This document shows positions 1 to 46,712 of a stretch of 46,712 bases of DNA, piece by piece (positions within the stretch are counted from its first letter, which is position 1; each line of letters starts with the position of its first letter). This stretch comes from Planctomycetaceae bacterium (GTDB taxonomy: Bacteria > Planctomycetota > Phycisphaerae > Phycisphaerales > SM1A02): NCBI GenBank assembly GCA_021297795.1, contig JAJTGL010000032.1, positions 1 to 46,712 on the forward strand, read 5' to 3'. The translations under genes were made by a program, and so were the position numbers. The notes under the pieces are model-generated. The model had not been told where the DNA came from and made no database searches. It saw only the letters and a program-made list of their open reading frames with translations.

Positions 1-174
1 GGTGGCGGCGGTGGCGGGATCGATGGCGGCGTCGGCATCGACGGAGGCGGCGGACGCCCCGGCGGCGGACGCCCCGGCAGCGTTCGTCCCGGCGGTGGAC
101 GCCCACGGCCGACCGACCTCGGCGGCGGGCGCCCCGGCCAGTTCTCCGGCACCTCGAGAGGAAACCGACCTTGA
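1..174 (+). CDS. C-terminal end of an upstream secretion-operon protein (partial, 5' end outside window)
   Basis: An open frame enters from the left edge in frame 1 and stops at TGA 172-174, giving the last 57 residues of a protein. They are almost pure Gly with Arg-Pro pairs (repeats of GGGRPG type) and have no recognisable fold. The stop overlaps the TTG start of the following gspK gene by four bases (TTGA), so it is the preceding member of the same operon. By position in type II secretion operons it is probably a pseudopilin of the GspJ/GspI class with a disordered tail, but nothing in the visible part proves that. Disordered Gly-rich tails recur in the next genes of this operon, which supports the frame choice. 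Confidence 0.6.
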   Translation, partial: GGGGGGIDGGVGIDGGGGRPGGGRPGSVRPGGGRPRPTDLGGGRPGQFSGTSRGNRP

Positions 175-1652
175 GTCGTTCGGGTCGATGGCATGCGGTG
201 CGCCGCTCGCCCGCGCGAACCCGCGGCTCTGTGATCGTGCTCGTGATCTGGGCGGTCGCGATCGCCGCGGTCATCGTCGGCGCGGCACAGGTGCTTGGCT
301 TCCGCGCGGCCATGATGGGCCGTGAGGCGATCGCCAAGGTCGAGGCTCGATGGGCCGCACGTGCCGGCATCGAGGAGACGCTCGCCGTCCTCGAGTACCA
401 CACCGAGCAGCCCGATCCCACGGACGCGCGGCAGATGTACAAGGATCTCGAACTGGTGGCGGACGGCGAACTCGGCTCGGGCAGCTGGGAGATCCGTCAC
501 GTCGAGGACGGCGTCGAGATCCGCGGCCCCCAGGACGAGCACGCGAAGATCAACGTGAACAACGCCACGAAGGCGACGCTTCTCGAGCTCAGCGGCATGA
601 GCCTCGACGTGGTCGACGCGCTCGTGGACTGGCGCGATTCCGACGACAACCCGGGCATGATGGGCGCCGAGTACGAGTACTACGTCAACCGCGACATTGG
701 CTACGAGCCGCGCAACGGTCCCTTCCGGACGATTGCCGAGCTGGAGCTGGTCGCGGGCGCCTACCCGTCCTCCGTGCGCGGCGAAGATGCGAACCTGAAT
801 GGTCGTCTTGACCCAAATGAGAACGACGGCGCGATGAGCGAGCCGCCGGATGACGCCGACGGCCTGCTCGACGCAGGTTGGAGCGGCGCCCTCACCGCGC
901 GAAGCTCCGGAAGCCTCGTCTCCGCGTCCGGCGACAACCGACTCAACCTGAAGGAGGCGACCGCGGAGGAGATGGAGGAGCGGCTCGGAGTCACCGCCCA
1001 GCAGGCCGCCTCGCTCCAGACCTTCGCGAAACGACAGGATGCGAAGCTCGAGATGCTGCTCACGCAGGATCTGACGACCCTCGCGACCAGTGGACCGCAG
1101 ACCGGACGCACCGGGCGCAACACCGGTGCCACCGGTGGCACCGGTGGCACGGGGGGCGCGGGGGGGACGGGCGACACGGGTGGCCAGAGCGGGCGGCAGA
1201 GCGGGCGAAGCTCGTCGGGTATGCGCGGCAACACGAGCGCGGGCGCCCAGAATCGGATCCAGGCGCTCGATCAGCAGCAACTGCGCAAGATCTTCCAGGA
1301 AGCGACGCTCGAGGACGGCACGGAGCCGATCCTCGGCAAGGTCAACCTCAACACCGTCTCGCCGGCGATCCTCCGCGCCATGCTGCCCGACGACCCGATC
1401 AGCGCGGACGCGATCATCGCCCAGCGCAGCGCCTCGAGCAGCGGGCTCCTCGCGATCTCCGACCTGCGGGATTCAAGTAGGATCACGCCTCAAGCGCTTG
1501 CAGCCTTGGCGCCGATGGCCGATACGCAGAGCTACGTCTTCACGGTCACCAGTCGCGGCCGTTCCGCGACAACCGGACTCGAGGTTGAAATCACGGCGGT
1601 GCTCGATCGTTCGACCCTCCCGGCCCGCATTCTGGAGTACCGAGAACAGTGA
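171..1652 (+). CDS. gspK: General secretion pathway protein K (minor pseudopilin)
   Basis: Minor pseudopilin expected at the tip of the type II secretion pseudopilus. The 493-residue product starts at TTG 171, which overlaps the previous stop and has a GAGAGGAAA ribosome-binding site upstream. A basic N-terminus precedes a hydrophobic helix (about residues 22-45, RGSVIVLVIWAVAIAAVIVG) as in GspK, which lacks the usual Glu5 consensus. Residues about 125-160 hold the NVNNATKATLLELSGM helix-hairpin-helix typical of GspK, repeated near residue 395 (KVNLNTVSPAILRAM). Residues 206-217 (DANLNGRLDPNE) form a canonical EF-hand loop. Residues about 310-350 are a Gly/Thr/Ser-rich linker. It is longer than usual GspK (about 300-330 residues) because of these inserts. 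It overlaps the next gene by GTGA. Confidence 0.9.
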   Translation: MSRSGRWHAVRRSPARTRGSVIVLVIWAVAIAAVIVGAAQVLGFRAAMMGREAIAKVEARWAARAGIEETLAVLEYHTEQPDPTDARQMYKDLELVADGELGSGSWEIRHVEDGVEIRGPQDEHAKINVNNATKATLLELSGMSLDVVDALVDWRDSDDNPGMMGAEYEYYVNRDIGYEPRNGPFRTIAELELVAGAYPSSVRGEDANLNGRLDPNENDGAMSEPPDDADGLLDAGWSGALTARSSGSLVSASGDNRLNLKEATAEEMEERLGVTAQQAASLQTFAKRQDAKLEMLLTQDLTTLATSGPQTGRTGRNTGATGGTGGTGGAGGTGDTGGQSGRQSGRSSSGMRGNTSAGAQNRIQALDQQQLRKIFQEATLEDGTEPILGKVNLNTVSPAILRAMLPDDPISADAIIAQRSASSSGLLAISDLRDSSRITPQALAALAPMADTQSYVFTVTSRGRSATTGLEVEITAVLDRSTLPARILEYREQ

Positions 1653-3703
1653 AGCAACCGCAACCGACCGCCATCGATGATCAGGTTCTGGTCATCGCCG
1701 AACGACGGGGAGATCGCGTTCGCGCGTTGCATGTGCGGCGCGGCGCACGCCCGACCGTGGTCGAATCTCGCGAGTTCGATGGGATGTCATCCCTCTTCTC
1801 CTGGGTGGATGTCCTGCACTGCGCCGACGTTCGCATGCTGCTGCCGGCGGCATCGACGATCGTCCGGCAGACCACGCTGCCCGCCGCGGTTCCCTCGCAG
1901 ATGCAGGCCGCGCTGCGGCTGCAGGCCGAGGGCATGTTCCTCGGAAGCGTTCCGTCGAACCGACTGGGCCTTGGAGTCCTCCCGGGCGGCGACGATGCCG
2001 AGCGGCAGGGACTGATCATCGCGTGGCCCGTGCCCTCGAGCGGTGAACTCGAGAGCGGACTCTCGGCGAAGCAGGAGAAGCTTGTCCGCTATCTGCCCGA
2101 GATGGCCGCCATGATCGTGCTCGCCACGGGCGATCTGCCGTCTGTGTCAGCGGACCGAGAGGTCGGATCGGTGGCGATCTCGATGCGCGGCCGCAAGGGC
2201 CTCGTCCTGCGCGCAGCGCGCGAATCGGTCGGCAACGACGGCGAGACGGCATGGGACTCGGGCGTCCGCAGCGCGATCGCCGAGACCGTGCTCAACGCCG
2301 GTATCGACGCCAGCCGCATGCAGGAGACGATCGCCCGCACCGAGGCGACGCGCCGCACCTCCGGCACGCGCACGACGATGCTCGACCCAGGCGTGCGCTC
2401 CGCGCTCGCCGAGTCGCTCGATGTCAAGGTCGCCGCGGCCGAGAGCGATTCCGAGTGGTGGAACGACTGGGCCGTGCTCCTCGCGGGCGCGGTGATCTCG
2501 TGCGGACCGCTGGCGGAACTCGCCCAGCTCCGTCGCGTCGAGGAAGGCGTCAAGACCTCGCGCCTCGAGGTGCTCGTCAAGCGCTACTCGGAGCCTTCGC
2601 GCGCCCTGCGCGTCTGCGTCGCCGGATTCGCGATCGTCGCGCTTGCGCCGATCGCGTTCGCATGGGTCCGCTCGGCGGTCATCCAGTGGAAGATGCCCGA
2701 GGAAGCCGCGGTCTTCGAGCGCAACCAGCGCACAATCGAGCAGCGGATCTCGCACTACCGTGAACTCGGGCGCCGCACGCTTCCCGTGACCAAGATCCTC
2801 GGCGACCTCGCCTGCTGCACGCCGGATGGGATCGAGATCGAGCAGATCCAGCTTTCAGGAACGCAGGGAGTCTCGGTCCGCGGCGTCTCGAAGGCGAAGA
2901 GCGACATCTTCGCCGAGAACCTCGTCACCGAGATGGCGTCGAACATGGATGCGTCCGGCGTCTTCGAGAAGTCGCGCCCCCGCTTCGACGCGGGCGACGG
3001 ACGCGGCATCCTGAAGTTCGACATCGAGGCGCCGATCGTGCGCCCGACGCTCGAGAGCCAGTATCCCGAGACGCGCGACTGGGCCAAGGCGACGCTTGCC
3101 CAGCGGAAGTACGGCAAGCCGAACGACGAAACCAGCGACGGCGATGCAGCGGCGGAAAGCTCCGCCACGGCGTCGGCGAACAACGGCACGGCGATGGCGC
3201 GCGCGAACCCCGACGCGGGGGCCGATCCCGAGGCCGCTCCGTCCGAACCCGCCGCACCGGATGCGGGCGCCGCGCGCGGCGACGACGCCGGAACTGCGGA
3301 TGGTGGCGACCGACGCGGCAGCGGCGCGGCAGCAGTTGGCGGTCCGGCCCGCGGGATCGCTCGTCGCGGTGATGCCACGGCGAGCGGCGCTGGTTCCGGC
3401 ACCAGTGGCGCGAGTGGCGCAAGCGGCGCGACTGGAACGGGTGGTGCCGGATCGACGCCGGCAGCGACCTCCGGCAGTGGAGCCGGTGCAGGCGGCGGCC
3501 CCGCGGCAGCCGCGCTCGCCAACGCACAGGTGCCTCCGACGTTCAGCGACGAGGAACTGCGCGCGATGACGCGCGACCAGGCGCGCGGACTGCTCGCCGA
3601 CTTCTCGCGCGCGAAGCGCCGCGCGGACCTCGATGCCGAGACCCGCAAGCGCATCGACGCCGACTTCAACCGCATCCTCGACTACCTGAAGAGCATCACG
3701 TGA
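1649..3703 (+). CDS. GspL/PilM-PilN-like inner-membrane platform protein
   Basis: 684-residue protein from GTG 1649, translationally coupled to gspK (GTGA overlap). The N-terminal cytoplasmic half (about 1-300) looks like the actin-like PilM/GspL domain: residues about 50-75 resemble the 'R..LP....Q...A..LQAEG' region that handles pilotin-like contacts. A single transmembrane helix lies near residues 320-345 (RVCVAGFAIVALAPIAFAWV). It is followed by a coiled-coil plus ferredoxin-like PilN/GspL periplasmic part (about 345-450). Residues about 490-625 are disordered Ala/Gly/Ser-rich. The last 57 residues (nucleotides 3530-3703) form a charged helical tail that also occurs at the end of the gene at 4341-5283. 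Expected to link the secretion ATPase to GspM. The family call rests on architecture and operon position, not on catalytic motifs. Confidence 0.7.
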   Translation: MKQPQPTAIDDQVLVIAERRGDRVRALHVRRGARPTVVESREFDGMSSLFSWVDVLHCADVRMLLPAASTIVRQTTLPAAVPSQMQAALRLQAEGMFLGSVPSNRLGLGVLPGGDDAERQGLIIAWPVPSSGELESGLSAKQEKLVRYLPEMAAMIVLATGDLPSVSADREVGSVAISMRGRKGLVLRAARESVGNDGETAWDSGVRSAIAETVLNAGIDASRMQETIARTEATRRTSGTRTTMLDPGVRSALAESLDVKVAAAESDSEWWNDWAVLLAGAVISCGPLAELAQLRRVEEGVKTSRLEVLVKRYSEPSRALRVCVAGFAIVALAPIAFAWVRSAVIQWKMPEEAAVFERNQRTIEQRISHYRELGRRTLPVTKILGDLACCTPDGIEIEQIQLSGTQGVSVRGVSKAKSDIFAENLVTEMASNMDASGVFEKSRPRFDAGDGRGILKFDIEAPIVRPTLESQYPETRDWAKATLAQRKYGKPNDETSDGDAAAESSATASANNGTAMARANPDAGADPEAAPSEPAAPDAGAARGDDAGTADGGDRRGSGAAAVGGPARGIARRGDATASGAGSGTSGASGASGATGTGGAGSTPAATSGSGAGAGGGPAAAALANAQVPPTFSDEELRAMTRDQARGLLADFSRAKRRADLDAETRKRIDADFNRILDYLKSIT

Positions 3704-4344
3704 CGCAGGCGAAGCCAACAACCTCATCCACCGAACGCGATCCGTTCGCCCGAACGATCGCGTGGTTCGGCACGCTTCCGCGCGCCGGCAAGTGGGGCGT
3801 CGTCGCCGGGGTCCTCTTTGGCGGCTTCATGCTCCTCGACGAGGCGATCTGGCCGATCGCCGACCGCATGAACGAGCGCTCGGACCGCTGGGAGGCGCTG
3901 CTCTCGCGCGCCTCGGAGCGTGCCGAGGGCCTGCCTCCCGACATCGCCGCCAACGCGATCGCCTACGGCCCCAACGAGGTGCCCGAGGACGAGGCGCGGG
4001 GCATGCGCAAGCTCGCCGCGTCGGTCGACGCGATCCTCCGCAAGAAGGGCGTGACGAAGTACTCGCAGGACATCCGCCGCGGCCAGCAGCTCGGCACCAA
4101 CGTGCTCGGCGACATCGCCGGCCCGCTTGGCGGCACGATGGGCCGCACGATCGCCGACATCGCGTTCGAGGCGTCGCCCGACGACGTGACCGGGATCATC
4201 GCCGATCTCGACGGAAGCGCCGACATCGACGCGATCACGGACCTGAAGCTCACGTACGCACCGGCGACGAAGCGCGTCGCGGTCCAGATGAGCGTCGAGA
4301 AGTGGGGTGTGCTCAAGCGCACGCCGAAGCGAGGTGGCGCGTGA
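3700..4344 (+). CDS. GspM/PilO-like assembly platform protein
   Basis: 214-residue protein starting at GTG 3700, overlapping the gspL-like stop by GTGA. A short cytoplasmic segment is followed by one hydrophobic helix (about residues 33-52, WGVVAGVLFGGFMLLDEAIW), a predicted coiled-coil helix (about 55-75), and a small alpha/beta periplasmic domain ending at the C-terminus. This is the layout of GspM/PilO, which pairs with GspL/PilN in the inner membrane to couple the ATPase to the pseudopilus. Length fits the family (about 160-220). The sequence itself carries no invariant motif, so the assignment depends on layout and on its place between the gspL-like and gspC-like genes. Confidence 0.65.
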   Translation: MTQAKPTTSSTERDPFARTIAWFGTLPRAGKWGVVAGVLFGGFMLLDEAIWPIADRMNERSDRWEALLSRASERAEGLPPDIAANAIAYGPNEVPEDEARGMRKLAASVDAILRKKGVTKYSQDIRRGQQLGTNVLGDIAGPLGGTMGRTIADIAFEASPDDVTGIIADLDGSADIDAITDLKLTYAPATKRVAVQMSVEKWGVLKRTPKRGGA

Positions 4345-5283
4345 AGGAACTCCTTGATCGCCTCCCTTCCGGATTGCGCGTCTCGAAGCCGGTCGTGATC
4401 TCCGCGGTCGCCGTCGGCGTGTCTGCCGTCGTCGTCTGGCAGGGTGTCGGCAGCGTGATGCGCGCAATCGTGTCGCCCTCCGTCGCCTCCGAGGAGGCGG
4501 ATCCCGACGAGCGTCTTCGGCGACTACGTGATCTTCAGTTCGCTGTCCGACAACGACAAGCGCATCAAGCTCGGCGAAACGAAGTCCGGCATCAAGGTCC
4601 TCGAGATCAGCGCGCCGTACACGGTGAAGCTCGGCTATCAGCGCGGCGAGTACACCGTGCCGCTGTTCGGCCGCATCAACGAGTCGTTCCTCCGCGGCGG
4701 CATGCCGGCGACGAGCAACTCAGGCATCATCGAGGTCAACGGTGCGTCGGCGGCCAACGGCAGCGCGAATGCGAACGCCACGACCGGTGCGGCGAGCCCC
4801 GGCGGAGTCGCCACGCCGGCCGGAGAGCAACCAACCGCGCAGCCCGGCCGCACGCCGCTCGAGGGCGGCCGACCGTCGAGCCCACCAGGTGGAGCGCGAG
4901 CGCCGGCGGGAGGCACGCAGCCCGTGACCACACCGCCGCAGCCGAATGCGCCGGTCGGTCCGGGAGACGAGCCGGGAGCGGATCAACCGCGCGGTCCGGG
5001 CCCGGAAGGCGAGGTGCCTTCGCCGGCGATGGAGCCTCAGCGCCTGCCGCCGCCGACCGAAGCGGACGGTGATGGAGGCCAGCCCGGAGTCGAGTTCGTG
5101 GACCGCTCCCTTCTGCCACCGCGGCTCGAGGATGCGCAGATCGCGGCGATGTCTCTCGCGCAGGCGCGCGAGGCGATCGCGGCGATCGACTCCACGCGAT
5201 CGTGGTCCGTGGACGACCACAGCCGTGCGCGAATGGATCATGAGCGATCGCAGCTGGTGGCGCGGGTGAACCGCGGGAACTAA
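4341..5283 (+). CDS. GspC/PilP-like secretin-linking protein, apparent frameshift near 4510
   Basis: The GTG at 4341 overlaps the previous stop (GTGA) and opens a frame with a cytoplasmic stub and a transmembrane helix (VVISAVAVGVSAVVVWQGV), running to about ADPDE near 4513. The sensible continuation (SVFGDYVIFSSLSDNDKRIK, then a small beta domain) lies one frame over, open from 4459 to the stop at 5281-5283. Neither frame alone makes a normal exported protein. Reading GAC GAG CGT as an original GAC GAG AGC GTC would restore the frame, so a 2-base loss in GAGAGC is the simplest explanation; a sequencing error is equally possible. The middle is Pro/Gly/Ala-rich and disordered. The last 56 residues repeat the helical tail of the gspL-like protein. 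Position before gspD suggests a GspC/PilP role, bridging platform and secretin. Confidence 0.6.
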
Positions 5284-5392
5284 CGCGATCGGTGTGCTTT
5301 CCGCGCGATTCGTGCAGCGCGGTCTCGACAGTACAAGAACGAAATCCCGTCCAGGATGGATGGCAGTCAGATTCCCTCCGCGGATACCCGCG

Positions 5393-8300
5393 ATGCAGAA
5401 CCGGAGCCACGACGTGCGTCAAGACCGTTCCTTCTTCAAGAGCCTCGTTCACGATCTCGCCCAGCACCGCGGCGGAAGCCCGATCGGTGCGGCATCGTTC
5501 CGCGCGGGACTCCTCGCTGGAATCTCGACGAGCGACATCGTGCGTGCCAGCGCCGCGATCGCCGTCGCGGGAACCCTCGCGGCACCGCTCGGCGCGACGA
5601 CTTCGGAATCGGGCCGACCCACTCCGGCCGTGCAGCCCTCGGCGAGCCCATCTCAGAACGCGCCCGGCGAGCCCACTCCGGCGCCCGCCGCGGAAACCCC
5701 CGCGGAAACCCCCGCGAAAACCCCCGCGAACCCGCCCGCTGCTGCTCCGACTCCCGCACCGGCTCCCGCACCGAGCGCGGGACAGAGTGGCGCGAGCGGC
5801 GATGCGGGCGGTGGCTCGCGCAACCCGCAGCCTGCGCCTCAGCCAGGCAGCGATGGCGATGACCCTCGCACCGTCGTGCGCTACCAGCCCGTTCCGCCCG
5901 CGGATGTTCCGCCGTCGCAGCTGCGCGGCGTGCGTGAAGGCCGCCGCGTACTCGACGACAAGCTCGTCAAGCTCTCGTTCAAGGACTCGGGCGTTCCGGA
6001 CATCCTGCCGTTCCTCTACGAGTGGACCGGCAAGTACGTGTCCTACAAGCCGACCGAGGTCTCGAGCATCAAGATCACCCTCATCGGCGACCGCGAGATC
6101 TCGAAGAGCCAGGCGCTCGACTACATCTTCCAGTCGCTCAAGATGAATGGCATGGCCGTCACGGAGACGGCGGACATGATCCACATCGGCCTGCAGACCG
6201 ACCTCATCAAGACCCAGCCCGGCGTCGTGCTCGGTCCGGACGAGGACGTGATGAAGATGGAGGACAACGGCCTCTTCGTCACGAAGGTGTTCCGCCTGCG
6301 CAACTCGCGTGCGACCGATGTGCTCGAGCGGATCGAGTTCCTCGTCCCCGAGGACTACGCCAAGCTCTCCGCGGACGGCGACTCGAACCAGATCATCCTC
6401 GCCGGCGACATCGGCCTTGCGAAGAAGGTGAAGACGCTCCTCGACATGCTCGACGTCCCGAACTGGGACGACTACGCGACCGAGACGTTCCGGCTCCAGT
6501 TCCAGGATGCGAACGCCATCAAGACGCTGATCGACGAACTCTTCGCGGATGATGGCTCGGCAGGCGGCCGCACGGCCGGCGGACGGACCACGCAGAACCG
6601 ACAGCAGCGCGGCCAGCAGCAGCCGGGCGTTCCCGGGGTTCCGGGCGCAGCCGGCGGCGGCGGCGGTGGACTCATCGTCACGGTCCTCGAGTCGATGAAC
6701 TCGCTCACCGTGCGCGCGACGCCCACGGTGCTCGCCGAGATCCGTCGCCTCGTTGCGAACGCCTGGGACCTCCCGCCCAACACCTCGGGCGACATCTTCC
6801 GCATCTACGACCTCGACTACGCGGATCCCACCAAGGTGCGCGATCTCCTCGGGACGCTGCTCGGCTCGGGCGGCGCCCGCACGGGCGGCACGCAGAACCG
6901 CGCGTTCGCCGGTCGGCAGGTGCTTCAGGGCGGCGGCATCGGCGATGGTTCGCCGTCGGCCGCGGTCGAGGGCATCTTCTCGATCGAGGCCTATCCCGAC
7001 TCGAACCGCCTGATCGTGATCTCGAAGACTCCGGAGAACTTCGACTGGCTCGACCGCTGGATCAAGGATCTCGACCAGCCGTTCACATCGGGCCTCCCGG
7101 TCAATGTGCCTCTCAAGCACGCGGGCGCAGTCGAGCTGAGCGAGATCCTCAACACGCTGCTCGCGTCGAGCGGCTCCGAGGGCGGCGGACTTCGTCTGCC
7201 TGAGGAAGGCATCCAGGGTCTTGCGGACAGCTTCAACACCGGTGTCGGCGCGAGCGGCGACTCGGCCTTCACCGGCGGCACGCAGGGCGGTACGGAGGAG
7301 CAGTTGCGCTTCCCGTGGCAGGGCGCGCGCGCCGGTCAGGGCGCGGGCGGCGGTACGCCGCAGGAAGTGAGCGCGCTCATCGGCCGCAGCCGCATCGTGC
7401 CGAACCCCACCCAGAACTCGGTGCTCGTCATGGCGCCGCCGGAAGTCGAGAAGAAGGTGATCGAGATCATCCAGCAGCTCGACAAGCCGGGACGTCAGGT
7501 GATGATCACCGCGGTGCTCGCCGAGGTGAAGGTCGGAGACGGCTTCTCGTGGGGCGCGCGCGTCGGCACGAACCTGTCGGCTCCGCTGAACGGCGGCGAC
7601 AACAGCGTCGGCGGCTCGGTCTCGCTCACGCTCGAGAAGGGCAACGGCGCCGTCGAAGGCGCACCGAACTTCGCGTCGCCGTGGTTCGACTCGAGCTCGC
7701 TCGAGGTCACGACCGGCGAGAACATGGAGTTCTTCCTGCAGGCGCTCTCGACCGACAACAGCGTGCGCATCCTCCAGCAGCCGCGCGTCTTCACCTCCGA
7801 CAACAAGGAGGCGAAGTTCGTCGCAGGCCAGGACGTTTCGCTCCTCACGGGCGAGACGTCGGGCTTCGGCACCACCGGTACGACGTCGAGCTTCGAGCAG
7901 GAGTTCGTCGGCGTGGGCATCAACGTGCGTCCGCGCATCACGCAGGACAACAACGTCGCGATGGAGGTCGAGATCCTGCTCTCGAACCTCTCGGCGTCGA
8001 CCCAGTCCTTCAACTCGAACCCGGTCATCGACCGTCGCCAGACCAACACGAACGTCACCGTGAAGAACGGCCAGACGATCGTGATCTCGGGCATCCGCCG
8101 CGAGCAGGAGACGCAGGTCGACAACCGCATTCCGTTCCTCGGCGACATCCCTGTGCTCGGCGCGGCGTTCACGTCGACGCAGCGGCAGAAGGAAGTCGTG
8201 GAGCTCGTGGTGTTCCTCGTGCCGGTCGTCGTCGAGAATCCCGACGCGAACGACTCGAACTTCAACGCCGACGAGCGCCAGCGCCTGCGCATGCTGTCCG

Positions 8301-8443
8301 AGCCGCTCGAGCACAGCTCCGACAAGCTCCTCAAGGAGAGCAAGTTCTTCGAGGAACTGAAGTCTCCGGCGCCCGTCGATCCCGCGCTCGAGCCGATCGA
8401 CGAGACCCTCGGACCGGACGCCACGCAGAAGAACAATCCGTGA
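5393..8443 (+). CDS. gspD: Type II secretion secretin (outer membrane channel)
   Basis: Forms the outer membrane pore of the secretion machine. From ATG 5393 the product has 1016 residues; upstream GTG 5294 is in frame, and no clear ribosome-binding site decides between them. A basic N-terminal segment leads to a signal-like hydrophobic stretch (RASAAIAVAGTLAAPLGA, about residues 47-64), then a Pro/Ala linker with a 12-base repeat coding AETP units. The N0 domain starts near residue 188, followed by N1-N3-type repeats with Gly-rich loops, and the secretin core from about residue 703. The hallmark IPFLGDIPVLGAAF is near residue 913, followed by the last strands (VELVVFLVPVVV). It is longer than enteric GspD (about 650) because of the linker and loop insertions. 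It overlaps the next gene by GTGA. Confidence 0.92.
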   Translation: MQNRSHDVRQDRSFFKSLVHDLAQHRGGSPIGAASFRAGLLAGISTSDIVRASAAIAVAGTLAAPLGATTSESGRPTPAVQPSASPSQNAPGEPTPAPAAETPAETPAKTPANPPAAAPTPAPAPAPSAGQSGASGDAGGGSRNPQPAPQPGSDGDDPRTVVRYQPVPPADVPPSQLRGVREGRRVLDDKLVKLSFKDSGVPDILPFLYEWTGKYVSYKPTEVSSIKITLIGDREISKSQALDYIFQSLKMNGMAVTETADMIHIGLQTDLIKTQPGVVLGPDEDVMKMEDNGLFVTKVFRLRNSRATDVLERIEFLVPEDYAKLSADGDSNQIILAGDIGLAKKVKTLLDMLDVPNWDDYATETFRLQFQDANAIKTLIDELFADDGSAGGRTAGGRTTQNRQQRGQQQPGVPGVPGAAGGGGGGLIVTVLESMNSLTVRATPTVLAEIRRLVANAWDLPPNTSGDIFRIYDLDYADPTKVRDLLGTLLGSGGARTGGTQNRAFAGRQVLQGGGIGDGSPSAAVEGIFSIEAYPDSNRLIVISKTPENFDWLDRWIKDLDQPFTSGLPVNVPLKHAGAVELSEILNTLLASSGSEGGGLRLPEEGIQGLADSFNTGVGASGDSAFTGGTQGGTEEQLRFPWQGARAGQGAGGGTPQEVSALIGRSRIVPNPTQNSVLVMAPPEVEKKVIEIIQQLDKPGRQVMITAVLAEVKVGDGFSWGARVGTNLSAPLNGGDNSVGGSVSLTLEKGNGAVEGAPNFASPWFDSSSLEVTTGENMEFFLQALSTDNSVRILQQPRVFTSDNKEAKFVAGQDVSLLTGETSGFGTTGTTSSFEQEFVGVGINVRPRITQDNNVAMEVEILLSNLSASTQSFNSNPVIDRRQTNTNVTVKNGQTIVISGIRREQETQVDNRIPFLGDIPVLGAAFTSTQRQKEVVELVVFLVPVVVENPDANDSNFNADERQRLRMLSEPLEHSSDKLLKESKFFEELKSPAPVDPALEPIDETLGPDATQKNNP
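5689..5736 (+). repeat. 12-bp tandem repeat, about four units, in gspD linker
   Basis: Units CGCGGAAACCCC at 5689 and 5701, CGCGAAAACCCC at 5713 and a degenerate fourth. Each unit encodes four residues of the Ala-Glu-Thr-Pro type in the disordered linker behind the signal peptide. The unit length is a multiple of three, so copy-number change would alter linker length without shifting the frame. Confidence 0.8.
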
Positions 8444-9804
8444 GACCCGATGCCGTCAGTCGCCCCGATCGGTCGGACGACCGCGCCGCGGCCGAGGCGA
8501 AGTGCACGACGGCGAACACCTCCGAGCGCAGCAACCCGCACCCGTCGCGCCTCCGCGCGACGGGTGCGTTCCTTCTCGCGTGCCTCGTGTTCGGACTGAG
8601 CGCCCTGCCGCTCGTCGCGTGCGCCGGCGGAGGCGGCGCCCGCGGTCGCGAGGCGACGAACAGGCCGACGAACGTCGCAACGCCACGCAAGACCGGGTCG
8701 GAGTCCAAGGTCGAGGCGAAGCCCGCGACCATGCCCGGCAAGATCGTCGGCAGCGCGCTCTCGGTCGATCTTCGACCGCTTGGCCTCGTGCCGACCGACG
8801 GCTACACGCTCCCCCTGCTCTCGCCGGATGGCCGTCTGATGGCGGTGCAGACCGGCACGGTGCCCGACCTGGCGACGCTCCTCGCGCGGCCGCAGCAGTC
8901 GACGCCGGTGGCCTCGCGCATCGCGATGTACCGAGTGGAGCCCCGCGGCCTCGTGCGCCTCGGCGAGACCGCGACCGGGCTCGTACTCGGCCGCTCGGCC
9001 GACGCGCGCGGATTCCTCGTCGAGAGTCCGCGCCCCGATGGCTCGCGCTGGATCGGGCGCTTCCCGTGGGGCGGCGACGAGCCGGAGTGGCTTGTGCAGA
9101 ACGGCGAGGTCAACGCCTTCGGCGCGCTTGGTCCGGATGGCGCGCTTGCCTACGCGACGCGGGGACGCGTCGACGGCGGCTTCGACCTCGTGGTGCGCCG
9201 CAACGACCGCACCGCCCGCCTCTCCTCGGAGGCCGTGCGCGACTATCTCTTCCCGACCTTCTCCGCCGATGGCTCGCGCGTCTTCGCGCTGTCGCTGCGC
9301 GATGGAATCCTCGAGTTCGTCTCGGTGGATCCGACGAGCGATGAATCGATGCGACAGTCGGCGACGCGCGCCCTCGTGAGCGACCGCGCGAACGACGAGA
9401 TGGCGATGCAGATGGTGGCGCCGCAAGGAGCACGCGATGGAGCAGACGGCGACGACTGGATCCTCTTCCATCCATCGCTCGGCTCGCTTGTCCGATGGAA
9501 CCCCGTCGACGGGGTACGCGTGTTCGCCGGCAGGCCCGTCGCCGCAGGTCGCATCGACGAGCAGCGCACGGCATTCCTGGTGGGCGAGCGCGTCCGCGTC
9601 CGCACCCGCACCGAGGGCGCGGGTGCGCCGGCCACGACGATGAAACCCGACGCGGGTGTCGCCGATCCCGGGCTCGGGACGGTGCTCTTCGACGGCATCG
9701 CCGTCCCGCGCGCGATCGCGCCGATCGACGGCGCGCCCGCGATCCTCCTGGCCGCGCCCGATCGAAACGGACTCCGGCTGCTGCTGGCACGCCTGCCGGG
9801 CTGA
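8440..9804 (+). CDS. Propeller-like lipoprotein at the end of the secretion operon
   Basis: 454-residue protein from GTG 8440, overlapping the gspD stop (GTGA). A basic leader of about 40 residues precedes a hydrophobic segment ending in the lipobox LVAC (Cys61), so it is predicted to be lipid-anchored. After a short Thr/Lys linker come repeated strands with 'SPDGRLMAVQ', 'GPDGALAYATRG' and 'SADGSRVFALS' motifs, as in TolB/WD40-like beta-propellers that read out 'SPDG' blades. No enzyme motif is visible. Placement directly after the secretin gene suggests a pilotin-like or scaffold role, but that is inference. It is the last gene of the operon; a hairpin terminator follows at 9835-9862. Confidence 0.75.
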   Translation: MRPDAVSRPDRSDDRAAAEAKCTTANTSERSNPHPSRLRATGAFLLACLVFGLSALPLVACAGGGGARGREATNRPTNVATPRKTGSESKVEAKPATMPGKIVGSALSVDLRPLGLVPTDGYTLPLLSPDGRLMAVQTGTVPDLATLLARPQQSTPVASRIAMYRVEPRGLVRLGETATGLVLGRSADARGFLVESPRPDGSRWIGRFPWGGDEPEWLVQNGEVNAFGALGPDGALAYATRGRVDGGFDLVVRRNDRTARLSSEAVRDYLFPTFSADGSRVFALSLRDGILEFVSVDPTSDESMRQSATRALVSDRANDEMAMQMVAPQGARDGADGDDWILFHPSLGSLVRWNPVDGVRVFAGRPVAAGRIDEQRTAFLVGERVRVRTRTEGAGAPATTMKPDAGVADPGLGTVLFDGIAVPRAIAPIDGAPAILLAAPDRNGLRLLLARLPG

Positions 9805-9834
9805 GCCGCGACAGGAGCGCGAGCACGCCAAAGA

Positions 9835-9862
9835 AAGACGCCGCGCGGATGCGCGGCGTCTT
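9835..9862 (+). terminator. Hairpin terminator of the secretion operon
   Basis: Perfect 12-bp inverted repeat (AAGACGCCGCGC ... GCGCGGCGTCTT, 9835-9846 with 9851-9862) around a GGAT loop, 30 bases after the lipoprotein stop. Only TTC follows, so there is no long T tract, as is common in high-GC genomes. Confidence 0.7.
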
Positions 9863-9942
9863 CGATGCACGTTTTCGATCGGTCGGGCGGGAGCGAGGAG
9901 CGCGGTCGGTCTCGCGTTTCGTCCGCTCGCTCGGAATGAGCG

Positions 9943-9993
9943 CTCACTCCTGAGGAAAGCTCACTCCTGAGGAAAACTCACTCCTGAGGAAAA
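9943..9993. repeat. 17-bp tandem repeat, three units, abutting the acidic gene's stop
   Basis: Three head-to-tail units (CTCACTCCTGAGGAAAG, then two with terminal A) at 9943, 9960 and 9977. They lie one base past the minus-strand stop codon at 9995-9997. Each unit contains the near-palindrome TCCTGAGGA. The unit is not a multiple of three. Confidence 0.9.
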
Positions 9994-9994
9994 A

Positions 9995-10405
9995 TCATTC
10001 TTCGTCGTCGAGGTCCTCATCGTCGAGGAAGTCGTCGTCCTCGTCGCCGAAGTCGTCCTCGTCCTCCTCTTCGTCTTCCTCCTCCTCATCCTCCTCGAGG
10101 TCTTCCTCGTCCTCGTCCTCGTCTTCGTCGAGGCCGTCCTCTTCCTCATCGAGGTCGTCCTCGTCGTCCTCGTCCTCATCTTCGTCCTCATCCTCCTCGT
10201 CATCGTCCTCGGCATCCTCGTCGCCGAAGTCGTCCTCCTCGCCGAAGTCGTCCTCGTCGTCGTCGATCTCGAAGTCCTCGTCCTCGTCCTCGTCGCGGTC
10301 AAGCAGCGCGGGTGCGCCGCCGCCGAGGCCGGAGCGCCACGGTGCGGGGAAGAGCTCATCGTCGATGCGGTCGTCAGCAAGCATGGTGAACGCGTTCCTC
10401 TTCAT
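9995..10405 (-). CDS. Highly acidic low-complexity protein
   Basis: 136-residue protein. After a 40-residue normal N-terminus (MKRNAFTMLADDRIDDELFP...) almost every residue is Asp or Glu with scattered Leu, Phe and Gly, in patterns such as DEDEDEDF and EEDDFGDED. It has no fold signature, signal peptide or membrane segment, and is expected to be an intrinsically disordered polyanion in the cytoplasm. Similar Asp/Glu-only proteins occur in planctomycetes; the function is unknown to me (a chaperone-like or metal-buffering role would be speculation). Start ATG 10405 has AAGGA six bases upstream; Met8 at 10384 with AGAGGA further away is the alternative. Triple tandem repeats sit directly before the start and after the stop. 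Confidence 0.75.
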   Translation of the reverse strand: MKRNAFTMLADDRIDDELFPAPWRSGLGGGAPALLDRDEDEDEDFEIDDDEDDFGEEDDFGDEDAEDDDEEDEDEDEDEDDEDDLDEEEDGLDEDEDEDEEDLEEDEEEEDEEEDEDDFGDEDDDFLDDEDLDDEE

Positions 10406-10409
10406 CTCC

Positions 10410-10448
10410 GATCCTTCATCTGGATCCTTCAGCCGGATCCTTCATCCG
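10410..10448. repeat. 13-bp tandem repeat, three units, carrying the ribosome-binding site of the acidic gene
   Basis: Units GATCCTTCATCTG, GATCCTTCAGCCG and GATCCTTCATCCG at 10410, 10423 and 10436. Read on the minus strand each unit gives AAGGATC, so three Shine-Dalgarno-like sites stack upstream of the start at 10405. The nearest has a six-base spacer. Confidence 0.85.
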
Positions 10449-10666
10449 GGTAACTCCCGTGCGCCTGTCCATCCGCCCCCAAGGGTGCGGGGGACCTCCG
10501 ATGGGCCGTGTATCGGACGATTGGCCCCGAAGCACCCAGACTTCCTCACGCACCGGGCTCCACGATTTCCTCATCGGGGGTTCCCGAAGAACGGGTGGAC
10601 CCGCTCGGGACCATCCGGGAGGTTCGAACGGGGCCCCCGGTCGATTGGCCGGGAGTTGTCGCCACT

Positions 10667-13600
10667 TCAGCCCCCCGTGTCAACCCCGGTGCCCCCTCCC
10701 GCGGGGACAGCCTGATCGACCTTCGGTACGCCTCCGAGGGGCATCGGGATACCGATGATCCTCGACTTTGCGGAGAAGAGCAGCCAGCCATCCGCCGCGA
10801 CCGCCCTGCCGATCGACTCGACCCCGGTCCGGAAGGCGAAGGGCTCACCGTCGACCCGCAGCCCATGGCGCGGCGAGAGCGCCTGCACAACGACTCCGAA
10901 GTCGACGCCACGGGCTCCAGGCTCGTCCGGGACCCCCGCGAGCACGGCGGACTCGCATCGCAAGATGCCGGAGGTGACGGGGAGCGCGAAGTTGGAGTTG
11001 CGCGTCCGCGGCGCCACGTCGGCTCCGCGCACTTCTCCCGTCGGTCCGACCAGCAGCAACCGATCGGTGAAATGCACGATGACCCCTTCGGGCACCGGCA
11101 CCATGCCGCGGAGGCTGCGGTTGACGTCCTCGGCATCCGGGATGTCGAGGATGCGAGTCTCGCCACCGAAGAGCGGGAGAACGGCCGGGATGTCGTTGGC
11201 GGTGGCGAACAGGAGATTCGCGCCCACAAGCATGGGGCTCGAGGTCGCCCCGGTCTGGCTGTTCGTCGTGACGAGTACGGCGCGCGGCGTGCCCTCGGCA
11301 TCGATGGCCCATCGTTCGATGGCGGCATCCGTTCCGAGGAACACCTCTCCAAGCGCCGTCGCGAAGGCCCACCGCACCGGCGCCGAGGAGATCGTCTTGA
11401 ACTCCGCGATCTGCTCGAGCGTGCGCGGGTCGTGGACGGTGACGACGGTGTCGGGAAGCTCGCTTCCCCCGAGCCTTCCCACAAGGACGATCAGGCCACC
11501 GTGCAGCTTGAACGTCTGGACGCGCGCGAGCTTCGATCGCGCGATCCGAACATCGGGAGCCGGATCGGCCATGCCGAACCGGGCCAGACGCCCGTCGCGC
11601 CGCACGAGCACGACCGAGGCGCCGTCGCAGCCGACGAGCACCTCGCTCGCGAGCATCGGCATGCCGTTCGGAAGTCGATCCTGCTGGTCGACCGGCGGCG
11701 GCTCCTCCGTCCAGATGGCCGAGGTCCGCGGAGTCGACCAGACCACGGTTCCCTGTTCGGGATCGATGAGCGTGACCGCCTCGGCGCCCGCGAAGGGGCG
11801 CTGGAACACCGCGATGCGCCCGTCGCACCAGACGATGCGCGGATCGCGGTCGTCGAGCCGGAGTCGCCAGCGCGTCGAGAGGTTGGCCTGGTCGAATCGC
11901 ACGAGCGATCCCTCCATCAGGCCGAGCAGGATGGAGTGATCGCGATCGAGGAGCGCGTCGCCGTCGATCACGGGGATCTGCCCGCGAAGCTCGATGCCTG
12001 CGCCGGGTTCCGGCCCGATGGCCGGAAGCGCGGCCGATGTCTCGACGAGCGCGGCCTCGGAGGTGCCGCTCGCGACGAGCAGTTCGGCGATGCGACGGTC
12101 GATCTTCGGCGATGCGTCGGCGAACTGCGTGCCGGCGAGGCGCTCGTCCAATGCCTTCCGACAACGCTCGACGAGATCCGCCCGCGCGGGTGGGATCAGG
12201 CACTCCTCGAGCACCGCGCTGAGCGCGGTCATCGCGGCGCGATCGCCCCCGAGCCGGGCGGCGTCGATCACGGCGTCGACCGCGGCCGCCGTGCGCGGAT
12301 GGGACATGGTGAAGCGAACAAGCGCCACGCGGCGGTCGGACTCCGGCTGCGCCTCCGCCGCGACCTTCATGCGCAAGGCCTCAAGCGCCGTCAACGCCGA
12401 TTGCTCGAGCGCCGCCGCGAGCTCGACGTCGCGCGATGCGAGTGTTCCCAGACGACGGATCGCATCGAGCCGGACGGAGCGCTGCGCCCCCTCCTCGGCG
12501 ATCATCGTGTCGCGCAGTTCGGGGTCGCTCGCGATCTGGAGCCAGATCTCCGCGGCGCGCGCAGCCTGACCTTCGGACCGGAGGTACTCGCCGCGCGCGA
12601 GCGCGACGCGTACTCGGAAATCCGGCGTGTCGGCCAGCGACTGCGCGAGTTCGAACGCGGCCTCACCCGACGAGGGATGGCTGCGGGCGATGAGGATCGC
12701 CTTCTCGATCAGTTCCTGGCGAAGCGACGCGGACCCGTTCGCACGGAGCAGGCCATCGCGCGCGACGCGCGCCGCCTCGAGCGCGACCTCCCAGCGGCCC
12801 GTGCGGATCGCGAGGTCGACGAGTGCGGCGGCGGCGGCCGGGTCGTTGGGAGAGGCCACCAGGCGGGCGCGAAGGATCTCCTCCGCGCGGCCCGCGGGCA
12901 TCAGCACGCGCAGCGCATCGTCGCCGACCGCCACGATGCGGTCCTCGAGCATCACCGCGTTCGCGGGTGTCTGTCCGGAGATCCGGGCCTGGACGGCGCC
13001 GTCCATCGCACTCAGGACGAGATAGTCCTCGACACCCGAGACGAGGAGCCGGTCGCCGGCGAGCGAGACGCGCCCGCGGATGCCGAGGCGATTGCCCATG
13101 CCCGCGCGCGGCGGATCGATTCTCGCGAGCGTCTCGGACAGCATCCAGCGCCGCTTCGCGAGGTCGCGAGCGTCGAACGCGACGATGTCGCCGCCCACTC
13201 CGAGCACGACGGGAGTTCCATCGGCGAAGGTCGAACCGATCAGGTAGCGCGTCGCACCCCACGCCGTGCCGGGCCCCACCGGTCGAGCCTCGAGCAACTT
13301 TCCCGTGGTCCGGTCGAGCGCGAGGATCTCGCGCTCGTCGGGCGACAGGGTGACCACACGATCGCCCGAAACGACCGGTCCACCGTACTCCCACGCCTGC
13401 GGCGTCGAACGCGCCTCCGCGAGCGGCACGGGGCTCCGGCGCAGCCACTGCATCGTCCCGTCGTCGACGCGGACGCGGGCGATCACACCGAGGGGCGAGG
13501 TCACCACCACCGCGTCGCCATCCACCGTCATTCCGGCCTGGCGACGGCCGAAGACCCCGCGTGCGGAGGATGCGCCCGCAAGGGTCGTCGCCCAGCGCAG

Positions 13601-14935
13601 GCCGCCGTCCTCGCGATCGAGTCCGATCAGCCAGTCGACCTGCTCGAGACGCTGCGTGGGCTTGCGTGCGAGGACGACCACGGTGTCGCCGCGGAGGAGC
13701 GGCGTGCCGACGGGAAAGAGCCCGGCGAGTTCCTCGCGTCCATCGATGCCGTCGAGATCGACCGTCCAGCGGATGCCCCCGTGCGCGGGCTCGAGGCACC
13801 ACACGCGCGAACTCGCCGCGCGTCGGCTCGATGTCGCGTTGCCCTCGTAGGTGACGAGCGCGCCGCGATCGACCGCGAGTCCACCGATGTCGGCGACCAT
13901 GCCGCCGTCGCGCTCGATTCCGCCGAAGCCGAGGGCCCGCGCCCAGACTTCATCCCGCGAGTCGATGTCGACCGCGCGCACGTACGAGCCCTCGTTCACG
14001 TAGGCCACGCCACCCTGCACGACGGGCACCGTGACGAGATAGGTGCCTTCGAGCCGTGCCGCCTCCTCGGCGCGCGGATTCGCGCGCATCATCGAGGGGT
14101 CGAACAGACGGCGGAAGAGCGTGCGGTCGAGTTCGAGCGACCAGACCTGCTGCCAGTCCGCGGCCGGAAGCTGGCTGGACGCCGCCGGCTCGAGCGGGCT
14201 TCGAGCGGCGGACGACGCGGGGCCTCTCGCGACTCCGCCGGCCGACGCCAGCGCGGCATCCGCGCCGGCCTCTCCCTGCGCGACGAGCGCCTCCAGTCGT
14301 GCGACCGCGAGTGCGCGCACGTCGTCGCGTCCGATGCGCGTGGCGGCCGAGGCAGCGATCCACGCCTCGGCGACGGCCTCCGCGCCGGCGAGATCGGGGT
14401 GCGATCGGATCCGCTCGACCTCGGCGAGCGCCTCGGGCGCGCGGTCGGCGAGCAGCAGCTCCTCCGCGACCTCGAGCGTGGCCTTCAAGCCGGCACGGGT
14501 GAGCCTGCGACGCGCGGCGGTCGCCGCTGCGCCCTCGGTGGCGAGCATCGTCTCGGCGGCCCGCGATTCGGACTCGCGGAACCGAGCGAGCACGTCGGGG
14601 TTCGCCGCGAGGAACCGCTCCGTCTCGTCGCCGACGGAGCGGAACATCCCGTCCTGCTCCTCACCGATGCGAAGAACCCTGTCCCCGTACTCGTCGAGCA
14701 GACGCCGCGCGAGCCGCGCCGCCTCGACGGGGTTTCCCTTCGCCTGCGCCAGTGCGTCCTCGAAGAGGGATTGCGCCGTCGGGCTGTCGGCGATCGCCGG
14801 AAGGACCGACTGACGCGCGAGCGCCGGAGCGGCGACGAGAAGACCGCCGCACGCGGCGACGAGGCCGACCGCGCCGGGGACCGAGAGGGCCCGAAGTAGA
14901 GGACGCGGGAAGAATCGTTCGGCCCTGGCCAACAT
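10667..14935 (-). CDS. Exported double PQQ-type beta-propeller protein
   Basis: 1422-residue protein with an N-terminal signal peptide (VGLVAACGGLLVAAPALA, cut before RQ near residue 42). Residues about 50-230 are helical, TPR-like. About 245-700 form a first propeller with PQQ/BamB-like blades ('GGVAYVNEGSYVRAVDIDSR', 'DGDAVVVTSPLGVIARVRVD', 'VLALDRTTGKLLEARPVG'-type repeats). About 700-950 is an alpha-solenoid rich in Ala, and about 960-1400 a second propeller ('VEGSLVRFDQANLSTRWRLR' type). It ends in a Gly-rich tail. Such proteins act as extracytoplasmic scaffolds; no quinoprotein dehydrogenase active site is seen. Start ATG 14935 lies seven bases after a GCTACGCT promoter element. It is divergent from the lipoprotein at 15006. 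Confidence 0.85.
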   Translation of the reverse strand: MLARAERFFPRPLLRALSVPGAVGLVAACGGLLVAAPALARQSVLPAIADSPTAQSLFEDALAQAKGNPVEAARLARRLLDEYGDRVLRIGEEQDGMFRSVGDETERFLAANPDVLARFRESESRAAETMLATEGAAATAARRRLTRAGLKATLEVAEELLLADRAPEALAEVERIRSHPDLAGAEAVAEAWIAASAATRIGRDDVRALAVARLEALVAQGEAGADAALASAGGVARGPASSAARSPLEPAASSQLPAADWQQVWSLELDRTLFRRLFDPSMMRANPRAEEAARLEGTYLVTVPVVQGGVAYVNEGSYVRAVDIDSRDEVWARALGFGGIERDGGMVADIGGLAVDRGALVTYEGNATSSRRAASSRVWCLEPAHGGIRWTVDLDGIDGREELAGLFPVGTPLLRGDTVVVLARKPTQRLEQVDWLIGLDREDGGLRWATTLAGASSARGVFGRRQAGMTVDGDAVVVTSPLGVIARVRVDDGTMQWLRRSPVPLAEARSTPQAWEYGGPVVSGDRVVTLSPDEREILALDRTTGKLLEARPVGPGTAWGATRYLIGSTFADGTPVVLGVGGDIVAFDARDLAKRRWMLSETLARIDPPRAGMGNRLGIRGRVSLAGDRLLVSGVEDYLVLSAMDGAVQARISGQTPANAVMLEDRIVAVGDDALRVLMPAGRAEEILRARLVASPNDPAAAAALVDLAIRTGRWEVALEAARVARDGLLRANGSASLRQELIEKAILIARSHPSSGEAAFELAQSLADTPDFRVRVALARGEYLRSEGQAARAAEIWLQIASDPELRDTMIAEEGAQRSVRLDAIRRLGTLASRDVELAAALEQSALTALEALRMKVAAEAQPESDRRVALVRFTMSHPRTAAAVDAVIDAARLGGDRAAMTALSAVLEECLIPPARADLVERCRKALDERLAGTQFADASPKIDRRIAELLVASGTSEAALVETSAALPAIGPEPGAGIELRGQIPVIDGDALLDRDHSILLGLMEGSLVRFDQANLSTRWRLRLDDRDPRIVWCDGRIAVFQRPFAGAEAVTLIDPEQGTVVWSTPRTSAIWTEEPPPVDQQDRLPNGMPMLASEVLVGCDGASVVLVRRDGRLARFGMADPAPDVRIARSKLARVQTFKLHGGLIVLVGRLGGSELPDTVVTVHDPRTLEQIAEFKTISSAPVRWAFATALGEVFLGTDAAIERWAIDAEGTPRAVLVTTNSQTGATSSPMLVGANLLFATANDIPAVLPLFGGETRILDIPDAEDVNRSLRGMVPVPEGVIVHFTDRLLLVGPTGEVRGADVAPRTRNSNFALPVTSGILRCESAVLAGVPDEPGARGVDFGVVVQALSPRHGLRVDGEPFAFRTGVESIGRAVAADGWLLFSAKSRIIGIPMPLGGVPKVDQAVPAGGGTGVDTGG

Positions 14936-14942
14936 GGCCCGA

Positions 14943-14948
14943 AGCGTA
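14943..14948 (-). promoter_or_regulatory. -10 element TACGCT, leaderless start of the PQQ protein
   Basis: On the minus strand GCTACGCT is followed by seven bases and the ATG at 14935, so transcription should begin at or next to the start codon. It belongs to a recurring TANNNT class in this window. Confidence 0.55.
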
Positions 14949-14993
14949 GCGTCGGCGGAGCAGCGATCGACGCGGACCTTCCGGGAGTCGTGC

Positions 14994-14999
14994 TACATT
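14994..14999 (+). promoter_or_regulatory. -10 element TACATT, leaderless start of the LEA14-like lipoprotein
   Basis: GCTACATT, then six bases (TCAACC), then ATG 15006. There is no Shine-Dalgarno sequence in between. Confidence 0.6.
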
Positions 15000-15005
15000 T
15001 CAACC

Positions 15006-15707
15006 ATGTCGACGCGCACCCCCCGCCACCGATCCGCCTCCGCTCGGACTCCCGCGGAACTCACGCGGGAATGCGCGGCCTCGGTGAGCGGGATCGCCCG
15101 CGGCGTGGCCGTCGTCCTCCTGCTCGGCACGCTGGCCGGTCCGATGTCCGGTTGCAGCGTCGCCCAACCCGAGGCTCGGGCGCGCGCGCTCGAGGTCGGT
15201 CGCATCTCGGGTGATCTCGCCGAGGTCGACATCGTGGTCGAGCTGCGCAATCCAGGCCGCGACGAGATCGAGTTGGTGCAGTACGACTACACGCTCTCGG
15301 CCGGCGACGGAGCGCGCTACGGCGGACGCTGGGCGGCGCTCCGTGCGCTTCCGCCGGGCCAGACCGTCGAGGCCCGCATCCCCGCCGTCCTTCCGGCTTC
15401 GAGTGTCGAGGGGGGACGAACCTGGAGCGCATCCGGAACGCTCCGATACCGCGATCCGAACTCGATCGTCCGCATCCTCTACGAGGCGGGCATCCTGAAG
15501 ACCGAGGTTGGGTTCGGTGGCTCCGGTTCCGGCGCGACGCGCGTGAATGCGGAAGCCTCGAGCACCGAAGCCGCGAGCAAGAAAGCCTCGAACACCGAAG
15601 CCGCGAGCAAGAAAGCCTCGAGCACCGAAGCCGCGAACACCGAAGCCGCGAGCACGAAGGCCTCGAGCACAGCCCGGGCCGTCGGCGCCGATTCCAACGG
15701 CGAATAA
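15006..15707 (+). CDS. LEA14/WHy-like lipoprotein with repetitive tail
   Basis: 233-residue protein starting at ATG 15006. A Thr/Arg-rich leader is followed by a hydrophobic segment and a lipobox-like PMSGC (Cys near residue 49), so it is probably lipid-anchored. Residues about 60-170 form a small beta domain with 'VDIVVELRNPGRDEIELVQYDYTLS', the pattern of LEA14/WHy domains (a fold that binds neighbouring proteins or membranes, no enzyme activity known). The last 55 residues are a disordered Ala/Ser/Thr/Lys tail made of repeats of EAASKKASST type, encoded by a 30-bp tandem repeat. It is a stand-alone gene, divergent from the PQQ protein. Function is not known. Confidence 0.7.
   Translation: MSTRTPRHRSASARTPAELTRECAASVSGIARGVAVVLLLGTLAGPMSGCSVAQPEARARALEVGRISGDLAEVDIVVELRNPGRDEIELVQYDYTLSAGDGARYGGRWAALRALPPGQTVEARIPAVLPASSVEGGRTWSASGTLRYRDPNSIVRILYEAGILKTEVGFGGSGSGATRVNAEASSTEAASKKASNTEAASKKASSTEAANTEAASTKASSTARAVGADSNGE
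15552..15670 (+). repeat. 30-bp (with 15-bp half-unit) tandem repeat in the lipoprotein tail
   Basis: Units beginning GAAGCCGCGAGCAAGAAAG at 15567 and 15597, a half unit at 15627 and a diverged unit at 15642, preceded by a half unit at 15552. All are multiples of three, so the reading frame is kept if copies expand or contract. Confidence 0.85.
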
Positions 15708-15932
15708 CCGCTCGAACGCGCGCGCGAACGCGTGAAGGCCTGCAGGGACCGACGGGACGGGCCGACGAAGCCCGTGCCGATCCGCAGGAACCGCGCAGGG
15801 CAATCCCGCGCCCGACGAATCCGTCGGAGTCGCCACCCCCGCTCAACCAGCTGCCTTTTCGGACCGATCTCCCCTCGTGCGATGCACCGACCGGGCGGAG
15901 TCCCGGTGGCGCATCCCTGCGGAGGATCACCC

Positions 15933-17000
15933 GTGGCCGAAGTGAGCATGCTCGACGAAATCCTGCGGAAGGCAAACGACGGCGACGCATCGGACGTCCA
16001 TCTGGTCGCCGGCCATCCGCCGATGGTCCGCGCGCAGACGGTCATGCAGCCGCTCGACATGCCGAACCTCACCAGCGAGGACATGTGGCGCATCCTCGCG
16101 GGCATGACCAACGAGCATCAGCGCCGCCATTTCGAGCAGAACCTCGACCTCGACTTCTCCTACGAGATCCCCGGCTTCCGCCGCTACCGCGTCAACGCGC
16201 ACATGCAGCGCGGCATGGTGGGCATGGCGATGCGCGCGATCCGCACGAAGGTTCCGCCGCTCGCGACGCTGAACCTGCCCGAGGTCATCTCGCGGCTCAC
16301 CTATCTGCCGCGCGGGCTGGTGCTCGTGACCGGCGACACCGGCTCGGGTAAGTCGACCACGCTCGCCGCCATGATCCAGGCGATGAACGAGCGCTACCGG
16401 AAGCACATCATCACGCTCGAGGATCCCGTCGAATACACGTTCCAGAGCAACCGCTGCCTCATCGAGCAGCGCGAGCTCGGCGCCGACATGCCGACCTTCT
16501 CGAGCGGCCTGAAGCACGCGCTGCGCCAGGACCCCGACATCATCCTCGTCGGCGAAATGCGGGACCTCGACACCACGCAGCTCGCGATCACCGCGGCGGA
16601 GACCGGACACCTCGTCCTCTCGACGCTGCACACCGTGAACGCGTCGCAGACCGTCGAGCGCATCGTCGACATGTACCCGGCGAACCAGCAGAACCAGATC
16701 CGCGCCATGCTGGCGAACACGCTGCAGGCCGTGATCTCGCAGACGCTCTTCCGCCGCATCGACAAACCCGGCATGGTGCCCGCGATCGAGGTGATGCTCT
16801 GCACGCCCGCGATCCGCAACATCATCCGCGAGGCGCGCACCTACGAGATCCCGAACGTCATCGAGACGAGCCGCTCGATCGGCATGACCACGCTCGACAA
16901 CGCGATCGCGGAGCTCTACTTCAACGGCATGATCTCGCGCGACGACGCCGTCGCGCAGGCCGCCTTCCCCGACAAGCTCGACCGGATGCTGGCGGCCTGA
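15933..17000 (+). CDS. pilT: Twitching motility/retraction ATPase PilT
   Basis: Hexameric AAA-like ATPase that depolymerises type IV pili. The frame is open from 15732, but GTG 15933 is preferred: GGAGGA sits seven bases upstream, and the resulting 355 residues (MAEVSMLDEILRKA...) match the family length. Visible motifs are the N-terminal 'DASDVHLVAGHPP' PAS-like region, Walker A GDTGSGKST (about 135-143), the Asp box, Walker B DPDIILVGEMRD (about 200-211), the His box HLVLSTLHT (about 226-234), and the PilT signature AIRNIIREART (about 292). It is followed after three bases by the pilC/gspF gene. No pilB-like extension ATPase is in the window. Confidence 0.93.
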   Translation: MAEVSMLDEILRKANDGDASDVHLVAGHPPMVRAQTVMQPLDMPNLTSEDMWRILAGMTNEHQRRHFEQNLDLDFSYEIPGFRRYRVNAHMQRGMVGMAMRAIRTKVPPLATLNLPEVISRLTYLPRGLVLVTGDTGSGKSTTLAAMIQAMNERYRKHIITLEDPVEYTFQSNRCLIEQRELGADMPTFSSGLKHALRQDPDIILVGEMRDLDTTQLAITAAETGHLVLSTLHTVNASQTVERIVDMYPANQQNQIRAMLANTLQAVISQTLFRRIDKPGMVPAIEVMLCTPAIRNIIREARTYEIPNVIETSRSIGMTTLDNAIAELYFNGMISRDDAVAQAAFPDKLDRMLAA

Positions 17001-17003
17001 CCC

Positions 17004-18236
17004 ATGCCAACGCAGCACTACCGCTTCCAGGCCAGGAACGCCCGCGGCGAGCTCGTCGCGGGGACGCTCGTCGCCGACAGCGTCGCCGGCGCCGCACAGG
17101 CGATCCGCGCGCGCGGGGAGCACGTGGTGCAGCTCGTCCCGGTCGCCGCCGCGGGCGACGACCTCCGCGCCGCGCTCAAGCGCTTCAACTACTCGTCGGG
17201 TCCGTCGCAGAAGGACATCCTCGACTTCACCACGCAGCTCGCGGTGATGATCCGCGCGGGCATCTCGATCCGCGCGGCGCTCGAGGGCATCGCCGAGCAA
17301 GTGCAGAACCAGAAGTTCCGCCGGATCCTCATGCAGATCAAGGCGGACGTCGAGAGCGGAAAGCAGTTCTCCGAGGCGATCGCGAAGCATCCGAAGCTCT
17401 TCGGACCGCTCTACGTGAACATGGTGAAGGCCTCCGAGATGTCGGGCTCGTTCGCGAAGATGCTCGACCGCATCGCCGCGTACCTCGCGCAGGAGATCGA
17501 GACGCGCAAGATGGTGGTGGGAGCGTCGATCTACCCCGGCATCATCGCGCTCATGGCGGTCTCGACCACGGTCTTCCTCCTCACCTTCGTGCTGCCGCGC
17601 TTCGCGGGCGTGTTCAAGGGCAAGGAGGAGGCGCTGCCTGCGCCGACCAAGTTCCTCATGACGCTCTCGACCTTCATGGTCGAGTGGTGGTGGCTGCTCC
17701 TCATCGGCGCGGTCGTCGGGATCGGCGCGTTCATCGCGTTCATCCGCACCGAGTTCGGCGGCTTCTGGTGGGACCGCTTCAAGATCTCGGCGCCGGTCGT
17801 GAAGCGCATGTTCCGCGCGCTCTACATCAGCCGCTCGCTCCAGACGATGGGCGAGCTCCTGAACGCGGGCGTGCCGATGCTCGACACCATCGCGATCACC
17901 GGCGACATCTCGGGCAACCGGCACTACAAGCGCCTGTGGCGCTCGGTGTACGCGTCGGTCAAGCAGGGCAAGAAGGTGCAGACGCAGCTGATGCGCAGCA
18001 CGCTGCTCCCGCGCTCGGTGATCCAGATGATCTCGGCCGGCGAGGAGTCGGGAAAGCTCGGCGAGGTGCTCGACGAGATCTCCGTCTTCTACGCGAAGGC
18101 CCTCAAGGACGCGATCAAGGCCGTGACGAGCATGATCGAGCCGATCATGATCGTCCTCATGGGATCGGTCGTCGGCTTCATCGCGATGGCCATCATCCTG
18201 CCGATCTTCAAGATGTCGAACCTGGTCTCGGGCTGA
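17004..18236 (+). CDS. pilC: PilC/GspF inner-membrane platform protein
   Basis: 410-residue polytopic platform protein that the pilus ATPases turn against. It begins YRFQARNARGELVAGTLVA, the usual soluble start, followed by two GspF cytoplasmic helical bundles (about 70-190 and 270-390). Each has the 'R.G..' and 'Q..E..G..L...L......Y' helices and is followed by membrane segments: MVVGASIYPGIIALMAVSTTVFLLTFVLP, LLLIGAVVGIGAFIAFI and IMIVLMGSVVGFIAMAIILPIF. Conserved 'GEESGKLGEVLDEIS' is near residue 345. Three bases separate it from pilT; the pilin genes follow closely. It could equally be named gspF, but the pilT neighbour favours a pilus-type function. Confidence 0.92.
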   Translation: MPTQHYRFQARNARGELVAGTLVADSVAGAAQAIRARGEHVVQLVPVAAAGDDLRAALKRFNYSSGPSQKDILDFTTQLAVMIRAGISIRAALEGIAEQVQNQKFRRILMQIKADVESGKQFSEAIAKHPKLFGPLYVNMVKASEMSGSFAKMLDRIAAYLAQEIETRKMVVGASIYPGIIALMAVSTTVFLLTFVLPRFAGVFKGKEEALPAPTKFLMTLSTFMVEWWWLLLIGAVVGIGAFIAFIRTEFGGFWWDRFKISAPVVKRMFRALYISRSLQTMGELLNAGVPMLDTIAITGDISGNRHYKRLWRSVYASVKQGKKVQTQLMRSTLLPRSVIQMISAGEESGKLGEVLDEISVFYAKALKDAIKAVTSMIEPIMIVLMGSVVGFIAMAIILPIFKMSNLVSG

Positions 18237-18246
18237 GGAGCGACAC

Positions 18247-18828
18247 ATGCATGCGCGACGACACACGACCGCGGGGGCGGGAACGGCGAGGCGCGCACGG
18301 CGCACCGCGCGCGGATTCACGCTCATCGAGACGGCGCTCACGACGATCATCGTCGGGACGGGCGTCCTCGCGATCGTGTCGGCGCAGCAGGCGTTCTTCC
18401 GCCAGAACGAGTGGTCGACGCACGCCTCGACCGCGCAGCGGCTCGGCAACGAGATCCGCGAGCTGACGCTGCACATGCCGCGCCACGACCCCGTGACCGG
18501 GCAGACCTACTGGGGCCCCGAGTCGTCGGAACTCGGCGTGAACGACTACGACGACCTCGACGACTTCGACGGCGAGGAGGGCGAGGGCACCGTCTTCTCG
18601 GCGGCGCTCGGCAACGGGCCGATCAGCGCGCTCGGCGACACGATCCCGGACATGACCGGCTGGTCGCAGCGCGTGTTCGTCGAGCACATCGATCCGTTCG
18701 AGGTCACGCGCACCGTCGCCGACGGCGCGAGCGACCTCGTGCGCGTCCGCGTCGTGATCGAGTACCAGGGACCGGCCGACGACGAGCCGCGCGAGATCAC
18801 GCGCGTCACGTGGATCGCGCCCGGCTGA
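18247..18828 (+). CDS. Type IV pilin-like protein (minor prepilin)
   Basis: 193-residue prepilin with a basic leader and prepilin peptidase site RG|FTLIETALTTIIVGTGV, the Glu at +5 present. A GAGGAG ribosome-binding site lies seven bases before the ATG. The rest is a globular domain with acidic loop (YDDLDDFDGEEGEG) and C-terminal strands 'DLVRVRVVIEYQG' like GspI/PilV. It is cleaved and assembled into the pilus or pseudopilus. First of three pilin-like genes behind pilT-pilC. Confidence 0.85.
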   Translation: MHARRHTTAGAGTARRARRTARGFTLIETALTTIIVGTGVLAIVSAQQAFFRQNEWSTHASTAQRLGNEIRELTLHMPRHDPVTGQTYWGPESSELGVNDYDDLDDFDGEEGEGTVFSAALGNGPISALGDTIPDMTGWSQRVFVEHIDPFEVTRTVADGASDLVRVRVVIEYQGPADDEPREITRVTWIAPG

Positions 18829-18851
18829 ACGAGCGAGGCAGGAATCGCACC

Positions 18852-21260
18852 ATGCACGAGCGGTCTCCGAACAACCTCCCTGCCAGCTCCCCGACGGCGC
18901 GCACGCACGTCCGCCGCGGTGTCGCGAGCGTGCTCGCGATGATGTTTCTCGTGATCTTCGGTTCGCTCGCGGCCGCGATGGCCGTCGTCGCGCAGGGCAA
19001 CCTGCGGACCGCCGACAGCTCGCTCAAGGTCTCGCGCGCGCAGAGCGCCGCCGAGAGCGGACTCGTGTTCGCGCAGCGTCGGCTTGCACGTGAATCGCAG
19101 CGCTTCGTGGTCGAGAAGGGCGTGATCGACGCGGGATTCGCGTCGCGGCTCTGGAACGGCACGTGGAGCTCGGGCGATGGCGAGGTCAACGTGCAGCCGG
19201 CCGTCGGATTCGAGGCGCCGGGCTCGCCCGACGGACTCGCGGCCGCGATCCGCGACGCGCATCTCGTCGACGCGGCGGCCTTCGCGGTGTCGGCCGAGCA
19301 CGCCGACCTTCCCGAGATCTACGAGGGCGGCGCGCTCGTCACGCTGCCGATGCGCCTCGAGGCGGGCGTGAACACGCTGTGGTTCCAGCTGATGTACGAG
19401 CCCGTCGCCGGGACGAACCGCGTGCGCGTGACGAGCCTCGGCGTCGATGGCGAGATCCGCCGCACGCTCTCGATCGAGTTCGAGATCACGAAGCGCATCG
19501 AGTACGCGGTCATCTCGCCGAACCGCGTGATGATCGGCAAGAACGTGCTCGTCGAGGGACCGCTCGGGACGCGCTACGGCACCGAGGAGGGCGAACTGAC
19601 GGCGGAGAACGGCGATCCGCTCGTGATGCGCTCCGACTTCCGCTACCTCTCCGACGAACTGACGGAGAAGATCGACATCCTCGCGCAGGCGATCGCCTCG
19701 CACGACGTCGATGGCGACGCACGTCTCCGCCCCGCGCACCCCGTCGAGGGCGAGGGGCTCTCGGGCACCGGATTCACCGATCTCGACGGCGACCAGTTCG
19801 TCGACGACTTCGACCTCTTCCTCTCGGAGTACGACGCGAACGGCGACGGCATGGTGGTGTGGGACGCGGCCCGCGCGGAGGCCGCCGACATCGACCAAGG
19901 CGCCGAGTTCTCGGGAATCGACGACCAGCTCGCGCGACTGATCGACCTCGCGCGGCCCGACCGGAACGGCGACGGCGAGGTCGACGAGCGGGATGTGCGG
20001 CTCGGCTACTCGGACGGCGTGCTCAGTTCCTACGACCTCTACGCGAAGGTGACGGGCAAGCTCGTCTTCGCCGTGACCGAGGAGGAGTGGCAGTCCGCCG
20101 CCGGCGAGGACTGGCGCGGCATCGCGCAGGGCCCCGTGCGTCCGACCGACGGCACCGGACCGGCGCTCTTCGGCGCCTCGACCGACGAACTGCGCGTGGT
20201 GACGACCTCCGACTTCGCCGACAGCGCGCAGTGGTTCTCGACGAACGTCACCGCGAACTTCGCGGCGCAGGCATCCGCCGGCGTCTCCGCAGGCGGCACG
20301 ATGGTCGCCGCGGCATCCGCGCCCTACGAGTCGGTCCCGTACGGCTCGACCGCGGCCTACGACTACTACCGCCGCCCGATCTACCGGAACATGGTCTTCC
20401 GCGACGTGCGCATTCCGAAGGGAACGAACCCGCTCTTCGAGAACTGCAGGTTCGAGGGCACGGTCTACATCGAGACCACGACGGCCTGCACCGACATCAA
20501 CTGGAACTACACCGGCGCGCTCAAGCAGGTGGACCTCGGCGGCGGCAACATCTCGTACGTGCCGCGCTTCCCGGGCGTCAACTCGATGCTGGGAAGCACC
20601 ACCATCACCGATACGCGCACGATCTCGAACTCCGTGCGCTTCCACGGATGCACGTTCCTCGGGTCGATCGCGGGCGACACGCCCGCCGAGTTCACGCACT
20701 GGCGCAACAAGGTGCAGTTGACCGGCGCGACGCGCTTCTACTCGGACCCCTCGGACGAGGAACTCGACCTTCAGCCGGACGGCGCGCAGCTGCGCGCGAT
20801 CCTCGAGTCGTTCGGATCGACCAAGCTCGACCGCCTGCAGCGGAGCTCGATCATGCTGCCGGGCTGGTCGGTCGACGTCGGCAACTTCACGAACGAGGTC
20901 GCGGCCGATCCCGACCTCACCGCCCGCGTGAAGCTGAAGGGCACCATCATCGCGGGCGTCCTCGACGTGCGCGGCACGGCCGATGTCGAGGGCACGCTGC
21001 TCATGACCTACCGCCCGGTCGGCGGCCAGGGCGCGCTCGCCTACAACGGCAAGCCGGAGAGCTTCAACACGACGCTCGGCTACTTCGGAGCGCTCGACGG
21101 CGACGGCGAAGGCGCGCTGCCCGGCGACGCAGGATTCAGCGGCTTCGGCGAGATTCGCCTGCGCTACGACCCGAACGCCAAGCTTCCCGACGGCATCCCG
21201 TGGCCCGTGTCGATCGAGCCGGTCGCGGACAGCTACCACGAGGGAGGGTTGCCGGGATGA
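18852..21260 (+). CDS. Large PilX-like pilus-associated protein with EF-hand repeats
   Basis: 803-residue protein. The N-terminal hydrophobic helix RRGVASVLAMMFLVIFGSLA followed by 'SLKVSRAQSAAESGLVFA' is the PilX/GspK-type start that lacks a normal G|FTLxE site. Ordinary PilX is 150-200 residues, so most of the protein is extra. Three EF-hand/dockerin-like loops lie near residues 309 (DLDGDQFVDDFD), 327 (DANGDGMVVWDA) and 370 (DRNGDGEVDERD). Residues about 510-700 have strands resembling a right-handed beta-helix ('FENCRFEGTVYIETTTACTD'). AGGA precedes ATG 18852. It overlaps the next gene by ATGA. It may be a calcium-dependent tip adhesin or priming factor (inference). Confidence 0.75.
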   Translation: MHERSPNNLPASSPTARTHVRRGVASVLAMMFLVIFGSLAAAMAVVAQGNLRTADSSLKVSRAQSAAESGLVFAQRRLARESQRFVVEKGVIDAGFASRLWNGTWSSGDGEVNVQPAVGFEAPGSPDGLAAAIRDAHLVDAAAFAVSAEHADLPEIYEGGALVTLPMRLEAGVNTLWFQLMYEPVAGTNRVRVTSLGVDGEIRRTLSIEFEITKRIEYAVISPNRVMIGKNVLVEGPLGTRYGTEEGELTAENGDPLVMRSDFRYLSDELTEKIDILAQAIASHDVDGDARLRPAHPVEGEGLSGTGFTDLDGDQFVDDFDLFLSEYDANGDGMVVWDAARAEAADIDQGAEFSGIDDQLARLIDLARPDRNGDGEVDERDVRLGYSDGVLSSYDLYAKVTGKLVFAVTEEEWQSAAGEDWRGIAQGPVRPTDGTGPALFGASTDELRVVTTSDFADSAQWFSTNVTANFAAQASAGVSAGGTMVAAASAPYESVPYGSTAAYDYYRRPIYRNMVFRDVRIPKGTNPLFENCRFEGTVYIETTTACTDINWNYTGALKQVDLGGGNISYVPRFPGVNSMLGSTTITDTRTISNSVRFHGCTFLGSIAGDTPAEFTHWRNKVQLTGATRFYSDPSDEELDLQPDGAQLRAILESFGSTKLDRLQRSSIMLPGWSVDVGNFTNEVAADPDLTARVKLKGTIIAGVLDVRGTADVEGTLLMTYRPVGGQGALAYNGKPESFNTTLGYFGALDGDGEGALPGDAGFSGFGEIRLRYDPNAKLPDGIPWPVSIEPVADSYHEGGLPG

Positions 21261-21835
21261 ACCGCCGTACGGACACCATGCGACGCGCGCGCGGTTTCTC
21301 GCTCGTCGAGATGCTCATCGCGCTCGCAATCTCGGCGGCGCTTCTCGTCGCGGTGCTCTCGGCGCTCGTCGCGAGCTTCCGCGCGTACCAGGCGACCACC
21401 GAGCAGGCCTCGACGCACGTCGTCGGCCGCGTGATCATGCACCGTATGATGGCCCTCGTCCGCAACGGCGTCGACTTCGGCCCCCTGCCCGAGGACGCGC
21501 GCGACCGCTACGTCGTGACCGACGAGTTCATCTTCGTCGACGAGGATGGCCGCGAGATCGCGCTGCGTCTCGACCGCGCCGCATCGGCGCTCCTCATGCA
21601 GGTCGACGACGCATCCGAACAGCTGCTGCTCGAGGGCGTGCGCGGGCCGGCCGATTCCACCGGCGAGGCGATCGGCGCCTTTACGCTCGAGTTCGAGAAC
21701 GGCACCAGGCTCGTGCGCGCGAGCTTCGACCTCACCGTCGATGCCGACGACAACGCCAGCGTCGCGCTCGAGGGCGACGAGGTCATCCCGATCCGACTCG
21801 TCGGCTCGACCGCTCCGCGTCGGCTGACGTGGTGA
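21257..21835 (+). CDS. Type IV pilin-like protein (PilW/GspJ-like)
   Basis: 192-residue prepilin starting at ATG 21257, overlapping the previous stop. The leader RRARG is followed by FSLVEMLIALAISAALLVAV, the G|FSLVE cleavage site with Glu5. The remainder is a beta-rich domain ending 'VIPIRLVGSTAPRRLTW', as in PilW/GspJ pseudopilins. It is the last gene of the pilus cluster and converges with ppk across 27 bases. Confidence 0.85.
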   Translation: MNRRTDTMRRARGFSLVEMLIALAISAALLVAVLSALVASFRAYQATTEQASTHVVGRVIMHRMMALVRNGVDFGPLPEDARDRYVVTDEFIFVDEDGREIALRLDRAASALLMQVDDASEQLLLEGVRGPADSTGEAIGAFTLEFENGTRLVRASFDLTVDADDNASVALEGDEVIPIRLVGSTAPRRLTW

Positions 21836-21862
21836 CCGGCGCGAATGCGCGTCGGGCACGCG

Positions 21863-24007
21863 TCAGATCGCGCGCTGCTCTCGCGCGCGCAGGATCGACT
21901 CGATGGTCATCCGCATGAGGTTCTGGTGCGTGCCCGCGAACGCCGTGTCGGCCGCCTCCTCCGCCGTCGGGAGACGCGCGGGATCGCTCAGCTCGTACGA
22001 GCCGTCCGCCGCCATGATCCAGCGCTGGCGCCGGTCGGTGAGGTGCAGTCGGAGGATCTCCCAGAGGCGCGCCCGGTGCGCGCGCTGCTCGATCGGCGCG
22101 GCGCACTCGACGCGCGTGTTGAGATTGCGGTACATCCAGTCGGCGCTGCCGATGTAGAAGTCGCCCTCGAGCGGATCCGCCCGCCCGCAGCCGAACCAGA
22201 AGATGCGGCTGTGCTCGAGGAAGCGCCCGATCGTCGAGGTGACGCGGATGTTCTCGCTGAGCCCCTTCACCCCCGGCCGGATGCAGCAGAAGCCGCGCAC
22301 GATGAGGTCGATCGAGACGCCCGCGCGCGACGCGGCATAGAGCGCGTCGGTCACCGAGCGATCCTCGAGCTGGTTCATCTTCACCACGATCCGGCCCTGC
22401 CCGCCCGAGCGGGCAATGCCGGACTCGCGGTCGATCAGCTCGACGAAGCGCCGCTTCATGGCGACGGGCGCCACGAGGAGCTTCGCGTACTCGCGCTTGA
22501 GGCTGCGTCCCGTCATGTAGTTGAAGAGCTCGACGAGATCCTCGGTGATGAGCGGATCGCAGGTGAGAAGGCCGAGATCCTCGTAGAGGCGCGCGGTCTT
22601 CGAGTTGTAGTTGCCGGTGCCGATGTGCGCGTACGAGCGGATCCCGTCCTGCTCCTGACGCACGACCAGCGCCACCTTCGTGTGCGTCTTGTAGCCGACC
22701 ACGCCGTAGGCGACGTGCACGCCCGCGTCCTCGAGCTTGCGCGCCCAGAGGATGTTGCGCGCCTCGTCGAAGCGCGCGCGCAGCTCGACGAGCACCGCGA
22801 CCTGCTTGCCGCTCTCGGCGGCGCGGATGAGGCTTGGGATGAACGGCGAGTCGCCGCTCGTCCGGTAGAGCGCCTGCTTGATCGCGAGCACCTTCGGATC
22901 GGCCGCCGCCGCCTCGATGAAGCGCTCGACCGAGTGGTCGAAGCTCTCGTAGGGATGGTGGACGAGGAGATCGCCCTTGCGGATCAGGCCGAAGATGTCG
23001 GCGTCCTCGTCCTCGAGGCCCGCGGGCGCGATGGGCGACCACTTCTGCCAGCGGTACTCGGGCATGTCGAGGTCGGCGAGCTCGTTGAGCGTGCCCCAGT
23101 CGAGCATTCCGTCGGTCTCGTAGAGATCGTCGTCCCCGAGCTGGAGTTCGTCCTCGAGGAAGCGCATGATGCGGTCGTTCGGACGGGCGCCGACCTCGAG
23201 TCGCACGACGCGCGCGAAGCGCCGCTCGCGCAGCTGCTGCTGGATCTGCTCGAGAAGATCCTCGGCATCCTCGTTGTCGCGTTCGGTCTCGGCGTTGCGC
23301 GTGACGCGGAACGGAAGCACCTCGACGATCTCCATGCCCGGGAAGAGGTCGTCGAGGTTGTGCGCGATGATCTGCTGCAACGAGATGAAGCGCCGCGTCG
23401 TGCCGAAGCGGTAGAGTCGGCCGCCGATCTCGGGAACCTTCACGCGCGCGAAGAGCGCCTCGCTCTCGCCGGGGCGGCGGAGGAGCACGCCGAGCGACAC
23501 CGACATGTTCGAGATGAACGGGAAGCGGTGCCCGGGATCGACCGCGAGCGGCGTGAGGATCGGGAAGATGTTGCGGCGGTACCACGCCTCGACCTCGGTG
23601 CGCTCGGCGGGCGTGAGCGCGCCCCAGTCGAGCAACTCGATCGACTCGCGGCGCAGCTCGGGCACGAGCGCCTCGCGGAAGACGCGCGTGGCGAGCGCCG
23701 TCTGCTCGAGGACCTTCTCGCGGATCAGCACCATCTGCTCGGACGGCGCGAGCGGCTCCCACGGCGGGCTGCCGACGCCCGCATCGATCTGCCGGCGAAG
23801 TCCGCCGACGCGCTTCATGAAGAACTCGTCGAGGTTCGAGCCGAAGATCGCGAGGAAGCGCACGCGCTCGAGCAGCGGGTTGCGCGGGTCGTAGGCCTGC
23901 GCGAGCACGCGGCGGTTGAACTCGAGCCACTGCAGATCGCGGTTCAGAAACCGCATCGGATCGTCGGGGCCGGAGGGAGTGATCTCGTTCGGGGACGTCG
24001 GGCGCAT
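21863..24007 (-). CDS. ppk1: Polyphosphate kinase 1
   Basis: Reversibly transfers the ATP gamma-phosphate onto polyphosphate. The 714 residues match PPK1 (about 690-720). Visible are the N domain (RDLQWLEFNRRVLAQA, FLAIFGSNLDEFFMKRVGGL), the head domain, and the catalytic HIGTGNYNSKTARLYEDLGL with the phosphohistidine near residue 461. The second conserved block GSADWMYRNLNTRVECAAPI lies near residue 620, with PFRVTRNAE upstream. Starts at ATG 24007. The PTPS-like gene lies 40 bases upstream in the same orientation and may share a transcript. Confidence 0.96.
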   Translation of the reverse strand: MRPTSPNEITPSGPDDPMRFLNRDLQWLEFNRRVLAQAYDPRNPLLERVRFLAIFGSNLDEFFMKRVGGLRRQIDAGVGSPPWEPLAPSEQMVLIREKVLEQTALATRVFREALVPELRRESIELLDWGALTPAERTEVEAWYRRNIFPILTPLAVDPGHRFPFISNMSVSLGVLLRRPGESEALFARVKVPEIGGRLYRFGTTRRFISLQQIIAHNLDDLFPGMEIVEVLPFRVTRNAETERDNEDAEDLLEQIQQQLRERRFARVVRLEVGARPNDRIMRFLEDELQLGDDDLYETDGMLDWGTLNELADLDMPEYRWQKWSPIAPAGLEDEDADIFGLIRKGDLLVHHPYESFDHSVERFIEAAAADPKVLAIKQALYRTSGDSPFIPSLIRAAESGKQVAVLVELRARFDEARNILWARKLEDAGVHVAYGVVGYKTHTKVALVVRQEQDGIRSYAHIGTGNYNSKTARLYEDLGLLTCDPLITEDLVELFNYMTGRSLKREYAKLLVAPVAMKRRFVELIDRESGIARSGGQGRIVVKMNQLEDRSVTDALYAASRAGVSIDLIVRGFCCIRPGVKGLSENIRVTSTIGRFLEHSRIFWFGCGRADPLEGDFYIGSADWMYRNLNTRVECAAPIEQRAHRARLWEILRLHLTDRRQRWIMAADGSYELSDPARLPTAEEAADTAFAGTHQNLMRMTIESILRAREQRAI

Positions 24008-24047
24008 GGCTTCGGCGGGGCGTTGGTTCTGGATCGGGCGGAGGAGG

Positions 24048-24512
24048 CTATCGCGCGAGGCGCACGATGGCGGTGCAGCGCGGCGCCTCGGTGACGCGCA
24101 CCCACTCGAGATGGACGGAGGGGACGCGTGCGCCGAGCGCGGCGTCGAGCGCGTGCGCGATGTGGCGCGCCAGTGCCTCGGCGGTCGGATTGATGCGGCC
24201 GAAGGGCGCGGTCTCGTTCAGGTTGCCGTCGCGGAACGGCGCGACGATCTCGCCGAGCAGCCGCTCGACGAGGTGGAAGTCGCAGAGAAGTTCCTCGCCA
24301 TCGAGTCGCTCACCGGCGACCGACACGACCACGCGCCAGTTGTGGCCGTGCAGACGCTCGCGCTCGCCCGCGAGGATGATCGCATGCGCCGCGGCGAACT
24401 CGCACTCGACCTCGAGCGCGTAGGGCAGCGGGACTCGAGGCGCGAGCGCACCACCGCCCGCCGCCGTGGAAAGGGGCGCCCGGGGCGAGGTGCTGGATGC
24501 GGGTTCGGACAT
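24048..24512 (-). CDS. 6-pyruvoyl-tetrahydropterin synthase family, PTPS-III-like
   Basis: 154-residue T-fold enzyme. Zinc ligands are visible in 'EFAAAHAI' (His43) and 'HGHNW' (His55, His57), and the C-terminal Glu in 'VRVTEAPRCTAIV'. The loop before HGH reads GERERLHGH: the position where QueD and PTPS have the catalytic Cys (four before the first His) is Arg51, while Glu52 matches the Glu of PTPS-III. PTPS-III enzymes are known to cleave dihydroneopterin triphosphate to hydroxymethyl-dihydropterin and to stand in for FolB in folate synthesis, including in Planctomycetes. The queuosine enzyme QueD is therefore a less likely reading. The start at ATG 24512 follows a TACACT element by ten bases. 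The first 30 residues are a poorly conserved Ser/Ala-rich extension. Confidence 0.85.
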   Translation of the reverse strand: MSEPASSTSPRAPLSTAAGGGALAPRVPLPYALEVECEFAAAHAIILAGERERLHGHNWRVVVSVAGERLDGEELLCDFHLVERLLGEIVAPFRDGNLNETAPFGRINPTAEALARHIAHALDAALGARVPSVHLEWVRVTEAPRCTAIVRLAR

Positions 24513-24522
24513 GGGCCGGGCG

Positions 24523-24528
24523 AGTGTA
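24523..24528 (-). promoter_or_regulatory. -10 element TACACT upstream of the PTPS-III-like gene
   Basis: Minus-strand GATACACT followed by ten bases and the ATG at 24512; predicted leader of only a few bases. Confidence 0.45.
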
Positions 24529-24690
24529 TCGCGGAAAACCCGCACCCTCGGCCGACGATTCACCCCGTACACTCGCGGCCCGAAAGGCGTCGCGTCTGCC
24601 ATCGCGCGATCCGACCGCCGATCGGCCATTTTCGCGCGTCGCGCGACCATCGCGACCAAGCCTCGCCCGCATCCCAACCAGCCTCCACGC

Positions 24691-26118
24691 ATGTCCTCCA
24701 CGATCCCCGACCCCGCCCCGCTCATGCTTTCCGTCTCCGGCGCCCGCGGCATCGTGGGGAAGACCATGACCCCGGTGGTCGCGGCGACCTTCGCCGGCGC
24801 CTTCGGATCGCACATCCGCACGCTCGTCCAGGGTCGTCGGCCGAAGCTCGTGGTCGCGCGCGACGGGCGTTTCGGCGGCGAGTCGCTCGCGCGCGCCGTG
24901 CAGGGCGCGCTGGCGTCGACCGGATGCGACGTGGTCGACCTCGGGGTGGCGATGACCCCCACCGTCGGCCTGATGATCCGCGCGCTCGGCGCCGACGGCG
25001 GCATGGCCGTGACCGCAAGCCACAATCCGATCGAGTGGAACGGCCTCAAGTGCCTCGACGGCGACGGCCTCGCGCCGCCGAAGCCGGTGGCGGAGGCCAT
25101 CATCGCGCGCTTCAAGGGCGCCGACATCGCGTTCGCGAAGCCGCTCGACATCGGATCGATCGCAACCGACACGAGCGCGAACGAACGGCACGTCGCGCGC
25201 GTGGTCGAGGTGCTCGGCGGCGCCGCGGGCGCCGCAGCGCGCATCCGCGCGAAGCGCCTGCACGTCGTCCTCGACAGCGTGAACGCCTCGGGCTGCGTCG
25301 GCGGCCGCATGATGCTCGACGCGCTCGGCTGCGGCGTCACCCACATCTACGGCGAGCCGACCGGCATCTTCGGGCACACGCCCGAGCCGACCGCGGAGAA
25401 CCTCGGCGATCTCGCGGCGAAGGTGCGCGCGGCACGCGAGGCCGGCGCGGCCGTCGCCTGCGGCTTCGCGCAGGACCCCGACGCCGACCGCCTCGCGATC
25501 GTCGACGAGAACGGCCGCTACATCGGCGAGGAGTACACGCTCGTCCTCGCCGCGCTGCGCATGCTCGAACTGCGCGGACCTTTCGCCTTGGCCGCGAATC
25601 TCTCGACCTCTCGCATGATCGACGACGTTGCCGCACGCTTCCCGGGCGCGAAGGTGCTTCGTACGGCCGTCGGCGAGGCGAACGTGGTCGCGGCGCTCAA
25701 GCCGGCCGGCGGGCTTCTCGGCGGCGAGGGCAATGGCGGCGTGATCTTCCCCGAGGTCTGCTGGGTGCGCGACTCGCTCAGCGCGATGGCGCTTGTCCTT
25801 GATCTCATCGCCAGCCGCGACGAACCGCTCTCGCGGATCGTCGACGCGCTGCCCCGCTACTCGATCCTCAAGTCGAAGATGGATCTCGCCGCGATCGGCG
25901 GATTGCCCGCCGTCGCAGGGGCGCTGACGAAGATGAAGGCCGTCTTCGCGAACGAGCGCGTGAACGACGCCGATGGCGTGCGCGTCGACTTCGCCGATGG
26001 CTGGGTGCATCTGCGCGCGTCGAACACCGAGCCGATCGCGCGCGTGATCGCCGAGGCGCCGACGAAGGAGCGCGCGCAGGAGCTCGTGGCGATGTGCGCG
26101 AAGGCCGCGGGTCTCTGA
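24691..26118 (+). CDS. Phosphohexomutase (phosphoglucosamine/phosphomannomutase family)
   Basis: Alpha-D-phosphohexomutase of four domains, moving phosphate between C1 and C6 of a hexose or hexosamine. From ATG 24691 it has 475 residues. Motifs: SVSGARGIVGKTMTP (N-terminal substrate loop), catalytic TASHNP with phospho-Ser110, the Mg loop DPDADR (262-267), the sugar loop GEGNGG and the phosphate loop RASNTEPIARV near the C-terminus. The sequence resembles the archaeal-type/GlmM group, which would feed UDP-GlcNAc synthesis, but substrate cannot be decided from motifs. Translation could also begin at ATG 24724. The open frame extends upstream to 24466, but those codons have no family similarity. 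Confidence 0.9.
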   Translation: MSSTIPDPAPLMLSVSGARGIVGKTMTPVVAATFAGAFGSHIRTLVQGRRPKLVVARDGRFGGESLARAVQGALASTGCDVVDLGVAMTPTVGLMIRALGADGGMAVTASHNPIEWNGLKCLDGDGLAPPKPVAEAIIARFKGADIAFAKPLDIGSIATDTSANERHVARVVEVLGGAAGAAARIRAKRLHVVLDSVNASGCVGGRMMLDALGCGVTHIYGEPTGIFGHTPEPTAENLGDLAAKVRAAREAGAAVACGFAQDPDADRLAIVDENGRYIGEEYTLVLAALRMLELRGPFALAANLSTSRMIDDVAARFPGAKVLRTAVGEANVVAALKPAGGLLGGEGNGGVIFPEVCWVRDSLSAMALVLDLIASRDEPLSRIVDALPRYSILKSKMDLAAIGGLPAVAGALTKMKAVFANERVNDADGVRVDFADGWVHLRASNTEPIARVIAEAPTKERAQELVAMCAKAAGL

Positions 26119-26206
26119 CGGAAGGGATCCCACGGACCGGAAGACTGCGGAGATTTTCCCGTGTCTTTCGCGAAATCGAGAGGAGCGCGATGCTCCCGGG
26201 GGTTGG

Positions 26207-26212
26207 TACGAT
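26207..26212 (+). promoter_or_regulatory. -10 element TACGAT, leaderless start of small lipoprotein
   Basis: GGTACGAT, six bases (CCGACC), then ATG 26219, with no room for a ribosome-binding site. Confidence 0.6.
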
Positions 26213-26218
26213 CCGACC

Positions 26219-26686
26219 ATGCGACGCGCGTTCCTCACCCAGCTCCTGCTCTCGGCCGCCTGCGCCGGGACGCTCCTCGGTTGCGAGGCACGCCGGTACG
26301 ACCCCGCGAAGGCGACGCGCGCATACCCCTTCGGCACGCCGCAGGAGCGCATCGCGGATGTGCAGGTCTTCAACGACGGCGACGCGATGCTGATCGTCAA
26401 TCCGACGGTCGAGTCGTGGAGCGAGTTCGATCTCTGGCTCAACCAGCGCTACATGAAGCGGGTCGCGCGTCTCGAGGCGGGCGGTACGCTCAGGATTCCA
26501 CTGGAGGAGTTCTGGGATGTACGCGGCGAGGGACCGTTCCCGGGCGGGCTCCTCCGCTACTACCCACCGACGCCGATCCGACTTGTCCAGGTCGATCGCC
26601 GCGACGGCAGTCCGCTGGTCGGATTCGTCTCGATCCCGACCGAACGCGAGCTTGAATCGACGCGAATCGATAACGAACAGATGTGA
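26219..26686 (+). CDS. Small lipoprotein of unknown function
   Basis: 155-residue protein with a classic lipoprotein signal, MRRAFLTQLLLSAACAGTLLGC (shown up to the lipobox LLGC, Cys22 region), so it is lipid-anchored outside the cytoplasm. The mature part is about 130 residues, beta-rich, with 'VQVFNDGDAMLIVNPTVESW' and 'RLEAGGTLRIPLEEFWD', which suggests an immunoglobulin-like or DUF-type small sandwich. No enzymatic motif. It lies between the phosphohexomutase and the HAD-like gene without overlap and seems to have its own promoter. Confidence 0.7.
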   Translation: MRRAFLTQLLLSAACAGTLLGCEARRYDPAKATRAYPFGTPQERIADVQVFNDGDAMLIVNPTVESWSEFDLWLNQRYMKRVARLEAGGTLRIPLEEFWDVRGEGPFPGGLLRYYPPTPIRLVQVDRRDGSPLVGFVSIPTERELESTRIDNEQM

Positions 26687-26751
26687 CGGGCGGACGGGTG
26701 CGATGCAGCGCACGCTGACGCGTGCCTTCCGCAGGAGAGCCTTCAACGACC

Positions 26752-27480
26752 ATGAGCGCGGCCGGAGACACTTCGAACGCACGAAACGATGCCACGCACG
26801 AGGCGATCCACGCCGCGCGCGCGGTGGCGATGTCGTGGCACGGCGTGCTCTTCGACCGTGGGCGCCGTGCGATCCACGCGGCGACGCGCGCGACCTTCGC
26901 GCGATGGCAGGTGGCACTCACCGACGCAGAACTCGAGGAAACCCGCGGACCCGCGGGGCGGCCGCAGATCATGAGGCTCTTCGCGCTGCCTTCGGTTTCC
27001 GAGGCCTTCCGCCGCACGCATGGGCGCTGGGTGACGGCCGAGGACATCGCCGCGATGTTGACCGACCTCGAGCCGCGCCTCCTCGAGGCCGCGCGCGCCG
27101 CCCAGGTGCCGAACCAGGACGCGTGCGACGCGATCCGACGACTGCACGCCCGCGGCGTGCGCACCGCGGTGATCTGCTGCACGCAGCGCCGTCTGCTCGG
27201 GCCTCAGCTCGAGGCGCTCGAGCGGGCGGGCGTGCCGATCGACGCGCTCGTGACCGCCGACGAGGCCTGCGAGCCGGCGCCGGCGCCCTGGGGGATCTTC
27301 GAGGCGGTGCGACTGCTTGGAATCGACGGCACCGGCGACCTGGCCCTGCTCGATGACTGCGACGACGGTGTTCGTGCGGCGCAGAACGCCGGCGCCATCG
27401 CGATCAGCGTGTGCACCGAGGGCGGCCGCCCCGCCGCCGGCGCGGCGGGCGCGATCCGCTCGCTCGACGAAGTCGGTTGA
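26752..27480 (+). CDS. HAD-fold protein related to phosphonoacetaldehyde hydrolase, nucleophile lost
   Basis: 242-residue protein; start ATG 26752 has AGGAGAG twelve bases upstream (in-frame GTG 26722 is possible). The layout matches PhnX-type HAD proteins: helical cap, 'RGVRTAVICCTQRRLL' (motif II region), 'GVPIDALVTADEACEPAPAPWGIFEAVRLLGI' and 'LALLDDCDDGVRAAQNAG' (motif IV region). But motif I reads VAMSWHGVLFD where PhnX has FDWAGTxxD: the nucleophilic Asp is Ser28 and the Thr is Val. The Lys that forms the Schiff base in PhnX is also not found in 'TRGPAGRPQIMRLF'. It is thus probably not an active phosphonatase; a binding or regulatory role is possible. No phosphonate genes are nearby. 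Confidence 0.65.
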   Translation: MSAAGDTSNARNDATHEAIHAARAVAMSWHGVLFDRGRRAIHAATRATFARWQVALTDAELEETRGPAGRPQIMRLFALPSVSEAFRRTHGRWVTAEDIAAMLTDLEPRLLEAARAAQVPNQDACDAIRRLHARGVRTAVICCTQRRLLGPQLEALERAGVPIDALVTADEACEPAPAPWGIFEAVRLLGIDGTGDLALLDDCDDGVRAAQNAGAIAISVCTEGGRPAAGAAGAIRSLDEVG

Positions 27481-27536
27481 TCGCGCCGGTCTCCTGCTGC
27501 TGCCCTTGCGGACGCAGCATGGCTGGTCCCGTGGTT

Positions 27537-27553
27537 TCGTGTCGAGGACACGA
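27537..27553 (+). terminator. Possible hairpin terminator after the HAD-like gene
   Basis: Inverted repeat TCGTGTC/GACACGA with a three-base loop, followed ten bases later by CTTTT. It lies 57 bases past the HAD-like stop and before the photolyase start. The stem is only 7 bp and the T run is distant, so this is tentative. Confidence 0.3.
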
Positions 27554-27633
27554 CCCCGACCTTTTCGCATCGGCGGAGAGCGCGCGTGCGAAGCCGCGCG
27601 ACAGCGGGCCCGCAGGGGCCGTGTCCTCGCACC

Positions 27634-28890
27634 ATGAACGTCGTCTGGCTCAAGCGCGATCTCCGCATCGACGACCACGCGCCTCTCGCCGAGGCCGCGC
27701 GGGGGTCGATCGAGGATGGGGTGCCGATGGTGGCGCTCTACGTCTTTGAGCCCGAAGTCTGGAACGCACCCGACGCGGATGGGTCGCACCTGGCGTTCGT
27801 CGTCGAGTCGCTCGCGGAACTCGAGATCGAGCTTGCGGCGCGCGGCGCGCGCCTCCTGCGCCGGTTCGGCGAAGTGACCGAGGTGCTCGAGCGACTCTCG
27901 CGAGAGATCCCGATCGATGCGCTGCTCGCGCACGAGGAGACGGGGAATGCCGCGACCTATGCGCGCGACCTGCGCGTCGCGCGGTGGTGCCGCCGAAACG
28001 GCGTGCGGTTCAGGGAGTACCGGCAGCACGGCGTCTTCCGCCCGAATCCGGGCCGCGACGGCTGGGCCGCGCGGTGGGAGACGCACATGCGCGTCGCGCG
28101 GGTGACGGCTCCGGAGCGCTTTGTCTCGCCGGACGAAGGCGCCGTCGCTGCGGGCGACGCGGGGCTGTGGCAGGAACTCGGTCTTGGAGACGACACGCGC
28201 GCCGCGCTCCGGCAGCGCGGGGGGTCGCGCGAGGCGGCCGCGCACTTGCGCTCGTTCCTGCTCGTCCGGGGGCGCGACTACCGCACGACGATGGGTTCGC
28301 CGGTCCTCGCGTGGGAGTCATGCTCGCGGCTTTCGCCGCACCTCGCGTGGGGCACGATGTCGGTGCGGCGTGCGTATCAGGGGGCGCGACGGAGGCTCGG
28401 TGAACTTGCGGAACTCGAACACACGGGCGCGATCGCGCGCGACGATCTGCTCGCCTGGAACGGTTCGATCCGGAGCATGCTCTCGCGGCTCTCCTGGCAC
28501 TGCCACTTCATCCAGAAGCTCGAGGACGAGCCGGCGATCGAGTCGTCGTGCATGGCGCGCGCCACCGAATCGCTGCGGGCGGACGGCGACCCGGTGGTCG
28601 CCGCGGAGCGGCTTGCCGCGTGGCGCGAGGGCCGGACGGGCTACCCGATGATCGATGCGTGCATGCGCGCGCTGGTCGCGACGGGCTGGATCAACTTCCG
28701 CATGCGCGCGATGCTGGTCAGCTTCGCGAGCCACCATCTCTGGCTCGACTGGCGCACCTTCGCGCCGTGGCTCGGGCGGCAGTTCCTCGACTACGAGCCA
28801 GGCATCCACTATCCGCAGGTGCAGATGCAGTCGGCGACCACCGGCATCAACACGCATCTACTCGCCGCGCAAGCAGGTCGAGGATCATGA
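27634..28890 (+). CDS. DNA photolyase/cryptochrome family, reading frame broken near its end
   Basis: FAD-dependent light-driven DNA repair family. From ATG 27634: N-terminal Rossmann domain (MNVVWLKRDLRIDDHAPL), linker, and C-terminal FAD domain with 'RGGSREAAAHLRSFLLVRG', 'SPHLAWGTMSVR', 'LLAWNGSIRSMLSRLSWHCH', 'GRTGYPMIDACMRAL', 'TGWINFRMRAMLVSFASHH' and 'DWRTFAPWLGRQFLDYEPG'. These cover most FAD contacts. After 'SATTGINT' (about residue 407) the frame turns into nonsense and stops at 28890. The expected continuation is in the next frame (28856-29158). The usual text is INTxRIYSPxKQ; losing five bases between ACG and ATC would explain it. As written, a 418-residue product without the last ~100 residues would be made and is probably inactive. 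Confidence 0.8.
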   Translation: MNVVWLKRDLRIDDHAPLAEAARGSIEDGVPMVALYVFEPEVWNAPDADGSHLAFVVESLAELEIELAARGARLLRRFGEVTEVLERLSREIPIDALLAHEETGNAATYARDLRVARWCRRNGVRFREYRQHGVFRPNPGRDGWAARWETHMRVARVTAPERFVSPDEGAVAAGDAGLWQELGLGDDTRAALRQRGGSREAAAHLRSFLLVRGRDYRTTMGSPVLAWESCSRLSPHLAWGTMSVRRAYQGARRRLGELAELEHTGAIARDDLLAWNGSIRSMLSRLSWHCHFIQKLEDEPAIESSCMARATESLRADGDPVVAAERLAAWREGRTGYPMIDACMRALVATGWINFRMRAMLVSFASHHLWLDWRTFAPWLGRQFLDYEPGIHYPQVQMQSATTGINTHLLAAQAGRGS

Positions 28891-29158
28891 TCCGACGGGG
28901 GTCTTCATCCGTCGCTGGGTGCCCGAACTTGCGCGCGTCCCCGATGATTTCCTCGCCGAACCGGAGACGATGCCGGGGCTGCTGCAGGCGATGGTCGGAT
29001 GCCGGATCGGGAGCGACTATCCCGAGCCGATCGTGGCGCACCGGACGGCGTATCGCCAAGCGCAGGAGCGGATCTTCGGGCTGCGCGCGACGGCCGAGGC
29101 CCGCGCCGAGGCGCGTGCGGTGTTCGTGAAGCACGGAAGCCGCAAGCGGCGGCGGTGA
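28856..29158 (+). pseudogene. Out-of-frame C-terminal part of the photolyase
   Basis: Frame +1 relative to the photolyase start reads IYSPRKQVEDHDPTGVFIRR, then WVPELARVPDDFLAEPET and the usual end of this photolyase group, stopping at TGA 29156-29158 with a basic tail. It has no start codon of its own in a sensible place, so it is the detached end of the gene at 27634 and not a separate gene. A frame-shifting 5-base loss near 28855 or an assembly error separates them. Confidence 0.75.
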
Positions 29159-29195
29159 GCCATGGGCGGATCGGGACGGTCGAGGACCATGGCAT

Positions 29196-29215
29196 CCCGC
29201 CGGTCGCGAGCGCTC
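29196..29215. repeat. Copy of the GGTCGCGAGCGCTC repeat
   Basis: CCCGCCGGTCGCGAGCGCTC, identical to 29308-29327 and one base different from 37542-37561. It lies in the gap behind the photolyase remnant. Confidence 0.7.
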
Positions 29216-29280
29216 GTCATGCAGGCGGTCGCCGCTGCGGCGGCTCCCTCTGGCGCGATCCGCGCCAAAGCGAGCGAAAG

Positions 29281-29327
29281 CGGGCACCTGAAGCGAAGCT
29301 TCAGCAGCCCGCCGGTCGCGAGCGCTC
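29281..29327. repeat. REP-like hairpin element overlapping the thyX stop codon
   Basis: Stem-loop CGGGC-acc-CTGAAG-CGAAG-CTTCAG-ca-GCCCG (29281-29311) followed by GGTCGCGAGCGCTC. The first bases of the thyX stop (TGA on the minus strand, 29326-29328) are part of the repeat. A related element with the same flanks is at 37500-37561. It probably works as a terminator or mRNA-end structure for thyX. Confidence 0.65.
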
Positions 29328-30252
29328 AGGAAATCCCAAGCCGCGCCTTCTTCGCCTCCCACTCGGCGGTCTCGCGCTTGTTTTCGGTGGCAAGCGGCTT
29401 GCCCGTCCGGATCGCATCGATCTCGAGTCCGGTGAGGTGCATCGCGTTGAGGCGGTAGTCCTCGAACGCCTCGCAGGCGACCGGCACGATCGGCTTGATC
29501 AGGTCGTACATCGCCTTCGCGTAGTCCTGGATCTCGATCTGCGCGTGCGGATCCATGCGCAGCGACAGGAAGTGGAAGATGTTGTGGAGGTCGCACTTCC
29601 AGTACCACTCGGTGTACACCGACACCGGAAGCACCGCGCGGGCGAGCTCGCGGGCAACGCCCTTCTCGGTCAGTTCGAGGTACTTCGCGTAGTTCGCCTC
29701 GGCGCTCTCGAGGAGCTTCAGGAACTCCTCGGCCGTACCCGCCTCGATCGGTCCCTCGCCGCCCTGCCGGTTCGACTTCGACTGCTTGCGCACGTTCTCG
29801 ATGTCGGGGCGGTAGAAGCGGTCGGGCATGATCGAGTAGCGCGCGCTGTACTCGTTCACGTTCGCGGTGCGGTGGCGGATCCACTGGCGCGCGATGAAGA
29901 TCGGCATCGCGATGTGGAACTTGAACTCGACCATCTCGAACGGGGTCGAGTGCCGGTGGCGCATGAGGTAGCGGACGAGGCCGCGATCCTCGCTGACCAT
30001 CTTGGTGCCCTGTCCGTAGCTGACGCGCGCCGACTGGACGATCGCGCTGTCGGCGGTCTGCCCCTCGGGGACGAGCCGCGGCATCGCGTCGACGAGGGCG
30101 ATGAAGCCATGCTCGTGGATCGGGATCGACCAGCGGCTGGCGCCTCCCATGACGTCGCGGAGCGGCGTCTCGGGCATCGCGCGCTGGATCGCGGGGTTCA
30201 TCGCGGAAGCGGCGGAAACTGCGGTCGCGGCGGCATCGGGCGTGGGCGGCAT
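29326..30252 (-). CDS. thyX: FAD-dependent thymidylate synthase
   Basis: Makes dTMP from dUMP with methylene-tetrahydrofolate and flavin. The signature is RHRTANVNEYSARY (about residues 126-139 from the chosen start); canonical RHRxxSxNExSxRY has Ser where this has Asn. It also carries 'STPFEMVEFKFHIAMPIF' and 'DLHNIFHFLSLRMDPHAQIEI', with the dUMP-binding Arg. The ATG at 30252 is preferred over the one at 30270 because a TACATT element ends eight bases before it. Product 308 residues, in the usual long-form range, with an Ala-rich N-terminal extension of about 30. The stop lies inside a REP-like element. Confidence 0.95.
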   Translation of the reverse strand: MPPTPDAAATAVSAASAMNPAIQRAMPETPLRDVMGGASRWSIPIHEHGFIALVDAMPRLVPEGQTADSAIVQSARVSYGQGTKMVSEDRGLVRYLMRHRHSTPFEMVEFKFHIAMPIFIARQWIRHRTANVNEYSARYSIMPDRFYRPDIENVRKQSKSNRQGGEGPIEAGTAEEFLKLLESAEANYAKYLELTEKGVARELARAVLPVSVYTEWYWKCDLHNIFHFLSLRMDPHAQIEIQDYAKAMYDLIKPIVPVACEAFEDYRLNAMHLTGLEIDAIRTGKPLATENKRETAEWEAKKARLGIS

Positions 30253-30260
30253 AGGCCCGG

Positions 30261-30266
30261 AATGTA
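30261..30266 (-). promoter_or_regulatory. -10 element TACATT, leaderless start of thyX
   Basis: Minus-strand GCTACATT, eight bases, then ATG at 30252. The same hexamer as in front of the lipoprotein at 15006. Confidence 0.6.
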
Positions 30267-30322
30267 GCACGGGCCGCGGGGGTTTCCGCCAGGCGGAATC
30301 CCCATGCGGGAGGCTGAAATCC

Positions 30323-30802
30323 CTACCTCCCGCGGATCCGCTCGCTCATCGCGTAGAGCCACTGCCCCACGGTGGGCGCGGTGCCCTGGAGGGTGGGCTT
30401 CCCCTTCGAGCGGAGGATCGGCTGCACGTCGCCGGCGAGGCCCCACTCGACCTCGATCGACTCGAGGCACTCGTCGAGCGTCGGCGCGGGCTCGGCGCCG
30501 CCAAGCGCCGCACGCGTCGTCGGATACGTGCGCTCGGCATCGTCCGGAGGTGCCACCGCGAGGGTCGCGGGCACCCCTTCAGGCGCGGCGACGAATGCGC
30601 GCAGTTCGGCCTCGCTCGTCGGGAACGCGTCGTTCCGGTCGGCGTACGCGAGCACCATCCACGCCATTTCACGCAGACGCGCGTCGGTCGTGGCCGCGTT
30701 GGCGCGGACGTTCGCGAAGACGTTCCACGAGATCGCGCTCATCACCGCCGAGAGCGTGACGAAGACGGCGATGATGGTCCAGAAGAGTGGCTTGCCGCGC
30801 AT
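30323..30802 (-). CDS. Membrane-anchored protein with a pseudopilin-like soluble part, function unknown
   Basis: 159-residue protein with one N-terminal hydrophobic helix (FWTIIAVFVTLSAVMSAISW) and a soluble domain. The stretch LREMAWMVLAYADRNDAFPT with following SEAELRAFVAAP recalls the 'L..al..Y...ng.yPt.e.gL.aLv' region of GspG-type pseudopilins, but there is no G|FTLxE cleavage site, so if related it is not a normal prepilin. Start ATG 30802 follows GCTACGCT by seven bases. It sits downstream of the ABC ATPase gene by 28 bases but has its own promoter element. Function unknown. Confidence 0.65.
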   Translation of the reverse strand: MRGKPLFWTIIAVFVTLSAVMSAISWNVFANVRANAATTDARLREMAWMVLAYADRNDAFPTSEAELRAFVAAPEGVPATLAVAPPDDAERTYPTTRAALGGAEPAPTLDECLESIEVEWGLAGDVQPILRSKGKPTLQGTAPTVGQWLYAMSERIRGR

Positions 30803-30809
30803 GGAGGGA

Positions 30810-30815
30810 AGCGTA
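30810..30815 (-). promoter_or_regulatory. -10 element TACGCT before the membrane-anchored protein
   Basis: Minus-strand GCTACGCT, seven bases, then ATG at 30802; identical in motif and spacing to the PQQ protein promoter at 14943. Confidence 0.55.
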
Positions 30816-30830
30816 GCCGCGAACCCGCGG

Positions 30831-31685
30831 TCACATCCGCGCGTTCGCGAGCTTGATGCGGGTGCGCTTGCGACGCGGATCGGCCTCGGGCACCGCCGAC
30901 AGCAGCGCCTGCGTGTACTCGTGCTTCGGACGATTGATGATCTCGTCGCGCGAGCCTTCCTCGACGATCTTGCCGTTGTACATCACCGCGATGCGGTCGC
31001 AGATGTGATGGATGACGGCCATGTCGTGCGAGATGAAGAGGTACGACAGGCCCATCTCGTCCTGCAGGTCGCCGAGCAGGTTGAGGATCTGCGACTGGAT
31101 CGACACGTCGAGCGCGCTGGTCGGCTCGTCGCAGACGATGAGGCGCGGGTTCAGGCTGAGCGCGCGGGCGATGCCGATGCGCTGGCGCTGGCCGCCGCTG
31201 AACTCGTGCGGATAGCGGTCGGCCGCCTGCTTCCACAGGCCGCACTTCACGAGCAGTTCCTCGACCTTCGCGCGCGTCTCGTCGGCCGACTGCGTGAGGC
31301 CGTGCACCTCGAGCGGCTCGCCGATGATGCTGCCGACGCGCATGCGCGGATTGAGGCTGCCACCCGGATCCTGGAAGATGATCTGCATCTCGCGACGGAG
31401 GCGACGCATGTCGACGGCGCTCGCGCCGAACACGTTCTTCCCGTCGAAGAGCACCTGGCCACCCGAGTTGGGGATGAGCCGCAGAAGCGTGCGTCCGACG
31501 GTGGTCTTGCCGCAACCCGACTCGCCGACGAGACCGAGCGTCTCGCCGCGGCGGACGTAGAAGCTCACGTCGTCGACCGCCTTCACGTGGCCGACCGTGC
31601 GCTGCAGGATGCCGCGGCGAACGGGGAACCACGTCTTGAGGCCCTTGACCTCGAGGAGGATCGGCTGGGAGTCCTTGCTCGTCAT
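30831..31685 (-). CDS. Oligopeptide/dipeptide ABC transporter ATP-binding protein (OppF/DppF type)
   Basis: 284-residue ATPase subunit energising peptide (or nickel) import. Walker [10 protein letters not shown] (54-62), Q-loop [13 protein letters not shown], signature [15 protein letters not shown], Walker [14 protein letters not shown]-loop LFISHDMAV are all intact. The '[25 protein letters not shown]' start and the C-terminal '[16 protein letters not shown]' are typical of OppF/DppF. It is an orphan here: no permease, substrate-binding protein or OppD partner is adjacent, so they must be elsewhere. ATG 31685 is chosen over the 31730 start because of a TACCAT element eleven bases upstream and the family N-terminus. 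Confidence 0.92.
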
Positions 31686-31696
31686 ACGGGGCGCCG

Positions 31697-31702
31697 ATGG
31701 TA
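31697..31702 (-). promoter_or_regulatory. -10 element TACCAT before the ABC ATPase gene
   Basis: Minus-strand TGTACCAT, eleven bases, then ATG at 31685. Spacing is longer than in the other cases, giving a predicted leader of about four bases. Confidence 0.4.
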
Positions 31703-31807
31703 CACGGCGGCGCGTCGGGCTCCAAGCCATCGAGCGCTCCGTCCACGGGAATCACGGACAAGCGGCCGGAAACGCGTGCGGGGCCCGCGCGTGCGCGCCC
31801 GCCGGCC

Positions 31808-33418
31808 TCACGGCGCGGCGATGGCCACGTTCACGACGCGGCCATCCGGGCGCGTGATCGAGAGCGGGATCTCGACGCGGCGGATCATGCCGCGGCGCCC
31901 CCCCGCCATCGACGACACCGCGCGTCCGACGCGCGTGTAGAACTCGTCGAGCGAGCCGACCGGCTGGTCGAAGACCGCGGTGATCGTGCTGCCCGACGGA
32001 GCGAGTTCGGCGATCTCGGAATCGGCGCGCACTTCCTCGATGAGGATGCCACGGCGGAACGGAACCTCGAGGGTGCGCGCGCGCTCGGCGGTCGCGGTGG
32101 CGATCTTCGCCATACCGGCGCGGTCGAGCGCGGCCGGAAGGTACGGCGCGAGATTGACGCTCGCGTCGAGTTCGGCGAGCGTCGCCACGAGCTCGATGCG
32201 CTCACCGCCCTCGCCGGCGTCGCTCGCGCGCCAGACCTCGAACTTCACCGCGCTGCCAGGCTTCCGCGACGAGATGATCGCGGAGACACTCTCGTTCGTC
32301 GCGACCTTCTGGCCGTCGGCGGTCATGATCACGTCGCCGGTCTGAAATCCCGCGCGCGCCGCCGGTGAATCGCTCGTCACGTCGGCGATCACGACGCCGT
32401 CGCCCTTGAAACCCTCGGCGACCTGCCCGAAGACGCCGTCGCCACCGCGCACGCGCAGTTCGTCGAGCGTCACCATGCGAACGCCGAGGTAGCCCTTGCG
32501 CACCTCGCCGGTCTCGATGATCTGGGTGACCGTCGATTCGATCATCGACATCGGGATCGCGAGGCCGATGCCGGCGAACTGCCCTTGGCCGACGCCGTTG
32601 CCGCGTCCGGTGGCGATCGCGGTGTTCATGCCGATCACGCGGCCCCGGATATCAGTGAGCGGACCGCCCGAGTTGCCGGGGTTGATGGCCGCATCGGTCT
32701 GGATGAAGTTCTCGTAGTCGATGTCGGTGAGGCCCGCGGTGCGGCCGAGCCCCGACACGATGCCCGACGACATCGAGAAGCGGAAGTCGAACGGCGAACC
32801 GAACGCGTAGACGAGGTCGCCCTGCTGGAGCGTCGAGGAATCGCCGCGGAGCGAGGGATGCAGCCCGCCGGGCGCGACCTTGATCACCGCGATGTCGGAG
32901 CGCAGGTCGAGGCCCACGAGCTCGGCCTCGCGCAGCTCGCCGTCGAAGAGCTGCACCTGGAGCCGGTTGCTTCCCTCGACCACGTGTGCGTTGGTGACGA
33001 TGTGCCCGTTCTCATCCCAGATCCAGCCCGAGCCGCTCGACGCGTAGGGCGCCGTGAAGTCGCGACGCTGCATCGACATCATCGTGCTCACATGGACGAC
33101 GCTCGGCTCGACGAGCGTGGCGATCGCGCGGTGCGCGCGGTTGAGCTGCTCGAGAAGCGGGAGCGCCTTCTCGACCTCGCTCGCGCCGTCGGATCGGCGC
33201 GCATCACCGTCGCCGGCGCCTCCACCCGCGCGGCGGCCGGCCTGCTCCGTGCCGCCGAGGGCGGTCGGTGCGCTGTCGAGGATGCGCGAGGCGCGCTGGA
33301 TGCCGGCATCGGCCTCCGCGTCGTTGGCGCGGCGGATGGCGAGCGGCGCCGCGAGGATCGCGAGACCGGCGGCGGCGGCGACGACAAGACCGGGTCCGGC
33401 GTAGGGGAACTGTCGCAT
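31808..33418 (-). CDS. HtrA/DegP-like serine protease with PDZ domain
   Basis: 536-residue envelope protease. N-terminal signal/anchor helix (GLVVAAAAGLAILAAPLAI), Gly/Arg-rich linker, trypsin-like domain about 95-290 with an intact triad: His145 (TNAHVV), Asp175 (RSDIAVIK), Ser250 (NPGNSGGPL). The sensor/substrate loop is 'FGSPFDFRFSMSSGIVSGLG'. A PDZ domain follows (about 300-400, 'GYLGVRM...GFQTGDVIM'), then a second, weaker PDZ-like or unknown region to the end. It probably degrades misfolded exported proteins. Stand-alone gene on the minus strand, 35 bases downstream of panB. A TAAGAA six bases before the ATG is a weaker match to the TANNNT start element. Confidence 0.92.
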   Translation of the reverse strand: MRQFPYAGPGLVVAAAAGLAILAAPLAIRRANDAEADAGIQRASRILDSAPTALGGTEQAGRRAGGGAGDGDARRSDGASEVEKALPLLEQLNRAHRAIATLVEPSVVHVSTMMSMQRRDFTAPYASSGSGWIWDENGHIVTNAHVVEGSNRLQVQLFDGELREAELVGLDLRSDIAVIKVAPGGLHPSLRGDSSTLQQGDLVYAFGSPFDFRFSMSSGIVSGLGRTAGLTDIDYENFIQTDAAINPGNSGGPLTDIRGRVIGMNTAIATGRGNGVGQGQFAGIGLAIPMSMIESTVTQIIETGEVRKGYLGVRMVTLDELRVRGGDGVFGQVAEGFKGDGVVIADVTSDSPAARAGFQTGDVIMTADGQKVATNESVSAIISSRKPGSAVKFEVWRASDAGEGGERIELVATLAELDASVNLAPYLPAALDRAGMAKIATATAERARTLEVPFRRGILIEEVRADSEIAELAPSGSTITAVFDQPVGSLDEFYTRVGRAVSSMAGGRRGMIRRVEIPLSITRPDGRVVNVAIAAP

Positions 33419-33453
33419 GGTGGCTTCTTAGGCTCTGCGGCCGGGCGGGATGC

Positions 33454-34428
33454 TCAGCCTCGGCCGATCCGGCGGAAGAACTCGGCCTTCTGTTCGTCGG
33501 AAAGCGCGTACGGATGCTCACCGAGCGTGCCGGAACGCACGCGCGACTTCCATTCGGTCGCCATCTCGCCGAGTTGACGCGAGAGCGAAACGATCGGGAG
33601 TGCAAACGGCGGCTGGCGGTCGGTGAGACCGAGAAGGTCGTGCATGACGACCACCTGACCGTGGCAGACCGGGCCGGCGCCGCAGCCGATCACGGGGACG
33701 GGCGATCGGCGCACGACTTCCTCGGTGACCTCGATCGGCGTCGCCTCGACGAGCAGCATGGTCGCCCCTGCCGCGACCATCGCGTCGGCGTCGGCGAGGA
33801 TCTTGAGAGCATCGTCGGCCGTCTTGCCGGCGGCGACGTAGCCACCGACCTGCTTCGCATGCTGCGGACGCGAACCGATGTGGGCGACCACCGGGATGCC
33901 CGCCCGGCTCATCTTCGCGACGAGCGGTGCGAACGAGGCGTCGACCTCGAGCTTGACGACATCCGCCATGCCCTCCGTCATGAAGCGGCCCGCGTTGCGG
34001 ACGCCCTCGGCCTCGTCGGCGTGGTAGCTCATGAAGGGCATGTCGGCCATGACGAGCGCCCGGGGCGCCCCACGCTTGACCGCGGCGGTGAGCATCACAA
34101 GGAAGTCGAGCGGCGCGTGCAGGGTGTTCGGGTAGCCGAGGATCATCTCCGCGGCGGTGTCGCCGACGAGGAGGACCGGCACCCCGGCGCGCTCGTACCA
34201 GCGCGCGGTCGTGGCGTCGTAGCAGGTGAGCGCCGCGAACTTGATTCCCTCCCGCATCGCCCGCTGGAGCGAGCGCACGGTGACCGGCGCCACGGTCGGA
34301 TCGGGGCCGGGCCAGGATGCAGGCCAGGATGCGGAGCTGTCCTGCACAGGCGGGAGCACATCGCCCGTGTTCATGCCCTGCATCGGCTTTGCTTCGGCTC
34401 GGGAGGTCGGTCGGTGACCCTGCTGCAT
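33454..34428 (-). CDS. panB: 3-methyl-2-oxobutanoate hydroxymethyltransferase
   Basis: First committed step of pantothenate (CoA) synthesis: adds a hydroxymethyl group from methylene-THF to ketoisovalerate. TIM barrel with Mg ligands in 'VLLVGDTAAEMILGYPNT' and 'ALVMADMPFMSY', 'GMADVVKLEVDAS', substrate/catalytic Glu in 'ATMLLVEATPIE', and 'PVIGCGAGPVCHGQVVVMHD' with 'LLGL' following (family has 'DGQVLV'; here His-Gly). 324 residues from ATG 34428, with about 50 extra at the N-terminus; the choice is supported by TATCAT ending eight bases upstream. coaD, another CoA gene, is only about 900 bases upstream on the same strand. Confidence 0.93.
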   Translation of the reverse strand: MQQGHRPTSRAEAKPMQGMNTGDVLPPVQDSSASWPASWPGPDPTVAPVTVRSLQRAMREGIKFAALTCYDATTARWYERAGVPVLLVGDTAAEMILGYPNTLHAPLDFLVMLTAAVKRGAPRALVMADMPFMSYHADEAEGVRNAGRFMTEGMADVVKLEVDASFAPLVAKMSRAGIPVVAHIGSRPQHAKQVGGYVAAGKTADDALKILADADAMVAAGATMLLVEATPIEVTEEVVRRSPVPVIGCGAGPVCHGQVVVMHDLLGLTDRQPPFALPIVSLSRQLGEMATEWKSRVRSGTLGEHPYALSDEQKAEFFRRIGRG

Positions 34429-34436
34429 GGAGGCAG

Positions 34437-34442
34437 ATGATA
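34437..34442 (-). promoter_or_regulatory. -10 element TATCAT, leaderless start of panB
   Basis: Minus-strand TCTATCAT, eight bases, then ATG at 34428. This is the match closest to the classical TATAAT in the window. Confidence 0.55.
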
Positions 34443-34592
34443 GAGCCGGGCTCCGTCGACCGGAGGCATCTTCAGGCGAGCGCACAGTTTCAACCCGAAG
34501 AAGGGCGGCAAAGAACAGTGACTTACGCCGAGGGACGGGTGTTCCCGGCCCTTCGGCTCAGCAGCTTACGACACGCGGCTCGCGGTCGACAC

Positions 34593-35279
34593 TTAGCCCC
34601 TTGTGGGGACGAGATTGTCGCGCCCGCAGACGATCCAGTCGGCGATCTCGATCGCCTCGGCGAAGCTCTCGCGCGCGGCCTCGAGATCAAAGCATGGCGT
34701 GATCACCTGCCCTGCCGCAAGGTGCTCGACCGTGGCCACCGCATCGCCCGCAATGAGCGTGGTGGCGCCGCGCCCGGGAAGGAGAAGACCCGTGAGGCCC
34801 GGGGTGACACCCGGCATCGGAAAGAGATCGACGCCCGGTGCGAGCTTGTCGGGCGCGGGCCGGCAGCGTTCGATGATGGCGATCTCCTGGCCGATCGTCT
34901 TCACGAGATCCTCGTCGCGCGCCTCGTGCGCCTCCTTGATCTTCTCGATCAGCTGGACGCCGATCGCCTCGCGCTCGCGCTCGGAGACAAGCCACTCCGC
35001 GCGCTCGAAGGCGAGGATGCCGCGGCGATGGACCGGGCTCAGCGACGTGAGGAAGACGTGGGTGATCTCGTCGGGTCCGATCCCGGCGCGCTCGACGAGC
35101 CGCGGCACGAGCGCCTGCGCGGGTAGAGACGGATCGACGAGGATCTTCGCCTTGCCCGACACGATCAGCGATGTGGTTGCGTGCGGCGGCCGCACGGCAC
35201 CGCGCTCTCCCCAATGGGGATTCGCAGCGAGCGTGCCGATCGAGATCACGCGGAACGAGGCGGACGACATGACGGTCAT
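34593..35279 (-). CDS. Metallo-beta-lactamase-fold protein lacking most metal ligands
   Basis: 228-residue MBL-fold protein. Strand and helix pattern follow the family: 'TTSLIVSGKAKILVDPSLPA', 'ITHVFLTSLSPVHRRGILAF', 'VDLFPMPGVTPGLTGLLLPG', 'TTLIAGDAVATVEH'. But the HxHxDH motif is S79-L-S81-P-V83-H84, and the third-His segment 'PGHTPGH' is PGVTPGL. Only the bridging Asp in 'IAGDAV' and one His remain. A hydrolytic di-zinc site is therefore unlikely; it may be a binding protein or bind a single different metal. Start ATG 35279 has a TACCCT element nine bases upstream. It lies between coaD and panB on the same strand, with no obvious link to CoA synthesis. Confidence 0.75.
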   Translation of the reverse strand: MTVMSSASFRVISIGTLAANPHWGERGAVRPPHATTSLIVSGKAKILVDPSLPAQALVPRLVERAGIGPDEITHVFLTSLSPVHRRGILAFERAEWLVSEREREAIGVQLIEKIKEAHEARDEDLVKTIGQEIAIIERCRPAPDKLAPGVDLFPMPGVTPGLTGLLLPGRGATTLIAGDAVATVEHLAAGQVITPCFDLEAARESFAEAIEIADWIVCGRDNLVPTRG

Positions 35280-35288
35280 GGGTTGAGG

Positions 35289-35294
35289 AGGGTA
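35289..35294 (-). promoter_or_regulatory. -10 element TACCCT before the MBL-like gene
   Basis: Minus-strand GCTACCCT, nine bases, then ATG at 35279. The GCTA extension matches the other elements. Confidence 0.5.
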
Positions 35295-35340
35295 GCAGGC
35301 CGCACGGGCGGAACGGAGACGGCGCCGCGTGCGAGCGCGC

Positions 35341-35898
35341 CTACTCGACGAGTCCGTCGCGCGCGAGGCGGCCGATCGGGTTGGTCGGGTCGCCGCGCTT
35401 GGCGCGCAGCGCCTCGACGACGACCGGCGGCACGAGCGTCGAGAGCGCGTCGAGCGAGCCGCCGAGCGCAGCGATCTGCTTGATCAGGCTCGAGCTCGTG
35501 TAGGCGAAGTTCTCGCCGGTCACGATGAAGACCGTCTCGATGCCCGCGACCTGACGGTTCGTGATGGCGAGCTGGCATTCGCTGGCGAGATCCGTGATGT
35601 TGCGGATGCCGCGCACGATCGCGCAGGCGTTGACCGACTTCGCGTAGTCGACGGTGAGGCCCGTGTAGTGATCGACGCGCACGTGCGCCCCCGCCGACTC
35701 CTTCGTGGTCATCTCGGCGACGAGCGTGCGCGCGAGCGAGAGACGCTCCTCGAAGGTGAAGAGCGCCTCCTTGTTCGGATTGCGGCCGATCGCGAGCACG
35801 ACCTCGTCGAACATCCCGCGGCTTCGACGCAGGATGTCGAGGTGTCCGTAGCTGATCGGGTCGAACGAGCCGGTGTAGATGGCGAGATGACGGGCCAC
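35341..35898 (-). CDS. coaD: Phosphopantetheine adenylyltransferase
   Basis: Penultimate step of CoA synthesis (adenylation of phosphopantetheine). Nucleotidyltransferase motifs are YTGSFDPISYGHLDI (HxGH variant SYGH), 'FDEVVLAIGRNPNKEALFTF' (substrate site), 'YAKSVNACAIVRGIRN' and 'YTSSSLIKQIAALGG' (ISSS-type loop). The GTG at 35898 (VARHLAIYTGSF) is preferred over ATG 35913: a TACGAT element ends six bases before it, the same spacing as in other genes here, and the N-terminus then matches normal CoaD length before the GSFDP motif. The product has 185 residues. It is divergent from a long gap that carries a strong terminator. Confidence 0.92.
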   Translation of the reverse strand: MARHLAIYTGSFDPISYGHLDILRRSRGMFDEVVLAIGRNPNKEALFTFEERLSLARTLVAEMTTKESAGAHVRVDHYTGLTVDYAKSVNACAIVRGIRNITDLASECQLAITNRQVAGIETVFIVTGENFAYTSSSLIKQIAALGGSLDALSTLVPPVVVEALRAKRGDPTNPIGRLARDGLVE

Positions 35899-35904
35899 GC
35901 GGGC

Positions 35905-35910
35905 ATCGTA
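35905..35910 (-). promoter_or_regulatory. -10 element TACGAT that sets the coaD GTG start
   Basis: Minus-strand CGTACGAT, six bases (GCCCGC), then GTG at 35898. If used, the upstream ATG at 35913 would not be transcribed. Confidence 0.5.
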
Positions 35911-35913
35911 CAT

Positions 35914-36300
35914 CTCGGCAAAGGGCCTTTCGGTCGCGGAGATGCGCCCGCGGGGCTCTTCGAGGGGGAGTTCCGGCCCGCACAGACCATCCAGAGCGAC
36001 CGACGCAGCCTGCCGGAGGCGCCGCAACCGACGCACACCGCACAGAGCGACCCTCCCTGCGCAGGATCCGCGAGGGATCCACGCGAGGCGCTTGCTTCTT
36101 TCCCGCTGGAATCGACCCTTCTCATGTCGACCGCCGCGTAAGGGACTCCGCGGCGCCGACAGCTTCGACTCCACGAGGTTCGCCTCTGGGAATCGATCTT
36201 GGATCGGCCCCGCATCGGATCGCCTCCCCGATCGGGGCTCCCAACGACTCCGTGCGGGACGGGGTGACTGAGGAGCACCCCGTCCCGTCTTGACCGCGCA
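35914..36300 (+). other. Long gap without a clear gene; possible untranslated RNA
   Basis: About 390 bases between the divergent coaD start and a strong + strand terminator. The frames that cross it are Arg/Pro/Ser-rich and resemble nothing. A 12-bp inverted repeat CGGGACGGGGTG/CACCCCGTCCCG (36255-36266 with 36276-36287) with a nine-base loop precedes the terminator. The arrangement would suit a small RNA or a leader/attenuator of the AhpD-like gene downstream. I recognise none of the standard RNAs (RNase P, tmRNA, SRP, 6S) in it. Confidence 0.35.
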
Positions 36301-36338
36301 CAGCCGCCCCGCCTCGTCCGCGGGGCGGCTGCCTTTTT
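36301..36338 (+). terminator. Strong intrinsic terminator
   Basis: Perfect 12-bp stem CAGCCGCCCCGC/GCGGGGCGGCTG (36301-36312, 36320-36331) with a seven-base loop, then CC and five T. It is the best intrinsic terminator in the window, on the + strand, yet no + strand gene ends before it. Confidence 0.85.
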
Positions 36339-36471
36339 GCGCCCGTCTCGACGCAGGGCGAATCCGCACGCTGCCCCATGGCCTCGCAATCGCCCCGTGA
36401 CAACACTCCTTCCCGGAGCGCCGTTGGGCGCGGAGATACGGGAAGACACGGGACGCACACGGAGGCCAGCC

Positions 36472-37017
36472 ATGCCGCGACTTGCGATCGTCGAACCGAA
36501 AGACGCCACAGGGGACGCCGCCCGCATCCTCGCGGGGGCTCCGATCAACATCTACAAGGGCATCGCCGCGAACCCGGAGATCTTCACCGCGTTCATCGGC
36601 TTCATGCGCGCGATCGGAACGAGCGGCGCCATCACGAAGGCGGAGAAGGAGCTGGTGATGCTGTTCGCCGCCGAATCGCGGCGTTGCGGCTACTGCGTGG
36701 CCGCGCATACGCGCGTCGCCGCGGGTGCGGGGATCGGCGCGGAGAATGCTCTGGCGGCGCGGCGCGGCGTGGGCGCAACGCCGCGTGCGCAGGCGTTGCT
36801 CGACTTCACGCGGGCGGTGATCGCGAAGAACGGTACGGTCAGCGATGCGGAGCTCGCGGCGTTCCGGGCGGCCGGGTTCGATGACCGCGCGGCGATCGAG
36901 GTGGTGGCGGCGATCACGGCGATGACGTTCACGGCGCTTTACAACCACGTGAACGACACGGAGGTCGACTTCCCGCCGGTGCCGAAGGTCGAGCAGGCCG
37001 TGTGCGCGGCGTGCTGA
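36472..37017 (+). CDS. AhpD/carboxymuconolactone decarboxylase-like peroxidase-related protein
   Basis: 181-residue all-helical protein with the AhpD redox motif ExxxCxxCxxxH: Glu68, Cys72, Cys75, His79 (ESRRCGYCVAAH). Such proteins act as thiol peroxidases or reduce peroxiredoxins. Length and the 'FTRAVIAKNGTVSDAELAAF' and 'AIEVVAAITAMTFTALYNHV' helices fit the peroxidase-related (uncharacterised) AhpD subgroup. Start ATG 36472 has GGAGG seven bases upstream. It ends with a Cys-x-x-Cys (VCAAC), unusual and possibly a second redox pair. Single gene, with a terminator 130 bases upstream and repeats downstream. Confidence 0.85.
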   Translation: MPRLAIVEPKDATGDAARILAGAPINIYKGIAANPEIFTAFIGFMRAIGTSGAITKAEKELVMLFAAESRRCGYCVAAHTRVAAGAGIGAENALAARRGVGATPRAQALLDFTRAVIAKNGTVSDAELAAFRAAGFDDRAAIEVVAAITAMTFTALYNHVNDTEVDFPPVPKVEQAVCAAC

Positions 37018-37129
37018 GCAAGGATGCCGGGGGATTCCCTCGGTTCAGCGCGGGGTTCGGCGGGGTCTGACCATCGGCGTTGCCGCATCGATGGGGACCC
37101 GTGCTGGAGACCCGTGCCGCGCAGTGGGG

Positions 37130-37517
37130 ACCCGTGCCGCGCAGCGACCCGCTCGGACCCGTTCGTACCCGGTAGCCTCCCGGCACCGCGAGGCCCGTGC
37201 GCATCTGCCGCGCATGAAACGGCTTCCGTTTACAACGCCCGGTACCCGGGAAGCACCCGCTCGTACCCGCTTGTACCCGCCAGCCTCTCGGCACCGTTCG
37301 AAAGCGGGCGGCTGAAGCCACGCCTTGGGAACCCGTGCCGCGCAGCGACCCGCTTGTACTCGTTCGTACCCGGCAGCCTCCCGGCACCGCGAGGACCGCG
37401 CGCATCTGCCGCGCGTGAAACGGCTTCCGTTTACAACGCCCGGTACCCGGGAAGCACCCGCTCGTACCCGCTTGTACCCGCCAGCCTCTCGGCACCGTTC
37501 GAAAGCGGGCGGCTGAA
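37130..37517. repeat. 201-bp direct tandem repeat with internal half-repeats
   Basis: Copy A 37130-37330 and copy B 37331-37517 run side by side with few differences. Shared landmarks are ACCCGTGCCGCGCAGCGACC, GAAACGGCTTCCGTTTACAA and CGCCCGGTACCCGGGAAGCA. Each copy itself contains two versions of a roughly 45-base block (ACCCGCTCGTACCCG..., ending CTCGGCACCG). The blocks are rich in TACCC/GGGTA. Frames through it are open on both strands only because of the composition. The gap 37018-37579 has no gene. Confidence 0.85.
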
Positions 37518-37561
37518 ACGCGCGAAGCGAAGCTTCGATAGCCCGTCGGTCGCGAGCGCTC
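37500..37561. repeat. Second REP-like hairpin element
   Basis: CGAAAGCGGGC ... CGAAGCGAAGCTTCG ... GCCCG, then TCGGTCGCGAGCGCTC. It has the outer CGGGC/GCCCG stem and the same right flank as the element beside thyX; the inner stem differs in sequence but is kept as a hairpin. It partly overlaps the end of tandem copy B. A shortened TCGCGAGCTCTCA occurs again at the stop codon of the next gene (37570-37582). Confidence 0.65.
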
Positions 37562-37579
37562 AAACCACGTCGCGAGCTC

Positions 37580-38095
37580 TCAGGAGACGAACTTCTTCAG
37601 CCCCGCGCCCTCGAGAAGCGTGCGGAAGTTCTCGCCGAAGACGAAGTTCTCCTCGGGAAACTCGACGCCCGCACGGTTCTGGTCGAGGTGGCTGAACATC
37701 AGCTCGATGCGGCCGACCGGCGCCCACGCCTCGTCGACGAACGACCAGCGCTCCACAATGCCGACGGTGCTCGCGCCCATGTCATCCATGCGCTCGATCG
37801 ACGCGTCGTAGCGGATCGTCTCGCCCGGGGTGACGTCGCGTTCGAATGTGGCCGAGACGACCTTGGCCAGGACGACCTTCTCGCGGAAGCCATGCACGCT
37901 TCCGACGAGGATGCCGGCGGTCTGCGCCATGCCCTCGAGGATGAGCGAGTTCGGCATCACCGGAGCCGCGGGCAGTCCACCCTCGGCCGGAAAATGCTGG
38001 TGAAGATGCTCCTCGGCGAGCGAGACGTTCTTCACGGCGACGAGCCGCTTCTCGGGCTCGAACGCCACGACCTTGTCGATCCACATCCAACGCAT
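37580..38095 (-). CDS. Hotdog-fold 3-hydroxyacyl-ACP dehydratase (FabA/FabZ-like)
   Basis: 171-residue dehydratase. Catalytic His34 in 'EEHLHQHFP' and Glu54 in 'MPNSLILEGMAQTAGIL' match the FabA/FabZ pair; here the segment before MPNS is GGLPAAPV in place of FabZ's GxPVxPG. Later 'ATFERDVTPGETIRYDASIE' is the usual strand-turn-strand. About 25 residues longer than FabZ, with a C-terminal extension. Start ATG 38095 has a TAGAGT element eight bases upstream. It shares the strand with the ACP and a second hotdog gene upstream, so all three are likely one fatty-acyl pathway. Confidence 0.85.
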   Translation of the reverse strand: MRWMWIDKVVAFEPEKRLVAVKNVSLAEEHLHQHFPAEGGLPAAPVMPNSLILEGMAQTAGILVGSVHGFREKVVLAKVVSATFERDVTPGETIRYDASIERMDDMGASTVGIVERWSFVDEAWAPVGRIELMFSHLDQNRAGVEFPEENFVFGENFRTLLEGAGLKKFVS

Positions 38096-38103
38096 GGGCG
38101 GAG

Positions 38104-38109
38104 ACTCTA
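38104..38109 (-). promoter_or_regulatory. -10 element TAGAGT before the first hotdog gene
   Basis: Minus-strand GCTAGAGT, eight bases, then ATG at 38095; keeps the GCTANNNT pattern. Confidence 0.5.
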
Positions 38110-38367
38110 GCAGTTGCGATCGCTGCCGCGAGTTCCACGGCCAAGGCCAACGGCCGTTGGGTGCCACATCCCGCGAGGGCGAAGCCCAAGCGGGCAGTGC
38201 TCGCCCGGCGTGACAAGGGTCGAGGGACGGCGCGAAGCGCCGGTCCTCTGATCACGTCGGACGAAGACCGCCGCACTGCGTGCGACGTCTCACGTTGCTC
38301 GCGAAGGGAACGACACCACCCGGTCGACTTGGCCGACCGGACCATCCGTCGCATGTCTGCAGCGCGC

Positions 38368-38772
38368 TTACGCCGCGAGCTTGCGCTCGACGAAGTCGCA
38401 CAGGCTCTTCACAGTGAAGAGCGTCGGGAGCTTCGTGATCTGCGGATCCGACTCGAAGTCGCCGAGCGCCACGTGAGGGACCTTCTCCTTGAGGAGCGCG
38501 AGGCCCTTCGCCGTGACCTTGCCGTTCTCGACGAGCGTCGGATCGGTCATGAGGTTCTCCGGGAAGAGCTCGCCCTGCGCGATCTTGAACGGCTTCTCCG
38601 GCGTCGAGAACTTCTTCTCGAGGCGGAAGACGATGTCGAGGTAGTCGATGCTCTCGGCGCCGAGGTCGCCCTTCAGGGTCGCGGTGGCGACCACGTCGTC
38701 CTCGTCCACTCCGAGGGCGTCTACCAGCACGTCACGCACGTCGGCTTCGATGTCTTCGCGGCTCTTCGCCAT
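38368..38772 (-). CDS. Acyl carrier protein with an unusually long insertion
   Basis: 134-residue ACP (standard ACP 76-80). The phosphopantetheine attachment site is LKGDLGAESIDYLDIVFRLE, with Ser41 (GAES where classic ACP has GADS). Helix II is followed by about 40 extra residues, 'STPEKPFKIAQGELFPENLM' and 'VTAKGLALLKEKVPHVALGD', before the final helix 'TVKSLCDFVERKL'. Start ATG 38772 has a GGAGA site eight bases upstream; Met at 38784 is the alternative. It lies between two hotdog dehydratases on the same strand, suggesting a dedicated acyl chain pathway distinct from housekeeping synthesis. No ketosynthase is in the window. Confidence 0.88.
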   Translation of the reverse strand: MAKSREDIEADVRDVLVDALGVDEDDVVATATLKGDLGAESIDYLDIVFRLEKKFSTPEKPFKIAQGELFPENLMTDPTLVENGKVTAKGLALLKEKVPHVALGDFESDPQITKLPTLFTVKSLCDFVERKLAA

Positions 38773-38850
38773 CACGGTCTCCACAGTCGCACCCCAGAGG
38801 GGGCGGCGTCGTTCGAATACCCAGCCATCGGCCGGGCAGGTCCCGAAACT

Positions 38851-39255
38851 TCAGTTCCGGAGGGGGCGCAGTATAAGGCGACCCGACACGGCCGTTTCGG
38901 AGGGCGCGGCCGGGTCCGTCGCGCCGCGGAGAACCGTTCCCTGCGCCTTGAAGACCACGGACCCGTCGTCCTTGGTCTTCTCGAGGTTCACCTCCACCCG
39001 GAGGGTCTCCCCCGGCCGCACGAAACTGCCGTAGCGGAGGGCCTTGACCTCGCCGAGCACCATGCGCGGGGTGCCCCGCTTCTCAAGGACCGCTCGGGCG
39101 GCCTGGGTGAGCGCCTCCACCATGAACACGCCGGGGAGCACCGGAAAGCCTGGGAAGTGGTCCTGGAGGTACTCCTCGGCGGCGGTCACGTTCTTGACGG
39201 CGACGGCCGAGGAGTCGTTCAGTTCGAGGAAGCGGTCGACGAGCCGGAAGTGCAT
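38851..39255 (-). CDS. Hotdog-fold 3-hydroxyacyl-ACP dehydratase (FabZ-like)
   Basis: 134-residue dehydratase closer to FabZ than its neighbour. His33 in 'QDHFPGFPVLPGVFMVEALT' and Glu47 in the same segment form the catalytic pair. 'LKSLRYGSFVRPGETLRVEV'-like strands (here EVKALRYGSFVRPGETLRVE) follow. Length near FabZ (about 145). Start ATG 39255 lies seven bases after a TACCTT element. First gene of the hotdog-ACP-hotdog group, divergent from ftsK. Confidence 0.88.
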   Translation of the reverse strand: MHFRLVDRFLELNDSSAVAVKNVTAAEEYLQDHFPGFPVLPGVFMVEALTQAARAVLEKRGTPRMVLGEVKALRYGSFVRPGETLRVEVNLEKTKDDGSVVFKAQGTVLRGATDPAAPSETAVSGRLILRPLRN

Positions 39256-39262
39256 GGGGGGC

Positions 39263-39268
39263 AAGGTA
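39263..39268 (-). promoter_or_regulatory. -10 element TACCTT before the FabZ-like gene
   Basis: Minus-strand GCTACCTT, seven bases, then ATG at 39255; could drive the whole hotdog-ACP-hotdog group. Confidence 0.55.
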
Positions 39269-39382
39269 GCGGGAAGGCGCCGGACCGGGTGGGCGCGCCC
39301 TCCGCGGCCGACCGTCCGGCCCGAGCCTCCGCACCACGGCGATCCTTGGGCTTTTCGCGGGCGCCGAGCCGATATCGGGACC

Positions 39383-42067
<2,685 letters not shown>

Positions 42068-42119
42068 TGCGGTCGAGGCGTGGCGCCGGTGAACGGCGCA
42101 GTACACGAACGACGAACCA

Positions 42120-42145
42120 GCGGCCCGCGCGAAAGCGCGGGCCGC
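42120..42145 (+). terminator. Hairpin terminator behind ftsK
   Basis: Perfect 11-bp stem GCGGCCCGCGC/GCGCGGGCCGC around a GAAA tetraloop, 52 bases after the ftsK stop, followed by GTTCGTC without a T run. Confidence 0.65.
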
Positions 42146-42210
42146 GTTCGTCAGCGTCCGTCGACGTCCGTCGGTGCCTGACACATGCCAACCCGTGCCG
42201 GGCACAGAAC

Positions 42211-42328
42211 GGCACGTGCCAGACACGAAGCGGCGTTGACGTAAATCGCCATATCGACGCGTGTTACGGAGACACGACCACGTGCACGGCACGTGCCAGG
42301 CGGTGCCAGGCACCGCACGGCACGTGCC
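42211..42328. repeat. Three GGCACGTGCC palindromes with GTGCCAGGCACC-type repeats
   Basis: Perfect palindrome GGCACGTGCC at 42211, 42288 and 42319. Between and around them are GTGCC/GGCAC variants (CGGTGCCAGGCACCG at 42301, GTGCCGGGCAC at 42196). The whole stretch 42181-42345 can fold into several alternative hairpins. It occupies the gap between ftsK and the NERD-helicase and touches that gene's promoter. Compatible with REP-type intergenic elements; no transposase is in the window. Confidence 0.7.
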
Positions 42329-42347
42329 GTGCACCGTCTGGCACCAT

Positions 42348-42353
42348 TACACT
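42348..42353 (+). promoter_or_regulatory. -10 element TACACT before the NERD-helicase gene
   Basis: ATTACACT, nine bases, then ATG 42363. It lies 19 bases past the last palindrome, so a protein bound there could affect the promoter. Confidence 0.5.
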
Positions 42354-42362
42354 CAGCGCCCG

Positions 42363-44150
42363 ATGGCGGAGTTCTTTCCGAAGGTCCCGTACGAAGTGCG
42401 GGGTGAAGGTGCCGAGCGGGCTTCCAACGAGCCCGAGCTCGTCATGCGCGCATGCCTCGAGGAGGCGCTTGCCGACCGCCCCTGGATCGTCATCCAGAAC
42501 CTCCTCGTCCAGGACCCCGACTCCATCGGCACCCGCGAGCTCGATTTCGTCGTCATCGACCCCGACCGCGGACTGATCGTCATCGAGGTGAAGGGTGGCG
42601 ACTACCGCTTCGACGCCGAGAACGGCTGGCATCGCCGCGTGCGCGGCGAGGTCCGTCAGTTCGACCGCGACGCGCCCTCGCAAGCGGTGAGCTCGATGCA
42701 CGCCCTCGTGCGTGCGCTCGCCCACTACGGCTCCCACGACGAGAGGCGTCCGCCGTACCTCCACGGTTGGTTCCTCGCACTCGTCGACGCGCACGTGGAC
42801 TTCGACACCGTTCCCATCAGCGCCCGCAAGCACGTTCTCTCGGCCAATCACTGCCGCAGCGCACCGCGCCTCCGCGCCGAGATCGACGAGATGTTCGAGG
42901 CGCTCGCGCGCCGATTCCCCGATGTACCGCTGGGCGAGGCGTCGCCCATGCGGCGCATCGTGTCGCGCCACATCCTGCCAAGCATGAAGTCGGCGCTCTA
43001 CGTCAGCGACGAGATCGCAAACGCGCGCGTCGTCGAACACGACGTGATGCGGCCAGTGCGCGGGATCGTCGACGCGACCTCGCGACTCGACCGCGTCAAC
43101 ATCGAGGGCTATGCGGGAACAGGAAAGACCTACGCCGCACTCCACCGCGCCCGAAAGGAGCTCGCCGCGGGCCGCAGAACCCTTGTCACCTGCTTCAACG
43201 AACCGCTTGCGAGCACGCTCGGCCGCGCGATCGGAGCCCGCCCCATCGGCCCCACGACGCCGCTGCGCGAGATCCGCGCCGATCGCATCGTCGTGGCGAA
43301 CCTTCACAACCTTGCCACGGCCGCTGCGAATGGCGTCGGGCGTACGCCGCCGAACTCGCTCCCGCTCGGCGAACGCTACGACCTCCTCATCGAGATCCTC
43401 GCCTCGATCGCGCGCGAGGGTGGACTCGGGGACTTCGACTCCATCGTCATCGACGAGGGCCAGGACTTCACCCTGCCGATGCTCGACGCGATCGACGCGC
43501 TCGGAAGTGCCGGCGTCCGCATCGCTTTCTTCCATGATCCGCTGCAGGCGATCTACGGCGCTCCCGCCACCGCCGAGATCGAGCGTCGGTTCGGTCGGCC
43601 GCTTGTCCTTCGGGAGAACCTGCGCAACTCGGTCTCGATCACCGCCTTCCTCCGCTCGCTCGATCCGGAACGGCTCTGCGAGATCGACGCTCCCCCCTCG
43701 GTACGCGAGGGCCAGCAGGTGGTCGTCGCCGAGTTCGCGTCCGACGACACCGCCGGACAACGCGACGCGATCCGACGCATCGTGCGGTTCCTCGTCGACG
43801 AAGAGGGTGTCCGCCCCGAGGACATCGTGCTTCTCTCGCCCTTCCGGCAGGGGCGCGGCGTCATGTCGACCATCGATATCGTCGCGGGAATCCCTCTCGT
43901 GTCGCTCGGCGACGCGCTCGTCCGAAGCGAGGACGATCCGCCGTGCCTCCGCTGGGAGACGCTCCATCGCTTCAAGGGGCTTGAGGCGCCGGCGGTGATC
44001 CTCCACGACGTGCGCGGCAGCGGCCCGAACGTCGAGCTCGAGGCGATCTACACCGCTTGCTCGCGCGCCCAGCACGCGCTGTACGTCCTGCGCACCGATG
44101 ACTACGCCGGCGGCGCTCCGCTGCCGATCCAGGGCTCGCTGCCGGACTGA
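42363..44150 (+). CDS. NERD-domain nuclease fused to UvrD-like helicase
   Basis: 595-residue two-part protein. Residues about 20-140 are a NERD (nuclease-related) domain with the restriction-fold core: 'GTRELDFVVIDPDRGLIVIE' followed by VKGG gives the D...ExK catalytic pattern (Glu-Val-Lys). Residues about 245-590 are a superfamily 1 helicase: Walker A GYAGTGKTY (249-257), Walker B SIVIDEGQDF (about 360), 'FHDPLQAIYG' (motif III), 'LRENLRNS' (motif IV) and 'WETLHRFKGLEAPAVILHDV' (motif V), 'YTACSRAQHALYVL' (motif VI). All core motifs look intact, so it should be active. Such fusions act in DNA repair or anti-phage defence; the sequence does not decide. Single gene, palindrome-rich promoter region upstream. 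Confidence 0.85.
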   Translation: MAEFFPKVPYEVRGEGAERASNEPELVMRACLEEALADRPWIVIQNLLVQDPDSIGTRELDFVVIDPDRGLIVIEVKGGDYRFDAENGWHRRVRGEVRQFDRDAPSQAVSSMHALVRALAHYGSHDERRPPYLHGWFLALVDAHVDFDTVPISARKHVLSANHCRSAPRLRAEIDEMFEALARRFPDVPLGEASPMRRIVSRHILPSMKSALYVSDEIANARVVEHDVMRPVRGIVDATSRLDRVNIEGYAGTGKTYAALHRARKELAAGRRTLVTCFNEPLASTLGRAIGARPIGPTTPLREIRADRIVVANLHNLATAAANGVGRTPPNSLPLGERYDLLIEILASIAREGGLGDFDSIVIDEGQDFTLPMLDAIDALGSAGVRIAFFHDPLQAIYGAPATAEIERRFGRPLVLRENLRNSVSITAFLRSLDPERLCEIDAPPSVREGQQVVVAEFASDDTAGQRDAIRRIVRFLVDEEGVRPEDIVLLSPFRQGRGVMSTIDIVAGIPLVSLGDALVRSEDDPPCLRWETLHRFKGLEAPAVILHDVRGSGPNVELEAIYTACSRAQHALYVLRTDDYAGGAPLPIQGSLPD

Positions 44151-44193
44151 TCGCGTTTTCCCGAAAACCCTCGGCGCCTGCCGATGAATCGAT

Positions 44194-44661
44194 ATGAGCA
44201 GCACGCAGAACATCGACCCGAGTTGGATCCGGCGCGGCCTCGATGCGGCGATCGAGATGGCCGAGAAGGGATGGCGCGAGGGCGGCATCCCGATCGGCAG
44301 TTCGTTGCTCGATGCACGTGGCAACATCGTCGCCGCCGGGCACAACCAGCGCGTCCAGTCGGGCGATCCGACTGCGCACGCCGAGGTCGACTGCGTCCGC
44401 CGCGCGGGGCGACGACGCGACTGGCGTTCCCTCACGCTCGTCTCGACGCTGTCCCCCTGCCCGATGTGCTCGGGTACGGCGATCCTCTTCAAGGTCCCGC
44501 ATGTCGTGATCGGCGAGAACCGCACGTTCATGGGCGCCGAGGACTGGATGCGCGCGAGCGGCATCCACCTCACCCTCGTCGACGATCCCCGCTGCATCGC
44601 GCTCATGGAGCGCCTGCAGCGCGAGAAGCCCGATCTCTGGGCAGAGGACATCGGCGAGTGA
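44194..44661 (+). CDS. Yeast-type cytosine deaminase (CDA fold)
   Basis: 155-residue zinc deaminase. Ligands His62, Cys89 and Cys92 and proton-shuttle Glu64 lie in 'AHAEVD' and 'TLSPCPMCSG'. It tracks yeast Fcy1 closely by eye: 'GGIPIGSSLLD', 'GHNQRVQSGDPTAHAE', 'TLSPCPMCSGTAILFKVP', 'VIGENRTF', 'VDDPRC' and the terminal 'DLWAEDIGE', with the same length and same catalytic positions. The expected reaction is cytosine to uracil, or a related base such as 5-methylcytosine or creatinine-like rings. The common bacterial enzyme CodA is unrelated in fold. It overlaps the Pcp gene by GTGA. No ribosome-binding site is obvious. Confidence 0.88.
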   Translation: MSSTQNIDPSWIRRGLDAAIEMAEKGWREGGIPIGSSLLDARGNIVAAGHNQRVQSGDPTAHAEVDCVRRAGRRRDWRSLTLVSTLSPCPMCSGTAILFKVPHVVIGENRTFMGAEDWMRASGIHLTLVDDPRCIALMERLQREKPDLWAEDIGE

Positions 44662-45335
44662 CGGAGGCGCGACCTCTCGTCCGACCCACCGGCCGCCCGC
44701 TCGTCCTCGTGACGAGCTTCGAGCCGTTCGGCGGAAGCCCCGTGAACCCCACGATGCGGATCGCGGAACTGCTGCGAGCGATGCCGACGGCACACGGCGC
44801 GCGCATCCACGCCACGCTGCCGGTCGTCACCGGTATCTCCGCGGGCAGCGCGTGGTCGACGCTCACTCCGCTCCTCGATGCGCTCGCCCCCGACGCCGTC
44901 GTCGCGCTCGGCGAAAGCGCCAAGGCCGATGCGATCACCTTCGAGCGCGTGGCGGTGAACCTGCGCGACGCGCGCATCGCCGACAACGCAGGCACCCAGC
45001 TCGTCGACATGCCCGTCGTCGAGGGCGCACCCGACGGTCGCTTCAGCACGCTCCCACTGCGCGCGATGCGGGCCTCCTGCGAGGCGGCAGGCGTGCCCGC
45101 GACGCTGTCCCTTTCGGCCGGAAGCTTTCTCTGCAACGAGGTGATGTTCCGCCTGCTCGAGCGCGGTGCGCCCGCGATCGCCGGGTTCATCCATGTACCG
45201 CAGCTCCCGGAACAGGCTCTTGCCCGCGGTGGACCGTCGATGGACGCCGCCACGAGCGCACGCGGCGTCCATGCCGCGCTCGAGACCCTCGCGGCGGCGT
45301 TCGCAACGCGTGCCGTGCCGGAGATCGACGCATGA
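44658..45335 (+). CDS. pcp: Pyroglutamyl-peptidase I (peptidase family C15)
   Basis: Removes N-terminal pyroglutamate from peptides. Starts at GTG 44658 inside the deaminase stop (GTGA); 225 residues. Begins LVLVTSFEPFGGSPVNPT, the C15 signature. Catalytic residues are Glu96 ('ITFERVAVNLRDARIADN'), Cys159 ('AGSFLCNEVMF') and His179 ('GFIHVPQLPEQ'), with the same Glu-Cys spacing (63) as in known Pcp. The usual 'GQAGGR' loop before the Glu reads GESAKAD, so the pyroglutamate pocket may be altered. It is followed by ATGA overlap with the epimerase gene. Why it is coupled to a deaminase and a sugar epimerase is not clear. Confidence 0.9.
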   Translation: MTEARPLVRPTGRPLVLVTSFEPFGGSPVNPTMRIAELLRAMPTAHGARIHATLPVVTGISAGSAWSTLTPLLDALAPDAVVALGESAKADAITFERVAVNLRDARIADNAGTQLVDMPVVEGAPDGRFSTLPLRAMRASCEAAGVPATLSLSAGSFLCNEVMFRLLERGAPAIAGFIHVPQLPEQALARGGPSMDAATSARGVHAALETLAAAFATRAVPEIDA

Positions 45336-46261
45336 GCGGCGTGGTGCTCGTCACGGGCGGCGCCGGTTTCATCGGCTCGCATCTCTGCGAGGCGCTCGTC
45401 GCGCGCGGCAGGCGCGTGCGTGTGCTCGACGACTTCAGCACCGGCAACGCCGCGAACCTGGCGCGCGTGTGGCGCGAGATCGAGGTGCAGGAAGGATCGC
45501 TCGAATCCGAGTCGTCGATCGCGCGCGCGGTCGACGGCGTCGGCGCGATCGCGCATCTCGCGGCACGTTCGAGCGTGGCGGAGAGCATGGCCGCCGAGGA
45601 TCTCTACCGGCGCGTGAACGTGGGCGGCACCGCGGCCATCGTGGCCGCCGCGCGTCGCGCGGGCATCGCGCGCATCGTGCTCGCCGCGAGCTCCAGCGCC
45701 TACGGCGACCACGACGCGCCCCACGACGAATCGATGGATCCGCGTCCGATGTCGCCCTACGGCGCCACGAAGGTCGAGGGCGAGCGCATGCTCCGCGCGA
45801 TGGCGGCCGAGTCCTCGGCGCCCGGTGCACCCGACGCGGTCGCGCTTCGCTTCTTCAACGTGTACGGCACGCGACAGGATCCGAACAACGCCTACGCCGC
45901 GGTGATCCCCCGCTTCCTCTCACGGATCGCGTCGGGACTTCCGGCCACGATCTACGGCGACGGCGAGCAGACGCGCGACTTCGTCCACGTGAGCGACGCC
46001 GCGCGCGCGGTGATCGCGGCGATCGACGCACCGCAGCGACTCGCGGGCGCGGTCGTGAACGTCGGAACCGGTCGCGCGATCTCGATCCGCGCGCTTGCCG
46101 AGACGATCGGCCGGGTGCTCGGGAAGCCGGCGAAGCTCGACTTCCAACCGCCGCGACCCGGCGAGATCCGCCACAGCGTGGCGACGGTGACGCGCGCGCG
46201 CGAACTGCTCGGCTTCAACGCCGAGGTCGACCTCGAGCAGGGCCTTGCGACGATGGCGTGA
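45332..46261 (+). CDS. NAD-dependent nucleotide-sugar epimerase/dehydratase (GalE-like)
   Basis: 309-residue short-chain dehydrogenase of the extended type. NAD site TGGAGFIGSH (8-17, G9xxG12xxG15), 'LDDFSTGN', the active-site 'AASSSAYGD' with Ser121-Ser122 and YGATK with Tyr143/Lys147, 'RFFNVYGTRQDPNNAYAAVI' and 'IYGDGEQTRDFVHVSDAARA' (substrate side). These match UDP-glucose 4-epimerase/UDP-GlcNAc epimerase relatives; substrate cannot be fixed. ATG 45332 overlaps the previous stop (ATGA). Last gene of the trio; it converges with the minus-strand dockerin-like protein 13 bases on. Confidence 0.92.
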   Translation: MSGVVLVTGGAGFIGSHLCEALVARGRRVRVLDDFSTGNAANLARVWREIEVQEGSLESESSIARAVDGVGAIAHLAARSSVAESMAAEDLYRRVNVGGTAAIVAAARRAGIARIVLAASSSAYGDHDAPHDESMDPRPMSPYGATKVEGERMLRAMAAESSAPGAPDAVALRFFNVYGTRQDPNNAYAAVIPRFLSRIASGLPATIYGDGEQTRDFVHVSDAARAVIAAIDAPQRLAGAVVNVGTGRAISIRALAETIGRVLGKPAKLDFQPPRPGEIRHSVATVTRARELLGFNAEVDLEQGLATMA

Positions 46262-46273
46262 CGCCCCCGGGGC

Positions 46274-46712
46274 TCAGGTCGGACCCCAGTTGGAGAGCAA
46301 CACGGCGAGATCACCTCCGCCGACGACGCCGTTCCCGTCGAGATCGCCAAGCGGCGGATGGACCAACGCCCAAGACGACAGGAGGAACGCAAGATCCTCC
46401 GCCCCGACCTCACCGCTCAGGTCGAAGTCGCCGAGTGCGAACTGGCAGACGTCCGGCCGACCGTCGACGTCCTCGTCCGCCTCACCGGCGGCGATGTCGC
46501 ACCCGTCGGGAACATCGTTGGCGTTGCAATCCTCGGCCTTGCCTGTATCGATCTCGCATCGGTCGATGCGCGCGTCTCCGTTGCAGTCCGCATCAAGCCC
46601 CGTCGCAAGTTCCCAGGCATCGGGAAGTGCATCCTCGTCGCAGTCGGGCTGGCACGCATCGAGCACCCCGTGTGCATCAACGTCGGGCGCACCCTCGGCC
46701 AGTTCCAGCTTG
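46274..46712 (-). CDS. C-terminus of a large exported protein with EF-hand/dockerin-like repeats (partial)
   Basis: Open from the right window edge down to the stop at 46274-46276, giving about 145 residues of the C-terminus; the start is outside the window. The visible part is a chain of Asp-rich calcium-loop repeats ('DCDEDALPDAWELATGLDAD', 'DCNANDVPDGCDIAAGEADE', 'DVDGRPDVCQ') followed by two dockerin-like units, GDFDLSGEVGAEDLAFLLSS and GDLDGNGVVGGGDLAVLLSN, ending WGPT. This C-terminal module is common in secreted planctomycete proteins and often serves as an export or attachment tail. Cys residues in pairs suggest disulfides outside the cell. The catalytic or structural part is not visible. 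Confidence 0.85.
   Translation of the reverse strand, partial: KLELAEGAPDVDAHGVLDACQPDCDEDALPDAWELATGLDADCNGDARIDRCEIDTGKAEDCNANDVPDGCDIAAGEADEDVDGRPDVCQFALGDFDLSGEVGAEDLAFLLSSWALVHPPLGDLDGNGVVGGGDLAVLLSNWGPT

What the first reader, a model, noticed from the sequence alone, without database searches (positions are those of the whole stretch)
14936..42363. Recurrent GCTANNNT element 6-11 bases before start codons: widespread leaderless transcription
Thirteen genes have TANNNT ending 6-11 bases before the start codon, usually inside GCTANNNT, with no Shine-Dalgarno in between: PQQ protein (TACGCT, 7), lipoprotein 15006 (TACATT, 6), PTPS (TACACT, 10), lipoprotein 26219 (TACGAT, 6), thyX (TACATT, 8), gene at 30802 (TACGCT, 7), ABC ATPase (TACCAT, 11), panB (TATCAT, 8), MBL-like (TACCCT, 9), coaD (TACGAT, 6), two hotdog genes (TAGAGT, 8; TACCTT, 7) and the NERD-helicase (TACACT, 9). 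With +1 usually 6-7 bases after the -10, the mRNA would begin at or near the start codon. Genes inside operons lack the element and use coupling or Shine-Dalgarno sites. I am not aware of this being described as a rule for planctomycetes.
Basis: partly seen in the sequence, partly recalled or inferred. Interest (0 to 1): 0.8.

Follow-up and report, generated by a model that had tools for sequence, protein, structure and literature searches.

The report
Start-codon promoters in planctomycete bacteria
In this planctomycete genome about one gene in six has its promoter placed so tightly against the start codon that the messenger RNA should begin at, or within a few bases of, the protein-coding sequence; this way of starting genes is known from a few other bacterial groups but seems little documented in this one.

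Summary
In detail: all 13 elements are where stated. In 789 kb of this 3.2 Mb genome, 98 of 597 called genes (16%) carry TANNNT ending 6-10 bases before the start, against 4.6 in dinucleotide shuffles; a second set of stretches repeats it (47 of 283 against 1.9). None lie at distance 0-5, then 55 at exactly 6. TANNNT at 6 ranks first of 16,000 pattern/position pairs. The element favours divergent genes (45 of 178) over operon interiors (8 of 104) and excludes Shine-Dalgarno sites (5 of 98 against 142 of 499). Where the spacer exceeds 6, the extra bases are nearly purine-free (10 of 101, 42.9 expected), so the first usable purine is usually the start codon's own. Orthologues keep the element (87 of 110) while flanks diverge. 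Whole-genome counts show it in 57 of 61 genomes of the order and 94 of 149 of the phylum. Best explanation: a sigma-70-type -10, without -35, starting leaderless mRNAs; a known kind, little documented in Planctomycetota. It is a minority mode, one of 13 sites (38095) is not conserved, and 5' ends are unmapped.

The parts
14943..14948 (-). TACGCT, -10 element, 7 bases before ATG at 14935 (PQQ_2-domain protein)
   Evidence: kept in 5 of 5 orthologues, with shifted starts
14994..14999 (+). TACATT, -10 element, 6 bases before ATG at 15006 (233-aa protein without Pfam match)
   Evidence: kept in 4 of 5 orthologues, with strongly shifted starts
24523..24528 (-). TACACT, -10 element, 10 bases before ATG at 24512 (PTPS family)
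   Evidence: kept in 7 of 8 orthologues
26207..26212 (+). TACGAT, -10 element, 6 bases before ATG at 26219 (155-aa protein without Pfam match)
   Evidence: kept in 9 of 9 orthologues
30261..30266 (-). TACATT, -10 element, 8 bases before ATG at 30252 (thyX, Pfam Thy1)
   Evidence: kept in 9 of 11 and 22 of 27 loci incl. the window's own (overlapping genomes)
30810..30815 (-). TACGCT, -10 element, 7 bases before ATG at 30802 (159-aa protein without Pfam match)
   Evidence: kept in 6 of 8 orthologues
31697..31702 (-). TACCAT, -10 element, 11 bases before ATG at 31685 (ABC transporter ATPase)
   Evidence: kept in 7 of 10 orthologues
34437..34442 (-). TATCAT, -10 element, 8 bases before ATG at 34428 (panB)
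   Evidence: kept in 10 of 10 and in 69 of 80 loci at distance 5-12
35289..35294 (-). TACCCT, -10 element, 9 bases before ATG at 35279 (metallo-beta-lactamase-fold protein)
   Evidence: kept in 6 of 10 orthologues
35905..35910 (-). TACGAT, -10 element, 6 bases before GTG at 35898 (coaD-like, Pfam CTP_transf_like)
   Evidence: kept in 10 of 10 and 29 of 30 loci incl. the window's own (overlapping genomes)
38104..38109 (-). TAGAGT, 8 bases before ATG at 38095 (FabA-like hotdog protein); the one site without support from relatives
   Evidence: kept in 0 of 9 orthologues
39263..39268 (-). TACCTT, -10 element, 7 bases before ATG at 39255 (FabA-like hotdog protein)
   Evidence: kept in 8 of 9 orthologues
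42348..42353 (+). TACACT, -10 element, 9 bases before ATG at 42363 (NERD / UvrD_C_2 helicase)
   Evidence: kept in 6 of 6 orthologues

Best explanation
TANNNT is the -10 element (T-12, A-11, T-7) of promoters read by the housekeeping sigma-70-type RNA polymerase. It is helped by G at -14 (often C-G-S-TANNNT) and has no detectable -35. It sits so that position +1 is the first base of the start codon. When the spacer is 6 bases, +1 is the 7th base after the element. When it is 7-10, the extra bases are mostly pyrimidines, so the first purine on which polymerase can start is still the A or G of the start codon. The mRNA therefore begins with AUG or GUG and is translated without a leader or Shine-Dalgarno site, probably by 70S ribosomes or pre-loaded 30S subunits (general knowledge of leaderless mRNAs). 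About one gene in six uses this, mostly first genes; operon-internal genes lean on coupling and Shine-Dalgarno sites. Shown here: element, distance cliff, spacer rule, missing Shine-Dalgarno and -35, context bias, conservation. Inferred: transcription from it, the sigma factor, the exact 5' end, and leaderless translation.
For: Enrichment: 98 of 597 genes against 4.6 in shuffles; second set 47 of 283 against 1.9. Controls by the same caller: E. coli K-12 6 of 88 against 6.6; two Deinococcus plasmids, a phylum where leaderless genes are established, 19 of 161 against 3.6. Cliff: 0 at distance 0-5 and 55 at 6. A scan of 16,000 pattern/position pairs ranks TANNNT at 6 first (25 seen, 0.52 expected); none of nine single-letter variants is clearly enriched, CANNNT being highest at 17 against 8-14 elsewhere. 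Spacer rule: 33 of 43 genes with spacer 7-10 have no purine before the start, 14.0 expected, p 4e-9; 26 of 40 against 10.5 in genes of the panB loci; G027 4 of 4 against 1.4. Across 61 order genomes pyrimidine excess tracks element excess (Spearman 0.77). Divergent 45 of 178 against operon-internal 8 of 104, Fisher p 2e-4; Shine-Dalgarno 5 of 98 against 142 of 499. Footprints: 87 of 110 orthologues; 14 of the 25 other window genes as control, 10 of 84, 8 of these 10 being one gene; flanks upstream of kept elements average 35% identity, 29% being random. thyX starts shift by up to 11 codons and the element moves with them. C stands before the start codon in 75 of 98.
Against: No 5' ends are mapped. 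The spacer rule was not seen in the Deinococcus sample (2 of 10 genes with no purine, 3.3 expected), so it is either lineage-specific or not needed for leaderlessness. It is weak or untestable in three other planctomycete genomes (G013 3 of 6 against 2.0, G086 1 of 2, G118 0 of 1). The Spearman figure is confounded by base composition, since AT-rich genomes pull both ratios towards 1. 100 of 178 divergent genes have neither an exact TANNNT nor a Shine-Dalgarno 4-mer. Four of 61 order genomes and 55 of 149 phylum genomes do not pass z>3, and G024 shows nothing at gene level (1 of 58, shuffle 2.1). My second set of stretches came from contigs already known to hold matches and holds 13 of them where 5.7 are expected; the first holds 2 where 6.0 are expected. 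Without genes matching that pattern the counts are 37 of 284 and 50 of 313.
Confidence: 0.9

Rival explanations
1. Same -10 promoters, but transcription starts at a fixed 7 bases after the element, so genes with spacer 7-11 have leaders of 1-5 bases: near-leaderless rather than strictly leaderless.
For: 43 of the 98 elements lie at 7-10 rather than 6; the Deinococcus sample shows no purine depletion in such spacers.
Against: In this genome the extra spacer bases are almost purine-free (10 of 101, 42.9 expected), as if to push +1 onto the start codon.
Confidence: 0.25
2. The element is a translation signal (AT-rich or unstructured patch, ribosomal protein S1 site) inside a longer leader.
For: PMC5397173 (passages read) allows leaderless mRNA and/or S1 for the one Planctomycetes genome it examined.
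Against: T-12, A-11 and T-7 are all needed and other AT combinations are not clearly enriched; a sharp cliff at distance 6 and G-14 preference; rarer where a translation signal should be just as useful, inside operons (8 of 104 against 45 of 178).
Confidence: 0.04
3. Binding site of a regulator shared by these genes.
For: Some divergent pairs carry back-to-back copies (PQQ and 15006 in the window; PTPS and phosphomannomutase in relatives).
Against: About a sixth of the called genes carry it; only three letters are fixed; it holds a fixed distance to the start codon.
Confidence: 0.02
4. Chance or an artefact of picking start codons to fit the motif.
For: Five of the 13 window starts differ from my motif-blind calls, and one site is not conserved.
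Against: Motif-blind start calls still give 52 of 314 against 2.2 in shuffles; whole-genome counts that use no gene calls give 259 at distance 6 and 24 at distance 3.
Confidence: 0.01

Closest known systems
TA-led (leaderless) genes of bacteria, Zheng et al. 2011 (PMC3160421, passages read)
   Same: TANNNT about 10-12 bp before the start, more than dinucleotide shuffles give; same inference of leaderless genes.
   Different: The word Planctomycetes does not occur in its main text (it may be hidden in a row 'Other Bacteria', 8 of 20 genomes); no spacer rule or orthologue footprint is in the passages read.
Mycobacterium tuberculosis TANNNT promoters, Cortes et al. 2013 (PMC3898074, passages read)
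   Same: TANNNT -10, no -35 consensus, CGN as the most frequent extension, C at -1, purine at +1, leaderless transcripts mapped by 5' sequencing.
   Different: Another phylum; here 5' ends are not mapped; pyrimidine filling of longer spacers is not mentioned in the passages read.
-10-motif adjacent to ORFs in Deinococcus-Thermus, 2025 (PMC12340547, passages and section 11 read)
   Same: TANNNT just upstream of ORFs, usually no -35, shown there by mutation to act as -10 with a spacing requirement.
   Different: About 30% of ORFs there; in my Deinococcus sample spacers show no purine depletion and C precedes the start in only 6 of 19. Its domain-wide figure S7 was not seen.

Membership tests
Leaderless (TA-led) bacterial genes | TANNNT in the last 20 bp before the start, at a fixed distance, above shuffles | tested here: met
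   98 of 597, shuffle mean 4.6, peak at distance 6
Leaderless (TA-led) bacterial genes | No Shine-Dalgarno between element and start | tested here: met
   5 of 98 against 142 of 499 in other genes
Leaderless (TA-led) bacterial genes | mRNA 5' end at or within a few bases of the start codon | not testable with these tools
   Only indirect: cliff at 6 and purine-poor longer spacers
Leaderless (TA-led) bacterial genes | Translation without a leader | not testable with these tools
Mycobacterial-type TANNNT promoter | No -35 consensus | tested here: met
   No column between -42 and -26 above |z| 3.1; TTGACA matches at spacing 15-20 no better than shuffles apart from one perfect site
Mycobacterial-type TANNNT promoter | CGN before the -10, C before +1, purine at +1 | tested here: met
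   C-15 56%, G-14 69%; C before the start codon 75 of 98; starts ATG 84 and GTG 14 of 98; that +1 is the start codon is inferred
Shine-Dalgarno translation in the same lineage | Anti-Shine-Dalgarno CCTCC at the 16S 3' end | tested here: met
   GGATCACCTCCTTTC in the two congeners with a full 16S (L233, L235); the window's own genome bin holds no 16S

The most novel reading that the evidence does not exclude
In this lineage the -10 element, a pyrimidine-only spacer and the start codon form one moving unit that fixes the mRNA 5' end on the first base of the start codon. The unit relocates whole during evolution, so that promoter position dictates where the protein begins (thyX and panB N-termini differ in length between relatives while the element keeps its distance).
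Probability: 0.5. Interest if true: 0.65.

Novelty: new member of a known kind. Interest (0 to 1): 0.5.

Why it matters
Planctomycetota are known for unusual cell biology, yet my searches of an open-licence library found no transcription-start map for any of them. If a sixth or more of their genes are leaderless, start-codon annotation, promoter design and the view that leaderless expression concentrates in Actinobacteria and Deinococcota need adjusting. The element also helps annotation: it marks both the promoter and the likely true start codon. The spacer rule is a prediction that one 5'-end sequencing run could test.

Tried and rejected
Rejected: a -35 partner (TTG scan, columns, TTGACA scan: nothing beyond shuffles except one perfect site); relaxed forms of the element such as CANNNT or TANNNC (not clearly enriched); a first motif search by expectation-maximisation, which settled on a composition motif at 90% of genes, stopped with an error and was replaced by the exhaustive scan. 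The sample of G147 came from four contigs of about 3 kb, 36% G+C together, with 5 genes (2 with the element), so I draw nothing from it. The own 16S could not be read because the bin lacks it; congeners were used. Rows dropped before counts: genes open at a stretch edge, with under 60-70 bases upstream, or with N upstream (328 called, 313-314 used in the first sample), orthologue matches starting after residue 60 of the query or within 30 bases of a stretch end. Of the 25 other window genes, 14 were tried as controls and 13 of these had orthologues there. accept any in-frame start near the homology start, so chance hits are possible: one thyX row (L152) lies 14 codons inside and looks like chance, and 9 of the 69 panB rows are at distance 12 (counted by eye). 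Several genomes are the same as named records (equal contig lengths), so the three footprints are not independent. Sampling: the contigs were taken from those shown to be long by the match list, so every one holds at least one match somewhere; one search measures the effect.
Full report
What is in the window. All 13 elements are at the places given, with the stated letters and distances. The window is contig 141 of a 3.2 Mb, 147-contig, 83%-complete genome bin. The nearest named relatives by panB are bins deposited as Planctomycetaceae, Planctomycetota or uncultured bacteria (a few under other labels), farther ones often as Phycisphaerales, and several titles name lakes or ponds; calling the lineage Phycisphaerales is my inference from these titles.

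Is it more than chance? I wrote a gene caller that chooses starts from codon usage and start-codon type alone. On the window plus 20 stretches of the same genome (427 kb), 52 of 314 genes have TANNNT ending 6-10 bases before the start; shuffles give 2.2, at most 6. A second set of 20 stretches gives 47 of 283 against 1.9. Pooled and called together: 98 of 597 against 4.6, at most 10. The second set lies on contigs known to hold GCTANNNT-N6-ATG matches and contains 13 where 5.7 would be expected; the first contains 2 where 6.0 would be expected. Leaving genes with that pattern out, 37 of 284 and 50 of 313 remain, so the effect does not rest on them. The distance profile is a cliff: none at 0-5, 55 at 6, then 11, 12, 14 and 6 at 7-10. 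A scan of 16,000 three-letter patterns and positions puts TANNNT at 6 first (25 seen, 0.52 expected), and none of nine single-letter variants is clearly enriched; after removal, GGA/AGG at 4-6 bases (Shine-Dalgarno) is the next signal. Counting patterns over the whole genome without gene calls gives 259 TANNNT-N6-ATG and 24 TANNNT-N3-ATG. By the same caller E. coli K-12 shows nothing (6 of 88 against 6.6), and two Deinococcus plasmids show a smaller signal (19 of 161 against 3.6).

What the element looks like. Aligned on 98 cases: C-15 56%, G-14 69%, G-13 55%, T-12, A-11, T-7; nothing stands out from -42 to -26 (largest |z| 3.1), and TTGACA matches are no better than in shuffled sequence apart from one perfect site. 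The base before the start codon is C in 75 of 98.

Where it is used. 45 of 178 divergently transcribed genes carry it, 34 of 263 co-directional genes with a gap of 50 or more, 8 of 40 with a gap of 25-49, 8 of 104 with a gap below 25. Shine-Dalgarno 4-mers run the other way: 45 of 104 in the last class (11.9 in shuffles), and only 5 of the 98 element genes against 142 of 499 others. Two congeners have an intact anti-Shine-Dalgarno. Many divergent genes (100 of 178) have neither signal in exact form, so this is one mode among several.

Where +1 should be. With spacer 6 the start codon is the 7th base after the element. In the 43 genes with spacer 7-10, bases from the 7th on are purines in 10 of 101 cases where other genes predict 42.9, and 33 of 43 have none (14.0 expected, p 4e-9); genes of the 80 panB loci repeat it (26 of 40, 10.5 expected). 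Across 61 genomes of the order, TANNNT-N6-YY-ATG against -RR-ATG follows the size of the distance-6 signal (Spearman 0.77), though AT-rich genomes dilute both ratios and add to that correlation. The plain reading is that the start codon's own purine is +1. This is not universal: the Deinococcus sample shows no such depletion (2 of 10 genes without a purine, 3.3 expected), and among other planctomycetes G027 fits (4 of 4, 1.4 expected) while G013 (3 of 6), G086 (1 of 2) and G118 (0 of 1) cannot decide.

Conservation. In up to 11 genomes of the same genus or family, 87 of 110 orthologue starts keep the element; coaD, panB, 26219, the NERD-helicase and PQQ keep it in every one examined, hotdog 38095 in none of 9. 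Fourteen of the 25 other window genes, put through the same lenient search, give 10 of 84; eight of the ten are one gene, the phosphomannomutase at 24691, whose relatives have the element and the window does not. The 27 bases upstream of the 87 kept elements are on average 35% identical to the window's in ungapped comparison, 29% being the random level, with PTPS the best kept at 54%. Farther out, panB has the element in 69 of 80 loci (distance 5-12), thyX in 22 of 27 and coaD in 29 of 30, the window's own copy included in the last two. Where the start codon has moved, the element has usually moved with it.

How far it extends. Distance-6 over distance-3 counts: all 16 genomes examined in the own family lie between 2.7 and 30; in the order 57 of 61 exceed z 3; in the phylum 94 of 149 do, and none falls below -3. 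Gene-level samples: G027 8 of 48 against 0.2, G013 9 of 57 against 0.7, G086 7 of 62 against 1.1, G118 4 of 26 against 0.3, G002 5 of 34 against 0.3, ZRK34 7 of 75 against 1.9, CP070772 5 of 81 against 1.4, and G024 1 of 58 against 2.1, that is none. Ratios near 1 in AT-rich genomes are weak evidence of absence because the background there is high.

What is known. Leaderless genes marked by TANNNT were catalogued by Zheng et al. 2011 (PMC3160421, passages read): 207 of 953 bacterial genomes; Planctomycetes are not named in the main text, though a table row 'Other Bacteria' could hold them. Cortes et al. 2013 (PMC3898074, passages read) mapped the same architecture in M. tuberculosis: TANNNT, CGN extension, no -35, C at -1, purine at +1. 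PMC12340547 (passages and section 11 read) tested the -10 role by mutation in Deinococcus and reports a domain-wide scan whose figure I could not see. PMC5397173 (passages read) notes that Planctomycetes, one genome in its set, show a base bias compatible with leaderless mRNA and/or S1. [quoted passage not shown] PMC10783764 (passages read) lists anti-Shine-Dalgarno types for Phycisphaerae. Searches for a planctomycete transcription-start map or a statement of leaderless genes in Planctomycetota found none; the library lacks most subscription papers. So the kind is known, the lineage is thinly documented, and the spacer rule is the part I did not find described (a listing of 10 of 199 papers, none of the ten holding 'first purine').

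Verdict. Observation confirmed, interpretation well supported short of an experiment; ordinary in kind, new or nearly so in this group, and a cheap target for 5'-end sequencing.

Noticed in passing
L028:4924-5941, L194:7594-9397, L201:15418-15679, L206:2499-3723 (own-genome stretches): In 4 of the 13 co-directional genes with a gap of 9-13 bases, the TAA or TAG stop codon of the upstream gene is itself the TA of the next gene's TANNNT element, so stop codon and promoter share letters.
   Followed up: partly
window 24512-24691: Relatives have back-to-back TACACTC elements for the divergent PTPS and phosphomannomutase genes; in the window the phosphomannomutase copy is missing.
   Followed up: partly
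window 38095: This hotdog gene's TAGAGT site was found in none of 9 orthologues; in several of them an upstream reading frame appears to end right at the start codon, so the site is either a newly gained promoter or chance.
   Followed up: no
L155, L156, L157 (thyX) and L183, L185, L187 (coaD), family f2: In family f2 these elements sit 5 rather than 6 bases from the start, hinting at a one-base shift of the preferred start in that family.
   Followed up: no
L209-L212 (G147 contigs 1-4): Four contigs of about 3 kb and 36% G+C in a genome whose pattern counts otherwise suggest high G+C: possibly contaminant contigs.
   Followed up: no
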